Assembly (NCBI GenBank): GCA_958296195.1
Contig: OY282455.1
Span: forward strand, 2,418,001 to 2,482,000
DNA from: an uncultured Pseudomonadales bacterium
Lineage (GTDB): Bacteria > Pseudomonadota > Gammaproteobacteria > Pseudomonadales > Azotimanducaceae
Reading direction: 5' to 3'
Length of the DNA: 64,000 nucleotides
Shown here: positions 1-64,000 of the stretch, one piece after another
Numbering within the stretch: position 1 is the stretch's first letter
Layout of the letters: each line of letters opens with the position of its first letter
The notes under the pieces: generated by a model
What the model saw: the letters and a program-made list of their open reading frames with translations, nothing else
The model's database searches: none
What the model was told of the DNA's origin: nothing
Program-made: the position numbers and the translations under genes

Positions 1-1
1 C

Positions 2-196
2 TTGGACGAGACCTTGGCGCAAGCCAGGATCGCCCCCCACAGCATCGACTTGGTGCTCCGCACTGGCGGCTCCTGCCTCATTCCGGCGGTGCAACGCATT
101 CTGGCTGAGCGCTTTCCCGGGCGGGTGGTGGAGCAGAACCCCTTCACCAGCGTCGCCGCTGGGCTGGCCATGCGGGACTTTTGGATGCGGAGCTAG
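2..196 (+). CDS. Hsp70-family protein, C-terminal fragment (gene begins before the window)
   Basis: Only the last 64 codons are present; the reading frame is open to the window edge, so the true start lies outside. The phrase LVLRTGGSCLIPAVQRIL followed by PFTSVAAGLAM resembles the end of the actin-like ATPase domain of YegD-type Hsp70 relatives, where the GGS loop binds adenosine. The protein appears to stop soon after this domain, which fits YegD-like chaperones that lack the usual substrate-binding domain. The family call is good; whether the whole protein is YegD-like cannot be judged from this piece. Confidence 0.7.
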   Translation: MDETLAQARIAPHSIDLVLRTGGSCLIPAVQRILAERFPGRVVEQNPFTSVAAGLAMRDFWMRS

Positions 197-287
197 ATGG
201 GGCGATGCAAGCGCTGGTGCATCAAGGACTAGGCAAGGGCACCTTTCCTGATGGGTTCATAGTTGCCGGAGGCAAGTGGATTAGGGG

Positions 288-914
288 TTAGTCCACCTCC
301 GCCGGCGGCGTCCAACTTGGGTCGAGGATGCGGAAGAAATCCTTCAGCATTCGATAGGTCAGCCCCCAAATAAAGTGGCCGCCAGCGAGACGGTAGCCGT
401 TGAAGGGGGAGGGTGTGCCGTTGAAGGAGAAGGTCTCCACATGGTGCAGGCCGTTGCCGGCCAGCAGGTTCAGGGGCGCCCAAACCACTTCCGCCACTTC
501 ATAGTTCGGGCGAAACGCGGGATCCCCCTGCAGGGCGAAGGCGTGGGGCGCGATCAATAAATTGGGGCGCAGGCTGCGCGGGGCGGCGCAGTGTTGGTCC
601 AATGCGCCCAGATATTCGGCGTCGGCTAGGTTCAGGCCGATTTCCTCCTTGGTCTCGCGCATGGCGGCGGCCTTGAGGTCGGCATCCGCCTTGTCCAAGT
701 GGCCGCCGGGAAAGGCCATTTGCCCGGACCAGGGGTCTCCCTTCTTGTCCGCCCGCTTGATGAACAGGATTTCGGTTCGCCCGGCGAACTGCCGCAGAAT
801 CACCGCCACCGCCGCTTGCCGGGCGCTGCGCTTGGGCGGGAAGACCTTGCCTTGGTGGTTGGCGAGGCGCCGGCGGATGCCGGGCAGGTCAAGCTTGGGC
901 AGGCTTTGGCGCAT
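288..914 (-). CDS. Nudix hydrolase, CoA pyrophosphatase type
   Basis: The 208-residue protein has a Nudix box, GGHLDKADADLKAAAMRETK followed by EEIGL, at about residues 69-94. The REtkEEiG core that binds divalent metal is intact. The preceding VILR...ILFIKRADKKGDPWSGQMAFPGG resembles CoA pyrophosphatases (NudL/YeaB group), which cleave CoA or its derivatives to 4'-phosphopantetheine and 3',5'-ADP. The start is supported by an AAGGA stretch just before the ATG, though the spacing is short. It is transcribed away from the thioesterase gene, with about 150 bp between the two starts. Substrate specificity is inferred from family resemblance only. Confidence 0.85.
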   Translation of the reverse strand: MRQSLPKLDLPGIRRRLANHQGKVFPPKRSARQAAVAVILRQFAGRTEILFIKRADKKGDPWSGQMAFPGGHLDKADADLKAAAMRETKEEIGLNLADAEYLGALDQHCAAPRSLRPNLLIAPHAFALQGDPAFRPNYEVAEVVWAPLNLLAGNGLHHVETFSFNGTPSPFNGYRLAGGHFIWGLTYRMLKDFFRILDPSWTPPAEVD

Positions 915-1060
915 TTCCTTTTGGGCAGGTATGTTGCGGCGTTCGTGAGCGTTGAACGGGTTAAGCCTGAACGTGGCCGCCGACGTTCAGTGCCCCAGGT
1001 TGCAGGGCGACGAAGCGTTGATGATACCCTTAGCTGAGATGTTCCGCTCAAAAGCGCCCC

Positions 1061-1468
1061 ATGCCTAAAACCGAAGACGCCAACCATTGCTTTGTTTGCG
1101 GCCCCAGCAATCCCATCGGCTTGGGCGTTCGCTTTCGGTTGGTTGAAGACCTGTGTTTGGGCGAGTTCACTCCGGACGAACGGCATTCGGGCTACCGCGA
1201 CGTCACCCACGGCGGCATCGTCTTCAGCCTGCTTGATGACGTAATGGCCAACTGGCTGTGGCTGCAGGGCCTCGCCGCCTTCACCGCCAAGGCGGATGTG
1301 CGCTACCGGGCCGAACTGCCGGTGGGCGCCGCCGTGCGCCTGGAGGGCCGCTGCCTCGCCCGCAAGGGCCGGCTGGCGCAGATGCAGGGCCGGGTGGTCC
1401 GTCAAGACAACGGCGAACTGGTGGCGGAGGCGATGGCCAGCTTCATGCTGTCCGCCACCAAGCCTTGA
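1061..1468 (+). CDS. PaaI-family hotdog thioesterase
   Basis: At 135 residues this is typical of a single hotdog domain. It opens with NHCFVCGPSNPIGL, common in PaaI-like thioesterases. The catalytic segment HGGIVFSLLDDVMANW at about residues 51-66 has the HGG turn and a downstream acidic residue on the central helix. Such enzymes hydrolyse acyl-CoA or aryl-CoA thioesters in the cytoplasm. The specific substrate is not visible. No strong Shine-Dalgarno precedes the ATG. The next 180 bp (1469-1650) hold no gene I can support. Confidence 0.85.
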   Translation: MPKTEDANHCFVCGPSNPIGLGVRFRLVEDLCLGEFTPDERHSGYRDVTHGGIVFSLLDDVMANWLWLQGLAAFTAKADVRYRAELPVGAAVRLEGRCLARKGRLAQMQGRVVRQDNGELVAEAMASFMLSATKP

Positions 1469-1650
1469 TCTGGGTGCAGGACGCATCCAGAGCCCGTTGC
1501 AACGTGCTATGCAGGTGAGCGACCGATCCATTTGCAAGCCGAATTGCGCATCAGCGGCAAGTTGACGCCGGAGGAAAAACGCCGAATCAAGGTGTTGGTG
1601 ATTGACGTATCACAGCCCGAATGAGGTTGCCGAAAGTTAGGGTGGCCTCT

Positions 1651-2718
1651 CTACCTGTCCGGCAGTAAGCCGGACACGCGGGACAGCAGCTCGTCGCCGT
1701 TGCTGCACTCCAATATCCACTCGCCTACCCTGTCCAAATCATCCTGCGCAGTCAGGCTGTCCAGCAGGCCGACCAAGCGCTGCGCTGTCCCTTCGTCGAA
1801 CTTCAGAGCCGCTTGGCGACTGAGGAGGCGTACGCCAGCCTCGGTGCGGCCCTGCCGGACGCCACGCTCAACGCCCTGAGCAATGCCGCGCTCAAAGCCT
1901 TCAGATCGCACCTTGGCGTCCCACCTGTCCCAAGCCGCTTCCGCCACCGTCGCCATAACCGCTTCCTCCTTTCTCTCAAGTTCCTCAAAGGCCGGAAAGC
2001 CCGAACTGCCGCCAGTTCTGTGCTCCCACAGCGCCCGTGCCCAAGCGTGCAGCGCCTGCCGGAACGCCTCGTTCGCCGCGCCGGGGAAGCGGGCTGCCTC
2101 CTCCAGCAGGCAAGGCAGCAACTCATGGGGCGTCCCGCTCGCCTGCAGACGCACCGTTGCCGAAACCCGGTTGTCCAAGGGCCAATCCTCCGCCGGCCCC
2201 GCCCCCGAAGTCAAGGCCCCACCCGCCGCCAGCAGACGATACGCTTGCGGCTGCAGCAGCGCCAAGTCCCGCATCATGCGTCGCGAGGGCAGCGGTGCCA
2301 GATCGGTCACTTGGCCGGCCGCCGTCCAAGGCTCGCTGCCGTTGTAAACCACGATGGGCAGCACCCAAGGCTGGCCGCCCTCCTTCCCCAGCGCGTCGCC
2401 GCGGGCCACCCGCTCCAGCAGCAGCTCCGCGTACTCCCGAACCCGCTTCGCCATGCGCTGGTCCACCTCGGACTGGAACTCCAGAAGGACGAGGAGGTAA
2501 GGCCGTTCGCCGTTGCCAAGCCGTCCCCGGCGCAGCCGCACACTGAACGTCATGTCGCCCAGGCGCTTGCGGTGGGCGGCGTCCAAGAACTCCGAAGAGC
2601 GGTCCTCAAGGGTGGCGAGGTCCAGTTCATCCACCCAGTCGCGGGCGACGAGGCCCAGCAGGTCGGCCGCCACCTCGGGAAGGCCATGGATGTACTTGTG
2701 GGCGGCGTCGTGGTCCAT
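1651..2718 (-). CDS. Rpn-family (PD-(D/E)XK) recombination-promoting nuclease / putative transposase
   Basis: This 355-residue protein begins MDHDAAHKYIHGLPEVAADL and has the core GDMTFSV...YLLVLLEFQSEVDQRMAKR, which matches the D...ExQ active site of the Rpn/Transposase_31 nucleases related to restriction endonucleases. The C-terminal 80 residues, with repeated FERGIAQGVERGVRQGRTEAG and a LVGLLDSL...DRVGEWILEC ending, are typical of this family. Family members promote RecA-independent recombination. GGGTGT lies 5-10 bases before the ATG. A decayed relative of the C-terminus lies at 24841-24987. Nothing else is apparent in 2719-2925. Confidence 0.85.
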   Translation of the reverse strand: MDHDAAHKYIHGLPEVAADLLGLVARDWVDELDLATLEDRSSEFLDAAHRKRLGDMTFSVRLRRGRLGNGERPYLLVLLEFQSEVDQRMAKRVREYAELLLERVARGDALGKEGGQPWVLPIVVYNGSEPWTAAGQVTDLAPLPSRRMMRDLALLQPQAYRLLAAGGALTSGAGPAEDWPLDNRVSATVRLQASGTPHELLPCLLEEAARFPGAANEAFRQALHAWARALWEHRTGGSSGFPAFEELERKEEAVMATVAEAAWDRWDAKVRSEGFERGIAQGVERGVRQGRTEAGVRLLSRQAALKFDEGTAQRLVGLLDSLTAQDDLDRVGEWILECSNGDELLSRVSGLLPDR

Positions 2719-2925
2719 GCGGACACCCTAGAGGGTGCGCAAGGGGAAATATGTAGGATTTTGCCTAACTTGGTGTGCGAGATGCGCCTTGGCGAAATTG
2801 GGGAAGACCTGCCCGAAAGCAAGCTGCCGTGAATGACGGTCGGCGCAGTTGCGGTGCTGCCTGGACTTTCAACCAGCGCAGCATATTGATTGCAAACGGA
2901 CTTTCGGTGGCGAGGCGAACGAGGG

Positions 2926-3861
2926 CTAGGCGGGATAGCGGCGCATCAGCCAATCCAGCATCAGTTGGTTGGTTTGCTCGGGTTCCTCCTGTTGGATCCA
3001 GTGGCCGCACTCCAAGGTTTGCACTTCAAGGTCCGAGGCGATGCTCGGCAGGGCCTCGGATTGCGGCACCATGTCGTAGCGCCCGTAGATCATCAGGGCC
3101 GGCTGCTCCACCCGCTCCGGGAAGCGGCCCAGGATCTCCCAGTTGCGGGTGAAGTTGCGGTACCAGTTGAGGCCGGGGGTGAAGCCGGAGCGCCGGAAGC
3201 TCTCTACAAACACGGCCAGTTCCGCCTCGCTCATCATCAACTCGCCGGCGGGGGCGTCCGTTTGCGCCAAGTGGATGAGCGCCATGCCGGGCTGCGCCGC
3301 GGGCATGGGGGAGCGCCAGTGGCCGGTGCGGTACAGGTTGCGCAGAAAACGCTCCGGGTCGGCGTCGAAAGCGGCGTCGGCCACGCCGGGCTGGCGGTTG
3401 AAGTGGACGATGTAGAAGTCCGGCCCCAACTGCTCCTCCCAAAAGCCCACCCATTCGCGCTTGCCCCGAACTAGGAAGGGCACACTCAGATTAATCAGAC
3501 CGGCCACGCGCTGCGGATGCATGACGGCCAAGGCCCAGACGACGAGCGCCCCCCAGTCGTGACCGACGAACAGAGCGTCTTCATAGCCGAAGTGGTCGAG
3601 CAGGGCGGTGAGGTCTCCGGTTAGGTGCGCAATGTCGTAGGCCGCCACCTCCTTGGGCCTCGACGAAGCGCCGTAGCCCCTTTGATTGGGGACGATCACA
3701 TGGTAGCCGGCCCCCGCCAAGGCCGGGATTTGGCGCCGCCAGGAATAAGCGTGCTCCGGCCAGCCGTGGCACAGCACGATGGGCCGACCGGCGCCGGCGT
3801 GGAACGCCTCGACCTCAATCCCGTTGGCTTTGACGCGCTCCGCGTGCGGAAAGTCTGTCAT
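2926..3861 (-). CDS. Alpha/beta hydrolase, soluble epoxide hydrolase type
   Basis: The 311-residue protein has HGWPEHAYSWR (oxyanion loop), GHDWGA with a nucleophilic Asp, a cap-domain Tyr in NWYRNF, the acid Asp in GRYDMVP and the catalytic His in ECGHWIQ. An Asp nucleophile with HGWPE and cap tyrosine is the signature of epoxide hydrolases rather than serine esterases. These add water to epoxides to give diols. I chose the ATG at 3861 (MTDFPHAERV) because GGTGGGT sits just upstream; an in-frame ATG 33 bases earlier lacks such a site. Natural substrate unknown. Confidence 0.88.
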   Translation of the reverse strand: MTDFPHAERVKANGIEVEAFHAGAGRPIVLCHGWPEHAYSWRRQIPALAGAGYHVIVPNQRGYGASSRPKEVAAYDIAHLTGDLTALLDHFGYEDALFVGHDWGALVVWALAVMHPQRVAGLINLSVPFLVRGKREWVGFWEEQLGPDFYIVHFNRQPGVADAAFDADPERFLRNLYRTGHWRSPMPAAQPGMALIHLAQTDAPAGELMMSEAELAVFVESFRRSGFTPGLNWYRNFTRNWEILGRFPERVEQPALMIYGRYDMVPQSEALPSIASDLEVQTLECGHWIQQEEPEQTNQLMLDWLMRRYPA

Positions 3862-4032
3862 TGACCCACCTGTTTCCATCTGAAAATTTTGCACAGTTTC
3901 GCACGAAGGTTATGGCGAATGTCCCCGAAAAACCAGAGGCGCTGACTGCCGCCACATGGCGGTTTTGGCTTACAGAACCAGGCTTGACGGCCTGCTATTG
4001 TGACCGTCCACATTCATTATTGGAGGCCAAAA

Positions 4033-4248
4033 ATGGCGAAAGCAGAACTGCGCTTTGGGGCGCATGGAGGCATGCGCGAACTGAACAGCGCTGAACTGGC
4101 ATCGGTGGGCGGAGGTCGTTCCTTCCAGTCCGGGACAGGAGGTGGTTTGTTCGATATCAACGGCAGCGATTGGTTTCGGAGCAATCCGATTGGTCGGGCG
4201 GCGACAATGAGCCGCGCCCAACAGTTCTGGGGTTTCCTGTACGGGTGA
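4033..4248 (+). CDS. Candidate microcin/bacteriocin precursor with double-glycine leader
   Basis: This 71-codon gene encodes MRELNSAELASVGGG at residues 14-28, which follows the double-glycine leader pattern MRxLxxxELxxVxGG of class II microcins such as microcin V. The remaining 43 residues, with GTGGGLFDINGSDWF and ending in QQFWGFLYG, are Gly- and aromatic-rich as expected of a secreted peptide. GGAGG ends seven bases before the first ATG and supports that start; the ATG at 4072 would give the classic leader length but has GGAGG only one base away. No peptidase-type ABC exporter gene is nearby, so processing would depend on one elsewhere. The leader match is seen; activity is inference. Confidence 0.6.
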   Translation: MAKAELRFGAHGGMRELNSAELASVGGGRSFQSGTGGGLFDINGSDWFRSNPIGRAATMSRAQQFWGFLYG

Positions 4249-4295
4249 TTGCCTGACTCCGTCAGTTCCCCTGCCCTTGATCTAGGGGCGATCGT

Positions 4296-4318
4296 GCGGG
4301 GCCTGCAAGAGGCCCCGC
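4296..4318 (+). terminator. Hairpin after the double-glycine peptide gene
   Basis: GCGGGGCCT and AGGCCCCGC form a perfect 9-bp GC-rich stem around a 5-base loop (GCAAG), about 50 bases past the stop codon. It is followed by GCACTTTCTCT, a poor but T-containing tract. It probably ends the peptide transcript and separates it from the convergent membrane-protein gene. Confidence 0.55.
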
Positions 4319-4333
4319 GCACTTTCTCTGTGC

Positions 4334-4750
4334 TCAATTTGTTTCCTCCTGCGGCTGACGAGCGTTGGCCAGCCACCAAAGCCAAAGAGCGGCGAACATC
4401 AGATCGAGAGCGCCAACCGCAACGAGGCGGGGCGACGCGCCAGCCAGCAGCCACAGCCCTACGAGGACGACGAACAGGCCCAGCTTGCCGAGCGCCGCAA
4501 CCGCCAACAGTGGTTGCAGCGGGGTCGGTTGCAAGGCCAGCCAAGCGTAAACGCAGCCGAAGAGCCCCACCATGTAGGCGGTCAGTGCCGCGTAGAGCGG
4601 ATCGGCCGCGGCCGGCAGGCCCAGTTGCTGGCCCAGCCAAGCGCCGGGCCGGGCCACCATGTAGGCGGCGCCTAGGTTGATTGGGAAGCATATCCATAGG
4701 GACATCCGCAACAGGATGTCGATGGCGACCGGTCGGTCCGCTGCAGTCAT
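4334..4750 (-). CDS. Small integral membrane protein, four predicted helices
   Basis: The 138-residue product has hydrophobic stretches at about 15-32 (LWICFPINLGAAYMV), 50-68, 80-102 (LLAVAALGKLGLFVVLVG) and 108-128, with a short charged tail. I do not recognise a named family with certainty; it resembles small uncharacterised four-helix inner-membrane proteins. It converges on the double-glycine peptide gene, so an immunity role is conceivable but unsupported beyond position. Confidence 0.6.
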   Translation of the reverse strand: MTAADRPVAIDILLRMSLWICFPINLGAAYMVARPGAWLGQQLGLPAAADPLYAALTAYMVGLFGCVYAWLALQPTPLQPLLAVAALGKLGLFVVLVGLWLLAGASPRLVAVGALDLMFAALWLWWLANARQPQEETN

Positions 4751-5268
4751 GGTGATTGCCTGTCAAGTTGGCCTCTTGACCCAGCCCGCATATTGCACCA
4801 AGCCGCTTGTCTCCAGACGAAATGTTCCTTTCCTGCAGCAGGTTGCCCAGTCATCGTTGGGGAACGCCTTGGGCGCAAAGTGGGCTGACCGCGATCATCG
4901 CTGCCCAGGGCGCAATGCGGCCTAGGCCCTGAATTGTTCGTTGGACTGGAGCCGGGCGAATAGCGGGCAGCGGCTTGCAGCGGGCGCGTGGCGGCAATGA
5001 TGGCCGGCATCACAACCAGTGCGGGACTGGTTGCGTTATCATGCCCGCACCTGCAGGTGGGCGAGAGTGCGGCTTTCCTTGCGGCGCCTTGCTGGAAGCA
5101 GGGTAGGGCGGCGGCGCCGTTCGCCGTTGTTCGCGCCCGTTCCGCGCCACTGCGGAAGCCGCCTCGAACGGCGCTGGTGCCCGGCGTGGCCGTATGGGCT
5201 TTGGACGGGTCGGCGCATGGTGATGCAAGTTTCGGGTACATTCTCTTAGGACAGCACAGCAGCAAACA
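4751..5268. other. 518-bp intergenic stretch upstream of metY
   Basis: No convincing gene on either strand. The one clear structure is an inverted repeat CAACCAGT / ACTGGTTG at 5013-5033 with a GCGGG loop. I looked for a SAM riboswitch ahead of metY and could not recognise one. Confidence 0.4.
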
Positions 5269-6579
5269 ATGAGCAAGCACAAAGGCCCGGACCCCATCGG
5301 CTTTGACACCCTCGCCCTGCACGCCGGCCAAGCGCCGGACCCGGCCACCGGCGCCCGGGCCACACCCATTTATCAGTCCGCGTCCTTCGTGTTTCCGGAT
5401 TCGGACTTCGCCGCCGGGCTGTTCAACATCGAGCGCGCCGGCCATGTCTATTCGCGGCTTTCCAACCCCACCAACGCGGTGCTGGAGGAGCGCATCGCCG
5501 CCTTGGACGGCGGGGTCGGCGCCATCGCCACGGCTAGCGGCCAAGCCGCCATGCACTTGGCGGTGGCCACCATCTGCTCCGCCGGGGAGCACATCGTCGC
5601 CAGCCGCTCCCTTTACGGCGGCACCCACAACTTGCTGGAGTACACCCTGCCCCGCTTCGGCATCGAAACCACCTTCGTGGATCCTCGGGATCCCAGCGCC
5701 TTCGCCGCCGCCGTTCAGCCCAACACGCGCCTGTTGTTCGGGGAAATTCTCGGCAACCCCGGCCTGGAGGTGCTGAACGTTCCGGCGCTGGCGGAGGTGG
5801 CTCATGCCAGAGGGCTGCCGCTGCTGGTGGACGCCACCTTCGCCACGCCCTATCTCTGCCGGCCCATCGAGCTGGGCGCGGATCTGGTCATGCACTCCGC
5901 CACCAAGTTCTTGAGCGGACATGGGGTGGTGATCGGCGGGCTGCTGGTCGATGGCGGCCAGTTTGATTGGGAGAGCGGCCCCCATCCCACCATCAACGAG
6001 CCCTACGCCGGCTTCCATGACCTGGTGTTCGGCGAGGAGTTCGGCCCCGCCGCCTTCATCACCCGCGCCCGCAAGGAGGGCATTCGGGACTTCGGTGCCT
6101 GCATGGCGCCCATGACCGCCTTTCAGATCCTTCAGGGCTTGGAGACCCTGCCGCTGCGCATGGCGCGGCATGTGGCCAACGCCCAGCGGGTGGCGGAATT
6201 CCTGGCGGAGCATCCTGCGGTGGCGGCGGTGGGCTACCCCGGCTTGGCGGATCATCCGGACCATGAACTCGCCAAGCGGCTGCTGCCCAAGGGTGCCGGG
6301 GCGGTGTTCAGCTTTACGATCAAGGGCGACCGGGAAGCCGGCAAGACCCTGATAGAAGCCCTGAACATCTTTTCCCATTTGGCCAATGTGGGGGACGCCA
6401 AGTCCTTGGTCATCCATCCGGCCAGCACCACCCATCACCGCATGGACGCCGCGGCCTTGGCGGCGGCCGGCATTGGCGAGGGGTTGATTCGACTTTCCAT
6501 CGGTCTTGAGGATGCGCAGGATCTGATCGGCGACCTAGCCCGCGCCCTGAGCCGGGTGAAGAGGATGTTGGAGGCATGA
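5269..6579 (+). CDS. metY: O-acetylhomoserine sulfhydrylase (aminocarboxypropyltransferase)
   Basis: The 436-residue PLP enzyme belongs to the Cys/Met-metabolism (gamma) family. It begins with FDTLALHAGQAPDPATGARA and the YQSASFVF segment typical of MetY. The PLP lysine lies in MHSATKFLSGHGVVIGG at about residue 208. The length, longer than cystathionine gamma-synthases (about 390), and the NEPYAGFHDLVFGEEFG insert fit MetY, which makes homocysteine from O-acetylhomoserine and sulfide. It ends in an ATGA that overlaps a 24-codon frame leading to the downstream hydrolase, so the two genes may be cotranscribed. Confidence 0.92.
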   Translation: MSKHKGPDPIGFDTLALHAGQAPDPATGARATPIYQSASFVFPDSDFAAGLFNIERAGHVYSRLSNPTNAVLEERIAALDGGVGAIATASGQAAMHLAVATICSAGEHIVASRSLYGGTHNLLEYTLPRFGIETTFVDPRDPSAFAAAVQPNTRLLFGEILGNPGLEVLNVPALAEVAHARGLPLLVDATFATPYLCRPIELGADLVMHSATKFLSGHGVVIGGLLVDGGQFDWESGPHPTINEPYAGFHDLVFGEEFGPAAFITRARKEGIRDFGACMAPMTAFQILQGLETLPLRMARHVANAQRVAEFLAEHPAVAAVGYPGLADHPDHELAKRLLPKGAGAVFSFTIKGDREAGKTLIEALNIFSHLANVGDAKSLVIHPASTTHHRMDAAALAAAGIGEGLIRLSIGLEDAQDLIGDLARALSRVKRMLEA

Positions 6580-6646
6580 AGCATCGAGTGGCGGCTACCA
6601 ACGGTGCCAAGACGGGGGATGGTGGGGTGACAACGATGGTGTTGGC

Positions 6647-7435
6647 ATGAGGTTTCAGGTGGATGGCGAGAACGCCTTCGCCTCCACAGGCAGCGGCGTC
6701 CACGAGGCGGGACGGGCGGCGGTGGTGTTCATCCACGGGGCCGGTATGGATCACAGCGTTTGGGTGATGCAGGCCCGCCACTTCGTTCGCAGCAGGCTGA
6801 ATGTTTTGGCCCCGGACCTGCCGGGTCATGGTCGCAGCGAAGGTCGAACGCTGACCTCCATTCCAGACATGGCCGCTTGGGTGGTGCGGGCCATGGATGC
6901 CGTCGGCTTGGACAGCGCCGCCGTGGTGGGGCACAGCATGGGAGCCCTCGTCGCCTATGCGCTGGCGGCGCGGCATCCCGACCGTTGCCGGGCCTTGGCG
7001 CTGTTCGGGCCTTCTGCGCCCATGCCAGTCACCGATGCGCTGCTCAACGCCGCTGCGGACGACGACCACGCAGCTATTGACATGGCTAACAGCTGGAGCC
7101 ACAGCCCCCAGGCGCGGCTAGGCGCCAACCAAAATCCGGGGCTGTGGATGCTCGGTGGCGGTGAACGCCTGCTGGAAACCGCCGCCCCTGGCGTCTTTCA
7201 TGCGGACCTGAGCGCCTGCAACGGCTTCGACCCGGACGCCGACGCCGGACCAGTGCGCTGCCCAGCATTGGTGGTTGTGGGCGAAGCGGATCAGATGACG
7301 CCGGCCCGGGCCGGCATTGCGGTCAGCGAACGGTTGGCCCAGGCAAGGGTGCTGCGGCTGGCCGGCTGTGGCCACGCCATGCTCTCGGAGCAGCCGAACG
7401 CAGTGCTGGACGCACTGATTTCCATCGTACATTAA
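6647..7435 (+). CDS. Alpha/beta hydrolase (serine type)
   Basis: The 262-residue protein has the oxyanion segment FIHGAGMDHSVW, the nucleophile elbow GHSMGA (Ser at about 105), the acid Asp in GEADQMTP and the His in GCGHAML near the C-terminus, so the catalytic triad is complete. It is a general esterase/lipase-like hydrolase; the substrate cannot be told. It follows metY by 67 bp on the same strand. No strong ribosome-binding site precedes the ATG. Confidence 0.85.
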   Translation: MRFQVDGENAFASTGSGVHEAGRAAVVFIHGAGMDHSVWVMQARHFVRSRLNVLAPDLPGHGRSEGRTLTSIPDMAAWVVRAMDAVGLDSAAVVGHSMGALVAYALAARHPDRCRALALFGPSAPMPVTDALLNAAADDDHAAIDMANSWSHSPQARLGANQNPGLWMLGGGERLLETAAPGVFHADLSACNGFDPDADAGPVRCPALVVVGEADQMTPARAGIAVSERLAQARVLRLAGCGHAMLSEQPNAVLDALISIVH

Positions 7436-7657
7436 CCGGTTGCCTGTCCCCCAGTCGGTGTCCAAGGCTTTGAGCTTTGCCGCAAGGCGCCGCCTCCTGT
7501 TGCGTCGAACCATGCCGTGAGCGGCGCACCCGTACCCGAGTCATTGGGAAGGCGTCCTCCTCTAGCTGTTCCCTTGGGCGAATTCCCCGCCCAGGGATGA
7601 TGAAAACGGCCGGCGGACAGGTACACTTGTTTGCGGACGGCAAGCTAGGAGGCACCC

Positions 7658-8350
7658 ATGTCCGAACTACTGTTCGCTGGCGCACTGTTTCTGGCCACCC
7701 ATTTGGGCATCAGCAACTCCCCATTGCGGCCGGCTCTGATGCGGGCGCTGTCGGAGCGGGGCTACCAAGGTCTGTACTCCTTGGTGGCGTTGGTCACGGT
7801 GGTTTACTTCGTGATGGCCTACAACGACGCGCCGCGCATCGCGTATCTGTGGAATCTGGACCCGCGCCTGTATTGGGTGCCGAAGCTGCTGATGCTGCCG
7901 GCGTTCATTCTCTTCGCCGGGGGCCTCAAAGGAGCCGCGCAAACGGCCTCCCCATTACCGGGCTGCGCTGCGGATGCGGCGGCATTGGCCAGGCTGACCG
8001 GCGGCATCAACCGGGTGACGCGCCATCCGGTGCAGTGGGCCTTCATCCTGTGGGCGGCCTCCCATATTATCGCCAACGGCGACGCGGTGTCGGTGGTCTT
8101 TTTTACGGTCTTCCTGCTCCTGTCCTTGGTTGGCTCCGTGTTCGCGGACCGCAAGAAGGCGGCGGCCTTCGGGGAGGACTGGCAAGCCTTTGCCGCCGCC
8201 ACCTCCCACCTGCCCTTCGCCGCCGTAGCCGCCGGGCGCAACAACATGGCCTGGAGGGAATTGGCTGTCCCCGCCGCTATCGGCTTGGCGCTCTACCTAG
8301 CTGTTTTTTGGGGCCACGGGTGGCTTTCCGGGGCCAGCATTTATTGGTGA
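7658..8350 (+). CDS. NnrU family membrane protein
   Basis: The 230-residue protein has about six hydrophobic segments, with ATHLGIS near the N-terminus and GGINRVTRHPVQWAFILWAASHIIANGD in the middle, characteristic of NnrU/isoprenylcysteine-methyltransferase-like inner-membrane proteins. The RHP motif is shared with ICMT-type enzymes. NnrU was named for a denitrification locus, but no denitrification gene is nearby. AGGAGG lies five bases before the ATG. The preceding 222 bp (7436-7657) contain no other gene I can support. Confidence 0.85.
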   Translation: MSELLFAGALFLATHLGISNSPLRPALMRALSERGYQGLYSLVALVTVVYFVMAYNDAPRIAYLWNLDPRLYWVPKLLMLPAFILFAGGLKGAAQTASPLPGCAADAAALARLTGGINRVTRHPVQWAFILWAASHIIANGDAVSVVFFTVFLLLSLVGSVFADRKKAAAFGEDWQAFAAATSHLPFAAVAAGRNNMAWRELAVPAAIGLALYLAVFWGHGWLSGASIYW

Positions 8351-8464
8351 GGACGTTTCTCAGGCCGCGCGATCTCCACGTTTAGCTAGGCTGAACGCTA
8401 AATGGGTTGTTGGCGAAAACCGGAAGCTCTTGGCGGAATTTTTGAGTCAAATGGGCGTTTGGGC

Positions 8465-8492
8465 TTGAAAATTCAATCCGAGGCCATATTTT
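8465..8492 (+). promoter_or_regulatory. Candidate sigma-70 promoter of the ABC operon
   Basis: TTGAAA at 8465-8470 and TATTTT at 8487-8492 are separated by 16 bp, in an otherwise gene-free 240-bp stretch. The predicted leader would be about 95 bases. The match is by eye. Confidence 0.4.
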
Positions 8493-8593
8493 GCGCACCG
8501 ATGCCGGTTGGAACGCTCGCCGACGGCAGGGATGCGTGGAGGAAACTGTGGTTGCCGCGCTGGCGTTGTTTGTTCGGGCGTTAAGGATTGCTG

Positions 8594-9484
8594 ATGATCG
8601 AGGCTGATAGGCTGACGCGCCGCTACGGTGACTTCGTGGCGGTGGATGAGGTGTCCTTTTCCATAGAGCCGGGGGAGATCGTGGGGCTGCTCGGCCCCAA
8701 CGGCGCCGGCAAAACCACCATCATGAAGATGCTGACGGGCTTCTTGGAGCCGAGCAGCGGCCGGACGCTGGTCAATGGCGTGGAGCTGGAGCAGGATCCG
8801 CGCACCGTGCAGGCGCAGTTGGGCTATCTGCCGGAGAACCTGCCCCTGTACCCGGAGCTCGCGGTGATCGACTACCTCGCCCATGCCGCCGACCTGCGGC
8901 AAATAGAGGACGTGCGCGGCGCGGTGGTTGCGGCCATTGAGGCCACCGATTTGGGCGACAAGGCCCTGGACCCCATCAGCACCCTGTCCCGGGGGTTCCG
9001 CCAGCGCGTCGGCGTCGCCCAAGCCATTCTGCACAAGCCCCGCTTTCTGATTCTGGATGAACCCACCAACGGCCTCGACCCGGGGCAGACCCAGGACATG
9101 CGGCAATTGGTGCGGGACCTGGCGCAGTCCGCCACCGTCATTCTCTCCACCCACATCATGCAGGAGGTCAACGCCATCTGCGACCGGGCGCTGATTCTGC
9201 GCAACGGCGCCTTGGTGCTCGACGAGCGGCTCAAGGACCTGCAGCAGGCCAACGCCCTGCGCCTGCGCACGGATGCGGCCGCGCCGGTGGCCTCCTTGGT
9301 TAGCGGTGCGGCCAGCTTGGGGGAGGGCGCTTGGCTGCTGGAGGTGGACGGGGACTTGGACCTCGCCGCCGATCAGGCCGCCAAGGCCCTTCTGGGCGCC
9401 AACGCGCCGATCTACGAACTGGCCCCGCAGCAGCGGGACTTGGAGACCCTCTTTCGGGAAGTCAGCGAAGGAGCCAGCTCATGA
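8594..9484 (+). CDS. ABC transporter ATP-binding protein, gliding-type (GldA-like)
   Basis: The 296-residue ATPase has Walker A GPNGAGKTT, an atypical signature (LSRGFRQRV), Walker B FLILDEPTNGLD and the switch His in STHIM. The C-terminal 80 residues form the regulatory extension common in ABC-2 exporter ATPases. I chose the ATG at 8594 because AAGGA lies six bases upstream. The stop overlaps the ATG of the permease gene (ATGA), so the three genes form an operon. In related gene sets this ATPase works with a GldF-type permease and GldG-type auxiliary protein. Confidence 0.9.
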   Translation: MIEADRLTRRYGDFVAVDEVSFSIEPGEIVGLLGPNGAGKTTIMKMLTGFLEPSSGRTLVNGVELEQDPRTVQAQLGYLPENLPLYPELAVIDYLAHAADLRQIEDVRGAVVAAIEATDLGDKALDPISTLSRGFRQRVGVAQAILHKPRFLILDEPTNGLDPGQTQDMRQLVRDLAQSATVILSTHIMQEVNAICDRALILRNGALVLDERLKDLQQANALRLRTDAAAPVASLVSGAASLGEGAWLLEVDGDLDLAADQAAKALLGANAPIYELAPQQRDLETLFREVSEGASS

Positions 9485-12393
9485 GCTTTCAAGTCATGCG
9501 CCGAATAGCGGCGAAGGAGTTGACGCTCTTCTTCGCCTCGCCAACGGGTTACCTGTTCCTGGCGGCGTTTCTGGCCGTCACCCTGTTCGTCTTCTTTTGG
9601 GTGGAGGCCTACTTCGCCCGCAATGTCGCCGACGTGCGGCCCATGTTCGAGTGGATGCCGGTGATGCTCATCTTCCTCGCCTCCGCGCTGACCATGCGCC
9701 TGTGGAGCGAGGAGCGGCGCACCGGCACCATCGAGTTCGTCTCCACCTTGCCGGTGAGCGCTTGGGAGTTTGCGCTGGGCAAGTTCCTGGCCTGCCTGAG
9801 CCTGCTGGGCATCGCCCTGCTGCTCACGTTGCCCCTGCCGGTCAGCATCGAATTCATGGCGGACCTGGATTGGGGGCCGGTGTTGGCGGGCTACGTTGCG
9901 GCCTTCCTGCTCGGCGCCGCCTATGTGGCGATTGGCCTGTTCGTCAGCGCCCGCACGGACAGCCAGATCGTCAGCCTGATCATGGCCAGCTTCGCCTGCG
10001 GCCTGTTTTACTTGCTCGGCAGCCCGGTGCTGACCGACCTGATGTCCAGCGGCTTGGCGGACTTCTTCCGCGCCCTGGGCTCCGGCGCCCGCTTTGAATC
10101 CATCACCCGGGGTGTGGTGGATCTGCGCGACCTCTACTACTACGTCTCCTTGGCCGCCGTCTTCCTGGCGTTGAACGTCTATGGCTTGGAGGTGCAGCGC
10201 TGGGCGCGGGATGGCGAACGGGCGCGGCATCGGGCTTGGCTGCTGGGCACCGGCCTGCTGGCGGCCAATCTGCTGGTCGGCAACCTGTGGCTGAACAGTC
10301 TCTCCAGCCTGCGGCTGGACGTCACCCAAGGCCGCATCTACTCCATTTCCGAGGCCACCCGAAGCTACCTGAGGCAGCTTCGGGAGCCGTTGTTGATTCA
10401 GGGCTACTTCAGCGCCAAGACCCATCCGCTGTTGGCGCCCTTGGTGCCTAGAATGCGCGACCTGCTCGCGGAGTACGAGGTGGCCGGCGGCGGCAACGTC
10501 AAGGTGCGGATCATCGACCCGGCGGAGGATCCGGAACTGGAGGATGAAGCCAACACCAAGTACGGCATTCGGCCCGTCCCGTTTCAGGTGGCCGATCGCT
10601 ATCAATCGAGCTTGGTCAATTCCTACTTCGATGTGCTCCTCAGCTACGGCGATGAGTACGAGGTGCTGGGCTTTCGCGACCTGATCGAGATCAAGGTGGC
10701 TGGCGAGGCCGATCTTGACGTGCAGCTGCGCAACCCGGAGTACGACATCACCCGCAGCATCAAGAAAGTGCTCTACGGCTTCCAAGGCGGCAGCAGCGTC
10801 TTCGCCAACATTCAGGACCCCGTGGCCTTCAAGGGCTATCTGTCCAGCGACGAGAAGCTGCCGGAGGCTCTAGTCGAGTATCGAACCGTGCTCAACGACG
10901 TGCTCGACGAACTGTCGGCGGAGAGCGACGGCAAGCTGACCGTGGAGATGTTGGACCCGGAAGCCGGCGATGGCGCCGTGGCCGCCCGGATTGCCGAACA
11001 GTACGGCTTTCAGCCCATGGTGGCCAGCCTCTTTGACGCCAACTTCTTCTACTTCTACCTGACCTTGGAAGGCGGTGAAACGGTGGTGCAGATACCCTTG
11101 CCGGAAGCGCTTTCCGCCGAAGCCACCAAGCGGAGCCTGGAGGAGGGCCTGAAGCGCTTCGCCGCCGGGCTGCTGCGCACGGTGGCCTTGGTGGCGCCGC
11201 CGGCCCCAGCGCCCTACATGGCGCAGCAGGGCATGGGGGGCAACCAGTTCAACCAGCTGCAGGGCACCCTCGCCAACGACTTCAACGTGGAGACGACGGA
11301 TTTGGCCGATGGCTTGGCGCCGGAGGCGGCGGACCTGATGATGGTCGTGGACCCGAAGGACTTGTCGCCAAAGCAGCTGTTCGCCATCGATCAATTTCTG
11401 ATGAAGGGCGGCACCGTGGCCATCGCCGCCAGCGCGTTTGAGACCAACATCACCCCTCAGTCCCTGAACGCCACGCCGCGCAACACGGGCCTTGAGGGCT
11501 GGCTGTCCCATTTTGGAGTTGGCATTGCCGGCTCGTTGGTCATGGACCCGGTCAACGCGGCCTTCCCAGTGCCGGTCACCCGGCGCGCCGGCGGCTTCAG
11601 CTTCCAGGAGCTGGTGATGCTGGACTACCCCTACTTTCCCGACATTCGGGCGCCCAATCTCAACCCGGATTCGATCATCACCTCCGGCCTGCCGCAAGTG
11701 ACCTTGGCTTGGGCCTCGCCGATCGAGCTGGATGCGGAGAAGAACGCTGGTCGGGAAGTCCTTGAACTGCTCAGGACCTCGCCGCAAAGCTGGCTTTCGA
11801 CCTCCACGGACCTGATGCCGAAGGTAAACGAACTGGGCCTAAGCGCCTTTACGCCGGAAGGGGAGCAGGCGAGCCGTTTGGTGGGCGTCATGGTCGGCGG
11901 GCGGTTTAACTCCTTCTTCGCCGGCCAGACCTCGCCGCTGCTTGAGGAGGACGAAGATGCGGCGGACGAGTCAGATGGAGACGACGCGGACGAGGGCGCC
12001 GAGGAGGAGGACAATCTAGGCGTGGTCACCTCCGTCATCGATCGCTCCCCGGAGTCGGCCCGGTTGTTCGTGTTCTCCTCCAACGGCTTCCTGGCGGATC
12101 AAACCCTGCGCATGATCGGCTCGGCGGACGGCACCCTGTACGGCAACTCGGTGCAGATGATGGTGAACGTGGTGGATTGGGCCTTGGAGGATGAGACCTT
12201 GCTGGGCATTCGCGCCCGGGGCAACTTCAACCGCACCCTGCCGCCGCTGAACGCCAACGAGCAATCGGTGCTCGAGTACCTCAACTACGGCTTGGCCTTG
12301 GCCGGCATCGCCTTGGTGTTCTTCCTGCACCGGCGGCGCATGGCGAGGGCAGCGCAAACCTATGGCCGCTGGCTTGCGGGAGAGGCGTCATGA
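9481..12393 (+). CDS. ABC-2 permease fused to GldG-type auxiliary protein
   Basis: This 970-residue protein is a natural fusion. Residues 1-240 are an ABC-2 permease with about six helices (AAKELTLFFASPTGYLFLAAF at the start; LWSEERRTGTIEFVSTLPVS cytoplasmic loop). A helix near 250-270 leads into a long extracytoplasmic GldG/ABC_transp_aux domain (SLSSLRLDVTQGRIYSISEA, MMVVDPKDLSPKQLFAIDQF), and a last helix near 940 is followed by basic residues. An acidic run, EEDEDAADESDGDDADEGAE, lies near residue 830. The start is the ATG inside the ATGA overlap. Exported substrate unknown; in Bacteroidetes the unfused parts are linked to gliding. Confidence 0.88.
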   Translation: MSFQVMRRIAAKELTLFFASPTGYLFLAAFLAVTLFVFFWVEAYFARNVADVRPMFEWMPVMLIFLASALTMRLWSEERRTGTIEFVSTLPVSAWEFALGKFLACLSLLGIALLLTLPLPVSIEFMADLDWGPVLAGYVAAFLLGAAYVAIGLFVSARTDSQIVSLIMASFACGLFYLLGSPVLTDLMSSGLADFFRALGSGARFESITRGVVDLRDLYYYVSLAAVFLALNVYGLEVQRWARDGERARHRAWLLGTGLLAANLLVGNLWLNSLSSLRLDVTQGRIYSISEATRSYLRQLREPLLIQGYFSAKTHPLLAPLVPRMRDLLAEYEVAGGGNVKVRIIDPAEDPELEDEANTKYGIRPVPFQVADRYQSSLVNSYFDVLLSYGDEYEVLGFRDLIEIKVAGEADLDVQLRNPEYDITRSIKKVLYGFQGGSSVFANIQDPVAFKGYLSSDEKLPEALVEYRTVLNDVLDELSAESDGKLTVEMLDPEAGDGAVAARIAEQYGFQPMVASLFDANFFYFYLTLEGGETVVQIPLPEALSAEATKRSLEEGLKRFAAGLLRTVALVAPPAPAPYMAQQGMGGNQFNQLQGTLANDFNVETTDLADGLAPEAADLMMVVDPKDLSPKQLFAIDQFLMKGGTVAIAASAFETNITPQSLNATPRNTGLEGWLSHFGVGIAGSLVMDPVNAAFPVPVTRRAGGFSFQELVMLDYPYFPDIRAPNLNPDSIITSGLPQVTLAWASPIELDAEKNAGREVLELLRTSPQSWLSTSTDLMPKVNELGLSAFTPEGEQASRLVGVMVGGRFNSFFAGQTSPLLEEDEDAADESDGDDADEGAEEEDNLGVVTSVIDRSPESARLFVFSSNGFLADQTLRMIGSADGTLYGNSVQMMVNVVDWALEDETLLGIRARGNFNRTLPPLNANEQSVLEYLNYGLALAGIALVFFLHRRRMARAAQTYGRWLAGEAS

Positions 12394-13412
12394 ACAAGCG
12401 AATTGGATGGCTGGGCGGCCTGCTGGTGGCGCAACTGCTCATCGTCGCCGGCCTATTGGTCGGCAGCGTCACGGGTTCGGATGCCGGAGCGGAGCGCTTT
12501 CTGGCGTTTGATCCGGCGGCGGTGACGAAATTCACCGTTGCCGAAGCCGATGAGGCCGTGCTGCTGCTGCGGGAAGGGGATGGCGATGCTGCCGTTTGGC
12601 GCCTGCAGGGCGGGCTGCCGGCCGATGGCGGCAAAATGAACGAACTGCTCGACAAGTTTGCGGACATGGCCGCACCTTGGCCGGTGGCCACCAGCAGCGA
12701 CAGCGCCGAACGCTTCGAGGTGACGGAGAGCACCCATCAACGGCGCCTGACCCTTGAGAATGACGACGGGGTTCTGGCGGACTTCTTTCTTGGCACGTCG
12801 CCGGGCTACCGTCGCGTCCATGCCCGCGCCACTGGCGAAGACGAGATTTACAGCTTGGACTTCTCCAACTACGAGGCGCCGACAGATGCCGACCAATGGC
12901 TGGACAAGACCCTGCTGGCCAGCGTCGGCGAGCCTTCCAGCATCGTCTTGGATGGCGCTTGGCGACTAGCCCGCAACGAGGGTCAGTGGTTGATCGAGGA
13001 GATGGCGGCGGATGCTGGAGACGCCCCGGCCGACTCTGAGGCCGCCGACAAGCTGGCCGGTCGCTTCGAGGATCTGCGGGTGCTCGGCACCGTCTCCGAT
13101 GCGGCAGCGGAAGGGGACGAAGAGGCGGATGAAGACCCAGCGACGAGCCTGTTCATCGTGGCCGACGACCAAGGCGAACATCGGCTGACCCTTTTCCACG
13201 ACGAGGATGAGGACGAGTACAGCATCACCTCAAACCGCATTGACGGCCGCTTCGAGTTGGCTGCCTACATCGCCGAGCAGATGTTGGTCGATGCTGCGGA
13301 ATTGCAGGCTAAGGAGGCCGAAGACGATGCCGGGGACGAGGCCGACTCAGCAGCGGAGGATGCAGCCGCTCCTGAGGTGGCCGACGCGCCGGTTGCGGAA
13401 CAGGCCGGCTGA
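12390..13412 (+). CDS. DUF4340 protein, third gene of the ABC operon
   Basis: The 340-residue product starts with one membrane helix (GWLGGLLVAQLLIVAGLLVG), followed by a DUF4340-like extracytoplasmic domain (LLREGDGDAAVWRLQGGLPADG...). It ends in a very acidic, Ala-rich tail (EAEDDAGDEADSAAEDAAAP). The ATG overlaps the stop of the upstream gene, indicating translational coupling. DUF4340 proteins regularly accompany GldG-type auxiliary proteins; their role is not established. The acidic tail may be unstructured. Confidence 0.85.
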   Translation: MNKRIGWLGGLLVAQLLIVAGLLVGSVTGSDAGAERFLAFDPAAVTKFTVAEADEAVLLLREGDGDAAVWRLQGGLPADGGKMNELLDKFADMAAPWPVATSSDSAERFEVTESTHQRRLTLENDDGVLADFFLGTSPGYRRVHARATGEDEIYSLDFSNYEAPTDADQWLDKTLLASVGEPSSIVLDGAWRLARNEGQWLIEEMAADAGDAPADSEAADKLAGRFEDLRVLGTVSDAAAEGDEEADEDPATSLFIVADDQGEHRLTLFHDEDEDEYSITSNRIDGRFELAAYIAEQMLVDAAELQAKEAEDDAGDEADSAAEDAAAPEVADAPVAEQAG

Positions 13413-13454
13413 GCGCCGCCCAGTGACTCGTGGGATTGGCTAGACATCCCCGCC

Positions 13455-14075
13455 GTGATTGACCTCTACACTTGGTCCACGCCCAACGGACGCAAGGTGT
13501 CCATCGCACTCGAGGAGTTCGGCTTGGAGTATCGAGCGCATCCGGTCAACATTCTGCAAGGCGAGCAGTTTGCCCCGGCCTTCCTGAAGATCAGCCCCAA
13601 CAACAAAATACCGGCCATCGTTGACGCCTCCACGGGCCGAGCCATGATGGAGTCCGGCGCCATTCTGCTCTATCTAGCACAGACCCACGGCCGTTTTCTG
13701 GGTGATGACGAATGGGAGACTCTGCAATGGCTGATGCTGCAAATGGGCGGCGTCGGCCCCATGCTCGGCCAAGCCCACCATTTCCTGCGCTTCAACCCCG
13801 GCAAGGCGCCCTATGCGGAGGAGCGCTACGGCACCGAGGCGAAGCGCCTGTACCGGGTGCTGGACGCCCGCCTAGCCAACCAGGAGTGCCTAAGCGGGGC
13901 CTATTCCATCGCCGACATGGCCACTTGGCCGTGGATAGCCCGCTACGAGTGGCAGGGCATAGACTGGAAGGACTACCCCAACCTTAAGCGCTGGTATCTC
14001 GCCATAGCCGACCGCCCGGCCGTCCAGCGCGGCTACCATGTGCCCGTGCAAGTGGATCCGATACCGAGGCCTTGA
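13455..14075 (+). CDS. Glutathione S-transferase, YfcG/YghU-type disulfide-bond oxidoreductase
   Basis: The 206-residue protein aligns by eye with E. coli YfcG along its length. It has an N-terminal thioredoxin fold with TPNGRKVSIALEEFGLEY, SPNNKIPAIVD and ESGAILLYLA, and a C-terminal helical domain with GGVGPMLGQAHHF and SIADMATWPW. The GTG start gives exactly the family N-terminus (MIDLYTWSTPNG). The Thr-Pro-Asn at the active site replaces the Ser/Cys of other GST classes, as in Nu-class enzymes. It abuts nrdB tail to tail, separated by three bases. Confidence 0.9.
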   Translation: MIDLYTWSTPNGRKVSIALEEFGLEYRAHPVNILQGEQFAPAFLKISPNNKIPAIVDASTGRAMMESGAILLYLAQTHGRFLGDDEWETLQWLMLQMGGVGPMLGQAHHFLRFNPGKAPYAEERYGTEAKRLYRVLDARLANQECLSGAYSIADMATWPWIARYEWQGIDWKDYPNLKRWYLAIADRPAVQRGYHVPVQVDPIPRP

Positions 14076-14078
14076 GCC

Positions 14079-15587
14079 TCAATCCCAGCTAAGCGCCGCG
14101 GCGCCTTGGTAGTCGATGACTCGGGTTTCAAAGAAGTTCTTTTCCTTCTTCAGGTCCATGATCTCGCTCATCCAGGGGAAGGGGTTCTTGACGCCGGGGA
14201 AGGGGGCGCCGAGGCCGATCTGGGCGAGGCGGCGGTTGGCGATGAACTGGAGGTACTCGGCCATCATGTTGGCGTTCATCTCCAACACGCCCCGGGGCAT
14301 GGTGTCCTTGGCGTAGTCGATTTCCAGCTCCATGCCCTCCAAGATCATCTCCTGGGCGAGCTTTTGCATGGAGGCGTCCCATAGATGGGGGTTCTCCAGC
14401 CTGATCTGGTTGATGACGTCGATGCCGAAGTTCACATGCATGGATTCGTCGCGCAGGATGTACTGGAATTGCTCCGAGGTGCCGGTCATCTTGTTGCGCC
14501 GCCCCATGGAGAGGATCTGGGTGAAGCCGCAGTAGAAGAAGATGCCCTCCAGTACGCAGTAGTAGGCGATCAGGTTCTTCAGCAGCGCCTGGTCGGTTTC
14601 AGGGGTGCCGGTGGTGAAGGTTGGGTCAGAGATTTCCTTGGTGTACTGCAGCGCCCAAGCGGCCTTGCGGGCCACGGAGGGCACCTCGTGGTACATGTTG
14701 AAGATTTCGCCTTCGTCCATGCCTAGGGATTCGATGCAGTACTGGTAGGCGTGGGTGTGGATGGCCTCCTCAAAGGCTTGGCGCAGCAGGTATTGCCGGC
14801 ATTCGGGGTTGGTGATGAGGCGGTAGATGGCCAGCACCAGATTGTTGGCCACCAAGGAGTCCGCCGTGGAGAAGAAGCCCAGGCTGCGCTTGACGATGAG
14901 GCGTTCGTCTTCGGACAGGCCGTTCGGCGTCTTCCACAGCTTGATGTCCTCCGCCATGTTGACTTCCTGCGGCATCCAGTGGTTGGCGCAGCCGTTTAGG
15001 TACTTCTGCCAGGCCCAGTCGTATTTGAAGGGCACTAGTTGGTTGAGGTCCGCCCGGCAGTTGATCATGGCCTTCTGATCGACGGTGACGCGCTCGTAGC
15101 TCGGTGCGGCGGCGTGGCGGCGGGCGTTGAGGTCGGCGACCACGGCGTCGGCGCGGAGTTCCTCGGTGCGGTTCACTGCGGCTTCCGCCGGGGCGGCATC
15201 GGCGGGCGGCGAGTCATTTGTTGGGGCGTACGCAGCGGACACTGCCGCGTCCCGGGGAGAAGAGGCCAAACTAGGTGCCAACGCCGATGCGGGCTCGATG
15301 GATGGTGGCGCCTCCGCATCGGCGACCAAGGCGATGGTCGAGGTGCCGCTTGAGGCAGCCTTAGCCCCTTGGTCGGGGCTGGCCGAAAGGGCTTCTGCGG
15401 GGGAGACATCAGGCCCTTGCTGGGCGCTGGGCCTGTCGCCTCGGCTATGGGCGCCAGCAATGGCCTCCACCGTCTTCAGGCTGGCGTCGGGGGCCGTTGA
15501 ACGCTGCTTGGCCGGCGCTGGTTCGGCCTCGACCGTGGGCCCGGATTGATCGAGTTCGTTGTCGTCAAAATCTTCCCAACTCAGCAT
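14079..15587 (-). CDS. nrdB: Class I ribonucleotide reductase, beta subunit
   Basis: The 502-residue protein holds the di-metal site that generates the radical for NrdA. The stretch [10 protein letters not shown] aligns with the E115-H118-Y122 region of E. coli NrdB, so the radical tyrosine appears present. DESMH supplies the later Glu/His ligands and STADS the early Asp. The C-terminal [14 protein letters not shown] is the tail that docks on NrdA. I chose the ATG at 15587 ([12 protein letters not shown]) with GGGAGC upstream. The first roughly 150 residues are Ala/Ser/Pro-rich and not part of the usual fold, making it longer than the typical 340-380. Confidence 0.93.
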
Positions 15588-15759
15588 TTTCCTGCTCCCT
15601 TGTTTCCTGCAATTTCTGTCGGACGCTGTGGACTGAAGCGATTCGCTGTCCATCCCGAGGCGGCATCCCCGTGTTTCGCCATCGGCGGTCGTCCCTTTCG
15701 CTCGGCGAAACAGGCGGCCGGCGCTTTCGACGCTCTGCCGGACATCTTCCCCTCCGCCT

Positions 15760-18621
15760 TCATTGGCAGGCTTCGCACTCCGGGTCGTCAATGGCGCAGG
15801 CGGTGCCAAGGGCTGGTGCTTGGACGGGCGCCACCGAGTTCAGGGTGCTGCGCTCCAAGGTCGATTTCTCCGTGCTGGTGGCGCTCAAGGTGCGCAGGTA
15901 GTAGGTGGTCTTGAGCCCCCGCAGCCAAGCCATGCGGTAGGTGACGTCCAGTTTCTTGCCGGACGGCTCGGCGACGTAGAGGTTCAACGACTGGGCCTGG
16001 TCGATCCACTTCTGGCGGCGGCCGGCGGCGTCCACCAGCCAGCGCGGCGCCACCTCAAAGGCGGTGGCGTAGAGCCGCTTCAACTCCGGCGGCACCCGGT
16101 CGATGGACTGGAGCGAACCATCGTAATACTTGAGGTCCGCGACCATCACCTTGTCCCAGACGCCGAGGGCCTTCAGGTCCCGCACCATGTAGGGGTTGAC
16201 CACGGTGAACTCCCCGGAGAGGTTCGACTTCACATGCAGGTTTTGGTAGGTGGGCTCGATGGACTGGGACACGCCGGTGATGTTGGCGATGGTGGCGGTG
16301 GGCGCGATGGCCAGCACGTTGGAGTTGCGCATCCCGTCGATTTGCACCTTGGAGCGCAGGGCGTCCCAATCCATGGTGCTGTCGAAATTGACGTCCAGAT
16401 AGTCCTTGCCGCGTTCTTTTTCCAGCAATTTCAAGGAGTTGATGGGCAGAAGGCCGCGGCTCCACAAGGAGCCGGAGAAGCTGGCGTAGCGCCCCCGCTG
16501 CTTCGCGAGCCGAGAGGAGGCTTCGATGGCGAAGTAGCTCACCGCCTCCATGGAGCGGTCCGCGAACTCGACGGCGGCCTCGGCGCCGTAGGGCAGGCGC
16601 AACTGGTACAGGGCGTCCTGAAAGCCCATGACGCCCAAGCCCACGGGCCGGTGGCGCATGTTCGAGTTCTGCGCCTGGGGCACCGAGTAGTAGTTGATGT
16701 CGATCACGTTGTCGAGCATGCGCACGGCGGTGCGCACCGTCTTGCGCAGCTTCTTGGTGTCCAGCTTGCCGTCCTTGAGATGCTGCGCCAAGTTCACGCT
16801 GCCGAGGTTGCACACGGCGATCTCCTCCGGCCCGGTGTTCAGGGTGATCTCCGTGCAGAGGTTGGAGGAATGCACCACGCCCACATGCTGCTGCGGCGAG
16901 CGCAGGTTGCAGCTGTCCTTGAAGGTGACCCAAGGGTGGCCGGTCTCAAACAGCATGGAGAGCATCTTGCGCCAAAGCTCCTGGGCCTTGACGGTCTTGA
17001 ACAGCTTGAGCTCGCCCGTGCGGGTCTGCTCCTCATACGCTTCGTAGCGGGCCTCGAACGCCTTGCCGTACAGGTCGTGCAGGTCCGGCGCGTCGCTGGG
17101 GGAAAGCAGCGTCCAATCCCCATCTTCGCTGACGCGCTTCATGAACAGATCCGGAATCCAGTTGGCGGTGTTCATGTCATGGGTGCGCCGCCGGTCATCG
17201 CCGGTGTTCTTGCGCAACTCCAGGAACTCCTCGATGTCCAGATGCCAAGTCTCCAAATAGGAGCAGACCGCACCCTTGCGCTTTCCTCCTTGGTTCACTG
17301 CGACCGCCGTGTCGTTGACCACCTTCAGGAAGGGCACCACCCCTTGGGAGGTGCCGTTGGTGCCCTTGATGTAGGAGCCGAGGGCGCGCACCGGCGTCCA
17401 ATCATTGCCGAGACCCCCGGCCCACTTGGAGAGCAGGGCGTTGTCCCGGATGGCGCTGTAGATGCCGTCCAGATCGTCCGGTACGCTGGTCAGGAAGCAA
17501 GAGGACAGCTGCGAGCGCAGGGTGCCGGAGTTGAACAGGGTGGGGGTGGAGCTCATGTAGTCGAAGCTGGAGAGCAGGTTGTAGAACTCCACCGCCCGCT
17601 TGTTGGGGTTGTCCTCCTGGATGGCGAGGCCCATGGCCACCCGCATGAAGAAGGCTTGCGGCAACTCGAAACGCACCCTGTTGCTGTGCAGAAAGTAGCG
17701 GTCATAGAGGGTTTGCAGGCCAAGGTAGGTGAACTGCCGGTCGCGGTTCGGCTGAATGGCCGCGCCTAGGGCGTCAAGGTCGAAGCGCAGCAGCGCCGGG
17801 GCCAGCAACTCCAGTTCAGCGCCCCGCTCAATGAAGCGCCGGAACGCTTGCGGATAGATCTCCTTCATCTGCGACTGGGTGGCGGAGTAGTCTCCCGCCT
17901 CCGCGCCAGGGGCCGGCACTTCAAGGAACTCCAAGGCTTCCCGGCGCAACTGGTCGAGCAGCAATTGGGCGGCGGCATAGGAGTAGTTGGGCTCCTCCTC
18001 CACCAAGGTGCGGGCCGTCATGAGCAGTTGGGTGGCGACGTCGGCGGCGCTGATGCTGTCGTACATCTTGGGCAGGCTCTCGTTGATGATGCGGCTGGCG
18101 TCAACATCATCCAAGCCGGAGCAGGCCTCCGCCGCTAGTGTGTGGAGGCGGGCGATGTCCAAGGAGGCGCGGCGCCCGTCCGCCAAGACGACGGTGATGT
18201 CCTCCCGCACTTCGGGCGGCTTTTCGCGCTCCCTGCGCTCCTGGGCCCGGGCTTCGCGGTAGATCACATAGGAGCGGGCGATCTGGTGTTCGCCGGAGCG
18301 CATGAGCGCCAGTTCCACTTGGTCCTGAATCTCTTCGATGTGCAGGGTGCCGCCGGAAGGCAGGCGCCGCTGGAAGATATTGCTGACTTGGTTGGTGAGA
18401 GCGGTGACCTGCTCGCGGATGCGGGGCGAAGCGGCGCCCGAACTGCCCTCCACCGCCAGGAACGCCTTGGTCATGGCGACGGCGATCTTGTCGTCGTTGT
18501 AGGCCACCACCTCCCCATCGCGCTTGATGACTCGGAGTTGGCCGGGGGCCGATGGCGGCGGCGGTTCGGATGGCGTTGGCTGGCTTGGGGCGTAGGTGGA
18601 ATCGTCGATTCGGCTTTCCAT
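15760..18621 (-). CDS. nrdA: Class I ribonucleotide reductase, alpha subunit
   Basis: The 953-residue large subunit reduces ribonucleoside diphosphates. An ATP-cone ([21 protein letters not shown], about residues 28-120) indicates allosteric activity control. Active-site features are seen: SSCFLTS (first redox Cys), SNLCTEI (thiyl Cys with its Asn/Glu), [10 protein letters not shown] (second redox Cys), the radical-path tyrosines in [10 protein letters not shown] and the C-terminal CEAC pair used for re-reduction. GGGAGGT lies upstream of the ATG. The gene precedes nrdB with a 172-bp gap and sits behind a promoter overlapped by NrdR-box-like sites. Confidence 0.95.
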
Positions 18622-18679
18622 AAGACTTGGTACCTCCCGATTGCCCGTTGTTCACCTCCGCATCTCGATCCTGCGCTAG

Positions 18680-18695
18680 GCACAAGATGTAGGGG
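18680..18695. promoter_or_regulatory. Distal NrdR-box-like site of nrdAB
   Basis: GCACAAGATGTAGGGG agrees at about 11 of 16 positions with the remembered NrdR consensus acaCwAtATaTwGtgt. It starts exactly 32 bp from the second site, the three-helical-turn spacing known for NrdR box pairs. Confidence 0.5.
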
Positions 18696-18711
18696 TTGTT
18701 CCTGAGTGACG

Positions 18712-18727
18712 GCACAATAACTAGTGT
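18712..18727. promoter_or_regulatory. Proximal NrdR-box-like site overlapping the nrdA -10
   Basis: GCACAATAACTAGTGT agrees at about 13 of 16 positions with the NrdR consensus. It covers the -10 hexamer of the nrdA promoter, as expected for an ATP/dATP-sensing repressor. The nrdR gene itself is not in the window. Confidence 0.6.
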
Positions 18728-18742
18728 TTTTCCTCCAGTCAA
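18714..18742 (-). promoter_or_regulatory. nrdA promoter
   Basis: On the minus strand TTGACT (18742-18737) and TATTGT (18719-18714) are separated by 17 bp. This is the best sigma-70 match upstream of nrdA, leaving a leader of roughly 85 bases. Confidence 0.55.
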
Positions 18743-18748
18743 GGACTT

Positions 18749-18776
18749 ATTGAGGAGTTCTATTTGACTCCTCAAT
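18749..18776. promoter_or_regulatory. Perfect 10-bp inverted repeat upstream of the nrdA -35
   Basis: ATTGAGGAGT and ACTCCTCAAT form a perfect inverted repeat around an 8-base spacer. A further ACTGAGGAG lies about 20 bp away, toward glpK. It could be an operator for nrdAB or for the rightward genes, or a small hairpin in a glpK leader. No matching regulator is in the window. Confidence 0.4.
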
Positions 18777-18869
18777 TGCAATATCTGGAGAAGAACTGAG
18801 GAGGGTGGCCAGATCTGGTTGCTGGGCGGCACCCTGCAGGAAAAGGCAGATGTGCATATTCAGGCCGAA

Positions 18870-18975
18870 GGGAGGATGGCTCGGAAATCATTTCCGCAGC
18901 AAGGCGGGATGGCTTGGGAAATCATTTCCACCCGCGCCAAAGGCGGGATGGCCCGGAAACCATTTCCGCAGCCGT
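18870..18975. repeat. Three tandem palindrome-bearing repeats upstream of glpK
   Basis: Three imperfect units of 34-38 bp share a GGGATGGC box followed by the palindrome GGAAAYCATTTCC (cores at 18883-18895, 18917-18929 and 18955-18967). A fourth core, GGAAATGATTTCC, lies just after glpK at 20588-20600. The arrangement is like REP-type palindromic repeats or multiple operator sites. Confidence 0.65.
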
Positions 18976-19089
18976 GCCTTGCAGGAAAAATATCCCCGAT
19001 GTGCTCTGTCCATGCTGGGCCGGCGGCCTATGGCCCTACGGTCGCTGTTGTTGGAAACTGTGTGCAAGGAGATTTGCGGAGAACGCCCC

Positions 19090-20583
19090 ATGACGTTGAT
19101 TTTGGCCATAGACCAGGGCACCTCAAGCTCCCGCGGCATCGTCTTTGACATGGTCGCCGGCCGCATTCTGGGAGTGGGGCAGCGCCCCTTCGACCTGATC
19201 TTTCCTCGGGACGGCTGGGTGGAGCAGGCCCCGGAAGTGCTGTGGGGCACCACCTTGGAGGCGGGCCGGGCCGCCATTGCCGCCGCTGGGGTGGCGCCCA
19301 AGGACATCGCCGCCATCGGCGTCACCAATCAGCGGGAGACCGCCTTGGTTTGGGAGCGCACCACCGGCAAGTGCCTCCACAACGCCCTCGTCTGGCAGGA
19401 CCGGCGCACCGCCGGCCGCTGCAAGCGCATGGCCGCCGATGGCTTGGCGGACCGGGTTCGGGCCAAGACCGGCTTGGTGCTGGACCCTTACTTCTCCGGC
19501 ACCAAGCTCGCTTGGCTGCTGGACGAGGTTCCCGGCCTGCGCCGTCGCGCCGCAGCGGGGGAGCTCTGCTTCGGCACCGTTGACAGCTTCCTGCTCTGGC
19601 GGCTGACCAAGGGCCGCGTTCACGCCACCGACGCCACCAACGCCTCCAGAACCCAGCTTTTCGATATCGGTCGGCAGGCATGGGACGCCGAGTTGCTGGC
19701 CTACCATGACATTCCGCCGGCCATGCTGCCGGAAGTTCGCGACAGCGCCCATCCCTTCGGCGTGGCGGACGCCGAGTGGTTCGGTGCGGAGATCCCCATC
19801 CTTGGCATGGCGGGGGATCAGCAGGCCGCCCTAGTCGGCCAAGGCTGCTTCGCCGCGGGCGCCTGCAAAAGCACCTACGGCACCGGCTGCTTCGTCATGG
19901 CCAACACCGGCGCCGAGCGGGCCGCCAGCGGCAGCGGGCTGCTGACCACCGTGGCCTACCGCCTGAACGGCCAAACCACCTACGCCTTGGAGGGCAGCAT
20001 CTTCGTTGCCGGCGCCGCCGTCAAATGGCTGCGCGACCGACTGGGATTGATCGACGATGCGGCGCAAACCGAAGCGATGGCCGAAGCGATTGGCGGAGAC
20101 GCCGGCGGCGTCCATCTGGTGCCGGCCTTCACCGGATTGGGCGCCCCCCATTGGCGCCCCGATGCGCGGGGCGCCATCACCGGCCTCACCTTGGACAGCG
20201 GGCGCGAACGGATCGTCACCGCCGCCTTGCAAAGCGTCGCCTACCAAACCGCGGACTTGCTTGAAGCCATGGCCGCCGACGGCTCTGAGGTGGAGCAGCT
20301 CGCAGTCGATGGCGGCATGGCGGCCAACAACTGGCTTTGCCAATTTCTGGCTGACGTCCTCGACCGCCCCGTGCAGCGGCCCGCCATCATTGAGACCACG
20401 GCCCTAGGCGCCGCCACCTTGGCCGGTCTCGGCCTCGGCATGGATGCGGAAACCCTGCGCCAAGCCAGAGGCGCCGGCCGAACCTTCACCCCCGCCATGA
20501 CCGTCGCCAAGCGAACTGCCTTGATGCACGGCTGGCGCCGCGCCGTGCGGCAGGCCTTGGCTGGGGTGGGTAAAGACCCCTAG
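19090..20583 (+). CDS. glpK: Glycerol kinase
   Basis: The 497-residue FGGY kinase phosphorylates glycerol to glycerol-3-phosphate. It begins MTLILAIDQGTSSSRGIVFD; NQRETALVWER, the ATDATNASRTQLFD segment and GMAGDQQAALVGQGCF, KSTYGTGCF and DGGMAANNW are all GlpK signatures. The ATG at 19090 has GGAG eight bases upstream; the frame stays open to 18805, but that extension encodes repeat sequence and is unlikely to be translated. No glpF or glpD is adjacent. Palindromic repeats flank the gene on both sides. Confidence 0.95.
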   Translation: MTLILAIDQGTSSSRGIVFDMVAGRILGVGQRPFDLIFPRDGWVEQAPEVLWGTTLEAGRAAIAAAGVAPKDIAAIGVTNQRETALVWERTTGKCLHNALVWQDRRTAGRCKRMAADGLADRVRAKTGLVLDPYFSGTKLAWLLDEVPGLRRRAAAGELCFGTVDSFLLWRLTKGRVHATDATNASRTQLFDIGRQAWDAELLAYHDIPPAMLPEVRDSAHPFGVADAEWFGAEIPILGMAGDQQAALVGQGCFAAGACKSTYGTGCFVMANTGAERAASGSGLLTTVAYRLNGQTTYALEGSIFVAGAAVKWLRDRLGLIDDAAQTEAMAEAIGGDAGGVHLVPAFTGLGAPHWRPDARGAITGLTLDSGRERIVTAALQSVAYQTADLLEAMAADGSEVEQLAVDGGMAANNWLCQFLADVLDRPVQRPAIIETTALGAATLAGLGLGMDAETLRQARGAGRTFTPAMTVAKRTALMHGWRRAVRQALAGVGKDP

Positions 20584-20587
20584 CAGG

Positions 20588-20600
20588 GGAAATGATTTCC
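20588..20600. repeat. Fourth copy of the GGAAATNATTTCC palindrome, after glpK
   Basis: A perfect palindrome-like core GGAAATGATTTCC lies five bases past the glpK stop and matches the three cores upstream of the gene. It lies between the convergent glpK and argF genes and might act in transcript ending, but no T-tract follows. Confidence 0.5.
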
Positions 20601-20636
20601 TAGGCTGTCCCTGCGCCGTAAAGGGCCTTGGCTGGG

Positions 20637-21542
20637 CTAAAAGACCCCTAGCAGGAACTCCAGCAGGGCTTTTTGGCTGTGCAGGCGGTTGCCGGCGGCC
20701 ACCCAGGCGCCGCTGCGCGGATCGTCGAGCACCGTGTGGTTGACCTCTTCGCCGCGGTGGGCCGGCAGGCAGTGCAGGAACAGGGCGTTGGCCGCCGCTT
20801 GGTCGAGCAAAGCTTCGTTGACTTGATAGGGCGCGAAGCGCTCCCGCCGCTGCGCCGTCTCCTCTTCATGGCCCATGGAAGACCAGACGTCGGTGACGAC
20901 GAGGTCTGCGCCTTCCACGGCCTCGTGCGGGGACTGCACCAAGGCGGCGTTGCCGGCCGGCGCCAGCAACTCCGCGGCCGGCTCGTAGCCGGAGGGGCAG
21001 GCGATGCGCAGATCAAAGCCCCATTGCCGGGCGGCGTTGATGTAGGAGTTGCACATGTTGTAGCCGTCGCCGAGGAAGGCCACGCGGCGCCCGGCCACCG
21101 GGCCGCGCAGCTCCTCGAAGGTTTGCATGTCCGCCAGCAGTTGGCAGGGATGGTGCTGAGCCGTCATGGCGTTGATGACGGGGATGGCGGCGGCTTCGGC
21201 GAGGCTCTGCACGTCCTCGTGGCTGGTGCTGCGGATCATCAGGACATCGACCATCTCCGAGAGCACTCGGGCCGTGTCGGCGATGGGTTCGCCGCGGCCG
21301 AACTGGCTGTCCGCCGGACTTAGGAAGATCAGGCTGCCACCGAGTTGCTGCATCCCGGCCTCAAAGGCCACCCTTGTGCGGGTGCTCTGCAACTGCATGA
21401 TGAGCGCCCCGGTGTACCCGACGAGGGAGCGCCGCGCCGTTCCCGCCCGTTGCTGACGCTTGAGTTCCGCAGCGCGTTGGGTCAGCGCCCGGAGTTCCTG
21501 CGGGGAACAGTCAAGCAGCGTGAGGAAATCCCGCTTCGCCAT
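20637..21542 (-). CDS. argF: Ornithine carbamoyltransferase
   Basis: The 301-residue enzyme joins carbamoyl phosphate and ornithine to give citrulline. STRTR (carbamoyl-phosphate loop), HPCQLLADMQT and HCLPAHRGEEV are all present. The residues just before STRTR are LQ rather than the usual KP. It lies 15 bp downstream of argD on the same strand, forming an argD-argF operon. argG is elsewhere in the window at 58 kb. A canonical length and all motifs support function. Confidence 0.95.
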   Translation of the reverse strand: MAKRDFLTLLDCSPQELRALTQRAAELKRQQRAGTARRSLVGYTGALIMQLQSTRTRVAFEAGMQQLGGSLIFLSPADSQFGRGEPIADTARVLSEMVDVLMIRSTSHEDVQSLAEAAAIPVINAMTAQHHPCQLLADMQTFEELRGPVAGRRVAFLGDGYNMCNSYINAARQWGFDLRIACPSGYEPAAELLAPAGNAALVQSPHEAVEGADLVVTDVWSSMGHEEETAQRRERFAPYQVNEALLDQAAANALFLHCLPAHRGEEVNHTVLDDPRSGAWVAAGNRLHSQKALLEFLLGVF

Positions 21543-21557
21543 GATGGGGCCTCGAGA

Positions 21558-22718
21558 TCAGTTTTGCAGCAGGGCGGCGACTTGCTTGACCAGCTCGTCG
21601 GCTTCGGCGTCGGTCAGGATCAAGGGCGGCAGCAGGCGCACCACCTGCTCACCGATTTGGTTGATGAGAACGCCGGCCTCAAGCCCCGCCTGAACCAGCC
21701 CAGGACGAGGCTCGTTCAGTTCCACGGCGATCATCAGCCCCTTGCCGCGCACCTCCTTGAGGAGGTTGCTGCCGGCCAACGCCCGGCGCAGCCCGTTCTG
21801 AATGCGCTCGCCCAGTTCGGCGGCCCGGGGCATGAGGTTGTCCCGCTCCAGCGTGTCGAGCACGGCGTGGGCGGCGGCGCAGGCCAGGGGATTGCCGCCG
21901 AAGGTGGAGGCGTGGTGCCCCGGCTGGAAAAGCTCGGCGGCGGCGCCTCGGGCCAGGCAAACGCCGATGGGCACACCGTTGCCCAAGCCCTTGGCCGTGG
22001 TCGCCACATCCGGCAGGATGCCGCTGTGTTGGTAGGCGAAGAAGGCGCCGGTTCTGCCGTTGCCGGTTTGCACCTCGTCCAGCATCAGCAGCCAGCGGTT
22101 GGCGTCGCAAATGCGTCGCAGCGCCTCTAAATAGCCGGCGTCGGGAATGTTGACGCCGCCCTCGCCTTGGATCGGCTCCACGAACACGGCCGCCACATTG
22201 GGGTTGTTGGCGGCGATTCGCTCCACGGCGGCCACGTCGTTGAACGGCGCCCGGGCGAAGCCGGTCAGCAACGGCTCGAACCCGGCCTGCACCTTGCGCT
22301 GCCCAGTGGCGGTCAGGGTGGCCATGGTGCGTCCGTGAAAGCTGGATTCCGTGACCAGCACATCGGGCTTTTTGATGCCCAACTGATGGCCGTGCAGCCG
22401 GGCGATCTTGAGGGCGGCCTCGTTGGCCTCCGCGCCGGAGTTGGCGAAGAAGGTCCGGTCCATGCCGGAAAGCGCCGCCAACCGGTCGGCAAGTTCAGCC
22501 TGCAGGGGAATTTCGTAGAGGTTGGAGGTGTGCAGCAGGGCGCCGGCTTGGTTGCGCAACGCCTCGGCGACGGCGGGATGGGCGTGGCCGAGGCCGCATA
22601 CGGCGAGGCCGCAGAGCGCATCGAGGTAGCGCTTGCCGTCCTTGTCCGTCAGGTAGGCGCCGGCGCCCTTGACGAAGGCGACCGGCAGGCGGGCGTAGGT
22701 GTTCATCAGGTGGCTCAT
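21558..22718 (-). CDS. argD: Acetylornithine aminotransferase
   Basis: The 386-residue class III PLP aminotransferase opens with NTYARLPVAFVKGAGAYLTD, the usual ArgD start. It has NSGAEANEAALKIAR, EPIQGEGGV, LDEVQTGNGRTG and the PLP lysine in TTAKGLGNGVPIG. It converts N-acetylglutamate semialdehyde to N-acetylornithine, and may also serve lysine synthesis. It is the first gene of argDF. The 178 bp upstream (22719-22896), shared with the porin 3' end, show no clear ARG box by eye. Confidence 0.93.
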   Translation of the reverse strand: MSHLMNTYARLPVAFVKGAGAYLTDKDGKRYLDALCGLAVCGLGHAHPAVAEALRNQAGALLHTSNLYEIPLQAELADRLAALSGMDRTFFANSGAEANEAALKIARLHGHQLGIKKPDVLVTESSFHGRTMATLTATGQRKVQAGFEPLLTGFARAPFNDVAAVERIAANNPNVAAVFVEPIQGEGGVNIPDAGYLEALRRICDANRWLLMLDEVQTGNGRTGAFFAYQHSGILPDVATTAKGLGNGVPIGVCLARGAAAELFQPGHHASTFGGNPLACAAAHAVLDTLERDNLMPRAAELGERIQNGLRRALAGSNLLKEVRGKGLMIAVELNEPRPGLVQAGLEAGVLINQIGEQVVRLLPPLILTDAEADELVKQVAALLQN

Positions 22719-22896
22719 GGCCGGAGCATCCTTGGATCAGCGCCAAACGGCCAATAATAGGAGAGGTTGGGTGCTTCGGCAAACATCTGCACGACATCCC
22801 GAACAGCCAAAATGGACGATTGCGGGCGCTTGCGGCGATGCGCCCTTGCATCGCGGCCGGCTTAGGCGCCGCTGCCGCCCGCCACTTGGCTGCGGA

Positions 22897-24141
22897 CTAG
22901 AGGGCGAACTGCACCCAAGCCCAGAACTTGGTGGCGTCAACCGCGGTGGCGCCGGTGTTGGAGGCGTTGCGGTCGGCGTTGTAGTCGGCGAACTTGAAGC
23001 CGACCGCCACGCGCTCCGTGGGCTTGGCGGTGGCCATGAAGCCCCATTCCTGGCCGTAGTCGAAGGAGCCCTTTTCGGAGCCTAAGGTGTGGTAGGCCAC
23101 CAACAGCGCAACTGGGCCGAGTTGGGCCTTCGCTGTCAGGTAGGTGTCCAACACGCCGGTTGCCGGGGTGGCGAGGAATTTGTCCGTCCAACCCTGGTAG
23201 CCGTGCAGGGTGGCCAGGGGAGTGCTGAAGCCGACCGTGCCGTCCCCCTCCAGCCGTTCATGACTGAACTTCACCGTCAGGTTTTGCCAATTCGGCAAGC
23301 CGACGCCCAAGTCGAGCAGCCAGTAGGACAGGGAGAGATCGTTCGGGTTGTCGCCGACATCCTTCTGCTTGGCGCCCTCAACGGCGTAGATTAGGTTGGC
23401 GGAGTCGTTCAGCGCCCACTGGCCGGCCGCCCTTAAGCCCACCGTGCGCGTCGATAGGTTGACGGCGTTGGTGAAGTCCAAGTCATAGAAGTAGCCCTCT
23501 ATGGCGGCGCCGCCAAAGCCTGAATAGACCGCCCGCGCCACCCAGGCGTCCAGATCATGGTCGCTGCGGTTGGGCAGCTTGTTGTCTTCGCCGAAGATTC
23601 GGTTGACGTTGTAAATGTAGCCGGCGTTGATGGTCAGGCCCTCAATGGAGTTGTTTTCAACATGGAAGCCGTCGAAGGACTGACGGTTTTGCCGCCAAGC
23701 CACGCTGCCAAGGTAGCGGTTGGCCGGATAGGGCCGATGCACGATCATTTGGCGGCCGTAGCGGATCTGGGTGCCCGGCAGCCCGGTGAACTGCACATAG
23801 GCCTGATCGACCTCCGTGCCCTCCGGGTCCGCCACCACGGCGTACTGCGTCTTGCCGTTGCTGCCGCCGTCGTTGAACTTCTCGCCGCCAATGGCGGAGA
23901 CGTGCTCCACCTCCGCAGTGAGGCTCCAGCCCATGACCTCCGCGCTGTCGTAGCGGAACGCCGCCCGCAGGGTGGACGCCTTGGCGTTGCGGTTGATGTT
24001 GTCGTCAACGCCCTCAAAGCGGTAGCGCAGGTTCAGCCCCCAGTCCCCTTGCGCCCACTCCGGCAAGTCCGCGGGCTGCGCTTGGGCCGAAAGAGCCAAC
24101 ACAGCGCCAATCAGCCCAACGAGGCGAACCGTCGTCACCAT
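22897..24141 (-). CDS. Outer-membrane beta-barrel, alginate-export/porin-like
   Basis: The 414-residue protein has a signal peptide (MVTTVRLVGLIGAVLALSAQAQ) followed by NLRYRFEGVDD and alternating amphipathic strands, including IRYGRQMIVHRPYPANRYLG, SFDGFHVENN and FKFADYNADRNA. These resemble alginate-export-type porins of 16-18 strands. The C-terminus WAWVQFAL ends in Leu rather than the usual Phe, though an aromatic precedes it. AAGGGGC lies about 15 bases before the ATG. The transported solute is unknown. Confidence 0.75.
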   Translation of the reverse strand: MVTTVRLVGLIGAVLALSAQAQPADLPEWAQGDWGLNLRYRFEGVDDNINRNAKASTLRAAFRYDSAEVMGWSLTAEVEHVSAIGGEKFNDGGSNGKTQYAVVADPEGTEVDQAYVQFTGLPGTQIRYGRQMIVHRPYPANRYLGSVAWRQNRQSFDGFHVENNSIEGLTINAGYIYNVNRIFGEDNKLPNRSDHDLDAWVARAVYSGFGGAAIEGYFYDLDFTNAVNLSTRTVGLRAAGQWALNDSANLIYAVEGAKQKDVGDNPNDLSLSYWLLDLGVGLPNWQNLTVKFSHERLEGDGTVGFSTPLATLHGYQGWTDKFLATPATGVLDTYLTAKAQLGPVALLVAYHTLGSEKGSFDYGQEWGFMATAKPTERVAVGFKFADYNADRNASNTGATAVDATKFWAWVQFAL

Positions 24142-24286
24142 AATCCATTGCCCCTTGCGCGAATGGGGGCACCCTACATACTAATGCGCCGTTCTGCAAA
24201 TCCCGATCTTGCTGAGCGACGACCCCGCCAAAGCCGCCTGCTGCGACCTTGAGGACCGGCCTGCCGAGCATCCCTTGGCTGCCAGG

Positions 24287-24748
24287 CTAGCCTAACAGCT
24301 TGACAACGATGGTGGCAATGCCGCTGACGACGCCGGCGGTGACGCCAACGGCGGCAAGGGTGGTCTTGAGAAACGTCATGGCTTGCTGCCGCAGCGCATC
24401 CATCAGATCGGCCTTTTGGTTGTGGATCGCCCCCATCAACCTAGCTTCAAGGGCGGCAAGCCTCTCATCGAGTATGTCTTGGTGGGCGGCAAGCCTCTCA
24501 TCAAGTATGTCTTGGTGGGCGGCGAGCCTTGCGTCCAGCTTGCCTTCATGGGCGGCGAGCCTTGCGTCCAGCTTGCCTTCATGGGCGGCAAGCCTTTCAT
24601 TCAGCCTGCCTTCCAAGGCGTCCAGATCGGCCTTTGTGGCTAGGTCGGCGGTCGCGTCCCGAACGACGTTGGCGACAGCCTCCGCTTGGCCGTTCGCCAT
24701 GCCCGCCCTTTCCAGAGCTTTGGCGGCGGCGAGAGTGTCGATGGTCAT
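24287..24748 (-). CDS. Coiled-coil membrane-anchored protein with 11-residue repeats (DUF1640-like)
   Basis: The 153-residue protein starts with DTLAAAKALERAGMANGQAEAVANVV, the DUF1640/CCDC90-like N-terminus. Then come five near-identical hendecads (ERLAAHEGKLD, ARLAAHEGKLD, ARLAAHQDILD, ERLAAHQDILD, ERLAALEARLM) forming a coiled coil, and a C-terminal helix (TTLAAVGVTAGVVSGIATIVVKLLG). The ATG at 24748 follows AAGGGGC. A shorter relative with the same N-terminal pattern lies at 55348. The function of this family in bacteria is not established. Confidence 0.75.
   Translation of the reverse strand: MTIDTLAAAKALERAGMANGQAEAVANVVRDATADLATKADLDALEGRLNERLAAHEGKLDARLAAHEGKLDARLAAHQDILDERLAAHQDILDERLAALEARLMGAIHNQKADLMDALRQQAMTFLKTTLAAVGVTAGVVSGIATIVVKLLG
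24451..24615. repeat. Five tandem 33-bp repeats inside the coiled-coil gene
   Basis: GGGCGGCAAGCC or its GAGCC variant recurs with exact 33-bp period at 24451, 24484, 24517, 24550 and 24583, encoding 11-residue heptad-like units. Units 1-2 and units 3-4 are almost identical as pairs, suggesting recent stepwise duplication; copy number may vary between strains. Confidence 0.85.
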
Positions 24749-24840
24749 GGCTTGCCCCTTGATGGGCGCTGCTTGCTTGGCAGGATAGCGCGGTGGCGCT
24801 TGGTGCGTCAACCACTGGATTGGGCCTAGTCCACGCGACC

Positions 24841-24987
24841 AGCGGCGGTTCGGCGCGGACATTGTGGGGGCGCTATCGAAGCTGATTGAGGGAGTGGAAG
24901 ATCCCGACCGCCTCGCGGAGGTGGGGGACTTCGTTGTGGATTGCGCCACCGGGACTGAACTGCTGGCCCGCACCGACCGCGCCTGAA
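24841..24987 (+). pseudogene. Remnant of an Rpn-family nuclease C-terminus
   Basis: The plus-strand frame ending in TGA at 24985-24987 reads ...GALSKLIEGVEDPDRLAEVG followed by DFVVDCATGTELLART. This resembles the C-terminal helix of Rpn nucleases and the LVGLLDSL...DRVGEWILECSNGDELLSRV ending of the intact gene at 1651-2718. No start codon or nuclease core accompanies it, so it is a decayed fragment. The rest of 24749-25035 shows nothing else. Confidence 0.55.
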
Positions 24988-25035
24988 CGCCCCATTCGGA
25001 TGCCCGGTGTGGTTCCGGACTCTGCGCCGCTGCGC

Positions 25036-26448
25036 TCAGTCGCCGAAGGGGATGCCCTCCCTGTGCAGCCCGGCCATGACCGCTTCAATGGATTCGCGGA
25101 GGATGTTGACCATTTCGTCGATCCCCTCCCTGGTTAGGATCAAGGCTGGGGACAACACGCACAGGTTGTCGATGAGCCGCACGATCATCCCCCGCGCTTG
25201 GGTCTCGCGGTCGATGCGCTTTTCGATGGCAACCTGCTCCGGGAAGAGCGCCTTGGTGCGCCGGTCCTGCACCAGCTCCACGCAGAGCATGAAGTGGCTG
25301 CCGCGCACGTCCCCGACGATGAGCAGGTCGGCTAGGGTTTGCAGGCGCTTGAGGAAGTAGGGGCCGGTCTGGCGCACCCGCCCGCAGAGGTCCTCCCGCT
25401 GCATCACTTCGATGTTGGCCAGGGCCACGGCGCAGGCCGCGGCGTGGCCGGAATAGGTGAACCCGTGGGCAAAGCCGCCGCCGTCCGCACGGGGTTTGGA
25501 CAAGCCCGCGTAAACCCGCTCCGACACTAGGGTGGCGCCCAGCGGCATGTAGCCGGAGGTGATGCCCTTGGCCACGGTGATCATGTCCGGCACCACGCCG
25601 AAGACGGCTTCGCTGGCGAAGAAGTGGCCCAGCCGCCCGAAGCCGGTGACCACCTCGTCGGAGACGTAGAGAATGTCGTTCGCTTCGCACACCGCCTTCA
25701 TGCGCTGGTGGTAGCCGGCCGGCGCCACCAAAACCCCGCCGGCCCCCATGATCGGCTCGGCGAAGAAGGCGGCGATGCGGTCCGCGCCGAGTTCGGCCAC
25801 CTTGCCCTCGAACTCCTCCACTAGATGGTCGCAGTAGGCCGCCTCGCCATTGCTGCCGGGCGGCATCCGGTAGCAGTTGGGGGCGGACAGGTAATGCACC
25901 AGTCCGTCCGGGCTGTGGAAGCCGCGCTTGTCGCTCATCTTGCCGGACAGGGCGGCGCTTAGGTAAGTGCTGCCGTGGTAGGCGTTGCGCCGGGAGATGA
26001 ACAGCCGCTTGGACGGCTTGCCCTGGTTGTTGAAGTAGTAGTGGGCGGTGCGCCCGGCGGTGTCGTTGGCGACGGAGCCGCCGGTGCTGTAGAAGACATG
26101 GTTGAGGTCCCCAGGCGTGAGTTCCGCCAGCTTGGCGGCGAGCTGCGCGGCCGGCGGGTTGCCCAAGTCCGTGAAGTAGGAGTATTGCGGCAGTTCCGCC
26201 AGCTGTTTGGTGGCGGCGTCGATCAGCTCTTGGCGGCCGAAGCCGACGTTGGCGAACCAAAGCCCGCCGATGCCGTCGATGAACTTGCGCCCCTCGGCAT
26301 CCCAAACATGCGCTCCCTCGCCGCGCACCATGATGGTGGCGCCGGTCTGCGGCCAATCCTCGAAGTCCGGCCAAGGATGGATGCAGTGGTCGAGGTCGGC
26401 TTGGCGCAGCTCCTCCGCGTCATAATTCATCAGCGCTGACAACTCCAT
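25036..26448 (-). CDS. Class III aminotransferase (probable beta-alanine/omega-amino acid:pyruvate type)
   Basis: The 470-residue PLP enzyme has the omega-transaminase layout: HPWPDFEDWPQTGATIMVRG near the start, YSTGGSVANDTAGR, RRNAYHGSTYLSAALSG, SDEVVTGFGRLG and the PLP lysine in ITVAKGITSGYMPLGA. Such enzymes move the amino group of beta-alanine, putrescine or similar amines to pyruvate. It was probably originally adjacent to the beta-ureidopropionase gene, whose 3' end is duplicated 45 bp upstream of this gene. That context favours removing beta-alanine or 3-aminoisobutyrate made by pyrimidine breakdown. Exact substrate is inference. Confidence 0.85.
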   Translation of the reverse strand: MELSALMNYDAEELRQADLDHCIHPWPDFEDWPQTGATIMVRGEGAHVWDAEGRKFIDGIGGLWFANVGFGRQELIDAATKQLAELPQYSYFTDLGNPPAAQLAAKLAELTPGDLNHVFYSTGGSVANDTAGRTAHYYFNNQGKPSKRLFISRRNAYHGSTYLSAALSGKMSDKRGFHSPDGLVHYLSAPNCYRMPPGSNGEAAYCDHLVEEFEGKVAELGADRIAAFFAEPIMGAGGVLVAPAGYHQRMKAVCEANDILYVSDEVVTGFGRLGHFFASEAVFGVVPDMITVAKGITSGYMPLGATLVSERVYAGLSKPRADGGGFAHGFTYSGHAAACAVALANIEVMQREDLCGRVRQTGPYFLKRLQTLADLLIVGDVRGSHFMLCVELVQDRRTKALFPEQVAIEKRIDRETQARGMIVRLIDNLCVLSPALILTREGIDEMVNILRESIEAVMAGLHREGIPFGD

Positions 26449-26493
26449 GCTCCCGATCGGCTTCGTTGGTCGGGAGGCGAGTGTAGCCCAAGG

Positions 26494-26537
26494 AGCGGCC
26501 TTTCAGTTAGGGGGCGACCAAGGTTTCGCAGGCGTCC
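26494..26537. repeat. Left 44-bp direct repeat bounding the 3.3-kb island
   Basis: This sequence equals 29849-29892 at 41 of 44 positions with a constant offset of 3355 bp. On the minus strand it encodes DACETLVAP and stop, a near-copy of the last codons of the beta-ureidopropionase (DAYETLVAP) plus bases past its stop. It therefore marks where that gene's 3' end was duplicated. Confidence 0.9.
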
Positions 26538-26581
26538 CCGATGAGGGCCGAGCCGGGGCCCGCACGCCGTGGCCAAGGCGG

Positions 26582-28456
26582 TTACTGAGGGCCGAACTCG
26601 TCTCGGGTGGCTCTTCCGTCGCCGTCAATGTCGGCTTTCAGGGTCGGCAAGCGGTCGGCGCCGCCAAAGTCCCAGCGGCGGCCGCCCCAGGTCCAGCCGG
26701 CGTAGATGCCGTTGTAATCCGTGGGCCGTCGCAACTCGGCGGAAGTTATGCCCGATACGCCCTCGTCGGAGCCGAGGGCGACGCCGGTCCGATCGCTGGA
26801 TGCATCGGCATTCCAGTAGCTGTCGATGACGTAGCCGGTGGTGTTGTTACCGATGAAAGCGCCGGCGCTCTCCATGCCGTCAACAGCGCCGACGGCGTAA
26901 CTGGCCGCCACCACCCCGTCGTTCCAGCCGATCAGGCCGCCGGTTTCGAAGTCGCCCGACACGGTGCCGGCGGCGTAGCTGTTGCTGACCAGGCCATCAT
27001 AGCTGTTGGACCCGACTAGGCCGCCAATCCGGTTGCTGACGCCGCCGCTGGTCACGGCTTGCACGTCGCTCTTGGTGTAGCTGCCGCGCACCACGCCGCC
27101 GTTCCACCCTACGAGGCCGCCCAGATCGCTTTCGCTGCCGGACACCGAGCCGGTCGCGTAGCCGCCGTCGATGATCCCCCGGTTCAGGCCCACCAGCCCG
27201 CCGGTGGCGACGCCGCCCGATACCGCTCCGGTGGCGTAGCTGGCGTCGATCTCGGCGCCGACCCGGTTGACGCCCACCAGTCCGCCGATGCGATGGTTTC
27301 CGGATATGTCCGCTGCGGAGTGGCTCCGCAGCACCCGGGCGTAGTTGACGCCGACCACGCCGCCGGAGTCGCCGTTGAGGACGGAGATGGATCCGGTCGC
27401 GTGGCTGGCGATGACGGAGCCTTGATTGATGGCCACGACGCCGCCGGCCAGATCGGTGGCCGATATCTCGCCGCTGCTCTGACTGGCCTCGACCACGCCG
27501 CCGATATTGATGCCCGTGACGCCCGCGCAGGCCCGGAAGCAGTTCATGAACCCGGTGAAGCGGCTGTTGACGATCCTGCCGAAGAGAGCGTATCCCGCAA
27601 CGCCGCCGCTCAGGACGTTGCTGCTGAAAACAGAGCCGTCGGAGAAGCTGTCCTCAATGAGCCCTCTTTCGTTGAATCCCGTCAGCCCACCGGCCGCGCG
27701 GCTTGCAACCACCACGCCGGATGCGTGGCTGTCGCTGATCGTCCCGTAGGAGTTGATCCCCACCAGTCCGCCGGCGGTGTTGCCGGCGTCAACCAGCGCA
27801 CTGGAATGACTGCCGGAGACCAGGCCCTTGTTGTGGTTGCGGCCGACCAGTCCGCCCACCCCTTGGCCGCCCGCCACGGTGCCTGTGGAGTGGCTGTCGC
27901 GGATGAAGCCGGCGTTCCAGCCGGCCAGGCCGCCGACCCAGTCGCGCCCCCTCAGGTTGACGGTGACCACGCCAATCCCGCCGAGTACGCCGACGTTGCC
28001 CCCGAAAAGGCCCACCGCGTTGCTGTCCGGGCGCTCCACGAAGAGGTGGGCGACGGTGTGGCCGTTACCTAAAAAAATGGCGGCGAAGGGGCGTGTCGGT
28101 TCGCCGATGGGGAGCCATCCGTCGCCCTGGACCCATCGGGACTCGACAGCTCCGGCGGCGTAGCTGGACACGGCCGCAAAGTCGAGGCCGGACGTCAATT
28201 CGTAGCCCACGCATCCCGTGGCGGGGCAGCCCATGCCGGCGTCGGCGTCGGGGAAGGCGGCGGCGTAGGCCGCGGCGTCATCGTCCGCCGCGCCGTCGCC
28301 GTCCAGGTCGTAGCGGATGGCGTCCAACTGCTCTAGGACGGAGACGTCTATGAGGCGATCATCGTCCCGATCGTAGTCCACCGCCTCGGAGGCGGTCGCG
28401 ACCCCGGACGTCGCCAGAAGCAGCGCGACGGCGACACGGTAAATCCTGGTGCCCAT
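26582..28456 (-). CDS. Secreted GLUG-repeat protein with terminal calcium-loop motifs
   Basis: The 624-residue protein has a signal peptide (VAVALLLATSGVATA). It then carries many GLUG-type repeats, about 25 residues each, with cores such as GGLVGRNHNKGLVSGSHS and GGLVGWNGGVVRGSYT, from about residue 140 to 590. Such repeats form beta-helical, surface or extracellular structures. Near both ends are DxDxDG loops (DLDGDGAADD at about 52; DIDGDGRATRDEFG at the very C-terminus) like EF-hand/dockerin calcium loops. GGGAG precedes the ATG. It is the left gene of the island. Adhesion is a plausible role but unproven. Confidence 0.8.
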   Translation of the reverse strand: MGTRIYRVAVALLLATSGVATASEAVDYDRDDDRLIDVSVLEQLDAIRYDLDGDGAADDDAAAYAAAFPDADAGMGCPATGCVGYELTSGLDFAAVSSYAAGAVESRWVQGDGWLPIGEPTRPFAAIFLGNGHTVAHLFVERPDSNAVGLFGGNVGVLGGIGVVTVNLRGRDWVGGLAGWNAGFIRDSHSTGTVAGGQGVGGLVGRNHNKGLVSGSHSSALVDAGNTAGGLVGINSYGTISDSHASGVVVASRAAGGLTGFNERGLIEDSFSDGSVFSSNVLSGGVAGYALFGRIVNSRFTGFMNCFRACAGVTGINIGGVVEASQSSGEISATDLAGGVVAINQGSVIASHATGSISVLNGDSGGVVGVNYARVLRSHSAADISGNHRIGGLVGVNRVGAEIDASYATGAVSGGVATGGLVGLNRGIIDGGYATGSVSGSESDLGGLVGWNGGVVRGSYTKSDVQAVTSGGVSNRIGGLVGSNSYDGLVSNSYAAGTVSGDFETGGLIGWNDGVVAASYAVGAVDGMESAGAFIGNNTTGYVIDSYWNADASSDRTGVALGSDEGVSGITSAELRRPTDYNGIYAGWTWGGRRWDFGGADRLPTLKADIDGDGRATRDEFGPQ

Positions 28457-28487
28457 ATCGTTCTCCCTGTTCGCGCGCCGCGGGCCC

Positions 28488-29690
28488 CTACCGGGCGCCC
28501 GTCAGCTTGTCGACCTGATGCAGCTCTCCGTCCTCGTCGATCACAGTCACGAACACCGCATCCGAACCCTGATTGTCGCCGGGACCGTAATTGAGCTCGA
28601 AACCGTCGATATCGAAGGCGCTGACGGTGCGAAAGGCGTCCAGGAAGCAGGCGCGGGACACCGTGCGGCCGCAGGCCTCCAGACCGGCCACGGCGAGCCG
28701 TCCGGCCAGATATCCCTCCAGCGAAACGTACCCCGGCGAGGCGTCGGGGTCGTATCCGGCCAGCGCCTCGCGATAGGCGGCGACCACGGGGACGCTGTTG
28801 TCGTGCGGCGCCGGCACGACCTGGGTTATGTAGAGTCCGGCCCCGTCCACGCCCAGTTCCGCCAGCAGCGCTTCGCTGCCCACGAAAGAGACGGACATGA
28901 ACACCGGATCGATTTTCCGGCGGGCCATAACGACCAGCTCGGCGATGGGCGCATAGGCGCCGACCAAGATCACCGCTTCCGGCTCGCTCTCGATCATGCC
29001 GAGCAGGGCGCGCTTGATCCCGGTGGTGTTGCGCTCGTAGGACCAGGCGGCGACCGGGGACATGTTGCGCCGCTGCAGCGCCCGGCGGACGCCCTCCAGC
29101 CCCGCTTCGCCGAAGGAGTCGTTCTGGTAGAACACCGCGATGCGCATGACGCCCAGGTCCTCGGTGAGGCGGGCCACCATCTCCTCGGTTTCCTGATAGT
29201 AGGACGCCCGCAGGTTCACTACCTTGTCCAGCGTCGGGTCGCGGAGAAACTCCGCGCCGGTGAAGGGGGCCAGGAACGGCGCCCCGGCGTCCTGCGCCAC
29301 CGGCACCGCCACACGGGAGGTCGGTGTGCCGACTGCGCCGATCAGAGCGAAGACCCGGTCCGCCCGCAGCAGACGCTGGATGTTGGGGAACGCTAGGTTG
29401 GGCTCGTAGGAATCATTCAACGTGGTCAACAGCAGATTCCGGCCGTGGACGCCGCCGGCCGCGTTCGCTTCGTGAAACGCGGCCCGGATCCCCAGCCGCA
29501 TGTCGCGGCCCAATTGCCCGGCCGGCCCGCTCAGCGCGGCGGACTGCCCGAACAGGATGCGGTCCTCATGGACGCCGGGGGCGTCCTCCCCGGTCGCGGC
29601 CAGCGGACCGGCGGCGACGGCGTTGACCAGCACCGCCGCCGCGGCGAGCGCCGTCAACCCGGTTGTGCGCAACGCTGAAGTATGGAGCAT
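28488..29690 (-). CDS. ABC transporter substrate-binding protein, branched-chain amino acid type (orphan)
   Basis: The 400-residue periplasmic protein has a signal peptide (LTALAAAAVLVNAVAAGPLA) followed by ILFGQSAALSGPAGQLGRDM and VFALIGAVGTPTSRVAVPVA, typical of type I (LivJ/Peripla_BP_6) binding proteins. GGAGG lies before the ATG at 29690; a longer upstream frame lacks a signal sequence. No permease or ATPase gene is nearby, so it is an orphan that may act as a sensor partner or use a distant transporter. A perfect -35 TTGACA lies at 29797-29792 but no well-spaced -10 follows. Confidence 0.85.
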   Translation of the reverse strand: MLHTSALRTTGLTALAAAAVLVNAVAAGPLAATGEDAPGVHEDRILFGQSAALSGPAGQLGRDMRLGIRAAFHEANAAGGVHGRNLLLTTLNDSYEPNLAFPNIQRLLRADRVFALIGAVGTPTSRVAVPVAQDAGAPFLAPFTGAEFLRDPTLDKVVNLRASYYQETEEMVARLTEDLGVMRIAVFYQNDSFGEAGLEGVRRALQRRNMSPVAAWSYERNTTGIKRALLGMIESEPEAVILVGAYAPIAELVVMARRKIDPVFMSVSFVGSEALLAELGVDGAGLYITQVVPAPHDNSVPVVAAYREALAGYDPDASPGYVSLEGYLAGRLAVAGLEACGRTVSRACFLDAFRTVSAFDIDGFELNYGPGDNQGSDAVFVTVIDEDGELHQVDKLTGAR

Positions 29691-29848
29691 CGTCGTCCTC
29701 CGTCCGAAACCGCTTCTTCCGGGACAGCCCACCGAATGCCGACAGGTGGCTCCCCGATACGGACACAATATCACAGCACCTCACCCCGTCTTGTCAAGGG
29801 GCTTGCGCTGTGCCCCATTTCCGCATTTTAGGTCGCTTTCCGGCAAGC

Positions 29849-29892
29849 AGCGGCCTTTTGGTTAGGGGGCGACCAAGGTTTCGTAGGCGTCC
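29849..29892. repeat. Right 44-bp direct repeat, at the 3' end of the beta-ureidopropionase gene
   Basis: This copy includes the functional stop and last ten codons of the beta-ureidopropionase plus 13 bases beyond. It differs from the left copy at three positions, one of which changes Tyr to Cys in the encoded tail. Two of the differences lie outside coding sequence. Confidence 0.9.
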
Positions 29893-30728
29893 GGACGGCG
29901 GTCGCGGTAGAACTGCCAGGTGGAGCGCACTTCGTCGAGCAGTGCCAAATCCAGTTCCGCGATCAGCAGCTCGTCCTGATCTTCAGACGCTTGGGCGACC
30001 ATCTGGCCGCGGGGGTCCACGAAGTAGCTGCGCCCGTAGAAGGTGCCGAGGTTCCACGGCGCCTCAACGCCCACCCGGTTGACGCAGCCCATGAAGTAGC
30101 CGTTGGCCACCGCGTGGGCCGGTTGCTCCAACTCCCACAGGTGGGCGGAGAGGCCCTTCACCGTGGCGGAGGGGTTGTAAACGATTTCCGCGCCGCGCAG
30201 CCCCAAGGCCCGGGCGCCTTCCGGGAAGTGCCGGTCGTAGCAGATGTACACGCCCACCTTGGCGTAGGCGGTGTCGAACACTGGGTAGCCTAAGTTGCCG
30301 GGGCGAAAGAAGAACTTCTCCCAGAAACCGGCAGTGTGCGGAATGTGGGTCTTGCGGTACTTGCCGAGGTAAGCGCCATTGGCGTCAATGACCGCCGCGC
30401 TGTTGTAGAGAATCCCGGGCGCCTCCTTTTCGTAAAGGGGCACGATCATCACCATTTTGTATTGAGCGGCATAGTCGGAGAGGCGGTCGGTGGTCGGCCC
30501 CGGCACTGGTTCGGCGGTGGCGAACCAAGCGGCGTCCTGGCTGGGGCAGAAGTAGGGCGCGTTGAATATCTCCTGCAGGCACAGGATTTGCACACCCTGC
30601 CGCCCCGCCTCCTCGATGAGCGGAATCTGCTTTTGGGTCATGGCCTCCAGGATTTCGTGCTTGGGCGCCGCCTCGTCCAACCGCGGTAGGGACGCTTGAA
30701 TGAGGCCCGATTTCACCGTTCTTGGCAT
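29862..30728 (-). CDS. Beta-ureidopropionase / N-carbamoyl amino acid amidohydrolase
   Basis: The 288-residue nitrilase-superfamily enzyme has the Glu-Lys-Cys triad: LQEIF (about Glu53), KYRKTHIP (about Lys126) and CYDRHFPE (about Cys161). CLQEIFNAPYFCPSQD and WEKFFFRPGNLGYPVF are typical of N-carbamoyl-beta-alanine or N-carbamoylputrescine hydrolases. It releases ammonia and CO2 from carbamoyl amino acids. The dihydropyrimidinase gene lies 24 bp upstream on the same strand, which favours the beta-ureidopropionase reading. GGAG precedes the ATG. Confidence 0.9.
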   Translation of the reverse strand: MPRTVKSGLIQASLPRLDEAAPKHEILEAMTQKQIPLIEEAGRQGVQILCLQEIFNAPYFCPSQDAAWFATAEPVPGPTTDRLSDYAAQYKMVMIVPLYEKEAPGILYNSAAVIDANGAYLGKYRKTHIPHTAGFWEKFFFRPGNLGYPVFDTAYAKVGVYICYDRHFPEGARALGLRGAEIVYNPSATVKGLSAHLWELEQPAHAVANGYFMGCVNRVGVEAPWNLGTFYGRSYFVDPRGQMVAQASEDQDELLIAELDLALLDEVRSTWQFYRDRRPDAYETLVAP

Positions 30729-30752
30729 CTGCTGCTCCGTCGCTTGGCTTTT

Positions 30753-32147
<1,395 letters not shown>

Positions 32148-32168
32148 TCCTTGTCCTCCCGACTCTTT

Positions 32169-33917
32169 CTAATTCGTCGAGCCTTGTCCGCCGGTGGATG
32201 CAGCGGAGACCTGTGCGGTCGGCCTAGGCGGTGGTTGCGCTTCCCGAAAAAGCTGCCGAGTGTGGGACATCAGCAGTCCATAGAGCACGAAGGACGTCAG
32301 GCACCCGGAAAACCAGGACGCGGTGTAAAGCCAGCCTAGCGCCGGAACGAAATAGCCAATAAGCGCAACAGCGACGCCGGCCGCCAAGGCCGCCATCGCT
32401 GCGGGGTTTACGCCGCTTCGATAGGAGTAGGCGCCGTTGGGGTCGAACAGGTCCGGCAGCGAAACCTGAGTGCGGCGCACCCAATAGTAGTCCGCGAGCA
32501 TGACGCCGAGCACCGGCCCTAGGAAGCCGCTGACGAACACCAACAGATCGCTGATGCGGTCGAACAGCAGCCAGGGCACGATGCACACCCCGATGACGCC
32601 CGTGATCAATCCGCCTCGACGAAAGCTCAGCACCCGGGGCCGGAGGTTGGCGAAGGCGTTGGCCGGCGCCACCACATTGGCGGCGATGTTGGTGGTGAGG
32701 GTGGCGACCAACAGGATCGACTGGGCGGTGACCACCACCATTGGGCTGTCGAATTGGGCCACCAAGGAAACCGGGTCCCAAGGCGCGTCCTCAGCCGTTA
32801 GGATGTCGTCGAAGCCAACCAGCGCCGCACAGGTCACAAACACGCTGACGAAGCCGTACAGCAGCATGGTGCCGGGCAACCCCAACAACTGGCCCACTGC
32901 TTGATCTCGCTGGCTGCGTCCGTATCTGGTGATGTCGGCTATGCTGATGGACATGGTGGCCCAAAAGCCCACCATTGCTGTGATCCAAAACAGCCAGGAG
33001 GCGACTTTGGACGGCGACGCCTTTGCTTCCCTGACTGGCGACGGCGACGACAGGGATTGCCCGCGGCGGAACTGAACCACGAGATCTGCGGGCTTAAGCC
33101 ATCCATTCCCTTGAGCGCGATGAGCGGCAATTTCCGTCGGCGGCACGATCAAGGGGCTGCCTTGAACTGGCCGCCAAGGAGCGCTTTCCAGCCGGGACGG
33201 CGGGGCGATTCGGTAAGCGTCCGCCTTCCAACTGCCGTCAAGCTCGCGCAATGGGGACAATTCCACCGCGCCATCGTCTCGGTACTGGGCTGTGGGGCTT
33301 TCGAGTTGGCCGCTTTGGCCGAGTATGGCGGCGGGGCTATGGGCCTGGCCGGACGCCCATCCCATCAGGGCCAGACCGACCAATAGCAACATGGGCGCCG
33401 CCAAGCGCTCCAGTTGGCGGATGGATTCGGTTCCGCGCCATACAAAGAACAGCATCAGCCCCCAGGAGATGGCAAATGCGCAGAACTTGCCGGCGCTCAG
33501 CCCAGACTCGATGGGCGCTCCAACCAAGGTGCAGGCGATGGCGTGAATTGCCAAACCGCCGATCCACGTCTGAACGCCAAACCAGCCGCAGGCGACCAGC
33601 GCCCGCGCCATGGCCGGGACATGCACGCCGACCACCCCGAACGGCGCTCGCCCGAGCACGGCGAAGGGTAAGCCGTACTTCGAGCCGGCCTGTCCATTCA
33701 AGATTAGGGGCGCGGTCACGATCAAGTTGGCGACGAAGATGATCGCCAAAGCCTCCCCCCAATTCAGACCGCTCCGTATCATGTAGCTGGCGAGGATGTA
33801 GGTGGGTATGCAGGCCGCCATCCCCACCCAAACGGCGGCAATGTCCCAAGTGCTCCAAGTGCGTTGCACCTTGGGCGTTGGCGCCAAGTCCGGCGAATAG
33901 AGCGGCGAGGTTTCCAT
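32169..33917 (-). CDS. NCS1-family nucleobase/hydantoin/allantoin permease with extra loop
   Basis: The 582-residue inner-membrane transporter has about 12 helices. NWGEALAIIFVANLIVTAPLILNGQAGSKYGLPF, PAMARALVACGWFGVQTWIGG and GPVLGVMLADYYWVRR are NCS1 signatures. A polar stretch of about 110 residues (about 194-304: DDGAVELSPLRELDGSWKAD ...) interrupts the membrane core and makes the protein about 90-100 residues longer than usual members. I chose the ATG at 33917; one at 33950 is also in frame. It starts 60 bp after the TonB-receptor gene ends, so both probably share a transcript. The substrate is likely a pyrimidine, hydantoin or allantoin. Confidence 0.85.
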   Translation of the reverse strand: METSPLYSPDLAPTPKVQRTWSTWDIAAVWVGMAACIPTYILASYMIRSGLNWGEALAIIFVANLIVTAPLILNGQAGSKYGLPFAVLGRAPFGVVGVHVPAMARALVACGWFGVQTWIGGLAIHAIACTLVGAPIESGLSAGKFCAFAISWGLMLFFVWRGTESIRQLERLAAPMLLLVGLALMGWASGQAHSPAAILGQSGQLESPTAQYRDDGAVELSPLRELDGSWKADAYRIAPPSRLESAPWRPVQGSPLIVPPTEIAAHRAQGNGWLKPADLVVQFRRGQSLSSPSPVREAKASPSKVASWLFWITAMVGFWATMSISIADITRYGRSQRDQAVGQLLGLPGTMLLYGFVSVFVTCAALVGFDDILTAEDAPWDPVSLVAQFDSPMVVVTAQSILLVATLTTNIAANVVAPANAFANLRPRVLSFRRGGLITGVIGVCIVPWLLFDRISDLLVFVSGFLGPVLGVMLADYYWVRRTQVSLPDLFDPNGAYSYRSGVNPAAMAALAAGVAVALIGYFVPALGWLYTASWFSGCLTSFVLYGLLMSHTRQLFREAQPPPRPTAQVSAASTGGQGSTN

Positions 33918-33977
33918 CGCGCCCCCCAATTGGGCGGTTCCTCCCGTCATGCTTGATGCACCGGGATGTTGGCATCG

Positions 33978-36245
33978 TTATAAGCGGTAACGCACCTTGA
34001 CGCCAAATTCCCGTCGATCCGTATTCCACAGGGCGAAGCCGATGAAGCCGGGGAAGTAGTTCCGCACCCGGGTGTACTTCTTGTCCGCTAGGTTGACGCC
34101 GTAGGCCGCCAAGCTCCACTTTTCATCTGGCGACAGGTACTCCACCCGGGCGTTGAACAGCCCGTAGGCGCCTTCCCGCTCTTCCGGCGCATTGGCGATT
34201 TGGCCGAAAAAGGCGCTGCGGTAGGCGTAGTCGGCCCGCAACAGGACGCTGCCGCCGCTTGGCAGCGGCACATCGACTTGGGGAGAGATGCTGTAGGTGT
34301 ATTTGCTGACGTAGGGCAGCCGGGAGCCCTTGCTGAAATTGGCGTTCAGGGACGGGTCGATATCGACCTCCGCGATCTTCGCGTCCGTGTAGCTGAAGCT
34401 GCCCACCACTCGGACAGCGGGGGAAAGTACGGCGGTCAACTCCAGCTCCACGCCGTTGATTTCCGCCTTCGCGGCATTCAGGGTGCGGGTGTCAAAGGCG
34501 TCCGCCAAGGCGTTGACCTGGGCTTGGTAGTCGTCATAGTCGCTGGTGTAAAGGGCGATGTTGGTGCGCAGGCGGTTGTCGAGGGCCTCCGCCTTTAGGC
34601 CGACTTCGTACATATCGACGTATTCCGGGTCGTAAACACCGACGCTGGAGGGCCGCGATGGCCGTGCGCCGAAGCCGCCGCTGCGGAACCCTCGTGAGTA
34701 GGTGGCGTACAGCATGGCGTCCTCGGTGATCTTGTATTGGATGCTGACGGTGCCGGACACCGCATCCCAGGAATCGTCCAGAGAGGTGGGCGGAACCCGG
34801 TAAACCGGCTGTCCTTGGTCGTTCAAGGCCTGTTGCCCGTTGGCGTCCAAGGAGCGGTAAACGACATCGTAGTCCTTGTCTTCGTTGGTGTAGCGCAGCC
34901 CGGCAGTCAGGCTGACCCTTTCCGACAGGTCCACCGTTCCCTGGCCGAAGACGGCGTAACTGCTGACCTCCACGTCGGACCGGCGTTGGTCCAGCGCTCC
35001 GAACTGATTGTCATCCTGAAGGTTGTAGCCGTCCTCCGTGAAGTAGTAAGCCCCGGCAATCCAGTTCAAGGTGCCCGCATCATTCTGCCCAACTAATTGA
35101 AATTCTTGGGAAAACTGGTCCGATTTGCCGGATTCCAGATAGTGGATCACAACTTGGGGGGCACCGTCGAACTCCAGGTTGCCCAGATACTCCATGTCCC
35201 GGTAGGCCGTGATCGACTTAAGGCTTAGCCTGTCATTCAGGTCCCAACTCCAGGTTGCGGATAGACCGAACAAGTCTTGCTCCGTGTCCAGATCATCCAG
35301 GGAATAGCTGTCGAAGGGGTCGCCCTCAGTACCCGATGGGCAGGGGACGTACGGCTCCGCGCCAGTGCCATTGGTGTAGCAGGTGGAGATGCCCAACCAG
35401 GGCGCATGTGCGTAGAAGCTGTGCGGCATGGCGGCTTGCCGTGCCCGTGTCATGTCCGCCGCCAACGAAAATTCAGCGGCGTCGCCCTGCCAGAACAGTT
35501 GCGCCCGGGCGCTGACGCTGTCTTCGTCGCCGCTTTCCTCCCGCGTAAAGATCTGCTCGCCAACGCCGTCCCGCTTCTTGCGCTGCACCCCGGCCCGCAC
35601 CGCGGTCCGCTCGCCAAGGGCGAGTTCCCCTGCCGCCAAGACGTTGAAGCGGCCGTCTTCGCCGACGGTCAACTCCACTTCGCCGCCGTTCTCCATGCTG
35701 GGTTTGCGGCTGACCACGTTCACTGCGCCGCCGATGGTGTTCTTGCCGAACAGGGTGCCTTGCGGACCGCGCAGGACCTCCACCCGCTCAAGGTCAAGCA
35801 GATCCAAGGCGGCGCCTTGGTTGCGCCCGACATACACCCCGTCGATGTACAAACCCACCCCAGGGTCGGTGGTCACCATGTGGTCGGACTGGCCGATGCC
35901 GCGCAGGAACATGGCCCCCGCCTCGGAACTGCCCATGCCGTAGGAGGTGAAGGCCATGCCGGGGGTGTACTTGCCGATGTCCCGTAGGTCGATCATGTTG
36001 GCCTGCTGCAGCGCGTCGGCGGAAAAAGCGGTAACGGAAATGGGCGTCTCCTGCAGGGACTCCTCCCGCTTGCGGGCCGTGACGATGATTTCATCAATGA
36101 GCGTTCCCGTTGTGTCGGAGATGCTGATCGCGGCCTCTTCGGCCAACAGCCAATTGGGCACCAACAGACTGAGGACGCCAGTGAGCAGCCATTGGCTGCA
36201 AGACGCCCAGCAGAGCGGCATGGTTGATTGGTTGGCCGTTTCCAT
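33978..36245 (-). CDS. TonB-dependent outer-membrane receptor
   Basis: The 755-residue receptor has a signal sequence (WLLTGVLSLLVPNWLLAEE), a TonB-box-like segment (DEIIVTARKREESLQETP), a plug domain with FLRGIGQSDHMVTTDPGVGLYIDGVYVG and VEVLRGPQGTLFGKNTIGGAVN, and a 22-strand barrel ending VKVRYRL. It is of the large, generic group common in marine bacteria that import organic substrates. GGAGGT precedes the ATG at 36245. It is the first gene of the pyrimidine-type run and its promoter overlaps a RutR-like operator, so it may import a nucleobase-related compound; this is inference. Confidence 0.9.
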   Translation of the reverse strand: METANQSTMPLCWASCSQWLLTGVLSLLVPNWLLAEEAAISISDTTGTLIDEIIVTARKREESLQETPISVTAFSADALQQANMIDLRDIGKYTPGMAFTSYGMGSSEAGAMFLRGIGQSDHMVTTDPGVGLYIDGVYVGRNQGAALDLLDLERVEVLRGPQGTLFGKNTIGGAVNVVSRKPSMENGGEVELTVGEDGRFNVLAAGELALGERTAVRAGVQRKKRDGVGEQIFTREESGDEDSVSARAQLFWQGDAAEFSLAADMTRARQAAMPHSFYAHAPWLGISTCYTNGTGAEPYVPCPSGTEGDPFDSYSLDDLDTEQDLFGLSATWSWDLNDRLSLKSITAYRDMEYLGNLEFDGAPQVVIHYLESGKSDQFSQEFQLVGQNDAGTLNWIAGAYYFTEDGYNLQDDNQFGALDQRRSDVEVSSYAVFGQGTVDLSERVSLTAGLRYTNEDKDYDVVYRSLDANGQQALNDQGQPVYRVPPTSLDDSWDAVSGTVSIQYKITEDAMLYATYSRGFRSGGFGARPSRPSSVGVYDPEYVDMYEVGLKAEALDNRLRTNIALYTSDYDDYQAQVNALADAFDTRTLNAAKAEINGVELELTAVLSPAVRVVGSFSYTDAKIAEVDIDPSLNANFSKGSRLPYVSKYTYSISPQVDVPLPSGGSVLLRADYAYRSAFFGQIANAPEEREGAYGLFNARVEYLSPDEKWSLAAYGVNLADKKYTRVRNYFPGFIGFALWNTDRREFGVKVRYRL

Positions 36246-36282
36246 GTGCGCACACCTCCATGCGGATGACAGACGAATTGAA

Positions 36283-36311
36283 CCTATATAGATAATTGAC
36301 ATTTTTGTCAA
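36283..36311 (-). promoter_or_regulatory. Promoter of the TonB receptor and pyrimidine-type operon
   Basis: On the minus strand a perfect TTGACA -35 (36311-36306) and TATAGG (36288-36283) are 17 bp apart, about 38 bases before the receptor ATG. The -35 lies within the palindromic operator. Confidence 0.55.
36296..36311. promoter_or_regulatory. RutR-type operator, TTGACATTTTTGTCAA
   Basis: The 16-bp site has perfect inverted half-sites, TTGAC and GTCAA, with six bases between, the same layout as the E. coli RutR box TTGACCANNTGGTCAA. A related site (13 of 16 identical) lies before the luciferase-like gene at 41193. A RutR-like regulator gene lies in between at 40454. Confidence 0.65.
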
Positions 36312-36345
36312 TCATATCTGTCAAATTTTATGCAAGTCCGGCTGT

Positions 36346-36359
36346 AGGTACTAGTACCT
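36346..36359. promoter_or_regulatory. 14-bp perfect palindrome AGGTACTAGTACCT
   Basis: A perfect palindrome about 35 bp upstream of the receptor operator, in the 285-bp gap between the receptor and PhyH genes. It could be a second operator or chance. The rest of this gap (36360-36529) shows no gene I can support. Confidence 0.3.
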
Positions 36360-36529
36360 GCCCTAATCCCCTAATAAGGATTTGGCGGGTGAAGTTTGTT
36401 GGCGGTTTGGACTGGCGGAAGGATCTGGCGGCGCACCAGTTAGTCCAGCGGCTGGGTGTCCCGAGGCACGAGGATGACCCTGTGGACGGGGAAGCTCCCC
36501 TTAGCCGTCCTGCCTCGGTCCCGGTCGGC

Positions 36530-37372
36530 CTAGGGGCGCAGCCGGGCTTCCACGCCGGCGAAGGCGGCCTCATCCAAGGCCGCGATCAGACAGCGGTGCC
36601 AATGCAGAGCGGCTGGAGATAGGTCCGCCTCAGGTTCAGGCACCGCACCGAAGTGCCCAGAGCGGTCCTCTCCCCGGACGAGCATCGCAAAATCGCGGCT
36701 GGCGACGATCTGCCTGTTGTGCGGCGCGACATAGTTGATGGTCAGGCCGCAACGCATGATGTCTGAGGGATTTGCCGGGGAGGCGTGCAACAGGTGGCCG
36801 TGGTGCAGGGAAAACTGCCCAGGTTCAAGCTCGACATGCACGGCATCCGCCTCGTCAACATCGACTTGGGCCACTTGGCCGCGATAGAGAAGGTTATCGA
36901 CGTTGAACTTGTCCTCGTGGTCAACCAAGCCTAGCTGGTGGGACCTAGGCATGAACTTCATGCAGCCGTTCGCTTTGTTGACCGGGCCTAGGGCGAGCCA
37001 GGCGCTGACCAGGGCATCGCTGTCGCGGAGGCCCCAATAGCGCAGGTCTTGATGCCAACTGACATAATCGGCGGTGTGGGGCTTCTTGATGAAGAAGGTG
37101 GAGCCCCAAACTAGGATGTTCGGGCCAAGAACGGCTTCCACCGCATCAAGAATGCGCTCGTTGCGCACGATTTCGTTGACGAAGCAGAGCACGGCGTGCA
37201 TCTGATTGAGCTGGCCGTTGTGGGCAATCTTCGCTTCCTGCAGTGCCCCCTCCAGCGAATCGAATCGATGGCGATAGCCCGCCGCTTGAGTGGCGGTCAT
37301 GGCGTCAAGCGGGAAAATGAACCCTTCCCTCAAGAAGGCTTCCCTGACGAGATTTTGATCGATGCTTTGCAT
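36530..37372 (-). CDS. Phytanoyl-CoA dioxygenase (PhyH) family oxygenase
   Basis: The 280-residue Fe(II)/2-oxoglutarate-type oxygenase has the iron-binding HQD of YVSWHQDLRYWGL and the distal His in HHGHLLHASPAN, followed by Arg for 2-oxoglutarate (RCGLTINY). The ANGCMKFMPRSHQLGLVDH segment is a strong PhyH hallmark. The ATG at 37372 has GGAGACAGG upstream. It is the last gene of a leftward run with NIPSNAP, GMC oxidoreductase and uracil-DNA glycosylase genes. Substrate unknown; it could hydroxylate a small molecule or amino acid derivative. Confidence 0.9.
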   Translation of the reverse strand: MQSIDQNLVREAFLREGFIFPLDAMTATQAAGYRHRFDSLEGALQEAKIAHNGQLNQMHAVLCFVNEIVRNERILDAVEAVLGPNILVWGSTFFIKKPHTADYVSWHQDLRYWGLRDSDALVSAWLALGPVNKANGCMKFMPRSHQLGLVDHEDKFNVDNLLYRGQVAQVDVDEADAVHVELEPGQFSLHHGHLLHASPANPSDIMRCGLTINYVAPHNRQIVASRDFAMLVRGEDRSGHFGAVPEPEADLSPAALHWHRCLIAALDEAAFAGVEARLRP

Positions 37373-37489
37373 GGCCTGTCTCCAGCGCACATTATGGCAC
37401 TGAACCATGCCTGTAAGGCGGCGCTCCATTCGGATTTCCGTAGTTTCCCTCAATGAACTGTCCCCGGCGGCACCCCTAGTGAAAATCCG

Positions 37490-37810
37490 CTAGTGAATCG
37501 GCGAAAAGGAAACCGGGCGCAGCATCTTGATGTTCTGCTCGACGATGGCGTCCAAGTCCCAAACTTCCTGGATGAACTTCCCCCAAGCAGGGTCGGCCTC
37601 CATGTTGGCGCGGCGGGCGTCGCGGTCTCCTAGGCTTGCGTAGCCCCACATGAACACCACTTGGTGCAGGTTGCCGATTTCCGTAGTGAACATGCCGAGA
37701 AATTCACCTAGGTATTTTTTCTGAATCGGCAGGCCGTCCGCCTCATACTTCTTCAGCCATTTCTGCATCGTGCCCGGACGAAAGGTGTAGGTGCGGTGGT
37801 CCACGATCAT
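37490..37810 (-). CDS. NIPSNAP family protein
   Basis: The 106-residue protein with MIVDHRTYTFRPGTMQKWL, HQVVFMWGYASLGDRDARR and a WGKFIQEV ending matches the NIPSNAP ferredoxin-like fold. These small dimeric proteins often accompany oxidative catabolic genes, and some act as monooxygenase-like enzymes, but this one's activity is unknown. It sits 12 bp downstream of the GMC oxidoreductase gene, so both are probably cotranslated from one message. Confidence 0.88.
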   Translation of the reverse strand: MIVDHRTYTFRPGTMQKWLKKYEADGLPIQKKYLGEFLGMFTTEIGNLHQVVFMWGYASLGDRDARRANMEADPAWGKFIQEVWDLDAIVEQNIKMLRPVSFSPIH

Positions 37811-37822
37811 TGTGCTGCCTCC

Positions 37823-39454
37823 TTAAACTGGGGATGGGTTGAGAATCAGGTCGCTGGCCTTCTCAGCGATCATGATGGCCGGCGCGTTGGTGTTGCCGCG
37901 GGTGATTTCCGGCATGATGGAAGCGTCCACCACCCGCAGGCCGGTGATGCCATGAACCCGCAATTGGGCGTCAACCACGGCTTCGGAATCCACTCCCATC
38001 TTGCAGGAGCCCACTGGATGCAAGGTGGTCATGGCGTCATCAATGAGCCATTTGGCGATTTGCGCATCGGTTCGAATGTCCGGGCCAGGCGACAGCTCCC
38101 GCCCTAGGATGTGCTGGAACGCCTTGCTTGCCATGACGTTGCGCATGAGCTGCACACCCGCCACAGCCGTGTCCACATCCCGTTGATCCGCCAAGTAGTT
38201 GGCGTAGATCAGAGGCGGATCCTCTGGATTGCTGGAGCGCAGGGCGATGCGTCCGCGGCTTTTCGGCTTGACCGGGCCGATGCGGATGGTGGTGCCGTGG
38301 TTCTTGGCGACGTCCTTCCGCCTTGCAAAGGAAAGCAGCGACCAATGCAGGTTTGCGGTCTCTTCGGTGGCCGGCATGAAGTGGGTCTGGATGTCAGGCA
38401 CTTCGAGGTCGGCGGCGGACCGCATGAACGAGCCGGCTTCGTATGGAAAGGTGGTGACGAAGCCCGTTCCCAAGGCCGCCGCCTGCAGAACGCCCAGCGT
38501 CATCCTGTCGATGCGCAGGTTTTCATGCAGCGACACGGGTTGCTTGCACTCATGCACGAGGCAGCAGTCCACATGGTCCTGCACGTTCCTGCCGACGCCG
38601 GGCAGATGATGCGCCACCGGAATGCCGTGTTGCCCAAGATGCTCGCTGTCGCCTATGCCCGACAACATGAGCAATTGCGGGGAGTTGACCACGCCGGCGG
38701 CGAGCAGCACCTCCTTGGCCGCCATGGCGGTGATTAGGCGGTCGCCGACCCGATACTCCACGCCAACGGCCCGAGCTCCTTCCAGCACCACGCGATGCGT
38801 CAGCGCCTGGGTTGCCACGATCAGGTTGGGGCGGGCCTTGGCGGGGACGAGAAAGGCGGTGGCGGCGCTGCACCTTTTGCCTTGGCGGATGGTGAAGTCG
38901 TAGCGGCCGAACCCCTCCTGGCGCTCGCCGTTGAAGTCGTCGGTGAAGGTGTGGCCGGCCTGCTGGCCGGCTTCGACATAGGCGTCGAACATGGCGTTGT
39001 TGCCGGTGGCCCGGCGCACGGTGAGCTCCCCCGTGCGCCCATGAAACTGATCGGCGCGGTCGATGTGAGCCTCCGAGCGCTTGAACAGCGGCAACACCTT
39101 CTCGTAGGACCAGCCCGGCAGCCCGGCCTGCTCCCAGCCGTCGTAGTCCGCGGGGTTGCCGCGGACGTAGATCATGCCGTTGATGGTCGAACTGCCGCCG
39201 AGCACCTTGCCCCGGGGCCAGTAAACCTGTCGGCCGGCAAGTTGCGCCTCCGGCTCGGTGTGGTACTTCCAGTTGTAGATTCCGGAGTGCATCAGCTTGC
39301 CCATCAGCATCGGCAGACGGAACAGGTAGTTGCTGTCGCGGCTGCCGGCCTCCAGCAGCAGCACTCGGTTTTCTGGGTTTGCGGAGAGCCGGTTGGCGAG
39401 CACGCAGCCGGCGGATCCCGCGCCCACCACGATGTAGTCGTATTCCTGGTTCAT
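37823..39454 (-). CDS. GMC oxidoreductase (choline/alcohol dehydrogenase type)
   Basis: The 543-residue FAD enzyme starts with YDYIVVGAGSAGCVLANRL (nucleotide-binding GxGxxG), has PRGKVLGGSSTINGMIYVRG (GMC signature 1), GVVNSPQLLMLSGIG (signature 2) and a C-terminal HPVGSCKMG with the catalytic His. It oxidises an alcohol, likely to an aldehyde or acid. I chose the ATG at 39454 with GGAGGGC upstream. The neighbours, NIPSNAP and PhyH, suggest a catabolic run. The substrate cannot be told. Confidence 0.93.
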   Translation of the reverse strand: MNQEYDYIVVGAGSAGCVLANRLSANPENRVLLLEAGSRDSNYLFRLPMLMGKLMHSGIYNWKYHTEPEAQLAGRQVYWPRGKVLGGSSTINGMIYVRGNPADYDGWEQAGLPGWSYEKVLPLFKRSEAHIDRADQFHGRTGELTVRRATGNNAMFDAYVEAGQQAGHTFTDDFNGERQEGFGRYDFTIRQGKRCSAATAFLVPAKARPNLIVATQALTHRVVLEGARAVGVEYRVGDRLITAMAAKEVLLAAGVVNSPQLLMLSGIGDSEHLGQHGIPVAHHLPGVGRNVQDHVDCCLVHECKQPVSLHENLRIDRMTLGVLQAAALGTGFVTTFPYEAGSFMRSAADLEVPDIQTHFMPATEETANLHWSLLSFARRKDVAKNHGTTIRIGPVKPKSRGRIALRSSNPEDPPLIYANYLADQRDVDTAVAGVQLMRNVMASKAFQHILGRELSPGPDIRTDAQIAKWLIDDAMTTLHPVGSCKMGVDSEAVVDAQLRVHGITGLRVVDASIMPEITRGNTNAPAIMIAEKASDLILNPSPV

Positions 39455-39470
39455 CTTGGCTTGCCCTCCG

Positions 39471-40331
39471 TTACCAATGAATGGGCCGCGCCAGCAGCGC
39501 CAGCAGCTTTTCGTTGCAGCGAATGAAGGGGTTGGGGCCGCGCAGAAAGTCGTTGCCCGCAGCTGGGTGTGGGGAGGCGACGAACAAGGGATGGCGGTCG
39601 ATTTCGCCGCACTCGACAACGCCGCTGGCGGCGGCGGCCTGTCGCGCCGCCTCGCCGAACAGCATGAACGTCACGGACTGGTCGCCACGTTCGGCGAAGT
39701 GCCGGATGAGGTGCGCCATCAAGGGCCGCCAGAGCGGCAGATGGCCGTTGGTTTGGTGCGGGTCCCCTGCCACTGCGAAGCGGCTGAGGGTAAGGCTGGC
39801 GTTGAGCAGCAGCACGCCTTGATCCACCCAGTGTTGGGCAAGCTGCTGCGGTCTCTGGAAGCCAGTGCCGGCCGCCTGAATGGCCTCGATGGTCGCCGCC
39901 CAGCCGTCTGTTTCGTTGGTGTGATCCTGATGGCCCGAACGAAACGCGTATAGGCTTTGGATGAGGCTGCGCATGCTGCATGAGCGCATGTTCTCCAGTT
40001 CCCGCCAATGCCGGTGCTCGCCGGTTTCAAAGGCTCGCCCGGTGCTGAACGCGATGTTGGGGTAGGGGTCCTGGCCTATCAGGACGCAGCGCACGTCGTG
40101 GGGACTGAGGTTGTCAAAGGCGCGGAACAGGTGCGCTCCAACTGGCGCTCCCGGAAGCGGGAAGTGGTGCCGGGACGGAAAGATCGGCTCCCAGGGATGG
40201 AGCTCCAGTTCCGCAGCCACGGCGTCAAACGCCAATTGAACGCCGCCCAGCACCTGAAGCCACTCCGGGCTCAGGTCGGCCTGCCAACCGGACAGCATTT
40301 CCCGCAACGCTTCCTTTAGGGGCGTCGCCAT
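39471..40331 (-). CDS. Uracil-DNA glycosylase, divergent family 1 member
   Basis: The 286-residue protein has LIGQDPYP (motif A with the water-activating Asp), LLLNASLTL and SPHPAAG, where family 1 enzymes have SPHPSPLS, so the catalytic His is kept but the following Ser-Pro is not. It is about 60 residues longer than E. coli Ung. It removes uracil from DNA. GGGGGG lies before the ATG at 40331. The gene stop is 16 bp before the GMC start, placing a DNA-repair enzyme at the head of a catabolic run, which is odd. Confidence 0.8.
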   Translation of the reverse strand: MATPLKEALREMLSGWQADLSPEWLQVLGGVQLAFDAVAAELELHPWEPIFPSRHHFPLPGAPVGAHLFRAFDNLSPHDVRCVLIGQDPYPNIAFSTGRAFETGEHRHWRELENMRSCSMRSLIQSLYAFRSGHQDHTNETDGWAATIEAIQAAGTGFQRPQQLAQHWVDQGVLLLNASLTLSRFAVAGDPHQTNGHLPLWRPLMAHLIRHFAERGDQSVTFMLFGEAARQAAAASGVVECGEIDRHPLFVASPHPAAGNDFLRGPNPFIRCNEKLLALLARPIHW

Positions 40332-40369
40332 GCGTCCCCCCCTTGCGTTTTGCGCTCGTGTGCGGCGGC

Positions 40370-40375
40370 TATAAT
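40370..40375 (+). promoter_or_regulatory. Perfect -10 box ahead of the RutR-like gene
   Basis: A consensus TATAAT lies 79 bases before the regulator ATG in the 122-bp divergent gap shared with the uracil-DNA glycosylase gene. No convincing -35 lies at 16-18 bp, suggesting an activated or weak promoter. Confidence 0.5.
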
Positions 40376-40453
40376 GACGGTTGCCCGCACATCGGCTGGT
40401 GCAAGGCCCCGCCGGGCACCAAGGCAGAACGCCAAGACAGGGAGGCGGCCCCC

Positions 40454-41071
40454 ATGCCCCGCACACTGAAGGCGCGCGACAAGAAGGAGGCGAGGATTCT
40501 CCGCGCCACCGAGAGACTGCTCGCCACCCGCGGCTTCCACGGCACCCGCATGGATGACATCGCCCGGGCGGCCCGCCTGCCGAGACCGAACCTGTACTAC
40601 TACTTTTCCTCCAAGCGCCAGATTTACCGGCGCATCATCACCGAACTGCGCAACGAGTGGATCAAGGCCTTCGAGCAGATCACCCCGGACCGCGAACCGC
40701 AGGAAGCCATCGCCGACTACATCCGGGTGAAGATCGAATACTCCCGCAAGCATCCCGTGGCCTCCAAAATCTTCGCCAAGGAGGTGATTCGCGGCTCGGA
40801 CATGCTGACCAAGGAGGAAAACGACGAAATCAAAGCGCTGACGGACGAGAAATGCGCAGTGGTCCGCCAGTGGATGGACGAGGGCAAAATGGACGCCATG
40901 GACCCACGCCACTTCTTCTTCCTGCTTTGGGGCGCCACCCAGTACTACGCCGACTTTGAGCAGCAGATCAAGAGCATCCTCGGCGTCAAGCGGTTGACGG
41001 CGGCGCAGTTTGCAACAGGCCTGGATACGGTGACTCATATCGTTCTCAAAGGCTCCGGCCTCATCGGTTGA
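40454..41071 (+). CDS. TetR-family regulator of the RutR type
   Basis: The 205-residue protein has an N-terminal helix-turn-helix (GFHGTRMDDIARAARLPRPN then LYYYFSSKRQIY, about residues 27-60). Its C-terminal ligand domain has ASKIFAKEVIRGSDMLTKEE, DEKCAVVRQWMDEGKMDAMDP and FFLLWGATQYYADFE, which match the RutR/YcdC ligand-binding domain. RutR in E. coli senses uracil and thymine and controls pyrimidine use. The ATG at 40454 follows GGGAGG. Its probable targets carry TTGAC...GTCAA sites at 36296 and 41193. Ligand is inference. Confidence 0.88.
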   Translation: MPRTLKARDKKEARILRATERLLATRGFHGTRMDDIARAARLPRPNLYYYFSSKRQIYRRIITELRNEWIKAFEQITPDREPQEAIADYIRVKIEYSRKHPVASKIFAKEVIRGSDMLTKEENDEIKALTDEKCAVVRQWMDEGKMDAMDPRHFFFLLWGATQYYADFEQQIKSILGVKRLTAAQFATGLDTVTHIVLKGSGLIG

Positions 41072-41173
41072 TGTCGCTGGCCGTCGGAATTGGTTTGCAG
41101 CTCAGGGCTCCTTGCGGTCGCCGGGCCGCACTCCCGCCGCGGCGTCCAGGAAACGGCTTGGGCGCAGCGATAG

Positions 41174-41202
41174 TTGCCCAATGTACAATTTGCTGACATT
41201 AT
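41174..41202 (+). promoter_or_regulatory. Promoter of the luciferase-like gene
   Basis: TTGCCC (41174-41179) and CATTAT (41197-41202) are 17 bp apart; the -10 lies inside the RutR-type operator. The leader would be about 75 bases. Confidence 0.45.
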
Positions 41203-41208
41203 CGTCAA
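41193..41208. promoter_or_regulatory. RutR-type operator, CTGACATTATCGTCAA
   Basis: This imperfect palindrome (TGAC / GTCA with six bases between) matches the receptor operator at 13 of 16 positions and overlaps the -10 of the luciferase-like gene. Confidence 0.55.
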
Positions 41209-41284
41209 ACTTTTTTGTCGGAAAAACTGCTAGGGCGCGGCTGGCGGCGGCGCTCGGCAGGTGACAGCTCCCAAGGAGGCCGCG

Positions 41285-42301
41285 ATGATGGACTTTGGCG
41301 TTGTCCTGCAGACCAATCCCCCGGTCCGCGCTGTGGTGGAACTGGCCAAGCGGGCCGAGGCGAACGGCTTCACCCATGTTTGGGTGTTTGATTCGCCGGT
41401 GCTCTGGCAGGAGCCCTTCGTGGTCCTGTCCCGGATTCTGGCGGAGACGGAAAGAGTCGTCGTCGGACCGATGGTCACCAATCCCGGCAGCCGCGACTGG
41501 ACCGTGCTCGCCTCCGCCTTCGCCACCTTGAACGAGCAGTACGGGCCGCGAACCATCTGCGGCATGGGCCGGGGGGACTCGGCCTTGCGCTACATCGGTC
41601 GCAAGCCCCGCTCCTTGGCGGAGATGGCGGAGGCCATGCGCGTTGTCAAGGGCTTGGTGGCGGGGGAGGCCGTTGCTTACCAAGGCAAGGACGTTCGCTT
41701 CCCGTGGCTGGAGCGGGGTTGGGACCTGCCCATGTGGGGGGCCGGATACGGGCCTCGGGCGTTGGACTGCATCGGCCGCCATGCGGACGGATTCATTCTG
41801 CAGCTAGCGGACCCGCAGATTCTCGAATGGACTCTGGGCGCCGTGAGGCAGGCCGCCGCTGCGCAGGGCCGCGAACCGAACGGCGTTGCCACCTGCGTAG
41901 CGGCGCCCGCCTATGTGGGTGCCGACCTTGCCCATCAGCGTGAGCAACTGCGTTGGTTCGGCGGCATGGTGGGCAACCATGTGGCGGACATCGTCAAGCG
42001 CTATGGGGAGGGGTCGGGTCGTGCGCCGGAGGCGTTGACGGACTACATCAAGCAGCGGGAAGGCTACGACTACGCCCACCATGGCCGGGCCGGCAACCCC
42101 AGCACGGACTTTGTGCCGGACGAAATCGTCGATCGCTTCTGCCTGCTTGGCCCGACCGAGGAGCACATCGCCAAGCTCAGGGCGCTGCACGGGATAGGCG
42201 CGGACCAGTTCGCCATCTACCTCATGCACGACGCCAAGGAGGAAACTCTGGACGCCTACGGGCGCATAATCCTGCCGGCGCTGCAAGCACCAAGCCCTTA
42301 G
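41285..42301 (+). CDS. Luciferase-like (F420/flavin) oxidoreductase
   Basis: The 338-residue TIM-barrel enzyme starts MMDFGVVLQTNPPVRAVVEL and has VGPMVTNPGSRDWTVLASAF, GRGDSALRYIGRKP and GYGPRALDCIGRHADGFILQL, typical of F420-dependent members of the luciferase-like family. It resembles, from memory, the group named after Colwellia CPS_4043 (TIGR03842), found near dihydropyrimidinase-type genes. RutA, the uracil ring-opening enzyme, is a flavin member of the same superfamily, but this is not a close match by eye. AAGGAGG precedes the ATG. It could act on the same substrate as the leftward pyrimidine-type genes. Confidence 0.82.
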   Translation: MMDFGVVLQTNPPVRAVVELAKRAEANGFTHVWVFDSPVLWQEPFVVLSRILAETERVVVGPMVTNPGSRDWTVLASAFATLNEQYGPRTICGMGRGDSALRYIGRKPRSLAEMAEAMRVVKGLVAGEAVAYQGKDVRFPWLERGWDLPMWGAGYGPRALDCIGRHADGFILQLADPQILEWTLGAVRQAAAAQGREPNGVATCVAAPAYVGADLAHQREQLRWFGGMVGNHVADIVKRYGEGSGRAPEALTDYIKQREGYDYAHHGRAGNPSTDFVPDEIVDRFCLLGPTEEHIAKLRALHGIGADQFAIYLMHDAKEETLDAYGRIILPALQAPSP

Positions 42302-42424
42302 TCCTTCCAACCAAAGCGATTGCCTGCTCCGGCCATGCGGTCGAAGGCCGCAGAGGAAGTTGGCGATGGCCTTCTCCTCGTCTTGTGGCGCGAAACCGAA
42401 ACCAAGGTATGATGCGCGGCATGA

Positions 42425-42880
42425 TTGGTTCCGATTCCAGGCAGCTTCAATCGCGTGAAGTACCAAGGAAACAACCCCAAGCGCCGGATCGCCAAGCGTG
42501 GCTACTACACGGAGCGGGAGCTCGCGGGTTTCGCGGCGGCGTGATACAGCGGGACCGGCCACCACAAGACCAAGCCGGCGGACTACGGCTTTGATCCCCC
42601 GGTTGCTCCGCGGCCCTCAAAGTCGGTCTGCGACGACAAGCGCATTGTGATGAAAGCTGAAGCCGTCCAACTGTTCCGGGCCGGCGTTCGCCGCGGCATG
42701 GTCAGTATGCACAGGGTGCGCAACCTGCCAAAATACGCTTGGGCTTTAGATGAACATGGAGAGGTGTACGAGGCGAAGCTCGGCAACGACATGCGCAGCT
42801 ACCACGGCTATCGACTTGGGAAAGATGAACGCGCCATGCGCGAATGGGTGGTGGAGGAATGGAAAGAGCGGAAGGTTTAA
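42425..42880 (+). pseudogene. Small conserved-looking gene interrupted by an in-frame TGA
   Basis: One frame reads LVPIPGSFNRVKYQGNNPKR ... YYTERELAGFAAA, then TGA (42542-42544), then continues YSGTGHHKTKPADYGFDPPV ... to TAA at 42878-42880. Coding character is the same on both sides, so a nonsense change has split a gene of about 151 codons. The second half could still be made from the ATG at 42647 (77 residues, ending EWVVEEWKERKV). I do not recognise the family. It overlaps the start of the ImmA/IrrE-like gene by 22 bp, so the two are probably a unit. Confidence 0.5.
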
Positions 42881-44214
42881 CCCTCAAGCTGGTGCCGCAT
42901 CCCTTGGACCGAGGGGCACCGGAAGAGAGAGCCACGTTCGGCGCACTGGAGATGCGGGCCAACGGCCGCTGCCTGACGGAAGGCGTGGCTCCGCATTGCT
43001 CCAACGAATTGCTGCCCGGTCCGTATGTGTCGGGATACCACATGGCGGAGTGGCTGATGTGGAATTGGTGGCGTCTGCTGTGGGAGTCGCCGCCGGCCAA
43101 CGAACCCAGCCGCGAGTGGATGTTCTCGCACTGCCTGTCGTCCATTGGAGAAGGATACGTCTGGCCCAACATAGTCATCTCATCGGACGGGTTCCGCGCT
43201 ATCGCGGCCTCCACGCCCACCGTGGACGCCGCTCCGGGGCTTTATCGTTACGTCGGAGCACCCGCCTTCGAAGTGATTGCGGCGGAGGACATGGAAGCCG
43301 GCATCCGGCACTTCGCGCACTCCGTGCTTGAACGCCTCCACGCAGCGAACCTTTCAGACACCAACTTGCATCGTCTGTGGCGCGACGTCGATCAGGCAGG
43401 TGGGGACGCACAGACTGCACGGCTGCGCCGGTTCGAGGCGCGCTTGGGGCATGATCCGGACGAGGCTGACGAAGCCGTTGTCCGCGTTTCGTTCGAGGCC
43501 GCCAAGAACTTGGGCGCCAACGCCTTGGAGGAGCTGGCCGCCGATTCAGGCCCGCGTGGTGCCGCAACGGTGCCCACCATGAAGACGATGGCGGATTCGG
43601 CAAACGACAGCGGCTTTGATGCGCAACCGCAAGACGCTGTTAAGCTCCACCAGCGCGGCGGCATCCCCGCTTGGAGCACCGTCGCGGCTTGGCGTGTTGG
43701 CGTTGCCGCGGCGCGGGCGTTGCGAAAGCAGGAAGCGTTGAACGGAGAAGCCATTGACAACAACCGCTTGTCCAAGCTCTTCGGCACGACGAAGACTGCT
43801 CTGGAGCAAGGGAACAAGCACACGCAACGGCTGTCGTTCATGCTGACCGATGGCGGTCGCTCGCGGCTGGCGCTGCGCTCCAAGTGGGAAACGGGCCGGC
43901 GCTTCGATCTGGCGCGGCTGCTTGGCGACCACTTGCTGGCGGCCGGCGAGCCACTGCTGCCGGCAACCGGGGCCTACACCTATCGCCAAAAGGCGCAACG
44001 GGCATTCGCCGCAGAGCTGCTCTGCCCATACGAGGCCGTGGTCGAGTTCCTTGGCGCGGATCGTTCCGAAGAGCGGTGCAACGAAGCCGCGGCTCTCTTC
44101 AACGTCTCTCCCTGGACAATCGGCGCCTTGTTGGTGAACAACGAGGGGCGGAGGCAAGGCGCCTTGTCAACACATTCCCCACCGAGCCCCGGCGCATCCC
44201 CCTTGATGTGGTGA
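42859..44214 (+). CDS. Protein with ImmA/IrrE-like domain lacking the zinc site
   Basis: The 451-residue protein has an N-terminal domain of unknown role (YHMAEWLMWNWWRLLWESPP, SIGEGYVWPNIVISSDG) and a C-terminal ImmA/IrrE-like region. There RFDLARLLGDHLL stands where active members have RFTLAHELGHLLL, so both zinc His and the Glu are replaced, while the later RAFAAELLCP core is kept. Related ImmA/IrrE proteins cleave repressors; this one probably does not and may sense or bind instead. The ATG at 42859 overlaps the preceding interrupted gene; an ATG at 42844 is in frame. Its 3' half is duplicated at 48837-49603. Confidence 0.65.
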   Translation: MERAEGLTLKLVPHPLDRGAPEERATFGALEMRANGRCLTEGVAPHCSNELLPGPYVSGYHMAEWLMWNWWRLLWESPPANEPSREWMFSHCLSSIGEGYVWPNIVISSDGFRAIAASTPTVDAAPGLYRYVGAPAFEVIAAEDMEAGIRHFAHSVLERLHAANLSDTNLHRLWRDVDQAGGDAQTARLRRFEARLGHDPDEADEAVVRVSFEAAKNLGANALEELAADSGPRGAATVPTMKTMADSANDSGFDAQPQDAVKLHQRGGIPAWSTVAAWRVGVAAARALRKQEALNGEAIDNNRLSKLFGTTKTALEQGNKHTQRLSFMLTDGGRSRLALRSKWETGRRFDLARLLGDHLLAAGEPLLPATGAYTYRQKAQRAFAAELLCPYEAVVEFLGADRSEERCNEAAALFNVSPWTIGALLVNNEGRRQGALSTHSPPSPGASPLMW

Positions 44215-44506
44215 AATCCTCACCTCACCATCAAACGCCGTGGCTACCCGACCGCGCTCGCCATCGACAGCGTCTCGGCGAAGGTGAGGGAGTTCCGGCT
44301 CCACAATTCCTAAGTTTCCATTCCTAGCGCAACACCATCTTGTGGTTTATGCCACAGTTTCGCTTGTGCTTCCGGCTTCCTCTGCCAATGCCTGGGCGGG
44401 GTGTTGCATCCCTGCCGGACCTATTCATGAACAGATAAAGCAAAGCCCTCGGCTGGGCGAAAATGGTGTTGTCCGACAACCACTTAAGCACATCAAAGGC
44501 TTTTGC

Positions 44507-45169
44507 ATGTTATACGATACCATCAAACAGAGTGTTCTATTCGAGAATCTCTCGAAGAAAACGGTAGTCGCCAAGTTCGACCAGGATCATGCCAGCCCCG
44601 ACGGTGGGGCAGTTCTCCTCATGGCATGCGACGAGAAGCTTAAGTTGAGTGAGACGTTGGCGGCGAAGGCGATTGCCTGCCACCGTCGTTGCAAGAAGCG
44701 GGTGAAGCGGATCACTATCGACCTGGCCCCGACAGACGAACCCACCTATGGCGGCCAGCGGTTGACATTTTTCAACCAGTTCTACGACACGTCCTGTTAT
44801 CTGCTGTTGGCCGGTTTCCTCGCCTTCGACGACGAGGTGGAGCAGTATCTGTTCTGCTACGTCCTGTGCGCTGGCAACGCCGCCGCCAAGCACGGCGCGA
44901 TCGGTGTGTTGAAGCGACTGCTGCCGCGCTTGTGCCGGGCGTTTCCCAAGGCGCGGTCGCGGATCCGGCTGGACGGCGGCTTTTCCGGTCCGGAGTTGTA
45001 TGAGTTTTTCGAGGCGGAGAAGCTCGACTATGTGGTGGGCATGGCCAGGAACCCGAAACTCCAAGCGCTAGCCGAGCCGCTGTTCTTCTGGCCCGACAGC
45101 CTGAACGAATTACACCGCGCGACCGTTGGCGCACAAGCCTTGGCGAAACAGCGGGGCTTTGCGACATAA
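44507..45169 (+). pseudogene. IS1380-family transposase remnant, internally deleted and truncated
   Basis: MLYDTIKQSVLFENLSKKTV, FDQDHASPDGGAVLL, RITIDLAPTDEPTYGGQRLT, FFNQFYDTSCYLLLAGFL, RIRLDGGFSGPELYEFFEAE and LDYVVGMARNPKL are IS1380-type. The roughly 100 residues normally between the first Asp motif and RITIDL are missing, and the C-terminus ends abruptly after PLFFW. The element lies between the ImmA/IrrE-like and methyltransferase genes of unit 1 and is absent from unit 2, so it either entered after the duplication or was lost from unit 2. No clean terminal repeats were identified. Confidence 0.75.
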
Positions 45170-45200
45170 CCGCCATGTGCCGCCGAACCCGCTTGAAACG

Positions 45201-46613
45201 CTACCCGCCATCAGCAGGCACCAGCAGAAACAGTTCCCGCAAGCCGCCTTTCAATTTCAACCGGTCGCGAACGGAGAAGCATTTGCGGACTTCCGATTCG
45301 AAGTTCTCGGCGGTGTAGTCCGCGTAGTCCTCCCGCTTGTTGTCCAGGAGTGTTTGGAACATCTCATCGTTGCGCCCGACAAATTCCAGGATGCAGGTCG
45401 CGTCCAGGCTTCGCAACCAGCCGATGAACAGCCGCAATGGGATGTTCGCCGCGACCCTCAGGTGATGAACTAAAGCCAGGCAAAGCACCATGTCGGGACT
45501 TCGCCGCGTATCGAACGCCGGGCGCTCGCGGCCCGCCCAACCCTGTCCCGGCGAGAGGTTCGCCAAGTCCATCACCAGCGGAATGACATTCCTCGGCCCG
45601 TTCTGCCGCACCTCCCGATAGAGCCGATCGACGGCATCCTGATCCGCGTCCACGGCAGCGACCACCCCCGAGTGTTCGGCGGCGATACGCGCGAACGCGC
45701 CGGTATTGGCACCTAGGTCCCAAGTCAGCCTAGGGCCGCGCGCCGCGGTGTGCCGCAGCACGAAGTCCTTCTTCCGTTCGAAGTCGGCCGCGTCGTAGGA
45801 ATGATTCCCGGCGTACTGCGACCAAGTCGAACGGGCTGGCCCACTGGACAGCCCGCCGATGAGCCGCCGGAGGCTGTCCCACAGCGCGAACAGCATCGTC
45901 TTCGGCTGTCGTCGACGTGGGCGTGCCGGTCGGAGAATGGCGCGTTCGGCCTTGGCGGGAAACCAGACATGCGGCAGGACGCCGCGCTTGAAACGCCCCA
46001 GCCCACGGAAGTACCGGCTTGCTTCCTCTGGCGGGATACCCTCGAGGCGCGAGCGGAGCAGCGGCTGGAACGGGATGCCCAGATGCGCCGTCAGCAGCAA
46101 CGGCGTCAGGAAGGTCGCGCAGAATTGACGATACCCCCGCCAGTATTCGCCCTCCTCCCAAGGAACGAACGACGGTATGTCGATGAACACCGGGCGCGCG
46201 CCCATCCACTGCACGTTGAACGGCGTCGCGTCCTTGAGCAGCCAGCCGTTTCTGGCGCCGGTCTCCAGCACCTGCAATTGCAGCAGCGCCGCGTCCTTGA
46301 GCATCGAGAACGGCCACTCATAGGGCCAAGTCACGAAGTCCACCGTCTGATGCTCCACGGCGGCGCTCCAACCCTCTTGCATCACCTGCCGAGCATCGGG
46401 GAGTTCCGGGTGGAGCAGTCGGGTCGCCACGACCTGACCGCCATCGGCCAATTCCTGGAAAAAGGGCTCGGCAAGCAGGTTTTCCATTACTCTGGCGGCG
46501 GATGGATTCAACCCGCGAACAATGCTCGCCTCCCCCGTGTCGCGGACAACCCGGTACACCCGTCCGGCCGGGTCTTTGAACGACCCGCCGTCAGCCCTGA
46601 GCACTTCCGTCAT
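45201..46613 (-). CDS. SAM-dependent methyltransferase (NoeA-like), intact copy
   Basis: The 470-residue protein has a class I methyltransferase core with motif I LTWDLGANTGAFARIAAEHSG at about residue 290 and DMVLCLALVHHL downstream. The first 270 residues (WPYEWPFSMLKDAALLQLQV, DATPFNVQWMGARPVFIDIP) resemble nodulation-type NoeA proteins. The ATG at 46613 overlaps the end of the small membrane protein gene by 23 bp, so translation is coupled. With its neighbours it probably modifies a surface or exported glycan; the substrate is unknown. Confidence 0.82.
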   Translation of the reverse strand: MTEVLRADGGSFKDPAGRVYRVVRDTGEASIVRGLNPSAARVMENLLAEPFFQELADGGQVVATRLLHPELPDARQVMQEGWSAAVEHQTVDFVTWPYEWPFSMLKDAALLQLQVLETGARNGWLLKDATPFNVQWMGARPVFIDIPSFVPWEEGEYWRGYRQFCATFLTPLLLTAHLGIPFQPLLRSRLEGIPPEEASRYFRGLGRFKRGVLPHVWFPAKAERAILRPARPRRRQPKTMLFALWDSLRRLIGGLSSGPARSTWSQYAGNHSYDAADFERKKDFVLRHTAARGPRLTWDLGANTGAFARIAAEHSGVVAAVDADQDAVDRLYREVRQNGPRNVIPLVMDLANLSPGQGWAGRERPAFDTRRSPDMVLCLALVHHLRVAANIPLRLFIGWLRSLDATCILEFVGRNDEMFQTLLDNKREDYADYTAENFESEVRKCFSVRDRLKLKGGLRELFLLVPADGG

Positions 46614-46860
46614 CGGCAGGCGCGCCCGTGGAATTGGAACCATCGCCGTCCGCCACCGCCTTCCTGTCGCTATGGAGAACCCGGCGCTTCAAGCGGCCCC
46701 AGTACATGCGAACGATATAGCCGCCGGCCGCCAGAAAGCCCAGCACACTGGTGATGACGAAGCCGGCGGAGCCGGGATCGACATAAGCGTGAGCCGCGGT
46801 CGGCACGAAGACGAACACGGTGGCGCCGATCAACAGATCGCGTCGTACTGGTCTACTCAT
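46591..46860 (-). CDS. Small YVDPG membrane protein, copy 1
   Basis: The 89-residue protein has a signal peptide or first helix (LLIGATVFVFVPTAAHA), then YVDPGSAGFVITSVLGFLAA with a second helix, a basic stretch (RLKRRVLHSDRK) and a short acidic tail. Small proteins with the Y-[IV]-DPG-[ST] motif often lie beside sulfatase-fold enzymes. It overlaps the sulfatase-like gene by 8 bp and the methyltransferase gene by 23 bp. Confidence 0.8.
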   Translation of the reverse strand: MSRPVRRDLLIGATVFVFVPTAAHAYVDPGSAGFVITSVLGFLAAGGYIVRMYWGRLKRRVLHSDRKAVADGDGSNSTGAPADDGSAQG

Positions 46861-48487
46861 AGAGAAAATCCTCGTAGCGAGGTTTATCGTCTCCCCGAAT
46901 CGGCCCCCCGTACCCGGGCTGCGTATATTTTCGCGGCTTGATGAGTGGGCTTTCGCCGCCGGACAGGCAGCGAAGCAAGGCGTGAACGGCGTCCAGAATC
47001 GTCATGTAGCCCTGGGACGACGCTTCGTCGAACCAACCGGCGCATGTGTCACGGGGATAGACGCCGCCCAGGATGCCGTAATGGTCCTGGAAGAAGAACT
47101 CCGGATCGTCCGCGAACTGCAGCCTCTGAGACAGGAACGGGCCGTGGTCGCCGTACACAAGCAAGATGGCGCCAGGGTCATTTTCTTCCAAGTGCCGGAT
47201 GATTAAATCCAGGTAGCGGGCTGCCCATTCGCTGCGTTTGATGTATCCGCGTCTGAATGCCTCGATCTGTTCCGCATCATCATATCGGAATGATTTATCA
47301 ACATGTCCCGGTGCATACAGGTGGGCCATCACGAATTGAGGCTTGTCGTCGGCATTCACCTTGGTGATCCGTTCGACGCTAAGTGCCTGTCTACTCAACA
47401 TGTCAACCCCTTTTCCAGCAAGCCGGCAGTATCCCCAGAAAGAGAAATCCCGTATGGCGGCATCCAGTAAGCTACAGACGATTTCGTTCGATGATATAAT
47501 GTAGTTGTTGATATATTTACCTTTTTCGTGTCCGAAATGTCCGTCTCTATAGATTGATGTAGTCTCGTAGCCGTTTCCGTGAAGGATTCCAAGGAGATTA
47601 GACGGGTTTCGACCAGAGAAGAGCTGCGGATCAGGATCGTATCCCATTGCACTCAACTCCTTTCGTTGTGCGGCATACGCATCCACGTCCAGCGCCAAGA
47701 CGATGTTGAGAGAATTTTTGGTCTTGACTGCGTTGGCGAAGAAATTGGGGAAGCGGCGGAAACTGACGTCGAACAGATCATGAAATTTGGTGGTTTCCAG
47801 ACCAAGGTATTTCTTGAGCAATGCGCGTGGGGCCATGGCATCGAACGAAACGAAATACAGGTTTGGTGTCTCCCGGAAGGAGATGTCCCGAATGTACGTC
47901 GTATCTACCGTTGCGGGGACATCACCGGTCTCCGGGTATTCGCTGGCAATAATCCCAAGCCCGAGCAACGCCGCCGCCGAGAGCGCAATGCCTCCCCAGC
48001 GCTGCTTGTCGATGACACGGAAGGCGACGAACAGCCCTGCGCCGGATCCGGCGCAGAGCGCAATGAGGACGGCCCCGTTTCCGGTCAGATAGAGGTCGGT
48101 ATGGATGATGTACGCCGTCGCAACGCTGGCCAGCACAATCAGCGACAGGACAGCGTTCGCTATGACCCTGGAGCGCAGGAGGAATAGTGTGCCGAGCAAT
48201 AGGACCGTATTAACCGTGCCGCCGAGTATGAGAATACTGCTTAGGTCCGACTCGGAAAAGGCCGCCGCGGATGACGTATATGTAGTAGCAAAGGCCGCCG
48301 CCACGAGCAAGGTCGCGAAGACGAACTTGAGTGCGGCCTTCCGGTTAGGTCTTGATGTGCTCGGCTCGTGCCGGGGGTGGGGGGGCATAGTTTCAGTTGA
48401 GGCTCTTACCGGTGAGCTGGCCGACAATGTAGGTATTTCGTCTGACTGTCGCTCGGATTGTACGGCTTTCCCAGAACTGTCCAGCAT
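46853..48487 (-). CDS. Membrane-bound sulfatase/alkaline-phosphatase-fold enzyme, copy 1
   Basis: About 544 residues. Four or five N-terminal helices (ALKFVFATLLVAAAFATTYT, VIANAVLSLIVLASVATAYI) precede an extracytoplasmic domain with PNLYFVSFDAMAPRALL (metal Asp), DKPQFVMAHLYAPGH and LLVYGDHGPFLSQ (metal Asp-His), the alkaline-phosphatase-superfamily core. Such enzymes move or remove phosphate or sulfate groups on surface polymers or lipids. The start is uncertain: an ATG at 48487 or one at 48388 are both possible. It leads a coupled trio with the small protein and the methyltransferase. Confidence 0.78.
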   Translation of the reverse strand: MLDSSGKAVQSERQSDEIPTLSASSPVRASTETMPPHPRHEPSTSRPNRKAALKFVFATLLVAAAFATTYTSSAAAFSESDLSSILILGGTVNTVLLLGTLFLLRSRVIANAVLSLIVLASVATAYIIHTDLYLTGNGAVLIALCAGSGAGLFVAFRVIDKQRWGGIALSAAALLGLGIIASEYPETGDVPATVDTTYIRDISFRETPNLYFVSFDAMAPRALLKKYLGLETTKFHDLFDVSFRRFPNFFANAVKTKNSLNIVLALDVDAYAAQRKELSAMGYDPDPQLFSGRNPSNLLGILHGNGYETTSIYRDGHFGHEKGKYINNYIISSNEIVCSLLDAAIRDFSFWGYCRLAGKGVDMLSRQALSVERITKVNADDKPQFVMAHLYAPGHVDKSFRYDDAEQIEAFRRGYIKRSEWAARYLDLIIRHLEENDPGAILLVYGDHGPFLSQRLQFADDPEFFFQDHYGILGGVYPRDTCAGWFDEASSQGYMTILDAVHALLRCLSGGESPLIKPRKYTQPGYGGPIRGDDKPRYEDFLYE

Positions 48488-48756
48488 CACCACTTACCCC
48501 TAATCCCCGATTAAGAAATCGTTGAAGCGCTTTGAAAGGCGCACCGTGCAAGGGTTTTTCCGGCAAAATGCCAGTTTAGCAAAAACCACCCTGCAGGTGC
48601 GCGGATGGCAAGTATTATACCCGCCCGCTGAAAGTCGAGCACGAGTTCACGGACGCCCGTTTGACTGGCCTCGGAGGCTGTTTCGCCTTGGTCCTGACCA
48701 AGCAAAGATCATTGCCGATGCCGTTCAGCCCGTGGAAAGTCAAAGCGCTATGCGGG

Positions 48757-48836
48757 CTAGGCGCTTGGCTGCAAAGCCCCCGTTAATTCCTCCGCCAAGC
48801 GCAGGCTCAGGGCGGCGATGGTGAGGGTGGGGTTGG
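48757..48836 (-). pseudogene. 3' fragment of the GMC dehydrogenase gene at the duplication junction
   Basis: This encodes NPTLTIAALSLRLAEELTGA followed by LQPSA and stop, identical in protein to the end of the intact gene at 53063. It is cut at the TTGG junction, so it is the leftover end of unit 1. The adjoining gap (48494-48756) is nearly identical to its counterpart in unit 2 and holds no gene I can name. Confidence 0.85.
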
Positions 48837-49603
48837 GGCATGATCCGGACGAGGCTGACGAAGCCGTTGTCCGCGTTTCGTTCGAGGCCGCCAAGAGCTT
48901 GGGCGCCGACGCTTTGGAGGAGCTGGCCACCGATTCAGGCCCGCACGGTGCCGCAACGGTGCCCACCATGAAGACGCTGGCGGATTCGGCAAACGACAGC
49001 GGCTTTGATGCGCAACCGCAAGACGCCGTTAAGCTCCACCAACGTGGCGGCATCCCCGCTTGGGGCACAGTCGCGGCTTGGCGTGTTGGCGTTGCCGCGG
49101 CGCGGGCGTTGCGAAAGCAGGAAGCGTTGAACGGAGAAGCCATTGACAGCAACCGCTTGTCCAAGCTCTTCGGCACGACGAAGGCTGCTCTGGAGCAAGG
49201 GAACAAGCACACGCAACGGCTGTCGTTCATGCTGACCGATGGCGGTCGCTCGCGGCTGGCGCTGCGCTCCAAGTGGGAAACGGGCCGGCGCTTCGATCTG
49301 GCGCGGTTGCTTGGTGACCACTTGCTGGCGGTCGGCGAGCCACTGCTGCCGGCAACCGGGGCCTGCACCTATCGCCAAAAGGCGCAACGGGCATTCGCCG
49401 CAGAGCTGCTCTGCCCATACGAGGCCGTGGTCGAGTTCCTTGGCGCGGATCGTTCCGAAGAGCGGTGCAACGAAGCCGCGGCGCTCTTCAACGTCTCTCC
49501 CTGGGCAATCGGCACCTTGTTGGTGAACAACGAGGGGCAGAGGCAAGGTGCCCTGTCAGCGCATTCCCCGCCGAATCTGGGTGCGTCCCCCCTACTGTGG
49601 TGA
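48818..49603 (+). pseudogene. Truncated ImmA/IrrE-like gene, copy 2, with a chimeric start
   Basis: The frame opens at an ATG on the opposite strand of the GMC fragment (MVRVGL) and passes in frame through the TTGG junction into GHDPDEADEAVVRVSFEAAK, then follows the C-terminal 255 residues of the full copy at about 95 percent DNA identity by eye. It lacks the N-terminal domain. The zinc-site region is again degenerate (RFDLARLLGDHLL). It may be expressed by accident but is best treated as a fragment. Confidence 0.75.
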
Positions 49604-49725
49604 GATCTGAAGTAGGTCCGATTTCTGTCACAGGTAGAGGGCCGAAATAGAGTCCATTCCTGCGGTTAAAGCCGCCCTTGGTTGTTGGCGGTCTAGCCGC
49701 TTGCTGGGGCGTTTCAACGCCATTC

Positions 49726-49812
49726 TCACGCTGCCCTAGCCAAGGGCATGAAAACCTCTTCGTAAGCCACCGGGGGCGTCCGTCCGCCCAAGGACGAGTG
49801 AAGCCAGCAGGC
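49726..49812 (-). pseudogene. 3' end of an IS3/IS481-type transposase
   Basis: The minus strand reads NACWLHSSLGGRTPPVAYEE followed by VFMPLARAA and stop, like the HSxLGGxTPxExY ending of integrase-core transposases. Only about 29 codons remain. It sits between the ImmA/IrrE-like fragment and the methyltransferase pseudogene of unit 2. The surrounding 49604-49977 shows no complete gene. Confidence 0.55.
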
Positions 49813-49977
49813 GTTACGGCCATAAACTTATGGCCCGAGGCACCTTAAGTCCATCCGCCAACTCATGTTCACGGCGGCGTTGCGGCACAACCGCCATTTG
49901 CCGCCGAACCCGCTTGAAACGTGCCGGAGCGCTCACCCGATGGCGCATGTTTCAATTCGCGGTAAGCGCCTGGAACG

Positions 49978-50930
49978 CTATAGGCCGTCGGCAGGCTTCA
50001 ACAGGAACAGTTCCCGCAAGCCACCTTTCAATTTCAACCGGTCGCGAACGGAGAAGCATCTGCGGACTTCCGATTCGAAGTTCTCGGCGGTGTAGTCCGC
50101 ATAGTCCTCCCGCTTGTTCTCCAGGAGTGTTTGGAACATCTCATCGTCGCGCCCGACAAACTCCAGGATGCAGGTCGCGCCCAAGCTTCGCAACCAAGCG
50201 ATGAACAGCCGCAATGGGATGTTCGCCGCCACCCTCAGGTGATGAACCAAAGCCAGGCAAAGCACCATGTCGGGACTTCGCCGCGCATCGAACGCCGGGC
50301 GCTCCTGACCCGCCCCAGCCCACTGAAGTACCGGCTTGCTTCCTCTGGCGGGATACCCTCGAGGCGCGAGCGGAGCAGCGGCTGGAACGGGATGCCCAGA
50401 TGCGCCGTCAGCAGCAACGGCGTCAGGAAGGTCGCGCAGAATTGACGATACCCCCGCCAGTATTCGCCCTCCTCCCAAGGAACGAACGACGGTATGTCGA
50501 TGAACACCGGGCGCGCGCCCATCCACTGCACGTTGAACGGCGTCGCGTCCTTGAGCAGCCAGCCGTTTCTGGCGCCGGTCTCCAGCACCTGCAATTGCAG
50601 CAGCGCCGCGTCCTTGAGCATCGAGAACGGCCACTCATAGGGCCAAGTCACGAAGTCCACCGCCTCATGCTCCACGGCGGCGCTCCAGCCTTCTTCCATC
50701 ACGTGCCGAGCGTTGGGGTGTTCCTGGTGGAGTAATCGGGTCGCCACGACCTGACCGCCATCGACCAATTCCTGGAAAAAAGGCTCGGCAAGCAGTTTCC
50801 CCATTATTCCGGCAGCGGACGGATTCAACCCGCGAACGATGCTCGCTTCGCCAGCGTCCCGGCTCACTCGGTACACCCGTCCGGCCGGGTCTTTGAACGA
50901 CCCGCCGTCAGCCCTGAGCACTTCCGTCGT
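49978..50930 (-). pseudogene. Methyltransferase copy 2, broken by start loss and a 460-bp deletion
   Basis: The sequence matches the intact copy, but the codon matching its ATG start is ACG (50930-50928). A 460-bp deletion near 50308-50322 removes about 153 codons, including the DLGANTG SAM-binding motif, and shifts the frame. The N-terminal part can still be read from a GTG (LRADGGSFKDPAG) to a premature stop at 50235. The C-terminal part continues in another frame (DMVLCLALVHHLRVAANI). It cannot make a working enzyme. Confidence 0.9.
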
Positions 50931-51177
50931 CGGCAGGCGCGTCCGTGGAATTGGAACCGTCGCCGTCCGCCACCGCCTTCCTGTCGCTATGGAAAACCCG
51001 GCGTTTCAAGCGGCTCCAGTACCCCCGGATGATATAGCCACCGGCCGCCAGAGCGCCCAGCACACTGGTGATGACGAAGCCGGCGGAGCCGGGATCGACG
51101 TAGGCGTGAGCCGCGGTCGGCACGAAGACGAACACGGTGGCGGCGATCGACAGATCGCGCCGAGTTGGTCTATTCAT
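50908..51177 (-). CDS. Small YVDPG membrane protein, copy 2
   Basis: The 89-residue protein parallels copy 1 at 46591 with a few substitutions (for example GYIIRGYWSRLKRRVF). It keeps the signal-like helix, YVDPGSAGF motif and second helix, and the overlap with the sulfatase-like gene, so it looks functional although its methyltransferase neighbour is not. Confidence 0.78.
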   Translation of the reverse strand: MNRPTRRDLSIAATVFVFVPTAAHAYVDPGSAGFVITSVLGALAAGGYIIRGYWSRLKRRVFHSDRKAVADGDGSNSTDAPADDGSAQG

Positions 51178-52714
51178 AGAGAAAATCCTTGTAGTAGGAT
51201 TTGCTGTATGCAGCCCACGACGCAGTTACCGGCCCGTACCCAGGCTGCACATATCTTCGCGGTTTGACGAGCGGGCTTTCGCCGCCGGACAGGCAACGAA
51301 GCAGGGCGTGAACGGCGTCCAGAATCGTCATCCAGCCCTGGGCCGACGCTTCGTCGAACCAACCAGCGCACGTGTCGCGGGGATGGACGCCGCCCAGAAT
51401 GCCGTAATTGTCCTGGAAGACGAACTCCGGATCGTCCTCGAATTGTAGCGCCTGAGACAGGAGCGGGCCGTGGTCGCCGTACACGAGCAAGATGGCATCG
51501 GGGTCATTTTCTTCCAAGTGCCGGATGATTAAATCCAGGTAGCTAGCTGCTCGTTCGCTGCTGTTGATGTATCCGCGTCTGAATGCCTCGATCTGTTCCG
51601 CATCATCATACCGGAATGATTTATCAGCATGTCCCGGTGCATACAGGTGGGCCATCACGAATTGAGGCTTGTCGTCGGCATTCACCTTGGTGATCCGCTC
51701 GGCGCTAAGTGCCGATGCCCTCGACCTGTTAATCCCTTTTCCAACAAGCCGGCAGTATCCCCAGAAAGAGAAATCCCGTATGCCGGCGTCCAATAGATTG
51801 CAGACGGTCTTGTCGTAGAACGTAATGTAGTTGTTGATATGTTGACCTTTTTCGTCTCCGAAATAGCTGTCTCTATAGATTGATGTTGTCTCGTAGCCGT
51901 TCCCGTGAAGGATTCCAAGGAGATTGGACGGGTTTCGACCAGAGAAGAGTTGCGGATCAGGATCGTATCCCATTGCAATCAACTCCTTTCGTTGTGCGGT
52001 ATACGCGTCCACGTCGAGCGCCAGGACGGTGTTGAGAGAATGCTTAGTGCGTACGGAGTTGGCGAAGAAATTCGTAAAGCGGCGGAAACTGATGTCGAAC
52101 AGATCATGAAATTTGGTGGTTTCCAGATCAAGGTATTGCTTGAGCAATGCGCGTGGGGCCAAGGCATCGAACGAAACGAAATACAGGTTCGGCGTCTCCC
52201 GGAAGGAGATGTGGCGAATGTGCGTCGCATCTACCGTTGCGGGGACATCGTTGGTCTCCGGGCGCCCGCCGGCAGTAATCCCGAGGCCCAGCAATGCCGC
52301 CGCCGAGAGCGCAACGCCTCCCCAGCGCCGCTCGTCCATGAGTCGGAAGGCGACGAACAGCCCTGCGCCGGAGCCGGCGCAGAGTGCAATGAGGACGGCC
52401 CCGTTTACGGTCAGATAGAGGTCGGTATGGATGATGTACGCCGTCGCAACGCTGGCCAGCACAATCAGCGACAGGACAGCGTTCGCTATGACCCTGGAGC
52501 GCAGGAAGAACAGCGTGCCGAGCAAAAGGACGGTGTTAACCGCCCCGCCGAGTACGAGAATACTTCTTAGGTCCCGATCGGAAAAGGCTGCCGCGGATGA
52601 CGTATATGTAGCGGCGAAAGCCACCGCCACGAGCAAGGTCGCGAAGACGAACTTGAGTGCGGCCCTTCCGGTTAGGTCTTGATGTGCTCGGCTCGCACGG
52701 GGGAGTGGGGGCAT
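51170..52714 (-). CDS. Membrane-bound sulfatase-fold enzyme, copy 2
   Basis: About 514 residues from the ATG at 52714 (MPPLPRASRAHQD). The metal-site segments PNLYFVSFDALAPRALL, LYAPGHADKSF and LLVYGDHGPLLSQ are kept. Relative to copy 1, a short deletion near the N-terminus puts the upstream ATG/GTG starts out of frame, while a frame open to 52864 lacks a plausible start. The shared internal ATG is therefore the likely start of both copies, or copy 2 has lost about 34 residues. The helices are intact. Confidence 0.75.
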   Translation of the reverse strand: MPPLPRASRAHQDLTGRAALKFVFATLLVAVAFAATYTSSAAAFSDRDLRSILVLGGAVNTVLLLGTLFFLRSRVIANAVLSLIVLASVATAYIIHTDLYLTVNGAVLIALCAGSGAGLFVAFRLMDERRWGGVALSAAALLGLGITAGGRPETNDVPATVDATHIRHISFRETPNLYFVSFDALAPRALLKQYLDLETTKFHDLFDISFRRFTNFFANSVRTKHSLNTVLALDVDAYTAQRKELIAMGYDPDPQLFSGRNPSNLLGILHGNGYETTSIYRDSYFGDEKGQHINNYITFYDKTVCNLLDAGIRDFSFWGYCRLVGKGINRSRASALSAERITKVNADDKPQFVMAHLYAPGHADKSFRYDDAEQIEAFRRGYINSSERAASYLDLIIRHLEENDPDAILLVYGDHGPLLSQALQFEDDPEFVFQDNYGILGGVHPRDTCAGWFDEASAQGWMTILDAVHALLRCLSGGESPLVKPRRYVQPGYGPVTASWAAYSKSYYKDFLYE

Positions 52715-53062
52715 AGTTTCAGTTGAGGCTCTTACCGGTGGGCTGGCCGACAATGAGGCACTTCTTTCCCAGAACTGTCCAGCATCACCACTTATCCCTA
52801 ATCCCCGATTAAGAAATCGTTGAAGCGCTTTGAAAGGCGCACCGTGCAAGGGTTTTTCCGGCAAAATGCCAGTTTAGCGAAAACCACCCTGCAGGTGCGC
52901 GGATGGCAAGTATTATACCCGCCCGCTGAAAGTCTAGCACGAGTTCACGGACGCCCGTTTGACTGGCCTCGGAGGCTGTTTCGCCTTGGCCCTGACCAAG
53001 CAAAGATCATTGCCGATGCCGTTCAGGCGTTCAGCCCGTGGAAAGTCAAAGCGCTATGCGGG

Positions 53063-54685
53063 CTAGGCGCTTGGCTGCAACGCCCCCGTTAATTCCTCCG
53101 CCAAGCGCAGGCTCAGGGCGGCGATGGTGAGGGTGGGGTTGGCGGTGCCGGAGGTGGGGAATACGGCGGAGCCGGTTAGGTAGAGGTTGGCGTGGTCGTG
53201 GCTGCGCAGGCGTCCATCGACCACGGATTGGCCCGGGTCCAGTCCCATGCGGCAGGTGCCGATGATGTGCTCCGCCCCCTTGAAGTCCTCCTTGTGCTGT
53301 ATGGCCGTGGCGGCCAGCTTGCCGAACACCTCGTTGTGGACGCCGCGGGCGGCGGCAAGCCCGTTCCTCGCATAGTCGCCAATGTCGTAGTGGATGCGTG
53401 GCAGCGGCACACCGTACAGGTCCCGCTCTTTGCCGTCCAAGACCACCCGGTTGGCGGGGGAGGGCAACTGTTCAATCATGGACGCCAGTTGCACATGCTT
53501 GGATGCTTGGTCGGCCGCGGCATTGCGCAGAGCTGACCCGCGCAGTCCTGCATCGGCGAGGGCGCGGCCCAAGGATAGGGCGCCGCCGGTGGGCCAGTTC
53601 CAGCCGTCGTTGGAGATCTGGATGCGTAGGGCGGCGTGGTCGCGGCGCTCCGAGCCATCCCGGAGGTTTTCGATGCCGGAGGTGGAAATGGGGCCGCGGT
53701 AGGGCCACACCGGTTCGCCGGCCAAGGCCCAACTTAGCTGCACGGGATGGTCCATCAGGTTGCGCCCCACTTGGTCGGAGCCGTTGGCGACGCCATCCGG
53801 ATTGCGCTCCGAGCGGGAATGCAGCAGCAGCCTCGGCGTCTCCAAGGCGTGGGCGGCGATGACGTACAAGCGGCCTCGCGCCACTCCTGCGCTTAGGTCG
53901 GGCCGCTGGAAGCGAATGCCGGCAATGCGATTGGCCGCATCCGTTTCCACCAGCGTGGCGGTGGCCTGCTCATGCAGGGCTGCGCCTAGCTTCTCCGCCC
54001 TGGCGACATGAACCGCGGCGTCGTACTTAGCCCCGACCGGGCAGATGGGAATGCAACTGGCGCTGCCGCAGCAGGCCGGGCGGCCTTCGCGGGCGACGGA
54101 GTTGCGCGCCTGGGGGGTGGGACGCACTCGATAGCGGGTGCCGGCCAAGGAGCGCTCGAAAACCTTGTCCAAGTAGGTGGGTGGGATTGGCGGCATGGGA
54201 AAGCCGCCGGAGCGTGGCGAACCTAGGTCGTCTTCCGAATCCCCAGCCACCCCAAGCTCCGTTTCCGCTTGTTGGTAGAAGGGTTCAAGCTCGGCGTAGC
54301 CGATGGGCCAATCCATCCCCCGCCCATAAAGGCTTTGCAGGCGGAAGTCGTTGGGCAGGAAGCGCAGGCAGGTGCCCAGCCAATGCCAGGTGCTGCCGCC
54401 CACGGCCTTGATGTAGGTGCTCTTGAATTTGTCGGGGCCGGATTGCCGATACCAGTGGTCCAGGTCGTAGCCCACCGGGTGGTCCGCCTCCAGGGTCGGT
54501 GGATAGGGGCTTTCCGGCGTCTTGATGGGTGCGTTGACGAAGCGCTGCAGGGCCTTGCCCCGGTCGATGCGCGGCCCGGCCTCCAGGATGGCGACGCGGA
54601 CGTTGGCCTTGGTCAGCCGTTCGGCCAGCAAGGCCCCGGCGACGCCGGAGCCGACGATGACGACATCCGCCTGAACTTCAAGCAT
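53063..54685 (-). CDS. FAD-dependent GMC dehydrogenase, membrane-linked (large subunit)
   Basis: The 540-residue enzyme has VQADVVIVGSGVAGALLAER (FAD-binding), VGGSTWHWLGTCLRF, IAAHALETPRLLL and a C-terminal GTCRMGLDPGQSVVDGRLRS with TANPTLTIAALSLRLAEEL, like the large subunits of sorbitol, gluconate or fructose dehydrogenases. It overlaps the 3' end of the small-subunit gene by 8 bp. An ATG at 54697 is also in frame. It is the right boundary of the tandem duplication. Substrate unknown. Confidence 0.9.
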   Translation of the reverse strand: MLEVQADVVIVGSGVAGALLAERLTKANVRVAILEAGPRIDRGKALQRFVNAPIKTPESPYPPTLEADHPVGYDLDHWYRQSGPDKFKSTYIKAVGGSTWHWLGTCLRFLPNDFRLQSLYGRGMDWPIGYAELEPFYQQAETELGVAGDSEDDLGSPRSGGFPMPPIPPTYLDKVFERSLAGTRYRVRPTPQARNSVAREGRPACCGSASCIPICPVGAKYDAAVHVARAEKLGAALHEQATATLVETDAANRIAGIRFQRPDLSAGVARGRLYVIAAHALETPRLLLHSRSERNPDGVANGSDQVGRNLMDHPVQLSWALAGEPVWPYRGPISTSGIENLRDGSERRDHAALRIQISNDGWNWPTGGALSLGRALADAGLRGSALRNAAADQASKHVQLASMIEQLPSPANRVVLDGKERDLYGVPLPRIHYDIGDYARNGLAAARGVHNEVFGKLAATAIQHKEDFKGAEHIIGTCRMGLDPGQSVVDGRLRSHDHANLYLTGSAVFPTSGTANPTLTIAALSLRLAEELTGALQPSA

Positions 54686-55139
54686 CGACCGGAACACTGG
54701 ATTTGGCGGCGGCGGGTGCGCGGCCCCAACTGCCGTGGCCGGCGCAAACGCCCGGCGGCGCCGCGAAATCCGCCGCCGCCCAGACTAGGGCGCCGTTTAG
54801 CGTGGCTACCACGGGCCCCGATGCGGCGGGCAGCAGCCCTGAGTACCAAGCGCCGATGATTGCGGCTTCCAGCTCCCTGAAATCGGCGCTGGTTGCGCCT
54901 TGCAACAGGCTGTCCAAGGCGGCGCCATGCCCGGATTCCACCAGCGCCCGCAGCAGGCTGTCGGCAAACCGGGCGTCCAGCGCCGCAGCCGGAAAGCCAG
55001 TTAGCCGGGCCGATAGGTCGAGGAAGGCCGCCATGCCGTCAGCCTCCGACCGCATGGACGCAGAAGCCGCAAGCGCCGCCACGCCGCCGCAAAGCGCACT
55101 GAAGGAACGGCGGGTGAGCCCCGCAGCCGGTGGATGCAT
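54678..55139 (-). CDS. Tat-exported dehydrogenase small subunit (FAD-SLDH type)
   Basis: The 153-residue protein begins with a twin-arginine signal, GLTRRSFSALCGGVAALAAS, and continues with FLDLSARLTGFPAAALDARF and EAAIIGAWYSGLLP, as in sorbitol-dehydrogenase small subunits. These escort the FAD subunit across the membrane. It precedes the large subunit with overlapping ends, an expected pair. No cytochrome c subunit is nearby. Confidence 0.8.
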   Translation of the reverse strand: MHPPAAGLTRRSFSALCGGVAALAASASMRSEADGMAAFLDLSARLTGFPAAALDARFADSLLRALVESGHGAALDSLLQGATSADFRELEAAIIGAWYSGLLPAASGPVVATLNGALVWAAADFAAPPGVCAGHGSWGRAPAAAKSSVPVDA

Positions 55140-55347
55140 CCAAAAATGCCGAAAAGCTGTTGCAGTTGCGCAAGTTTGGAAGTTTCCAAGGGTGGGCGCA
55201 AGCCCCTAATCCGAACCGCCTGCTGCAACCCGCGGGGAGGTGCAGAGGCGCCAATTGGATTGCGCCAAGGGTTGACGGGGAGTGCGGCGCAAGGGAGACT
55301 CCCCCAATAGCTTGGAAATCCCGCATGTGTGTAGTCGCTGAAACCTC

Positions 55348-55590
55348 ATGAGCGTCACCACCTTCGACACCCTTAAGTTCGCCCAGCGCTTGGAGAAGGC
55401 AGGGCTTAGCCGCGAGCAGGCGGTCGCTTTCGCCGAGGCGCAGAAGGAGGCGTTTGCCGAGGCCTTGGAGACGCAACTGGCCACCAAGGGGGATGTGCGG
55501 CGGATGGAGAGGGATATGCTGTTGCCTAAGTGGATGATCGGCTTCAATTTGGCCTTCACCATGACCGTGGTTTGGAGGATCTTCACCTAG
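55348..55590 (+). CDS. Short DUF1640/CCDC90-like coiled-coil membrane protein
   Basis: The 80-residue protein starts MSVTTFDTLKFAQRLEKAGL and SREQAVAFAEAQKEAFAEAL, then ATKGDVRRME, and ends in a hydrophobic stretch (WMIGFNLAFTMTVVWRIF). The pattern matches the DUF1640 family and the N-terminus of the longer gene at 24287. Its stop overlaps the stop of the convergent C-S lyase gene. The preceding 55140-55347 shows no gene. Confidence 0.75.
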   Translation: MSVTTFDTLKFAQRLEKAGLSREQAVAFAEAQKEAFAEALETQLATKGDVRRMERDMLLPKWMIGFNLAFTMTVVWRIFT

Positions 55591-56717
55591 AGGGCTGCTG
55601 CAACCCCAGCGGCTAGTCGCGCCAAGCCTTCCTTCAACAGCGCTTGGGGGCAGCCGAAGTTGAAGCGCAGGAAGCCCGGGCCGGCGAAGTCGGCTCCGTC
55701 GGAGAGGCCCACCCCGTGCGCCTCGAAGTGCGCCGCTGGGTCCTGCAACCCTAGGTCGCGCACATCCAACCAGGCCAGGTAGGTGCCTTCCACCGGGGTC
55801 ATGCGCTTCCCCGCTGCGTCGCGCACCAACCGATGGTTACCGCGCAGATAGTCCAGCAGCCGCTCCAGCCAGCCGCTTTGGTCGTTGAAGGCGGCCGTGG
55901 AGGCGGCGTAGGCCAAGGGGCCTATGAAGGGCGTCAGGTCTCGGCTGGCTTGCCGGAACCGACGCCGCAAGTCGGCGTTCGGTATGACGGCGACGGCGCA
56001 GGACAGGCCGGGCACGTTGTAGGCCTTGGTGCTGGCGTACAGGGAGATGCTGCGTTCGGCGACGCTCGGGTGCAAACTGGCGATGGGTATGTGCCGTGCT
56101 TGCCGTTCCAGCAGGATGCTGCAATGGATTTCGTCCGCGCAAATCAGCAGATCGCGCCGTTCGGCGAAGTTGGCGAGGGCCTCAAGCTCCGCCGCGGCGA
56201 ACACCCGCCCGGTGGGGTTTTGCGGATTGGCGATCATCAGCAGGCGGGTGCTGCGGTCGGCGGCGGCCTCCATGAGGTCCCAATCCATCACCCAGCGCCG
56301 CCCGTCCCGCTGCATGGGCGCCTTGATGAGGCGTTGCCCGGCGTTGCCGGGAGCGGAGAGGAATGGGTGGTAGATGGGGGTGGGGATGAGGACGGCGCCG
56401 CCCGGCTCGGCGGCGGCCATCGCCGCTAGGTTCAGGCCCGGGACCACGCCGGGAATCCAGACCAGCCATTCCTCAGCCACCTGCCAGCCGTAGTTGCGCT
56501 GCAGCCATTCGCAAAAGGCGCTGACCAAGGGTTCCGGCGTGCGGGTGTAGCCGAGGATGCCGTGGCCGACCCGGGCGGCAAGGGCGTCCAGCAGGAACTG
56601 CGGCGCCACAAAATCCATGTCCGCCAGCCAGAAGGGCAGCACGTCCCTTCCTTGGTATTTGTCCCATTTGGCGCTGTAGGTGCCGCGCCGGTCGATGCGT
56701 CGATCAAATTCGGTCAT
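55587..56717 (-). CDS. PatB/MalY-type cystathionine beta-lyase (C-S lyase)
   Basis: The 376-residue class I/II PLP enzyme has DRRGTYSAKWDKYQGRDVLP FWLADMDF in two parts at the start, IPGVVPGLNLA, ANPQNPTGRVF, CADEIHCSI and the PLP lysine in YASTKAYNVPGL. PatB/MalY enzymes cleave cystathionine or other cysteine conjugates to homocysteine or thiol, pyruvate and ammonia. It starts 62 bp from the divergent glutaredoxin gene. MalY also acts as a regulator, but that is not seen here. Confidence 0.9.
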   Translation of the reverse strand: MTEFDRRIDRRGTYSAKWDKYQGRDVLPFWLADMDFVAPQFLLDALAARVGHGILGYTRTPEPLVSAFCEWLQRNYGWQVAEEWLVWIPGVVPGLNLAAMAAAEPGGAVLIPTPIYHPFLSAPGNAGQRLIKAPMQRDGRRWVMDWDLMEAAADRSTRLLMIANPQNPTGRVFAAAELEALANFAERRDLLICADEIHCSILLERQARHIPIASLHPSVAERSISLYASTKAYNVPGLSCAVAVIPNADLRRRFRQASRDLTPFIGPLAYAASTAAFNDQSGWLERLLDYLRGNHRLVRDAAGKRMTPVEGTYLAWLDVRDLGLQDPAAHFEAHGVGLSDGADFAGPGFLRFNFGCPQALLKEGLARLAAGVAAAL

Positions 56718-56779
56718 TGGCGAAAGGTTCCTTAGGTTCTACAATGCTGGTCAATTCCCGCAACGAGGTAAAGGCGAAC

Positions 56780-57118
56780 ATGGGTGAAGCAGTGACCGAT
56801 CCGGTTTTGGCCACCATCAGGCAACAGATTGAGGAGAACCCCATCATCCTCTACATGAAGGGGTCTCCCCAAGCTCCGCAATGCGGCTTCTCCGCGCAAA
56901 CGGTGCAATGCCTCATCAACTGCGGCCAGCGGTTCGCCTACGTTGACGTGCTCAGCAATCCGGAAATCCGCAGCATCCTGCCGGGCTACGCCAACTGGCC
57001 GACTTTTCCCCAGCTTTATGTCGATGGGGAGTTGGTGGGCGGCTGCGACATCGTGACGGAGATGTTTGAGTCCGGCGAGTTGGCGCCGTTGATCAAGCAG
57101 GCGGCGGAGTCGGCCTGA
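56780..57118 (+). CDS. grxD: Monothiol glutaredoxin, Grx4 type
   Basis: The 112-residue protein has MKGSPQAPQCGFSAQTVQCL with the CGFS active site, WPTFPQLYVDGELVGGCDIV for glutathione binding and the usual end. Grx4 carries [2Fe-2S] clusters with glutathione and BolA. The ATG at 56780 follows GAGGTAAAGG; an upstream frame to 56717 is unlikely to be used. Confidence 0.93.
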   Translation: MGEAVTDPVLATIRQQIEENPIILYMKGSPQAPQCGFSAQTVQCLINCGQRFAYVDVLSNPEIRSILPGYANWPTFPQLYVDGELVGGCDIVTEMFESGELAPLIKQAAESA

Positions 57119-57201
57119 CGGGGCGGAGGCCGGTTGTCCGGCACAGCACCTCCAAGCCCTGCGCCAGCACGGGCGAATCGTCCCCAAACCGCCACTAACA
57201 T

Positions 57202-57222
57202 ATTGTTCTTCTAACAATTTTT
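57202..57222 (+). terminator. Weak terminator-like hairpin after grxD
   Basis: ATTGTT and AACAAT form a 6-bp stem with a CTTCT loop, followed by TTTT. The stem is AT-only, so its strength is doubtful. It lies 83 bases past the grxD stop. Confidence 0.35.
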
Positions 57223-57283
57223 GTTCCCGAAAGGCGGGGGTCGCCGTTGTTTCGCAAACGGGATGGGTCCCGGTCTTGGCGGA

Positions 57284-57931
57284 TCAAGCCGCTGTTGGCG
57301 GCTTTGGCTGCCCCCAAGGGGTGTGCGGCCCCTGCGCCTCCTCCCAGCTGTTGACGATCTTGCAGAACAGCATTGCGCAGCGCTCGGCGTCGTAGAGGGC
57401 GCTGTGCGCTTGCTCCTTGCTGTAATCGATGCCGGCCCGTGCGCAAGCTTCGCCCAGCACCGTGTGGCCATAGGCGACGGCGGCGAGGGCGGCGGTGTCG
57501 ATGGTGGTGAAGGGATGGAAGGGGTCGCGCTTGGCGTTGGCCCGCTTGGCGGCGCTGCGCAGAAAGGCGGCGTCGAACACCGCATTGTGGGCCACCAACA
57601 CCCCCCGGTGGCAGCTCTGCGCCTTGATTTGCCCCCGCACGATCTTGAAGAAGCGCTTGATGGCCTCCGCCTCGGCGATGGCGCCGCGCTTGGGGTCGTT
57701 GAGGTCGATGCCCGTCACCCGCAGCGAGTCTGGGGCGATCTCCGCCTCCGCGAACGGCCTGACCGGCCATTGGTGGCGGGCGTCGATGACCAAGGCGCCG
57801 CGCTCGAACCGCAAGGTCAGGGCGGCGATCTCCAGCACCGCATGGCGCACCGAATCGAAGCCGCTGGTCTCCACGTCCACCACCACCGGCAGAAAGCCGC
57901 GGAACCGCGCACCCATGCTGACCTCGCCCAT
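57284..57931 (-). CDS. rnt: Ribonuclease T
   Basis: The 215-residue DEDDh exonuclease has ARFRGFLPVVVDVETSGFDS (first acidic pair), GVLVAHNAVFDAAFL and HSALYDAERCAMLF with the catalytic His and last Asp. RNase T trims the 3' ends of tRNAs and other stable RNAs. The start at 57931 follows AGGT; an ATG at 57916, with GAGG before it, is an alternative. It is divergent from argG. Confidence 0.92.
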   Translation of the reverse strand: MGEVSMGARFRGFLPVVVDVETSGFDSVRHAVLEIAALTLRFERGALVIDARHQWPVRPFAEAEIAPDSLRVTGIDLNDPKRGAIAEAEAIKRFFKIVRGQIKAQSCHRGVLVAHNAVFDAAFLRSAAKRANAKRDPFHPFTTIDTAALAAVAYGHTVLGEACARAGIDYSKEQAHSALYDAERCAMLFCKIVNSWEEAQGPHTPWGQPKPPTAA

Positions 57932-58060
57932 GTCGGTGACCTAAACAGGTTCCGGCCGATAACACAAGCCGTTGCGCTGTCCCATCGGCCATGCGGCGGA
58001 GTATCATGCGCGGCCTTTGTTAAGCCCTCCTTCGTGGGGCGTGATTGAAGGCTTGATCCC

Positions 58061-59275
58061 ATGCTTAAGAAAGTTGTGCTGGCCTATTCCGGCGGGTTGG
58101 ACACCTCGGTCATTTGCCGTTGGCTGCAGGAGACCTATCGGGCGGAGGTGGTGACCTTCACCGCCGACATCGGCCAAGGGGAGGAGGTGGCGCCGGCCCA
58201 GGCTAAGGCCGAGGCGATGGGGGTGCGCGAGATTTACATTGAAGACCTGCAGGAGGAGTTCGTTCGGGACTACGTCTTCCCCATGTTCCGCGCCAACACT
58301 CTTTACGAGGGAGAGTATCTGCTCGGCACCAGCATTGCCCGGCCCTTGATCGCCCGGCGCTTGGTGGAGATCGCCGCGGCCACCGGCGCGGACGCCATCG
58401 CCCACGGCGCCACCGGCAAGGGCAACGACCAAGTGCGCTTCGAGCTGGGGGCCTACGCCCTGAACCCGGACATCAAGGTGATAGCGCCTTGGCGGGAATG
58501 GGACCTGAATTCCCGGGAGGCACTGATGGCCTTCTGCGAGCGGCATCAGATTCCCGTGGACTACCAACGCGGGGACCAGTCCCCGTTTTCCATGGACGCC
58601 AACCTGCTGCACATCTCCTATGAGGGCGGCGGCTTGGAGGATCCGTGGAGCGCCCCGGACGAGGCCATGTGGCGCTGGACAGTGGCGCCCGAGGCGGCCC
58701 CGAACCAAGCGGCGATGATTGAAGTCGAGTTCGCCAACGGCGATGCGGTGGCGCTGAACGGGGAGCGCTTGGGCGCCGCCGCCCTGCTGGCCCGCCTGAA
58801 CGAAATCGGCGGCGCCCACGGCGTCGGGCGGGACGACCTAGTGGAGAACCGGGCCGTCGGCATGAAGTCCCGGGGCTGCTACGAAACGCCGGGCGGCGCC
58901 ATTCTTCTGAAGGCGCATCGGGCCATGGAGTCCCTGACCTTGGACCGGGAGGTCGCGCATTTGAAGGACGAACTCATGCCGCGCTACGCCAGCCTCATCT
59001 ACAACGGCTATTGGTGGTCGCCGGAGCGCAAGGCCCTGCAGGCGCTGATCGACGCCTCCCAAGAGCCGGTCAACGGCGTGGTGCGGCTGAAGCTCTACAA
59101 GGGCGCCGTTTCCGTGCAGGGCCGCCGCTCGCCCAACAGCCTCTACGACGCGGAGGTCGCCACCTTCGAGGACGACGGCGGCGCCTACCAACAGGCGGAC
59201 GCCGCCGGCTTCATCCGCCTGAACGCCCTCCGCCTACGGCTGGGCGCCAAGCAGGGCCGCAAGCTGACCGACTGA
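58061..59275 (+). CDS. argG: Argininosuccinate synthase
   Basis: The 404-residue enzyme joins citrulline and aspartate in an ATP-dependent way. [15 protein letters not shown] (ATP-binding), [20 protein letters not shown] and [16 protein letters not shown] are hallmarks. It complements argF and argD elsewhere in the window. GAAGG lies about 15 bases before the ATG. The following 122 bp (59276-59397) hold no gene. Confidence 0.96.
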
Positions 59276-59397
59276 TGACGGCAGCGCACGGCTTTGGGAA
59301 CTGCCATCGTGAATTTGGATGTTTCATCAAGGGGACGGCCAGCGCAGTTTGGCTGGTTGATGTGTTAGCTTGGGTTAACTGATTTGGAGGCTACAGT

Positions 59398-59631
59398 ATG
59401 GCATTGACTGAACGTCAGGCGGCGGATCGCCTAAAGCGGATGTACAAAACGGCATGCTCCGGCGAAAAAACTACACAGATACACCTGTTTGGGATCAAGC
59501 ATGCTGAGGACATAGCTGATTTGAGCGTTGAGGCGATCGTTAAGCTAGCGGGCTTGCATGGCTCTTACGTCACGGAAGTCCACAAGGGAATAAGATTAGC
59601 GAGGTATGTAGCACTCAAGCGGGGCGTCTGA
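59398..59631 (+). CDS. Small HTH-like domain protein
   Basis: The 77-residue protein includes QIHLFGIKHAEDIADLSVEA and IVKLAGLHGSYVTEVHKGIR, a pattern seen in small HTH-like proteins. GGAGG lies nine bases before the ATG. The neighbours give no functional hint. DNA binding is inferred from the helix pattern only. Confidence 0.65.
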   Translation: MALTERQAADRLKRMYKTACSGEKTTQIHLFGIKHAEDIADLSVEAIVKLAGLHGSYVTEVHKGIRLARYVALKRGV

Positions 59632-59679
59632 AGGTTGTCAGGCGCAATTGCTGTGCATCTTTCGGCGTCCGCTTCTAGC

Positions 59680-60315
59680 CTACGCTTCGGCTTTGCCCGG
59701 AAACTCGCAAAGATCCTCGATCACGCAGGCGCCGCAGCGGGGTTTGCGGGCGGTGCAGACGTAGCGGCCGTGCAGGATCAGCCAGTGGTGGGCGTCCTTG
59801 AGGTAGGGCTTGGGGATTAGGCGCACCAGCCTATCCTCCACCTCGCGCACGTTCTTGCCGGGGGCGATGCGGGTGCGGTTGGCTAGGCGGAAGATGTGCG
59901 TATCGACGGCCATGGTGGGTTCGCCGAAGGCGGTGTTCAGCACCACGTTGGCGGTCTTGCGGCCCACGCCGGGCAGGGCCTCCAACGCCTCTCGGCTGCG
60001 CGGCACTTGGCCGCCATGCCGCTCCAGCAGGATTTGGCTGGTCTTGACCACATTGGCGGCCTTGGTGTTAAACAGCCCGATGCTCTTGATGAAGGGCTTG
60101 ATGCCCTCCACGCCCAGAGCAACCATGGCGGCCGGTGTGCTGGCCGCTTGGAACAGCGGCCCGGTGGCCTTGTTGACGCTGACGTCGGTGGCTTGGGCGG
60201 AGAGCATCACCGCCACCAGCAGCTCAAAGGGGGTGCCGTAGTTCAATTCCGTGGTCGGATTGGGGTTCTCGGCCCGCAGCCGCTCGAAGACTTGCGCTCG
60301 CTTTGCGGCGTTCAC
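59680..60315 (-). CDS. nth: Endonuclease III
   Basis: The 211-residue DNA glycosylase/AP lyase has LPGVGRKTANVV (helix-hairpin-helix with catalytic Lys), a following VDTHIFRLANR with the Asp, and a C-terminal four-cysteine cluster (CTARKPRCGACVIEDLC) for [4Fe-4S]. It removes oxidised pyrimidines. It follows rnfE on the same strand with a 109-bp gap, the same order as in E. coli. Confidence 0.96.
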   Translation of the reverse strand: MNAAKRAQVFERLRAENPNPTTELNYGTPFELLVAVMLSAQATDVSVNKATGPLFQAASTPAAMVALGVEGIKPFIKSIGLFNTKAANVVKTSQILLERHGGQVPRSREALEALPGVGRKTANVVLNTAFGEPTMAVDTHIFRLANRTRIAPGKNVREVEDRLVRLIPKPYLKDAHHWLILHGRYVCTARKPRCGACVIEDLCEFPGKAEA

Positions 60316-60424
60316 CGGCTTGCCATGCGCCGCTTTTGGCTGGTCGGACGCCTACTGTCGGTTTGCCGGGCTTCGCGCAGTCCATTGCAAGAGCGGCCTC
60401 GCCAAGCCAACCAAGTTTCTTTGT

Positions 60425-61093
60425 TCATTCCGTTTCCGCCTTCAAGGAGTTCGAGTTCGCTGCCCAGCGGTTGCGCAAGGCGTTGCCAAGACCCAGCAGC
60501 AGGCCGGCAATGATAAAGGCGCCGGGCGGCAACAGGGCGATCAGCAAGGGGCGTCCGCCGCCGAGGTCGATGCGCCAGCCGGCGGCGGTGGGGCCGAACA
60601 GATGTTCCATGCCGGCGAACAGGCTGCCTTGGCCTAGGGCTTCCCGTACGCCGCCGAGAGCCAGCAGGGCCAAGGCGAAGCCGGCCGCGGTGCCCAGGGC
60701 GTCCAGTGCCGCCGGCAGGGGCGGCTGGCGGCTGGCGAACGCCTCCACCCGGCCCAGAATCATGCAGTTGGAGACGATGATCTGCACGAACAGGGCCACC
60801 CGCAGGTAGAGATCAAAGGCGTAAGCCTCCAGCAGCATCACGCTCAGAGTGGTGAAGGTGGCGATGACCAGCACGAAGCAGGGCAGGCGCACCACCTGTG
60901 GTATCCAAGCCCGCAACGCGGAGATGGTCAGGGCTGACCCCAGCATCACGAAGCCGCTGGCCAGCGCCAGCCCGGTGGCGTTGACCAAGCTGTTGCTGAC
61001 CGCCAGCAGCGGGCACAGGCCCAGCAACTGCGCCCAAGCGGGATTCCGTTCGATGGCCGCCCGGCTGAAGGTCGATTTTGTCGTTGCGTTCAT
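60425..61093 (-). CDS. rnfE: Rnf complex subunit RnfE
   Basis: The 222-residue membrane protein has AAIERNPAWAQLLGLCPLLA, AVSNSLVNATGLALAS and IIVSNCMILGRVEAFASR, all typical of RnfE/NqrD. With RnfA it probably forms the membrane iron-sulfur site. A 200-bp gap separates it from rnfG, which is unusual; nothing is recognisable in 61094-61293. Confidence 0.93.
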   Translation of the reverse strand: MNATTKSTFSRAAIERNPAWAQLLGLCPLLAVSNSLVNATGLALASGFVMLGSALTISALRAWIPQVVRLPCFVLVIATFTTLSVMLLEAYAFDLYLRVALFVQIIVSNCMILGRVEAFASRQPPLPAALDALGTAAGFALALLALGGVREALGQGSLFAGMEHLFGPTAAGWRIDLGGGRPLLIALLPPGAFIIAGLLLGLGNALRNRWAANSNSLKAETE

Positions 61094-61293
61094 GTTGTCG
61101 GCCCAACGGCTATGCGCGTTTCCCGATGCAACATCGACCTCTCCAATGCTTTACGCCAGATTCCAAGATCGTCCCTTGCCTAGAGGTGGCCGTGTGCGTG
61201 GTTCCTTGCCAAAACTTGGCGGGGCCGGTGCTGATAGGACCAGCTCTTTGTTTTTCGCCGCGCCAACCATGGCCCGTCTTTCGTCGGGCAGGT

Positions 61294-61764
61294 TCATTCC
61301 GCCTCCGCTTCAATCATCCGCTGCACCCCGCGCTTGACCGCTTCGCTGGTGATGGTGGCACCGGTGATCGCATCCACGGCCAGTGGCGGCGACTGCGAAA
61401 AGCGCAGCATCCAAGGGCTTTTGCCCGAGTCGATGAAGTCACCCAGCCCGGGGGTCTCTTGATGTCTGATCGCCCGGACGCCAAGCAACTGACCGCTTTG
61501 GCTGAAGGCCGCCAGCAAATGGATGTCGCCGGCGTAGCCCGGCGTTGCAAACCGTTTGAGCCGAGTGCCGTTGGGTAGCTGCACCTGTTCATCCCGCCAT
61601 TTTAGGTTGCTGGTGTCGAAGGTCTCCCCGGTCACCTCAAAGGCCGTGCGCCAGGCGTGGGCGGTGCGGTTGCGGTCGATGGCCTCCTCCGTCAAGGCCT
61701 GAACGCCGGCTAGCAGCAGGGCGCAGACCAGACTGATGCCACCCAAGCTAAGTAGGGTTCTCAT
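61294..61764 (-). CDS. rnfG: Rnf complex subunit RnfG
   Basis: The 156-residue protein has an N-terminal helix (LLSLGGISLVCALLLAGV), a periplasmic domain with HQETPGLGDFI and the covalent FMN motif DAITGATITSEAV, where the Thr carries the flavin. It is about 40-50 residues shorter than usual. Its start overlaps the rnfD stop by 17 bp. Confidence 0.92.
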   Translation of the reverse strand: MRTLLSLGGISLVCALLLAGVQALTEEAIDRNRTAHAWRTAFEVTGETFDTSNLKWRDEQVQLPNGTRLKRFATPGYAGDIHLLAAFSQSGQLLGVRAIRHQETPGLGDFIDSGKSPWMLRFSQSPPLAVDAITGATITSEAVKRGVQRMIEAEAE

Positions 61765-62665
61765 TCCGGGCGCGGGCCTGTGGTTGCCGAAAGATGCGGT
61801 CGATCAGGGGCGTGGCGGCGTTGCCGAGCAGCACGGCGAAGGCGATGCCGTCCGGGTAGCCGCCCCAAGCGCGGATGATGAAGGTGACGGCGGCGGTGAG
61901 GGCTCCGAACAGCCATTGGCCGGGCCGGGCGCCGGGATGGGTGACCGGGTCGGTGATGACGAAGCAGGCCGCCAGCAGGGTGCCGCCGGAGAGCAGATGC
62001 AGCAGCGGCCCGCCGGCGCCGGCTGAACTGCCCCCATCGTTGAACATCAGCGCCAAGAGGCAAAGCGTGACGAGAAAGCCGGCGACCACCCGCCAAGCGA
62101 TCAGGCGCAGCCTCCACAACAGCAAGCCGCCGGCCGCGAACGCCAAATTGGCCCACTCCCAGCCATAGCCGCCGAACTGCCCGAAGGCGGGGTTTTGGCG
62201 GAAGGCTTCGGCGGCGGTCAACCCGTCACGATAGCGGAATTCGGTCAGGGCGGTGGCCCCGGTTTGGCCGTCCAGCAGCGGCGGCCAAGCGCCCAGCGCT
62301 GCCGGATAGGAGACCAGCACGATGGCGTAGCCGACCATGGCCGGGTTGAAGATGTTGTGCCCTAGGCCGCCGTAGAGCTGCCGGGCCAAAAGGATGGCCC
62401 CGCCGCTGGCGACGGCGATGACGTGCCAAGGTACGTTGGGCGGCAGGGACAGGGCCAAAATCATTGCGGTGACGGCCACCGAGCCGTCCTGAAAGTTGAC
62501 GGGCCGGCGCCGCGCCCAGGCGCCGGCGGCGTCAAAAGCGCCGGCCAGAGGCCAGGTCAGAGCGAGGTTCCAAAGATAACCGGTACCGTAGTAGTAGCTA
62601 AGAACGGCGAACCCAGGCAACAAGGCGGCGCAAACCGTCCACATGATGCGCCCGGTGCCGCTCAT
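61748..62665 (-). CDS. rnfD: Rnf complex subunit RnfD
   Basis: The 305-residue protein has about nine helices, GTGRIMWTVCAALLPGFAVL at the start, GGLGHNIFNPAMVGYA and the flavin motif GQTGATALTEF. I chose the ATG at 62665; a frame open to 62812 adds a polar stretch unlike RnfD. The 227 bp between this start and the preceding gene is where rnfC would normally lie. Confidence 0.92.
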   Translation of the reverse strand: MSGTGRIMWTVCAALLPGFAVLSYYYGTGYLWNLALTWPLAGAFDAAGAWARRRPVNFQDGSVAVTAMILALSLPPNVPWHVIAVASGGAILLARQLYGGLGHNIFNPAMVGYAIVLVSYPAALGAWPPLLDGQTGATALTEFRYRDGLTAAEAFRQNPAFGQFGGYGWEWANLAFAAGGLLLWRLRLIAWRVVAGFLVTLCLLALMFNDGGSSAGAGGPLLHLLSGGTLLAACFVITDPVTHPGARPGQWLFGALTAAVTFIIRAWGGYPDGIAFAVLLGNAATPLIDRIFRQPQARARNENPT

Positions 62666-62892
62666 GCCCCCATCATTTTGCCCACTCGCCACTGATGCAC
62701 AGCCAGACTGGTACGCGCTATAGCGGTGCAGTATGTGGGCTTGTAGAGGAAAGACCAAACAAAAGGACGGCGCATCTCTGCGCCGCCTTCCGCCCGCCGT
62801 GGCTAAATCCACCCCGCCTCACTTCGTCCAGCCACCATAAAGGCAGGCCAATCCGCACACCTAGTCCAAGATGGACTTCAAGGTATCCCAGA

Positions 62893-63996
62893 TTAAACCA
62901 AGGATGTCGTGCGCCTTGTCAGGCGCTCCGCCCGGCGGGCTGCGGCGGCGGCCTCCTGCTCGGCGAGGCGGGCCGTGCGGGCGTCGAAGCGGGCCTTGGC
63001 CGCGGCGGCGTTGGCGTCCTTGGCGGCTCTCTGCGCCAGTTCCGCCTTGGCGCGTCGGAAGATGCCGGCCAAGGGGATTTGAGTGGGGCAGGCGCGGTCG
63101 CAGAGACGGCATTCGATGCAATTGCCTAAGTCTGCGGCAGCCGCTTGCGCGGATTGTCCGGCCCGCAACAGCCGCAATAGATGCTGTGGCGCCAGCCCTT
63201 CCGGGCAGGCGTCCTCGCAGCGATTGCAGCCGATGCAAGGCGCGTCGGCCGCAGTCAGTGGGGGCAGGGTGCGATGGCGCTTGGTCGCCGCTGCCGCAGG
63301 CGGATGCAACGCTTGGATGGGCGTCGGCGCAAGGTCGATGCAATCGACCGGACAGGCCGGCAGGCAAAGCTCGCAGCCGGTGCATTGCCGCTCAAGCACG
63401 CTGTGCAGGAAGCCCGGCGCGCCGATGATGGCGTCCACCGGGCAGGCTTTCAGGCACAGGGCGCAGCCAACGCACTCCGGCTCACGGACTTTGGCGACCA
63501 GCCCGGAGGCTGCGCGGTCGGCGATGGCTTGAGGGTCCCGTTCGGTGCGGTTCACAGCAAGCCCGGTCGCCAAGGTCAGGTTGGAGCCTGCATCGGTGTG
63601 CTCGACGCCGCCGGGCATCACGCCCACCGTTGGCGAGGGCGAACGGACGTCGTGGAGCGCATCGGCGTTCTCGGCGGCCGGTTGGCGAGGCACCGTATTT
63701 CGCGGCTTTGCGGCCAGTTCGCCGACGCCTTCACCGAGCAGGTTCCGCAGTGCTGCGACGGTTTCCTTTCCTCCGGGTGGGCAAAGATCCACGGGAGCGC
63801 CGTGCGCCACCGCTGCGGCGTAGGGCCGACAGCCCGGATAGCCGCATTGGGCGCACTGGGTCTGCGGCAGCAGGGCGTCGATGGCGTCGGTCAGCGCGTC
63901 CTCGTTGCTGGGCAGCCGGGAGCGCGCCCACAGCAATCCGGCGCCCAACAGCAGAGCGAGGCCGACCAACACCGTGGGGGCGATCAGGATGGACAT
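62893..63996 (-). CDS. rnfB: RnfB fused to the C-terminal iron-sulfur region of RnfC
   Basis: The 367-residue protein starts like RnfB: helix, then the four-Cys cluster in QCAQCGYPGCRPY...LCPPGG (Cys 48, 51, 56, 72) and two ferredoxin-type clusters (CVGCALCLKACP, CTGCELCLPACP). After a linker (about 225-250) come two further clusters (CIGCNRCEDACPEGLAP, CIECRLCDRACPTQIPL) and a basic Ala-rich tail (RRAKAELAQRAAKDANAAAA), which match the end of RnfC. The RnfC NADH/FMN domain is absent, and no rnfC gene lies before rnfD. Residues 98-165 are an unusual insertion. Confidence 0.88.
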   Translation of the reverse strand: MSILIAPTVLVGLALLLGAGLLWARSRLPSNEDALTDAIDALLPQTQCAQCGYPGCRPYAAAVAHGAPVDLCPPGGKETVAALRNLLGEGVGELAAKPRNTVPRQPAAENADALHDVRSPSPTVGVMPGGVEHTDAGSNLTLATGLAVNRTERDPQAIADRAASGLVAKVREPECVGCALCLKACPVDAIIGAPGFLHSVLERQCTGCELCLPACPVDCIDLAPTPIQALHPPAAAATKRHRTLPPLTAADAPCIGCNRCEDACPEGLAPQHLLRLLRAGQSAQAAAADLGNCIECRLCDRACPTQIPLAGIFRRAKAELAQRAAKDANAAAAKARFDARTARLAEQEAAAAARRAERLTRRTTSLV

Positions 63997-64000
63997 TGAA

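What the first reader, a model, noticed from the sequence alone, without database searches (positions are those of the whole stretch)
25036..42301. Regulated pyrimidine- or hydantoin-type catabolic supercluster with its own outer-membrane receptor
TonB receptor, NCS1 permease, dihydropyrimidinase, beta-ureidopropionase and omega-aminotransferase lie in pathway order on one strand, with a RutR-like regulator and a luciferase-like enzyme nearby. The usual first enzyme, dihydropyrimidine dehydrogenase, is not in the window. The natural substrate may thus be a dihydropyrimidine, hydantoin or related cyclic ureide, or the luciferase-like enzyme may supply an alternative first step. A TonB receptor for such a compound would be new to me.
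Basis: partly seen in the sequence, partly recalled or inferred. Interest (0 to 1): 0.72.

Follow-up and report, generated by a model that had tools for sequence, protein, structure and literature searches.

The report
F420-dependent uracil breakdown gene cluster
This bacterium appears to break down uracil-type compounds with an enzyme that uses the unusual cofactor F420 in place of the standard first enzyme, together with its own outer-membrane importer and a shared genetic switch.

Summary
The genes are as described; TonB receptor, NCS1 permease, dihydropyrimidinase and a CN-hydrolase form a tight operon, and PreA is absent from the whole genome. The "luciferase-like" gene is TIGR03842, an uncharacterised putative F420 family. 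My reading: it supplies the missing first step, F420H2-dependent reduction of the pyrimidine ring. (1) 43 of 43 TIGR03842 genomes tested encode CofE, against 4 of 348 sampled Pseudomonadota; the window's genome has a full F420 pathway. (2) In marine Proteobacteria the gene usually ends a cof-npdG operon near pyrimidine genes; in a second phylum dihydropyrimidinase lies nearby in 44 of 60 loci. (3) Among dihydropyrimidinase-bearing genomes PreA occurs in 7 of 40 with TIGR03842 and 68 of 90 without. (4) The window's only two YTGAC-N6-GTCAR sites precede the receptor operon and this gene, as in six relatives; RutR-type boxes precede cofG in 19 of 47 marine loci, against 30 of 4,000 random stretches. 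Against: no assay exists, some genomes carry both systems, some loci lack pyrimidine neighbours. My searches found no report of this in print.

The parts
41261..42301 (+). TIGR03842 luciferase-like (LLM) enzyme, proposed F420H2-dependent pyrimidine reductase; likely start 41288
   Evidence: TIGR03842 539.6 bits, cut-off 295.45; nearest solved structures are F420-dependent reductases
40343..41071 (+). RutR-like TetR regulator; likely start 40454
   Evidence: TetR_C_3 and TetR_N; only solved-structure matches are RutR; RutR equivalog cut-off not met, 174 of 368 bits
33978..36311 (-). TonB-dependent outer-membrane receptor, first gene of the operon; likely start 36245
   Evidence: Plug and beta-barrel Pfam domains; ortholog start in L042; order kept in 6 of 6 relatives
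32169..33950 (-). NCS1-type permease
   Evidence: PF02133 306.9 bits; nearest solved structure Mhp1 hydantoin permease
30753..32147 (-). dihydropyrimidinase / D-hydantoinase family enzyme
   Evidence: TIGR02033 623 bits, cut-off 393.25; nearest solved structures D-hydantoinases and dihydropyrimidinases
29862..30728 (-). CN-hydrolase, proposed beta-ureidopropionase
   Evidence: PF00795; nearest solved structures CG3027-PA and beta-ureidopropionase, N-carbamoylputrescine amidohydrolase close behind
25036..26448 (-). class III (omega-) aminotransferase, probable later step; not in the operon
   Evidence: NF005447 661.3 bits, cut-off 618; separated by a block inverted in L221
36296..36311 (.). operator candidate TTGACATTTTTGTCAA before the receptor operon
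   Evidence: perfect TTGAC-N6-GTCAA site, kept in the relatives
41193..41208 (.). operator candidate CTGACATTATCGTCAA between regulator and LLM gene
   Evidence: kept in L042, L045, L047, L050, L051, L052
39471..40466 (-). uracil-DNA-glycosylase-superfamily protein next to the regulator; membership in the system uncertain; likely start 40331
   Evidence: PF03167 30.2 bits, cut-off 24.3; neighbour kept in L042, L045, L047, L050, L051, L052

Best explanation
A reductive pyrimidine catabolic system whose first enzyme, normally the iron-sulfur flavoprotein dihydropyrimidine dehydrogenase (PreTA/PydA), is replaced by an unrelated F420-dependent enzyme of family TIGR03842. Proposed route: the TonB receptor and the NCS1 permease take up a pyrimidine-type compound; NpdG makes F420H2 from NADPH; the TIGR03842 enzyme passes hydride from F420H2 to the C5=C6 bond of uracil or thymine; dihydropyrimidinase opens the ring; the CN-hydrolase frees beta-alanine or beta-aminoisobutyrate; an aminotransferase and a semialdehyde dehydrogenase finish. 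A RutR-like repressor controls the receptor operon and the reductase gene through matching palindromes. Shown from sequence: gene content, operon order and its conservation, the F420 genes, absence of PreA and RutA matches, the conserved palindromes. Inferred: the cofactor actually bound, the substrate, the direction of the reaction, binding and ligand of the regulator, and the cargo of the receptor.
For: TIGR03842 match and nearest solved structures F420-dependent: 10 of the 12 sequences found carry such names or are methylene-H4MPT reductases, which use F420. Full F420 gene set in the window's genome over cut-offs. CofE in 43 of 43 TIGR03842 genomes tested against 4 of 348 sampled Pseudomonadota. 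G148 operon cofG-H-D-C-E-npdG-TIGR03842 beside RutR-like, M20 carbamoylase, NCS1 and dihydropyrimidinase genes. Of 80 named loci, 65 hold cofE and 66 hold at least one of dihydropyrimidinase, M20, CN-hydrolase, NCS1 or RutR-like gene in the stretch held. Of 60 loci from a second phylum, 44 hold dihydropyrimidinase and 52 hold dihydropyrimidinase, CN-hydrolase or M20. PreA 7 of 40 against 68 of 90 among dihydropyrimidinase genomes. Paired operators in the window and six relatives. RutR-type boxes before cofG, 19 of 47 at <= 2 mismatches against 30 of 4,000 random stretches. Genes for NADPH supply, transhydrogenase PntAB, near some of the operons. Precedent: a putative F420/FMN oxidoreductase is genetically needed to reduce uracil C5=C6 in mureidomycin (PMC10714638, passages).
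Against: No assay of any family member was found. 7 of 43 genomes have both PreA and TIGR03842, so the substrates may differ. 3 of 43 have no dihydropyrimidinase over cut-off; in two of them (L046, L049) the gene sits by other genes. 14 of 80 named loci have none of the pyrimidine-type genes of my panel in the stretch held, and neither annotated plasmid region (Paracoccus, Leisingera) shows a dihydropyrimidinase. No cof gene lies in the 60 loci of the second phylum, and CofE was tested in only one genome of that phylum (G359). The window's own F420 genes are about 1.15 Mb away and have no such operator at <= 1 mismatch in the 20 kb read. The precedent enzyme showed no activity in vitro. PreA statistics are not corrected for kinship.
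Confidence: 0.7

Rival explanations
1. Same mechanism, other substrate: the enzyme is an F420-dependent ring reductase, but for another pyrimidine or cyclic ureide (thymine only, a methylated or modified pyrimidine, a hydantoin-type compound).
For: 7 of 43 genomes carry PreA as well, and in 6 of these 7 there are two dihydropyrimidinases over cut-off, as if two substrates were handled. L043 has a hydantoinase B gene nearby. The permease is nearest to the hydantoin permease Mhp1, and dihydropyrimidinases and hydantoinases are one family.
Against: RutR-type boxes and RutR-like genes point to uracil or thymine control (that RutR senses these is recalled), and 33 of 40 dihydropyrimidinase genomes with TIGR03842 have no PreA.
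Confidence: 0.17
2. The enzyme acts at the end of the pathway: an F420-dependent reductase or dehydrogenase of malonate or methylmalonate semialdehyde, while the cluster starts from a dihydropyrimidine or hydantoin taken up as such.
For: Other luciferase-like F420 enzymes act on alcohols and aldehydes (recalled; Adf, FGD among the matches). In L046 and L049 the gene is next to an aldehyde dehydrogenase and no dihydropyrimidinase is found over cut-off in the genome.
Against: Aminotransferases and aldehyde dehydrogenases of the MMSDH type already serve that end in several loci. It would not explain the scarcity of PreA among these genomes.
Confidence: 0.07
3. The enzyme is an FMN-dependent monooxygenase that opens the pyrimidine ring oxidatively, as RutA does.
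For: Same superfamily (PF00296) and a RutR-like regulator next to it.
Against: CofE in 43 of 43 genomes, F420 genes in the same operon in most marine loci, solved relatives F420-dependent, and hydrolytic genes of the reductive route rather than rut genes beside it.
Confidence: 0.04
4. The luciferase-like gene is a bystander and the cluster degrades a ready-made dihydropyrimidine or hydantoin.
For: PreA and RutA have no convincing match in the genome, so without this enzyme the cluster would start at the ring-opening step.
Against: Linkage with pyrimidine genes in two deep groups of the family and the matching operators.
Confidence: 0.02

Closest known systems
Reductive pyrimidine degradation with dihydropyrimidine dehydrogenase (PreTA/PydA)
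   Same: Dihydropyrimidinase, a carbamoyl-amide hydrolase, NCS1 permease, aminotransferase and a RutR-like regulator; PreA loci of five double genomes carry dihydropyrimidinase and M20 in 5 of 5 and a RutR-like gene in 4 of 5
   Different: No PreA in the genome; an F420-type luciferase-family enzyme in its place; a TonB receptor in the operon
Rut pathway (RutA-G with RutR)
   Same: RutR-like regulator, similar operator half-sites, and a luciferase-superfamily enzyme
   Different: RutA no match at E <= 1e-60 in the window's genome, over cut-off in 1 of 43 relatives' genomes; hydrolytic genes of the reductive route instead
SSGG-03002 / NpsU of uridyl-peptide antibiotic clusters (PMC10714638, passages)
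   Same: A putative F420/FMN oxidoreductase needed for reduction of the uracil C5=C6 bond
   Different: Biosynthesis of an antibiotic, nucleoside-bound uracil, no in vitro activity; whether it belongs to TIGR03842 was not tested here
Putative F420-dependent yanthine reductase of Chloroflexota (PMC12507026, passages)
   Same: A luciferase-family F420 enzyme proposed to replace an iron-sulfur flavoenzyme in reductive ring breakdown
   Different: Uric acid pathway, Chloroflexota, proposed from gene neighbourhood only
F420-dependent methylenetetrahydromethanopterin reductase (Mer)
   Same: Best solved-structure match of the family (172 bits for the profile)
   Different: Distant; archaeal one-carbon metabolism, which has no counterpart in this cluster

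Membership tests
TIGR03842 | Match over the curated cut-off (295.45 bits) | tested here: met
   539.6 bits
F420-dependent luciferase-like hydride transferases | Host makes F420 | tested here: met
   CofGH, CofC, CofD, CofE, NpdG over cut-offs in the window's genome
F420-dependent luciferase-like hydride transferases | Binds and uses F420 | not testable with these tools
Reductive pyrimidine (Pyd/Pre) pathway | PreA / dihydropyrimidine dehydrogenase | tested here: not met
   Best 29.7 bits, cut-off 335, whole genome
Reductive pyrimidine (Pyd/Pre) pathway | Dihydropyrimidinase | tested here: met
   TIGR02033 623 bits, cut-off 393.25; hydantoinase activity cannot be told apart by sequence
Reductive pyrimidine (Pyd/Pre) pathway | Beta-ureidopropionase | tested here: inconclusive
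   Nearest solved structures CG3027-PA and beta-ureidopropionase, N-carbamoylputrescine amidohydrolase almost equal; no NCBIfam cut-off met
Rut pathway | RutA | tested here: not met
   No match at E <= 1e-60 in G000
RutR | RutR equivalog models TIGR03613 and NF011584 | tested here: not met
   174 of 368 and 155.3 of 230 bits; nearest solved structures are nevertheless RutR
RutR | TTGAC-N6-GTCAA type operator before target genes | tested here: met
   Sites at 36296 and 41193, kept in relatives; binding not shown
NCS1 transporters | PF02133 and TIGR00800 | tested here: inconclusive
   Pfam met (306.9 bits); TIGR00800 302.5 bits, cut-off 353.1; the match is split by an insert
TonB-dependent receptors | Plug and beta-barrel domains | tested here: met
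   PF07715 and PF00593 over cut-off; cargo not testable

The most novel reading that the evidence does not exclude
TIGR03842 is an F420H2-dependent dihydropyrimidine dehydrogenase, an unrelated replacement of PreTA/PydA found in two phyla. In many marine Proteobacteria the whole F420 biosynthesis operon is kept under RutR control for the sake of pyrimidine catabolism. In the window's lineage the same regulon includes a TonB receptor for a pyrimidine-type compound.
Probability: 0.6. Interest if true: 0.86.

Novelty: new variant of a known kind. Interest (0 to 1): 0.77.

Why it matters
A 2021 review of F420 lists as an unanswered question why newly identified producers such as Proteobacteria make this cofactor (PMC8498797, passages). 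The gene order, genome co-occurrence and RutR-type boxes found here give a directly testable answer for marine Proteobacteria. If true, the first step of reductive pyrimidine breakdown has an independent solution with another fold and cofactor, TIGR03842 gets a function, and pyrimidine-type compounds join the possible cargo of TonB receptors.

Tried and rejected
Rejected: a missed PreA (whole-genome search); RutA; the aminotransferase as part of the operon (two unrelated genes lie between, and their block is inverted in L221); PhyH (36530-37453) as part of the system (in L042 the DNA there is not alignable and holds an MFS-type gene by my reading). RutR-type boxes before the TonB receptors of L059 and L119 were looked for and not found at up to 3 mismatches. 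The 20 kb around the F420 genes of the window's own genome showed no TTGAC-N6-GTCAA site with at most 1 mismatch. Five near relatives of the enzyme (L043, L044, L046, L048, L049) that lack the window's neighbourhood also have no such site near my panel genes. An invertible element as cause of the 3.2-kb inversion was checked; no long, good inverted repeat was found at its borders.

One search returned the best 80 of 150 relatives. The 43 genomes are G000, G148 and 41 of the 80 named loci; 42 loci were asked for, one (L078) was not held and was left out later, and 38 were not submitted, many of them single-cell genomes or near kin of submitted ones. Of 79 TIGR03842 genomes, one region was fetched for 60, mostly the higher-scoring; 19 were not looked at. 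In one search, 47 of the 48 loci with a cofG match were used. Counts in loci are lower bounds where contigs end.
Full report
Observation. Along the - strand: TonB receptor (33978-36311), NCS1-type permease (32169-33950), dihydropyrimidinase (30753-32147) and CN-hydrolase (29862-30728), with gaps of 27, 21 and 24 bases. The aminotransferase (25036-26448) is on the same strand but beyond two unrelated genes. On the + strand lie a RutR-like regulator (40343-41071) and a luciferase-like enzyme (41261-42301). The window lies in a single-contig genome of 4.31 Mb. PreA has no convincing match in all of it: the best scores 29.7 bits against a cut-off of 335.

Downstream enzymes and regulator. The dihydropyrimidinase scores 623 bits against a cut-off of 393.25 on TIGR02033; its nearest solved structures are D-hydantoinases and dihydropyrimidinases. 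The CN-hydrolase is nearest to CG3027-PA (195.5 bits) and beta-ureidopropionase (185), with N-carbamoylputrescine amidohydrolase at 184.5, and reaches no NCBIfam cut-off, so its name is likely but not settled. The permease is nearest to Mhp1. The regulator's three solved-structure matches are all RutR, but it does not reach the RutR cut-offs (174 of 368 and 155.3 of 230 bits).

The luciferase-like enzyme. It belongs to TIGR03842 (539.6 bits, cut-off 295.45), which the library names only by family number. A profile of 46 members finds 12 solved sequences at E <= 1e-10: six methylenetetrahydromethanopterin reductases, four other F420-dependent enzymes, a 'luciferase family protein' and an alkanal monooxygenase chain. 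The family is rare in sampled Pseudomonadota: 2 of 348 genomes over cut-off.

F420. In the second of these genomes, G148, the gene ends a run cofG-cofH-cofD-cofC-cofE-npdG-TIGR03842, each F420 gene over an equivalog cut-off, with a RutR-like gene, an M20 carbamoylase and an NCS1-type permease on the other side and a dihydropyrimidinase next to these. The window's genome has a full set about 1.15 Mb away: fused CofGH, CofC, CofD, CofE and NpdG, all over cut-off. 43 of 43 TIGR03842 genomes tested have CofE over cut-off, against 4 of 348 in the Pseudomonadota sample. G136, which shares G148's genus code, lacks TIGR03842, CofE, dihydropyrimidinase and PreA alike at the limits used.

Neighbourhoods. 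The genome-contig scan kept the best 80 of 150 relatives. By tblastn at 60 bits or more, in the stretch held: cofE 65 of 80, cofD 64, npdG 61, cofH 52, cofC 51, cofG 48, M20 carbamoylase 45, RutR-like 38, dihydropyrimidinase 35, NCS1 25, CN-hydrolase 6. At least one of dihydropyrimidinase, M20, CN-hydrolase, NCS1 or RutR-like: 66 of 80; 14 of 80 have none. In the phylum of G359 (record titled Dactylosporangium, Actinomycetota) 79 of 396 genomes carry TIGR03842 over cut-off. I fetched one region for 60 of the 79: dihydropyrimidinase in 44 of 60, NCS1 31, CN-hydrolase 29, M20 23; any of dihydropyrimidinase, CN-hydrolase or M20 in 52 of 60. Recurrent orders on one strand are CN-hydrolase - dihydropyrimidinase - TIGR03842 - NCS1 and dihydropyrimidinase - aminotransferase - M20 - NCS1 - TIGR03842. 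None of the 60 holds a cof gene, and in this phylum CofE was tested, and found, only in G359. In a quick tree (rooted on a distant paralog) the enzymes of cof operons in marine Proteobacteria and those of the second phylum form two deep groups; the window's enzyme sits with gammaproteobacterial relatives inside the second. The link with pyrimidine genes holds in both.

Replacement of PreA. In the 348-genome sample 92 have dihydropyrimidinase and 68 have PreA; all 68 are among the 92. Without the two TIGR03842 genomes, 68 of 90 dihydropyrimidinase genomes have PreA. Of the 43 TIGR03842 genomes, 40 have dihydropyrimidinase and 7 have PreA, these 7 within the 40. The contrast, 7 of 40 against 68 of 90, gives Fisher p = 5.5e-10; the sets were drawn differently and kinship is not corrected, so it is a guide only. 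In 6 of the 7 double genomes there are two dihydropyrimidinases over cut-off, one on the contig of PreA; the other is on the contig of cofE, within about 12 kb, in 3 of the 6. Five of the seven PreA loci were fetched; all five hold dihydropyrimidinase and M20, four a RutR-like gene. RutA is over cut-off in 1 of 43.

Shared control. The window holds exactly two sites of the form YTGAC-N6-GTCAR, with about 0.18 expected from base composition: 36296-36311, 50 bases before the likely start of the receptor, and 41193-41208, between the regulator and the TIGR03842 gene. At one mismatch to TTGAC-N6-GTCAA the window has four more sites, inside genes. The six relatives with the same neighbourhood (L042, L045, L047, L050, L051, L052) have the second site in the same place and the first before the receptor (for L045 in L225, from the same genome). 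In L042 a transposase gene, by my reading, lies between that site and the receptor. In three of the six extended loci there is also a perfect site inside the dihydropyrimidinase gene, probably a by-product of its conserved sequence. The order receptor - NCS1 - dihydropyrimidinase - CN-hydrolase holds in 6 of 6 extended loci, with a gap of about 1.5 kb after the receptor in two (L222, L225); in L224 an MMSDH over cut-off follows. In marine loci the E. coli-type RutR box (consensus recalled) lies before cofG: at most 2 mismatches in 19 of 47, at most 3 in 29 of 47, against 30 and 134 of 4,000 random stretches of the same loci; L096 has a perfect one, and 10 of 47 have nothing better than 5 mismatches. 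The F420 operon itself thus appears to be under pyrimidine control in many of these bacteria.

Reading. The simplest account is that TIGR03842 is an F420H2-dependent pyrimidine ring reductase, the first step of the pathway. The reductive direction fits NpdG and the transhydrogenase genes near some operons: PntB-type in 6 and PntA-type in 5 of the 80 loci by clustering, with one example each confirmed by Pfam, and annotated in Leisingera. A chemical precedent exists: a putative F420/FMN oxidoreductase is genetically required for reduction of the uracil C5=C6 bond in mureidomycins, although its activity was not reconstituted (PMC10714638, passages). A putative F420 enzyme has been proposed as a yanthine reductase in Chloroflexota (PMC12507026, passages).

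Against it. No assay exists. Seven of 43 genomes carry both systems. Three of 43 lack a dihydropyrimidinase over cut-off (L046, L049, L095), and in L046 and L049 the neighbours are different. L043 has a hydantoinase B neighbour. The Paracoccus and Leisingera plasmid regions show the cof-npdG-TIGR03842 run without a dihydropyrimidinase.

Print. Searches of F420 with dihydropyrimidine dehydrogenase, Colwellia (22), dihydrouracil (26), pyrimidine + luciferase-like + Proteobacteria (27), dihydropyrimidinase (46), uracil or pyrimidine degradation (70), the name TIGR03842 (90), and two with luciferase-like and dihydropyrimidinase terms listed no paper that, from titles, starts of abstracts and the passages I read, makes this claim; one search had 195 papers, of which 25 were listed. 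One search on TonB, pyrimidine and RutR (47) gave three papers; passages of one, PMC5343134, were read and mention neither F420 nor a luciferase, and no TonB receptor for pyrimidines; the other two were seen as listings only. The library holds only openly licensed papers, so a subscription paper may hold the claim.

Noticed in passing
window 26557-29772 against L221 6495-9720: A 3.2-kb block with an ABC-type binding protein and a repeat protein is inverted between the window and its nearest relative (95% identity), with collinear flanks and no long inverted repeats at the borders.
   Followed up: partly
window 39471-40466: A weak uracil-DNA-glycosylase-superfamily protein (PF03167, 30.2 bits) stands back to back with the RutR-like regulator and is kept in six relatives; it might be linked to uracil.
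   Followed up: partly
window 32169-33950: The NCS1-type permease match is split by an insert of roughly 95 residues (about residues 216-310), absent from the G148 permease.
   Followed up: no
L042 2967-4292: A transposase-like gene, by my reading, sits between the operator and the TonB receptor gene; it might cut the receptor off from its control.
   Followed up: partly
L068 17557-18549, L088 16100-16873, L103 1370-2233: NMT1/THI5-like binding proteins and ABC transporter genes (Pfam) recur near the TIGR03842 operon in 17 to 20 of 80 loci, perhaps an alternative pyrimidine importer.
   Followed up: no
L227 (Paracoccus alcaliphilus plasmid), L229 (Leisingera aquaemixtae plasmid): The complete cof-npdG-TIGR03842 run is carried on plasmids, which may help to explain its scattered distribution.
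   Followed up: partly
L122 8220-9236 (own genome, G000): Another luciferase-like gene stands divergently next to npdG in the window's own F420 region, so the genome has further candidate F420 enzymes.
   Followed up: no
L125 (G174): A partial cofE match with three TGA stops in a Pseudomonadota genome, perhaps a decayed F420 gene.
   Followed up: no
window 36530-37453: A PhyH-family protein with weak similarity to chlorinating enzymes lies upstream of the receptor; not kept in L042.
   Followed up: partly
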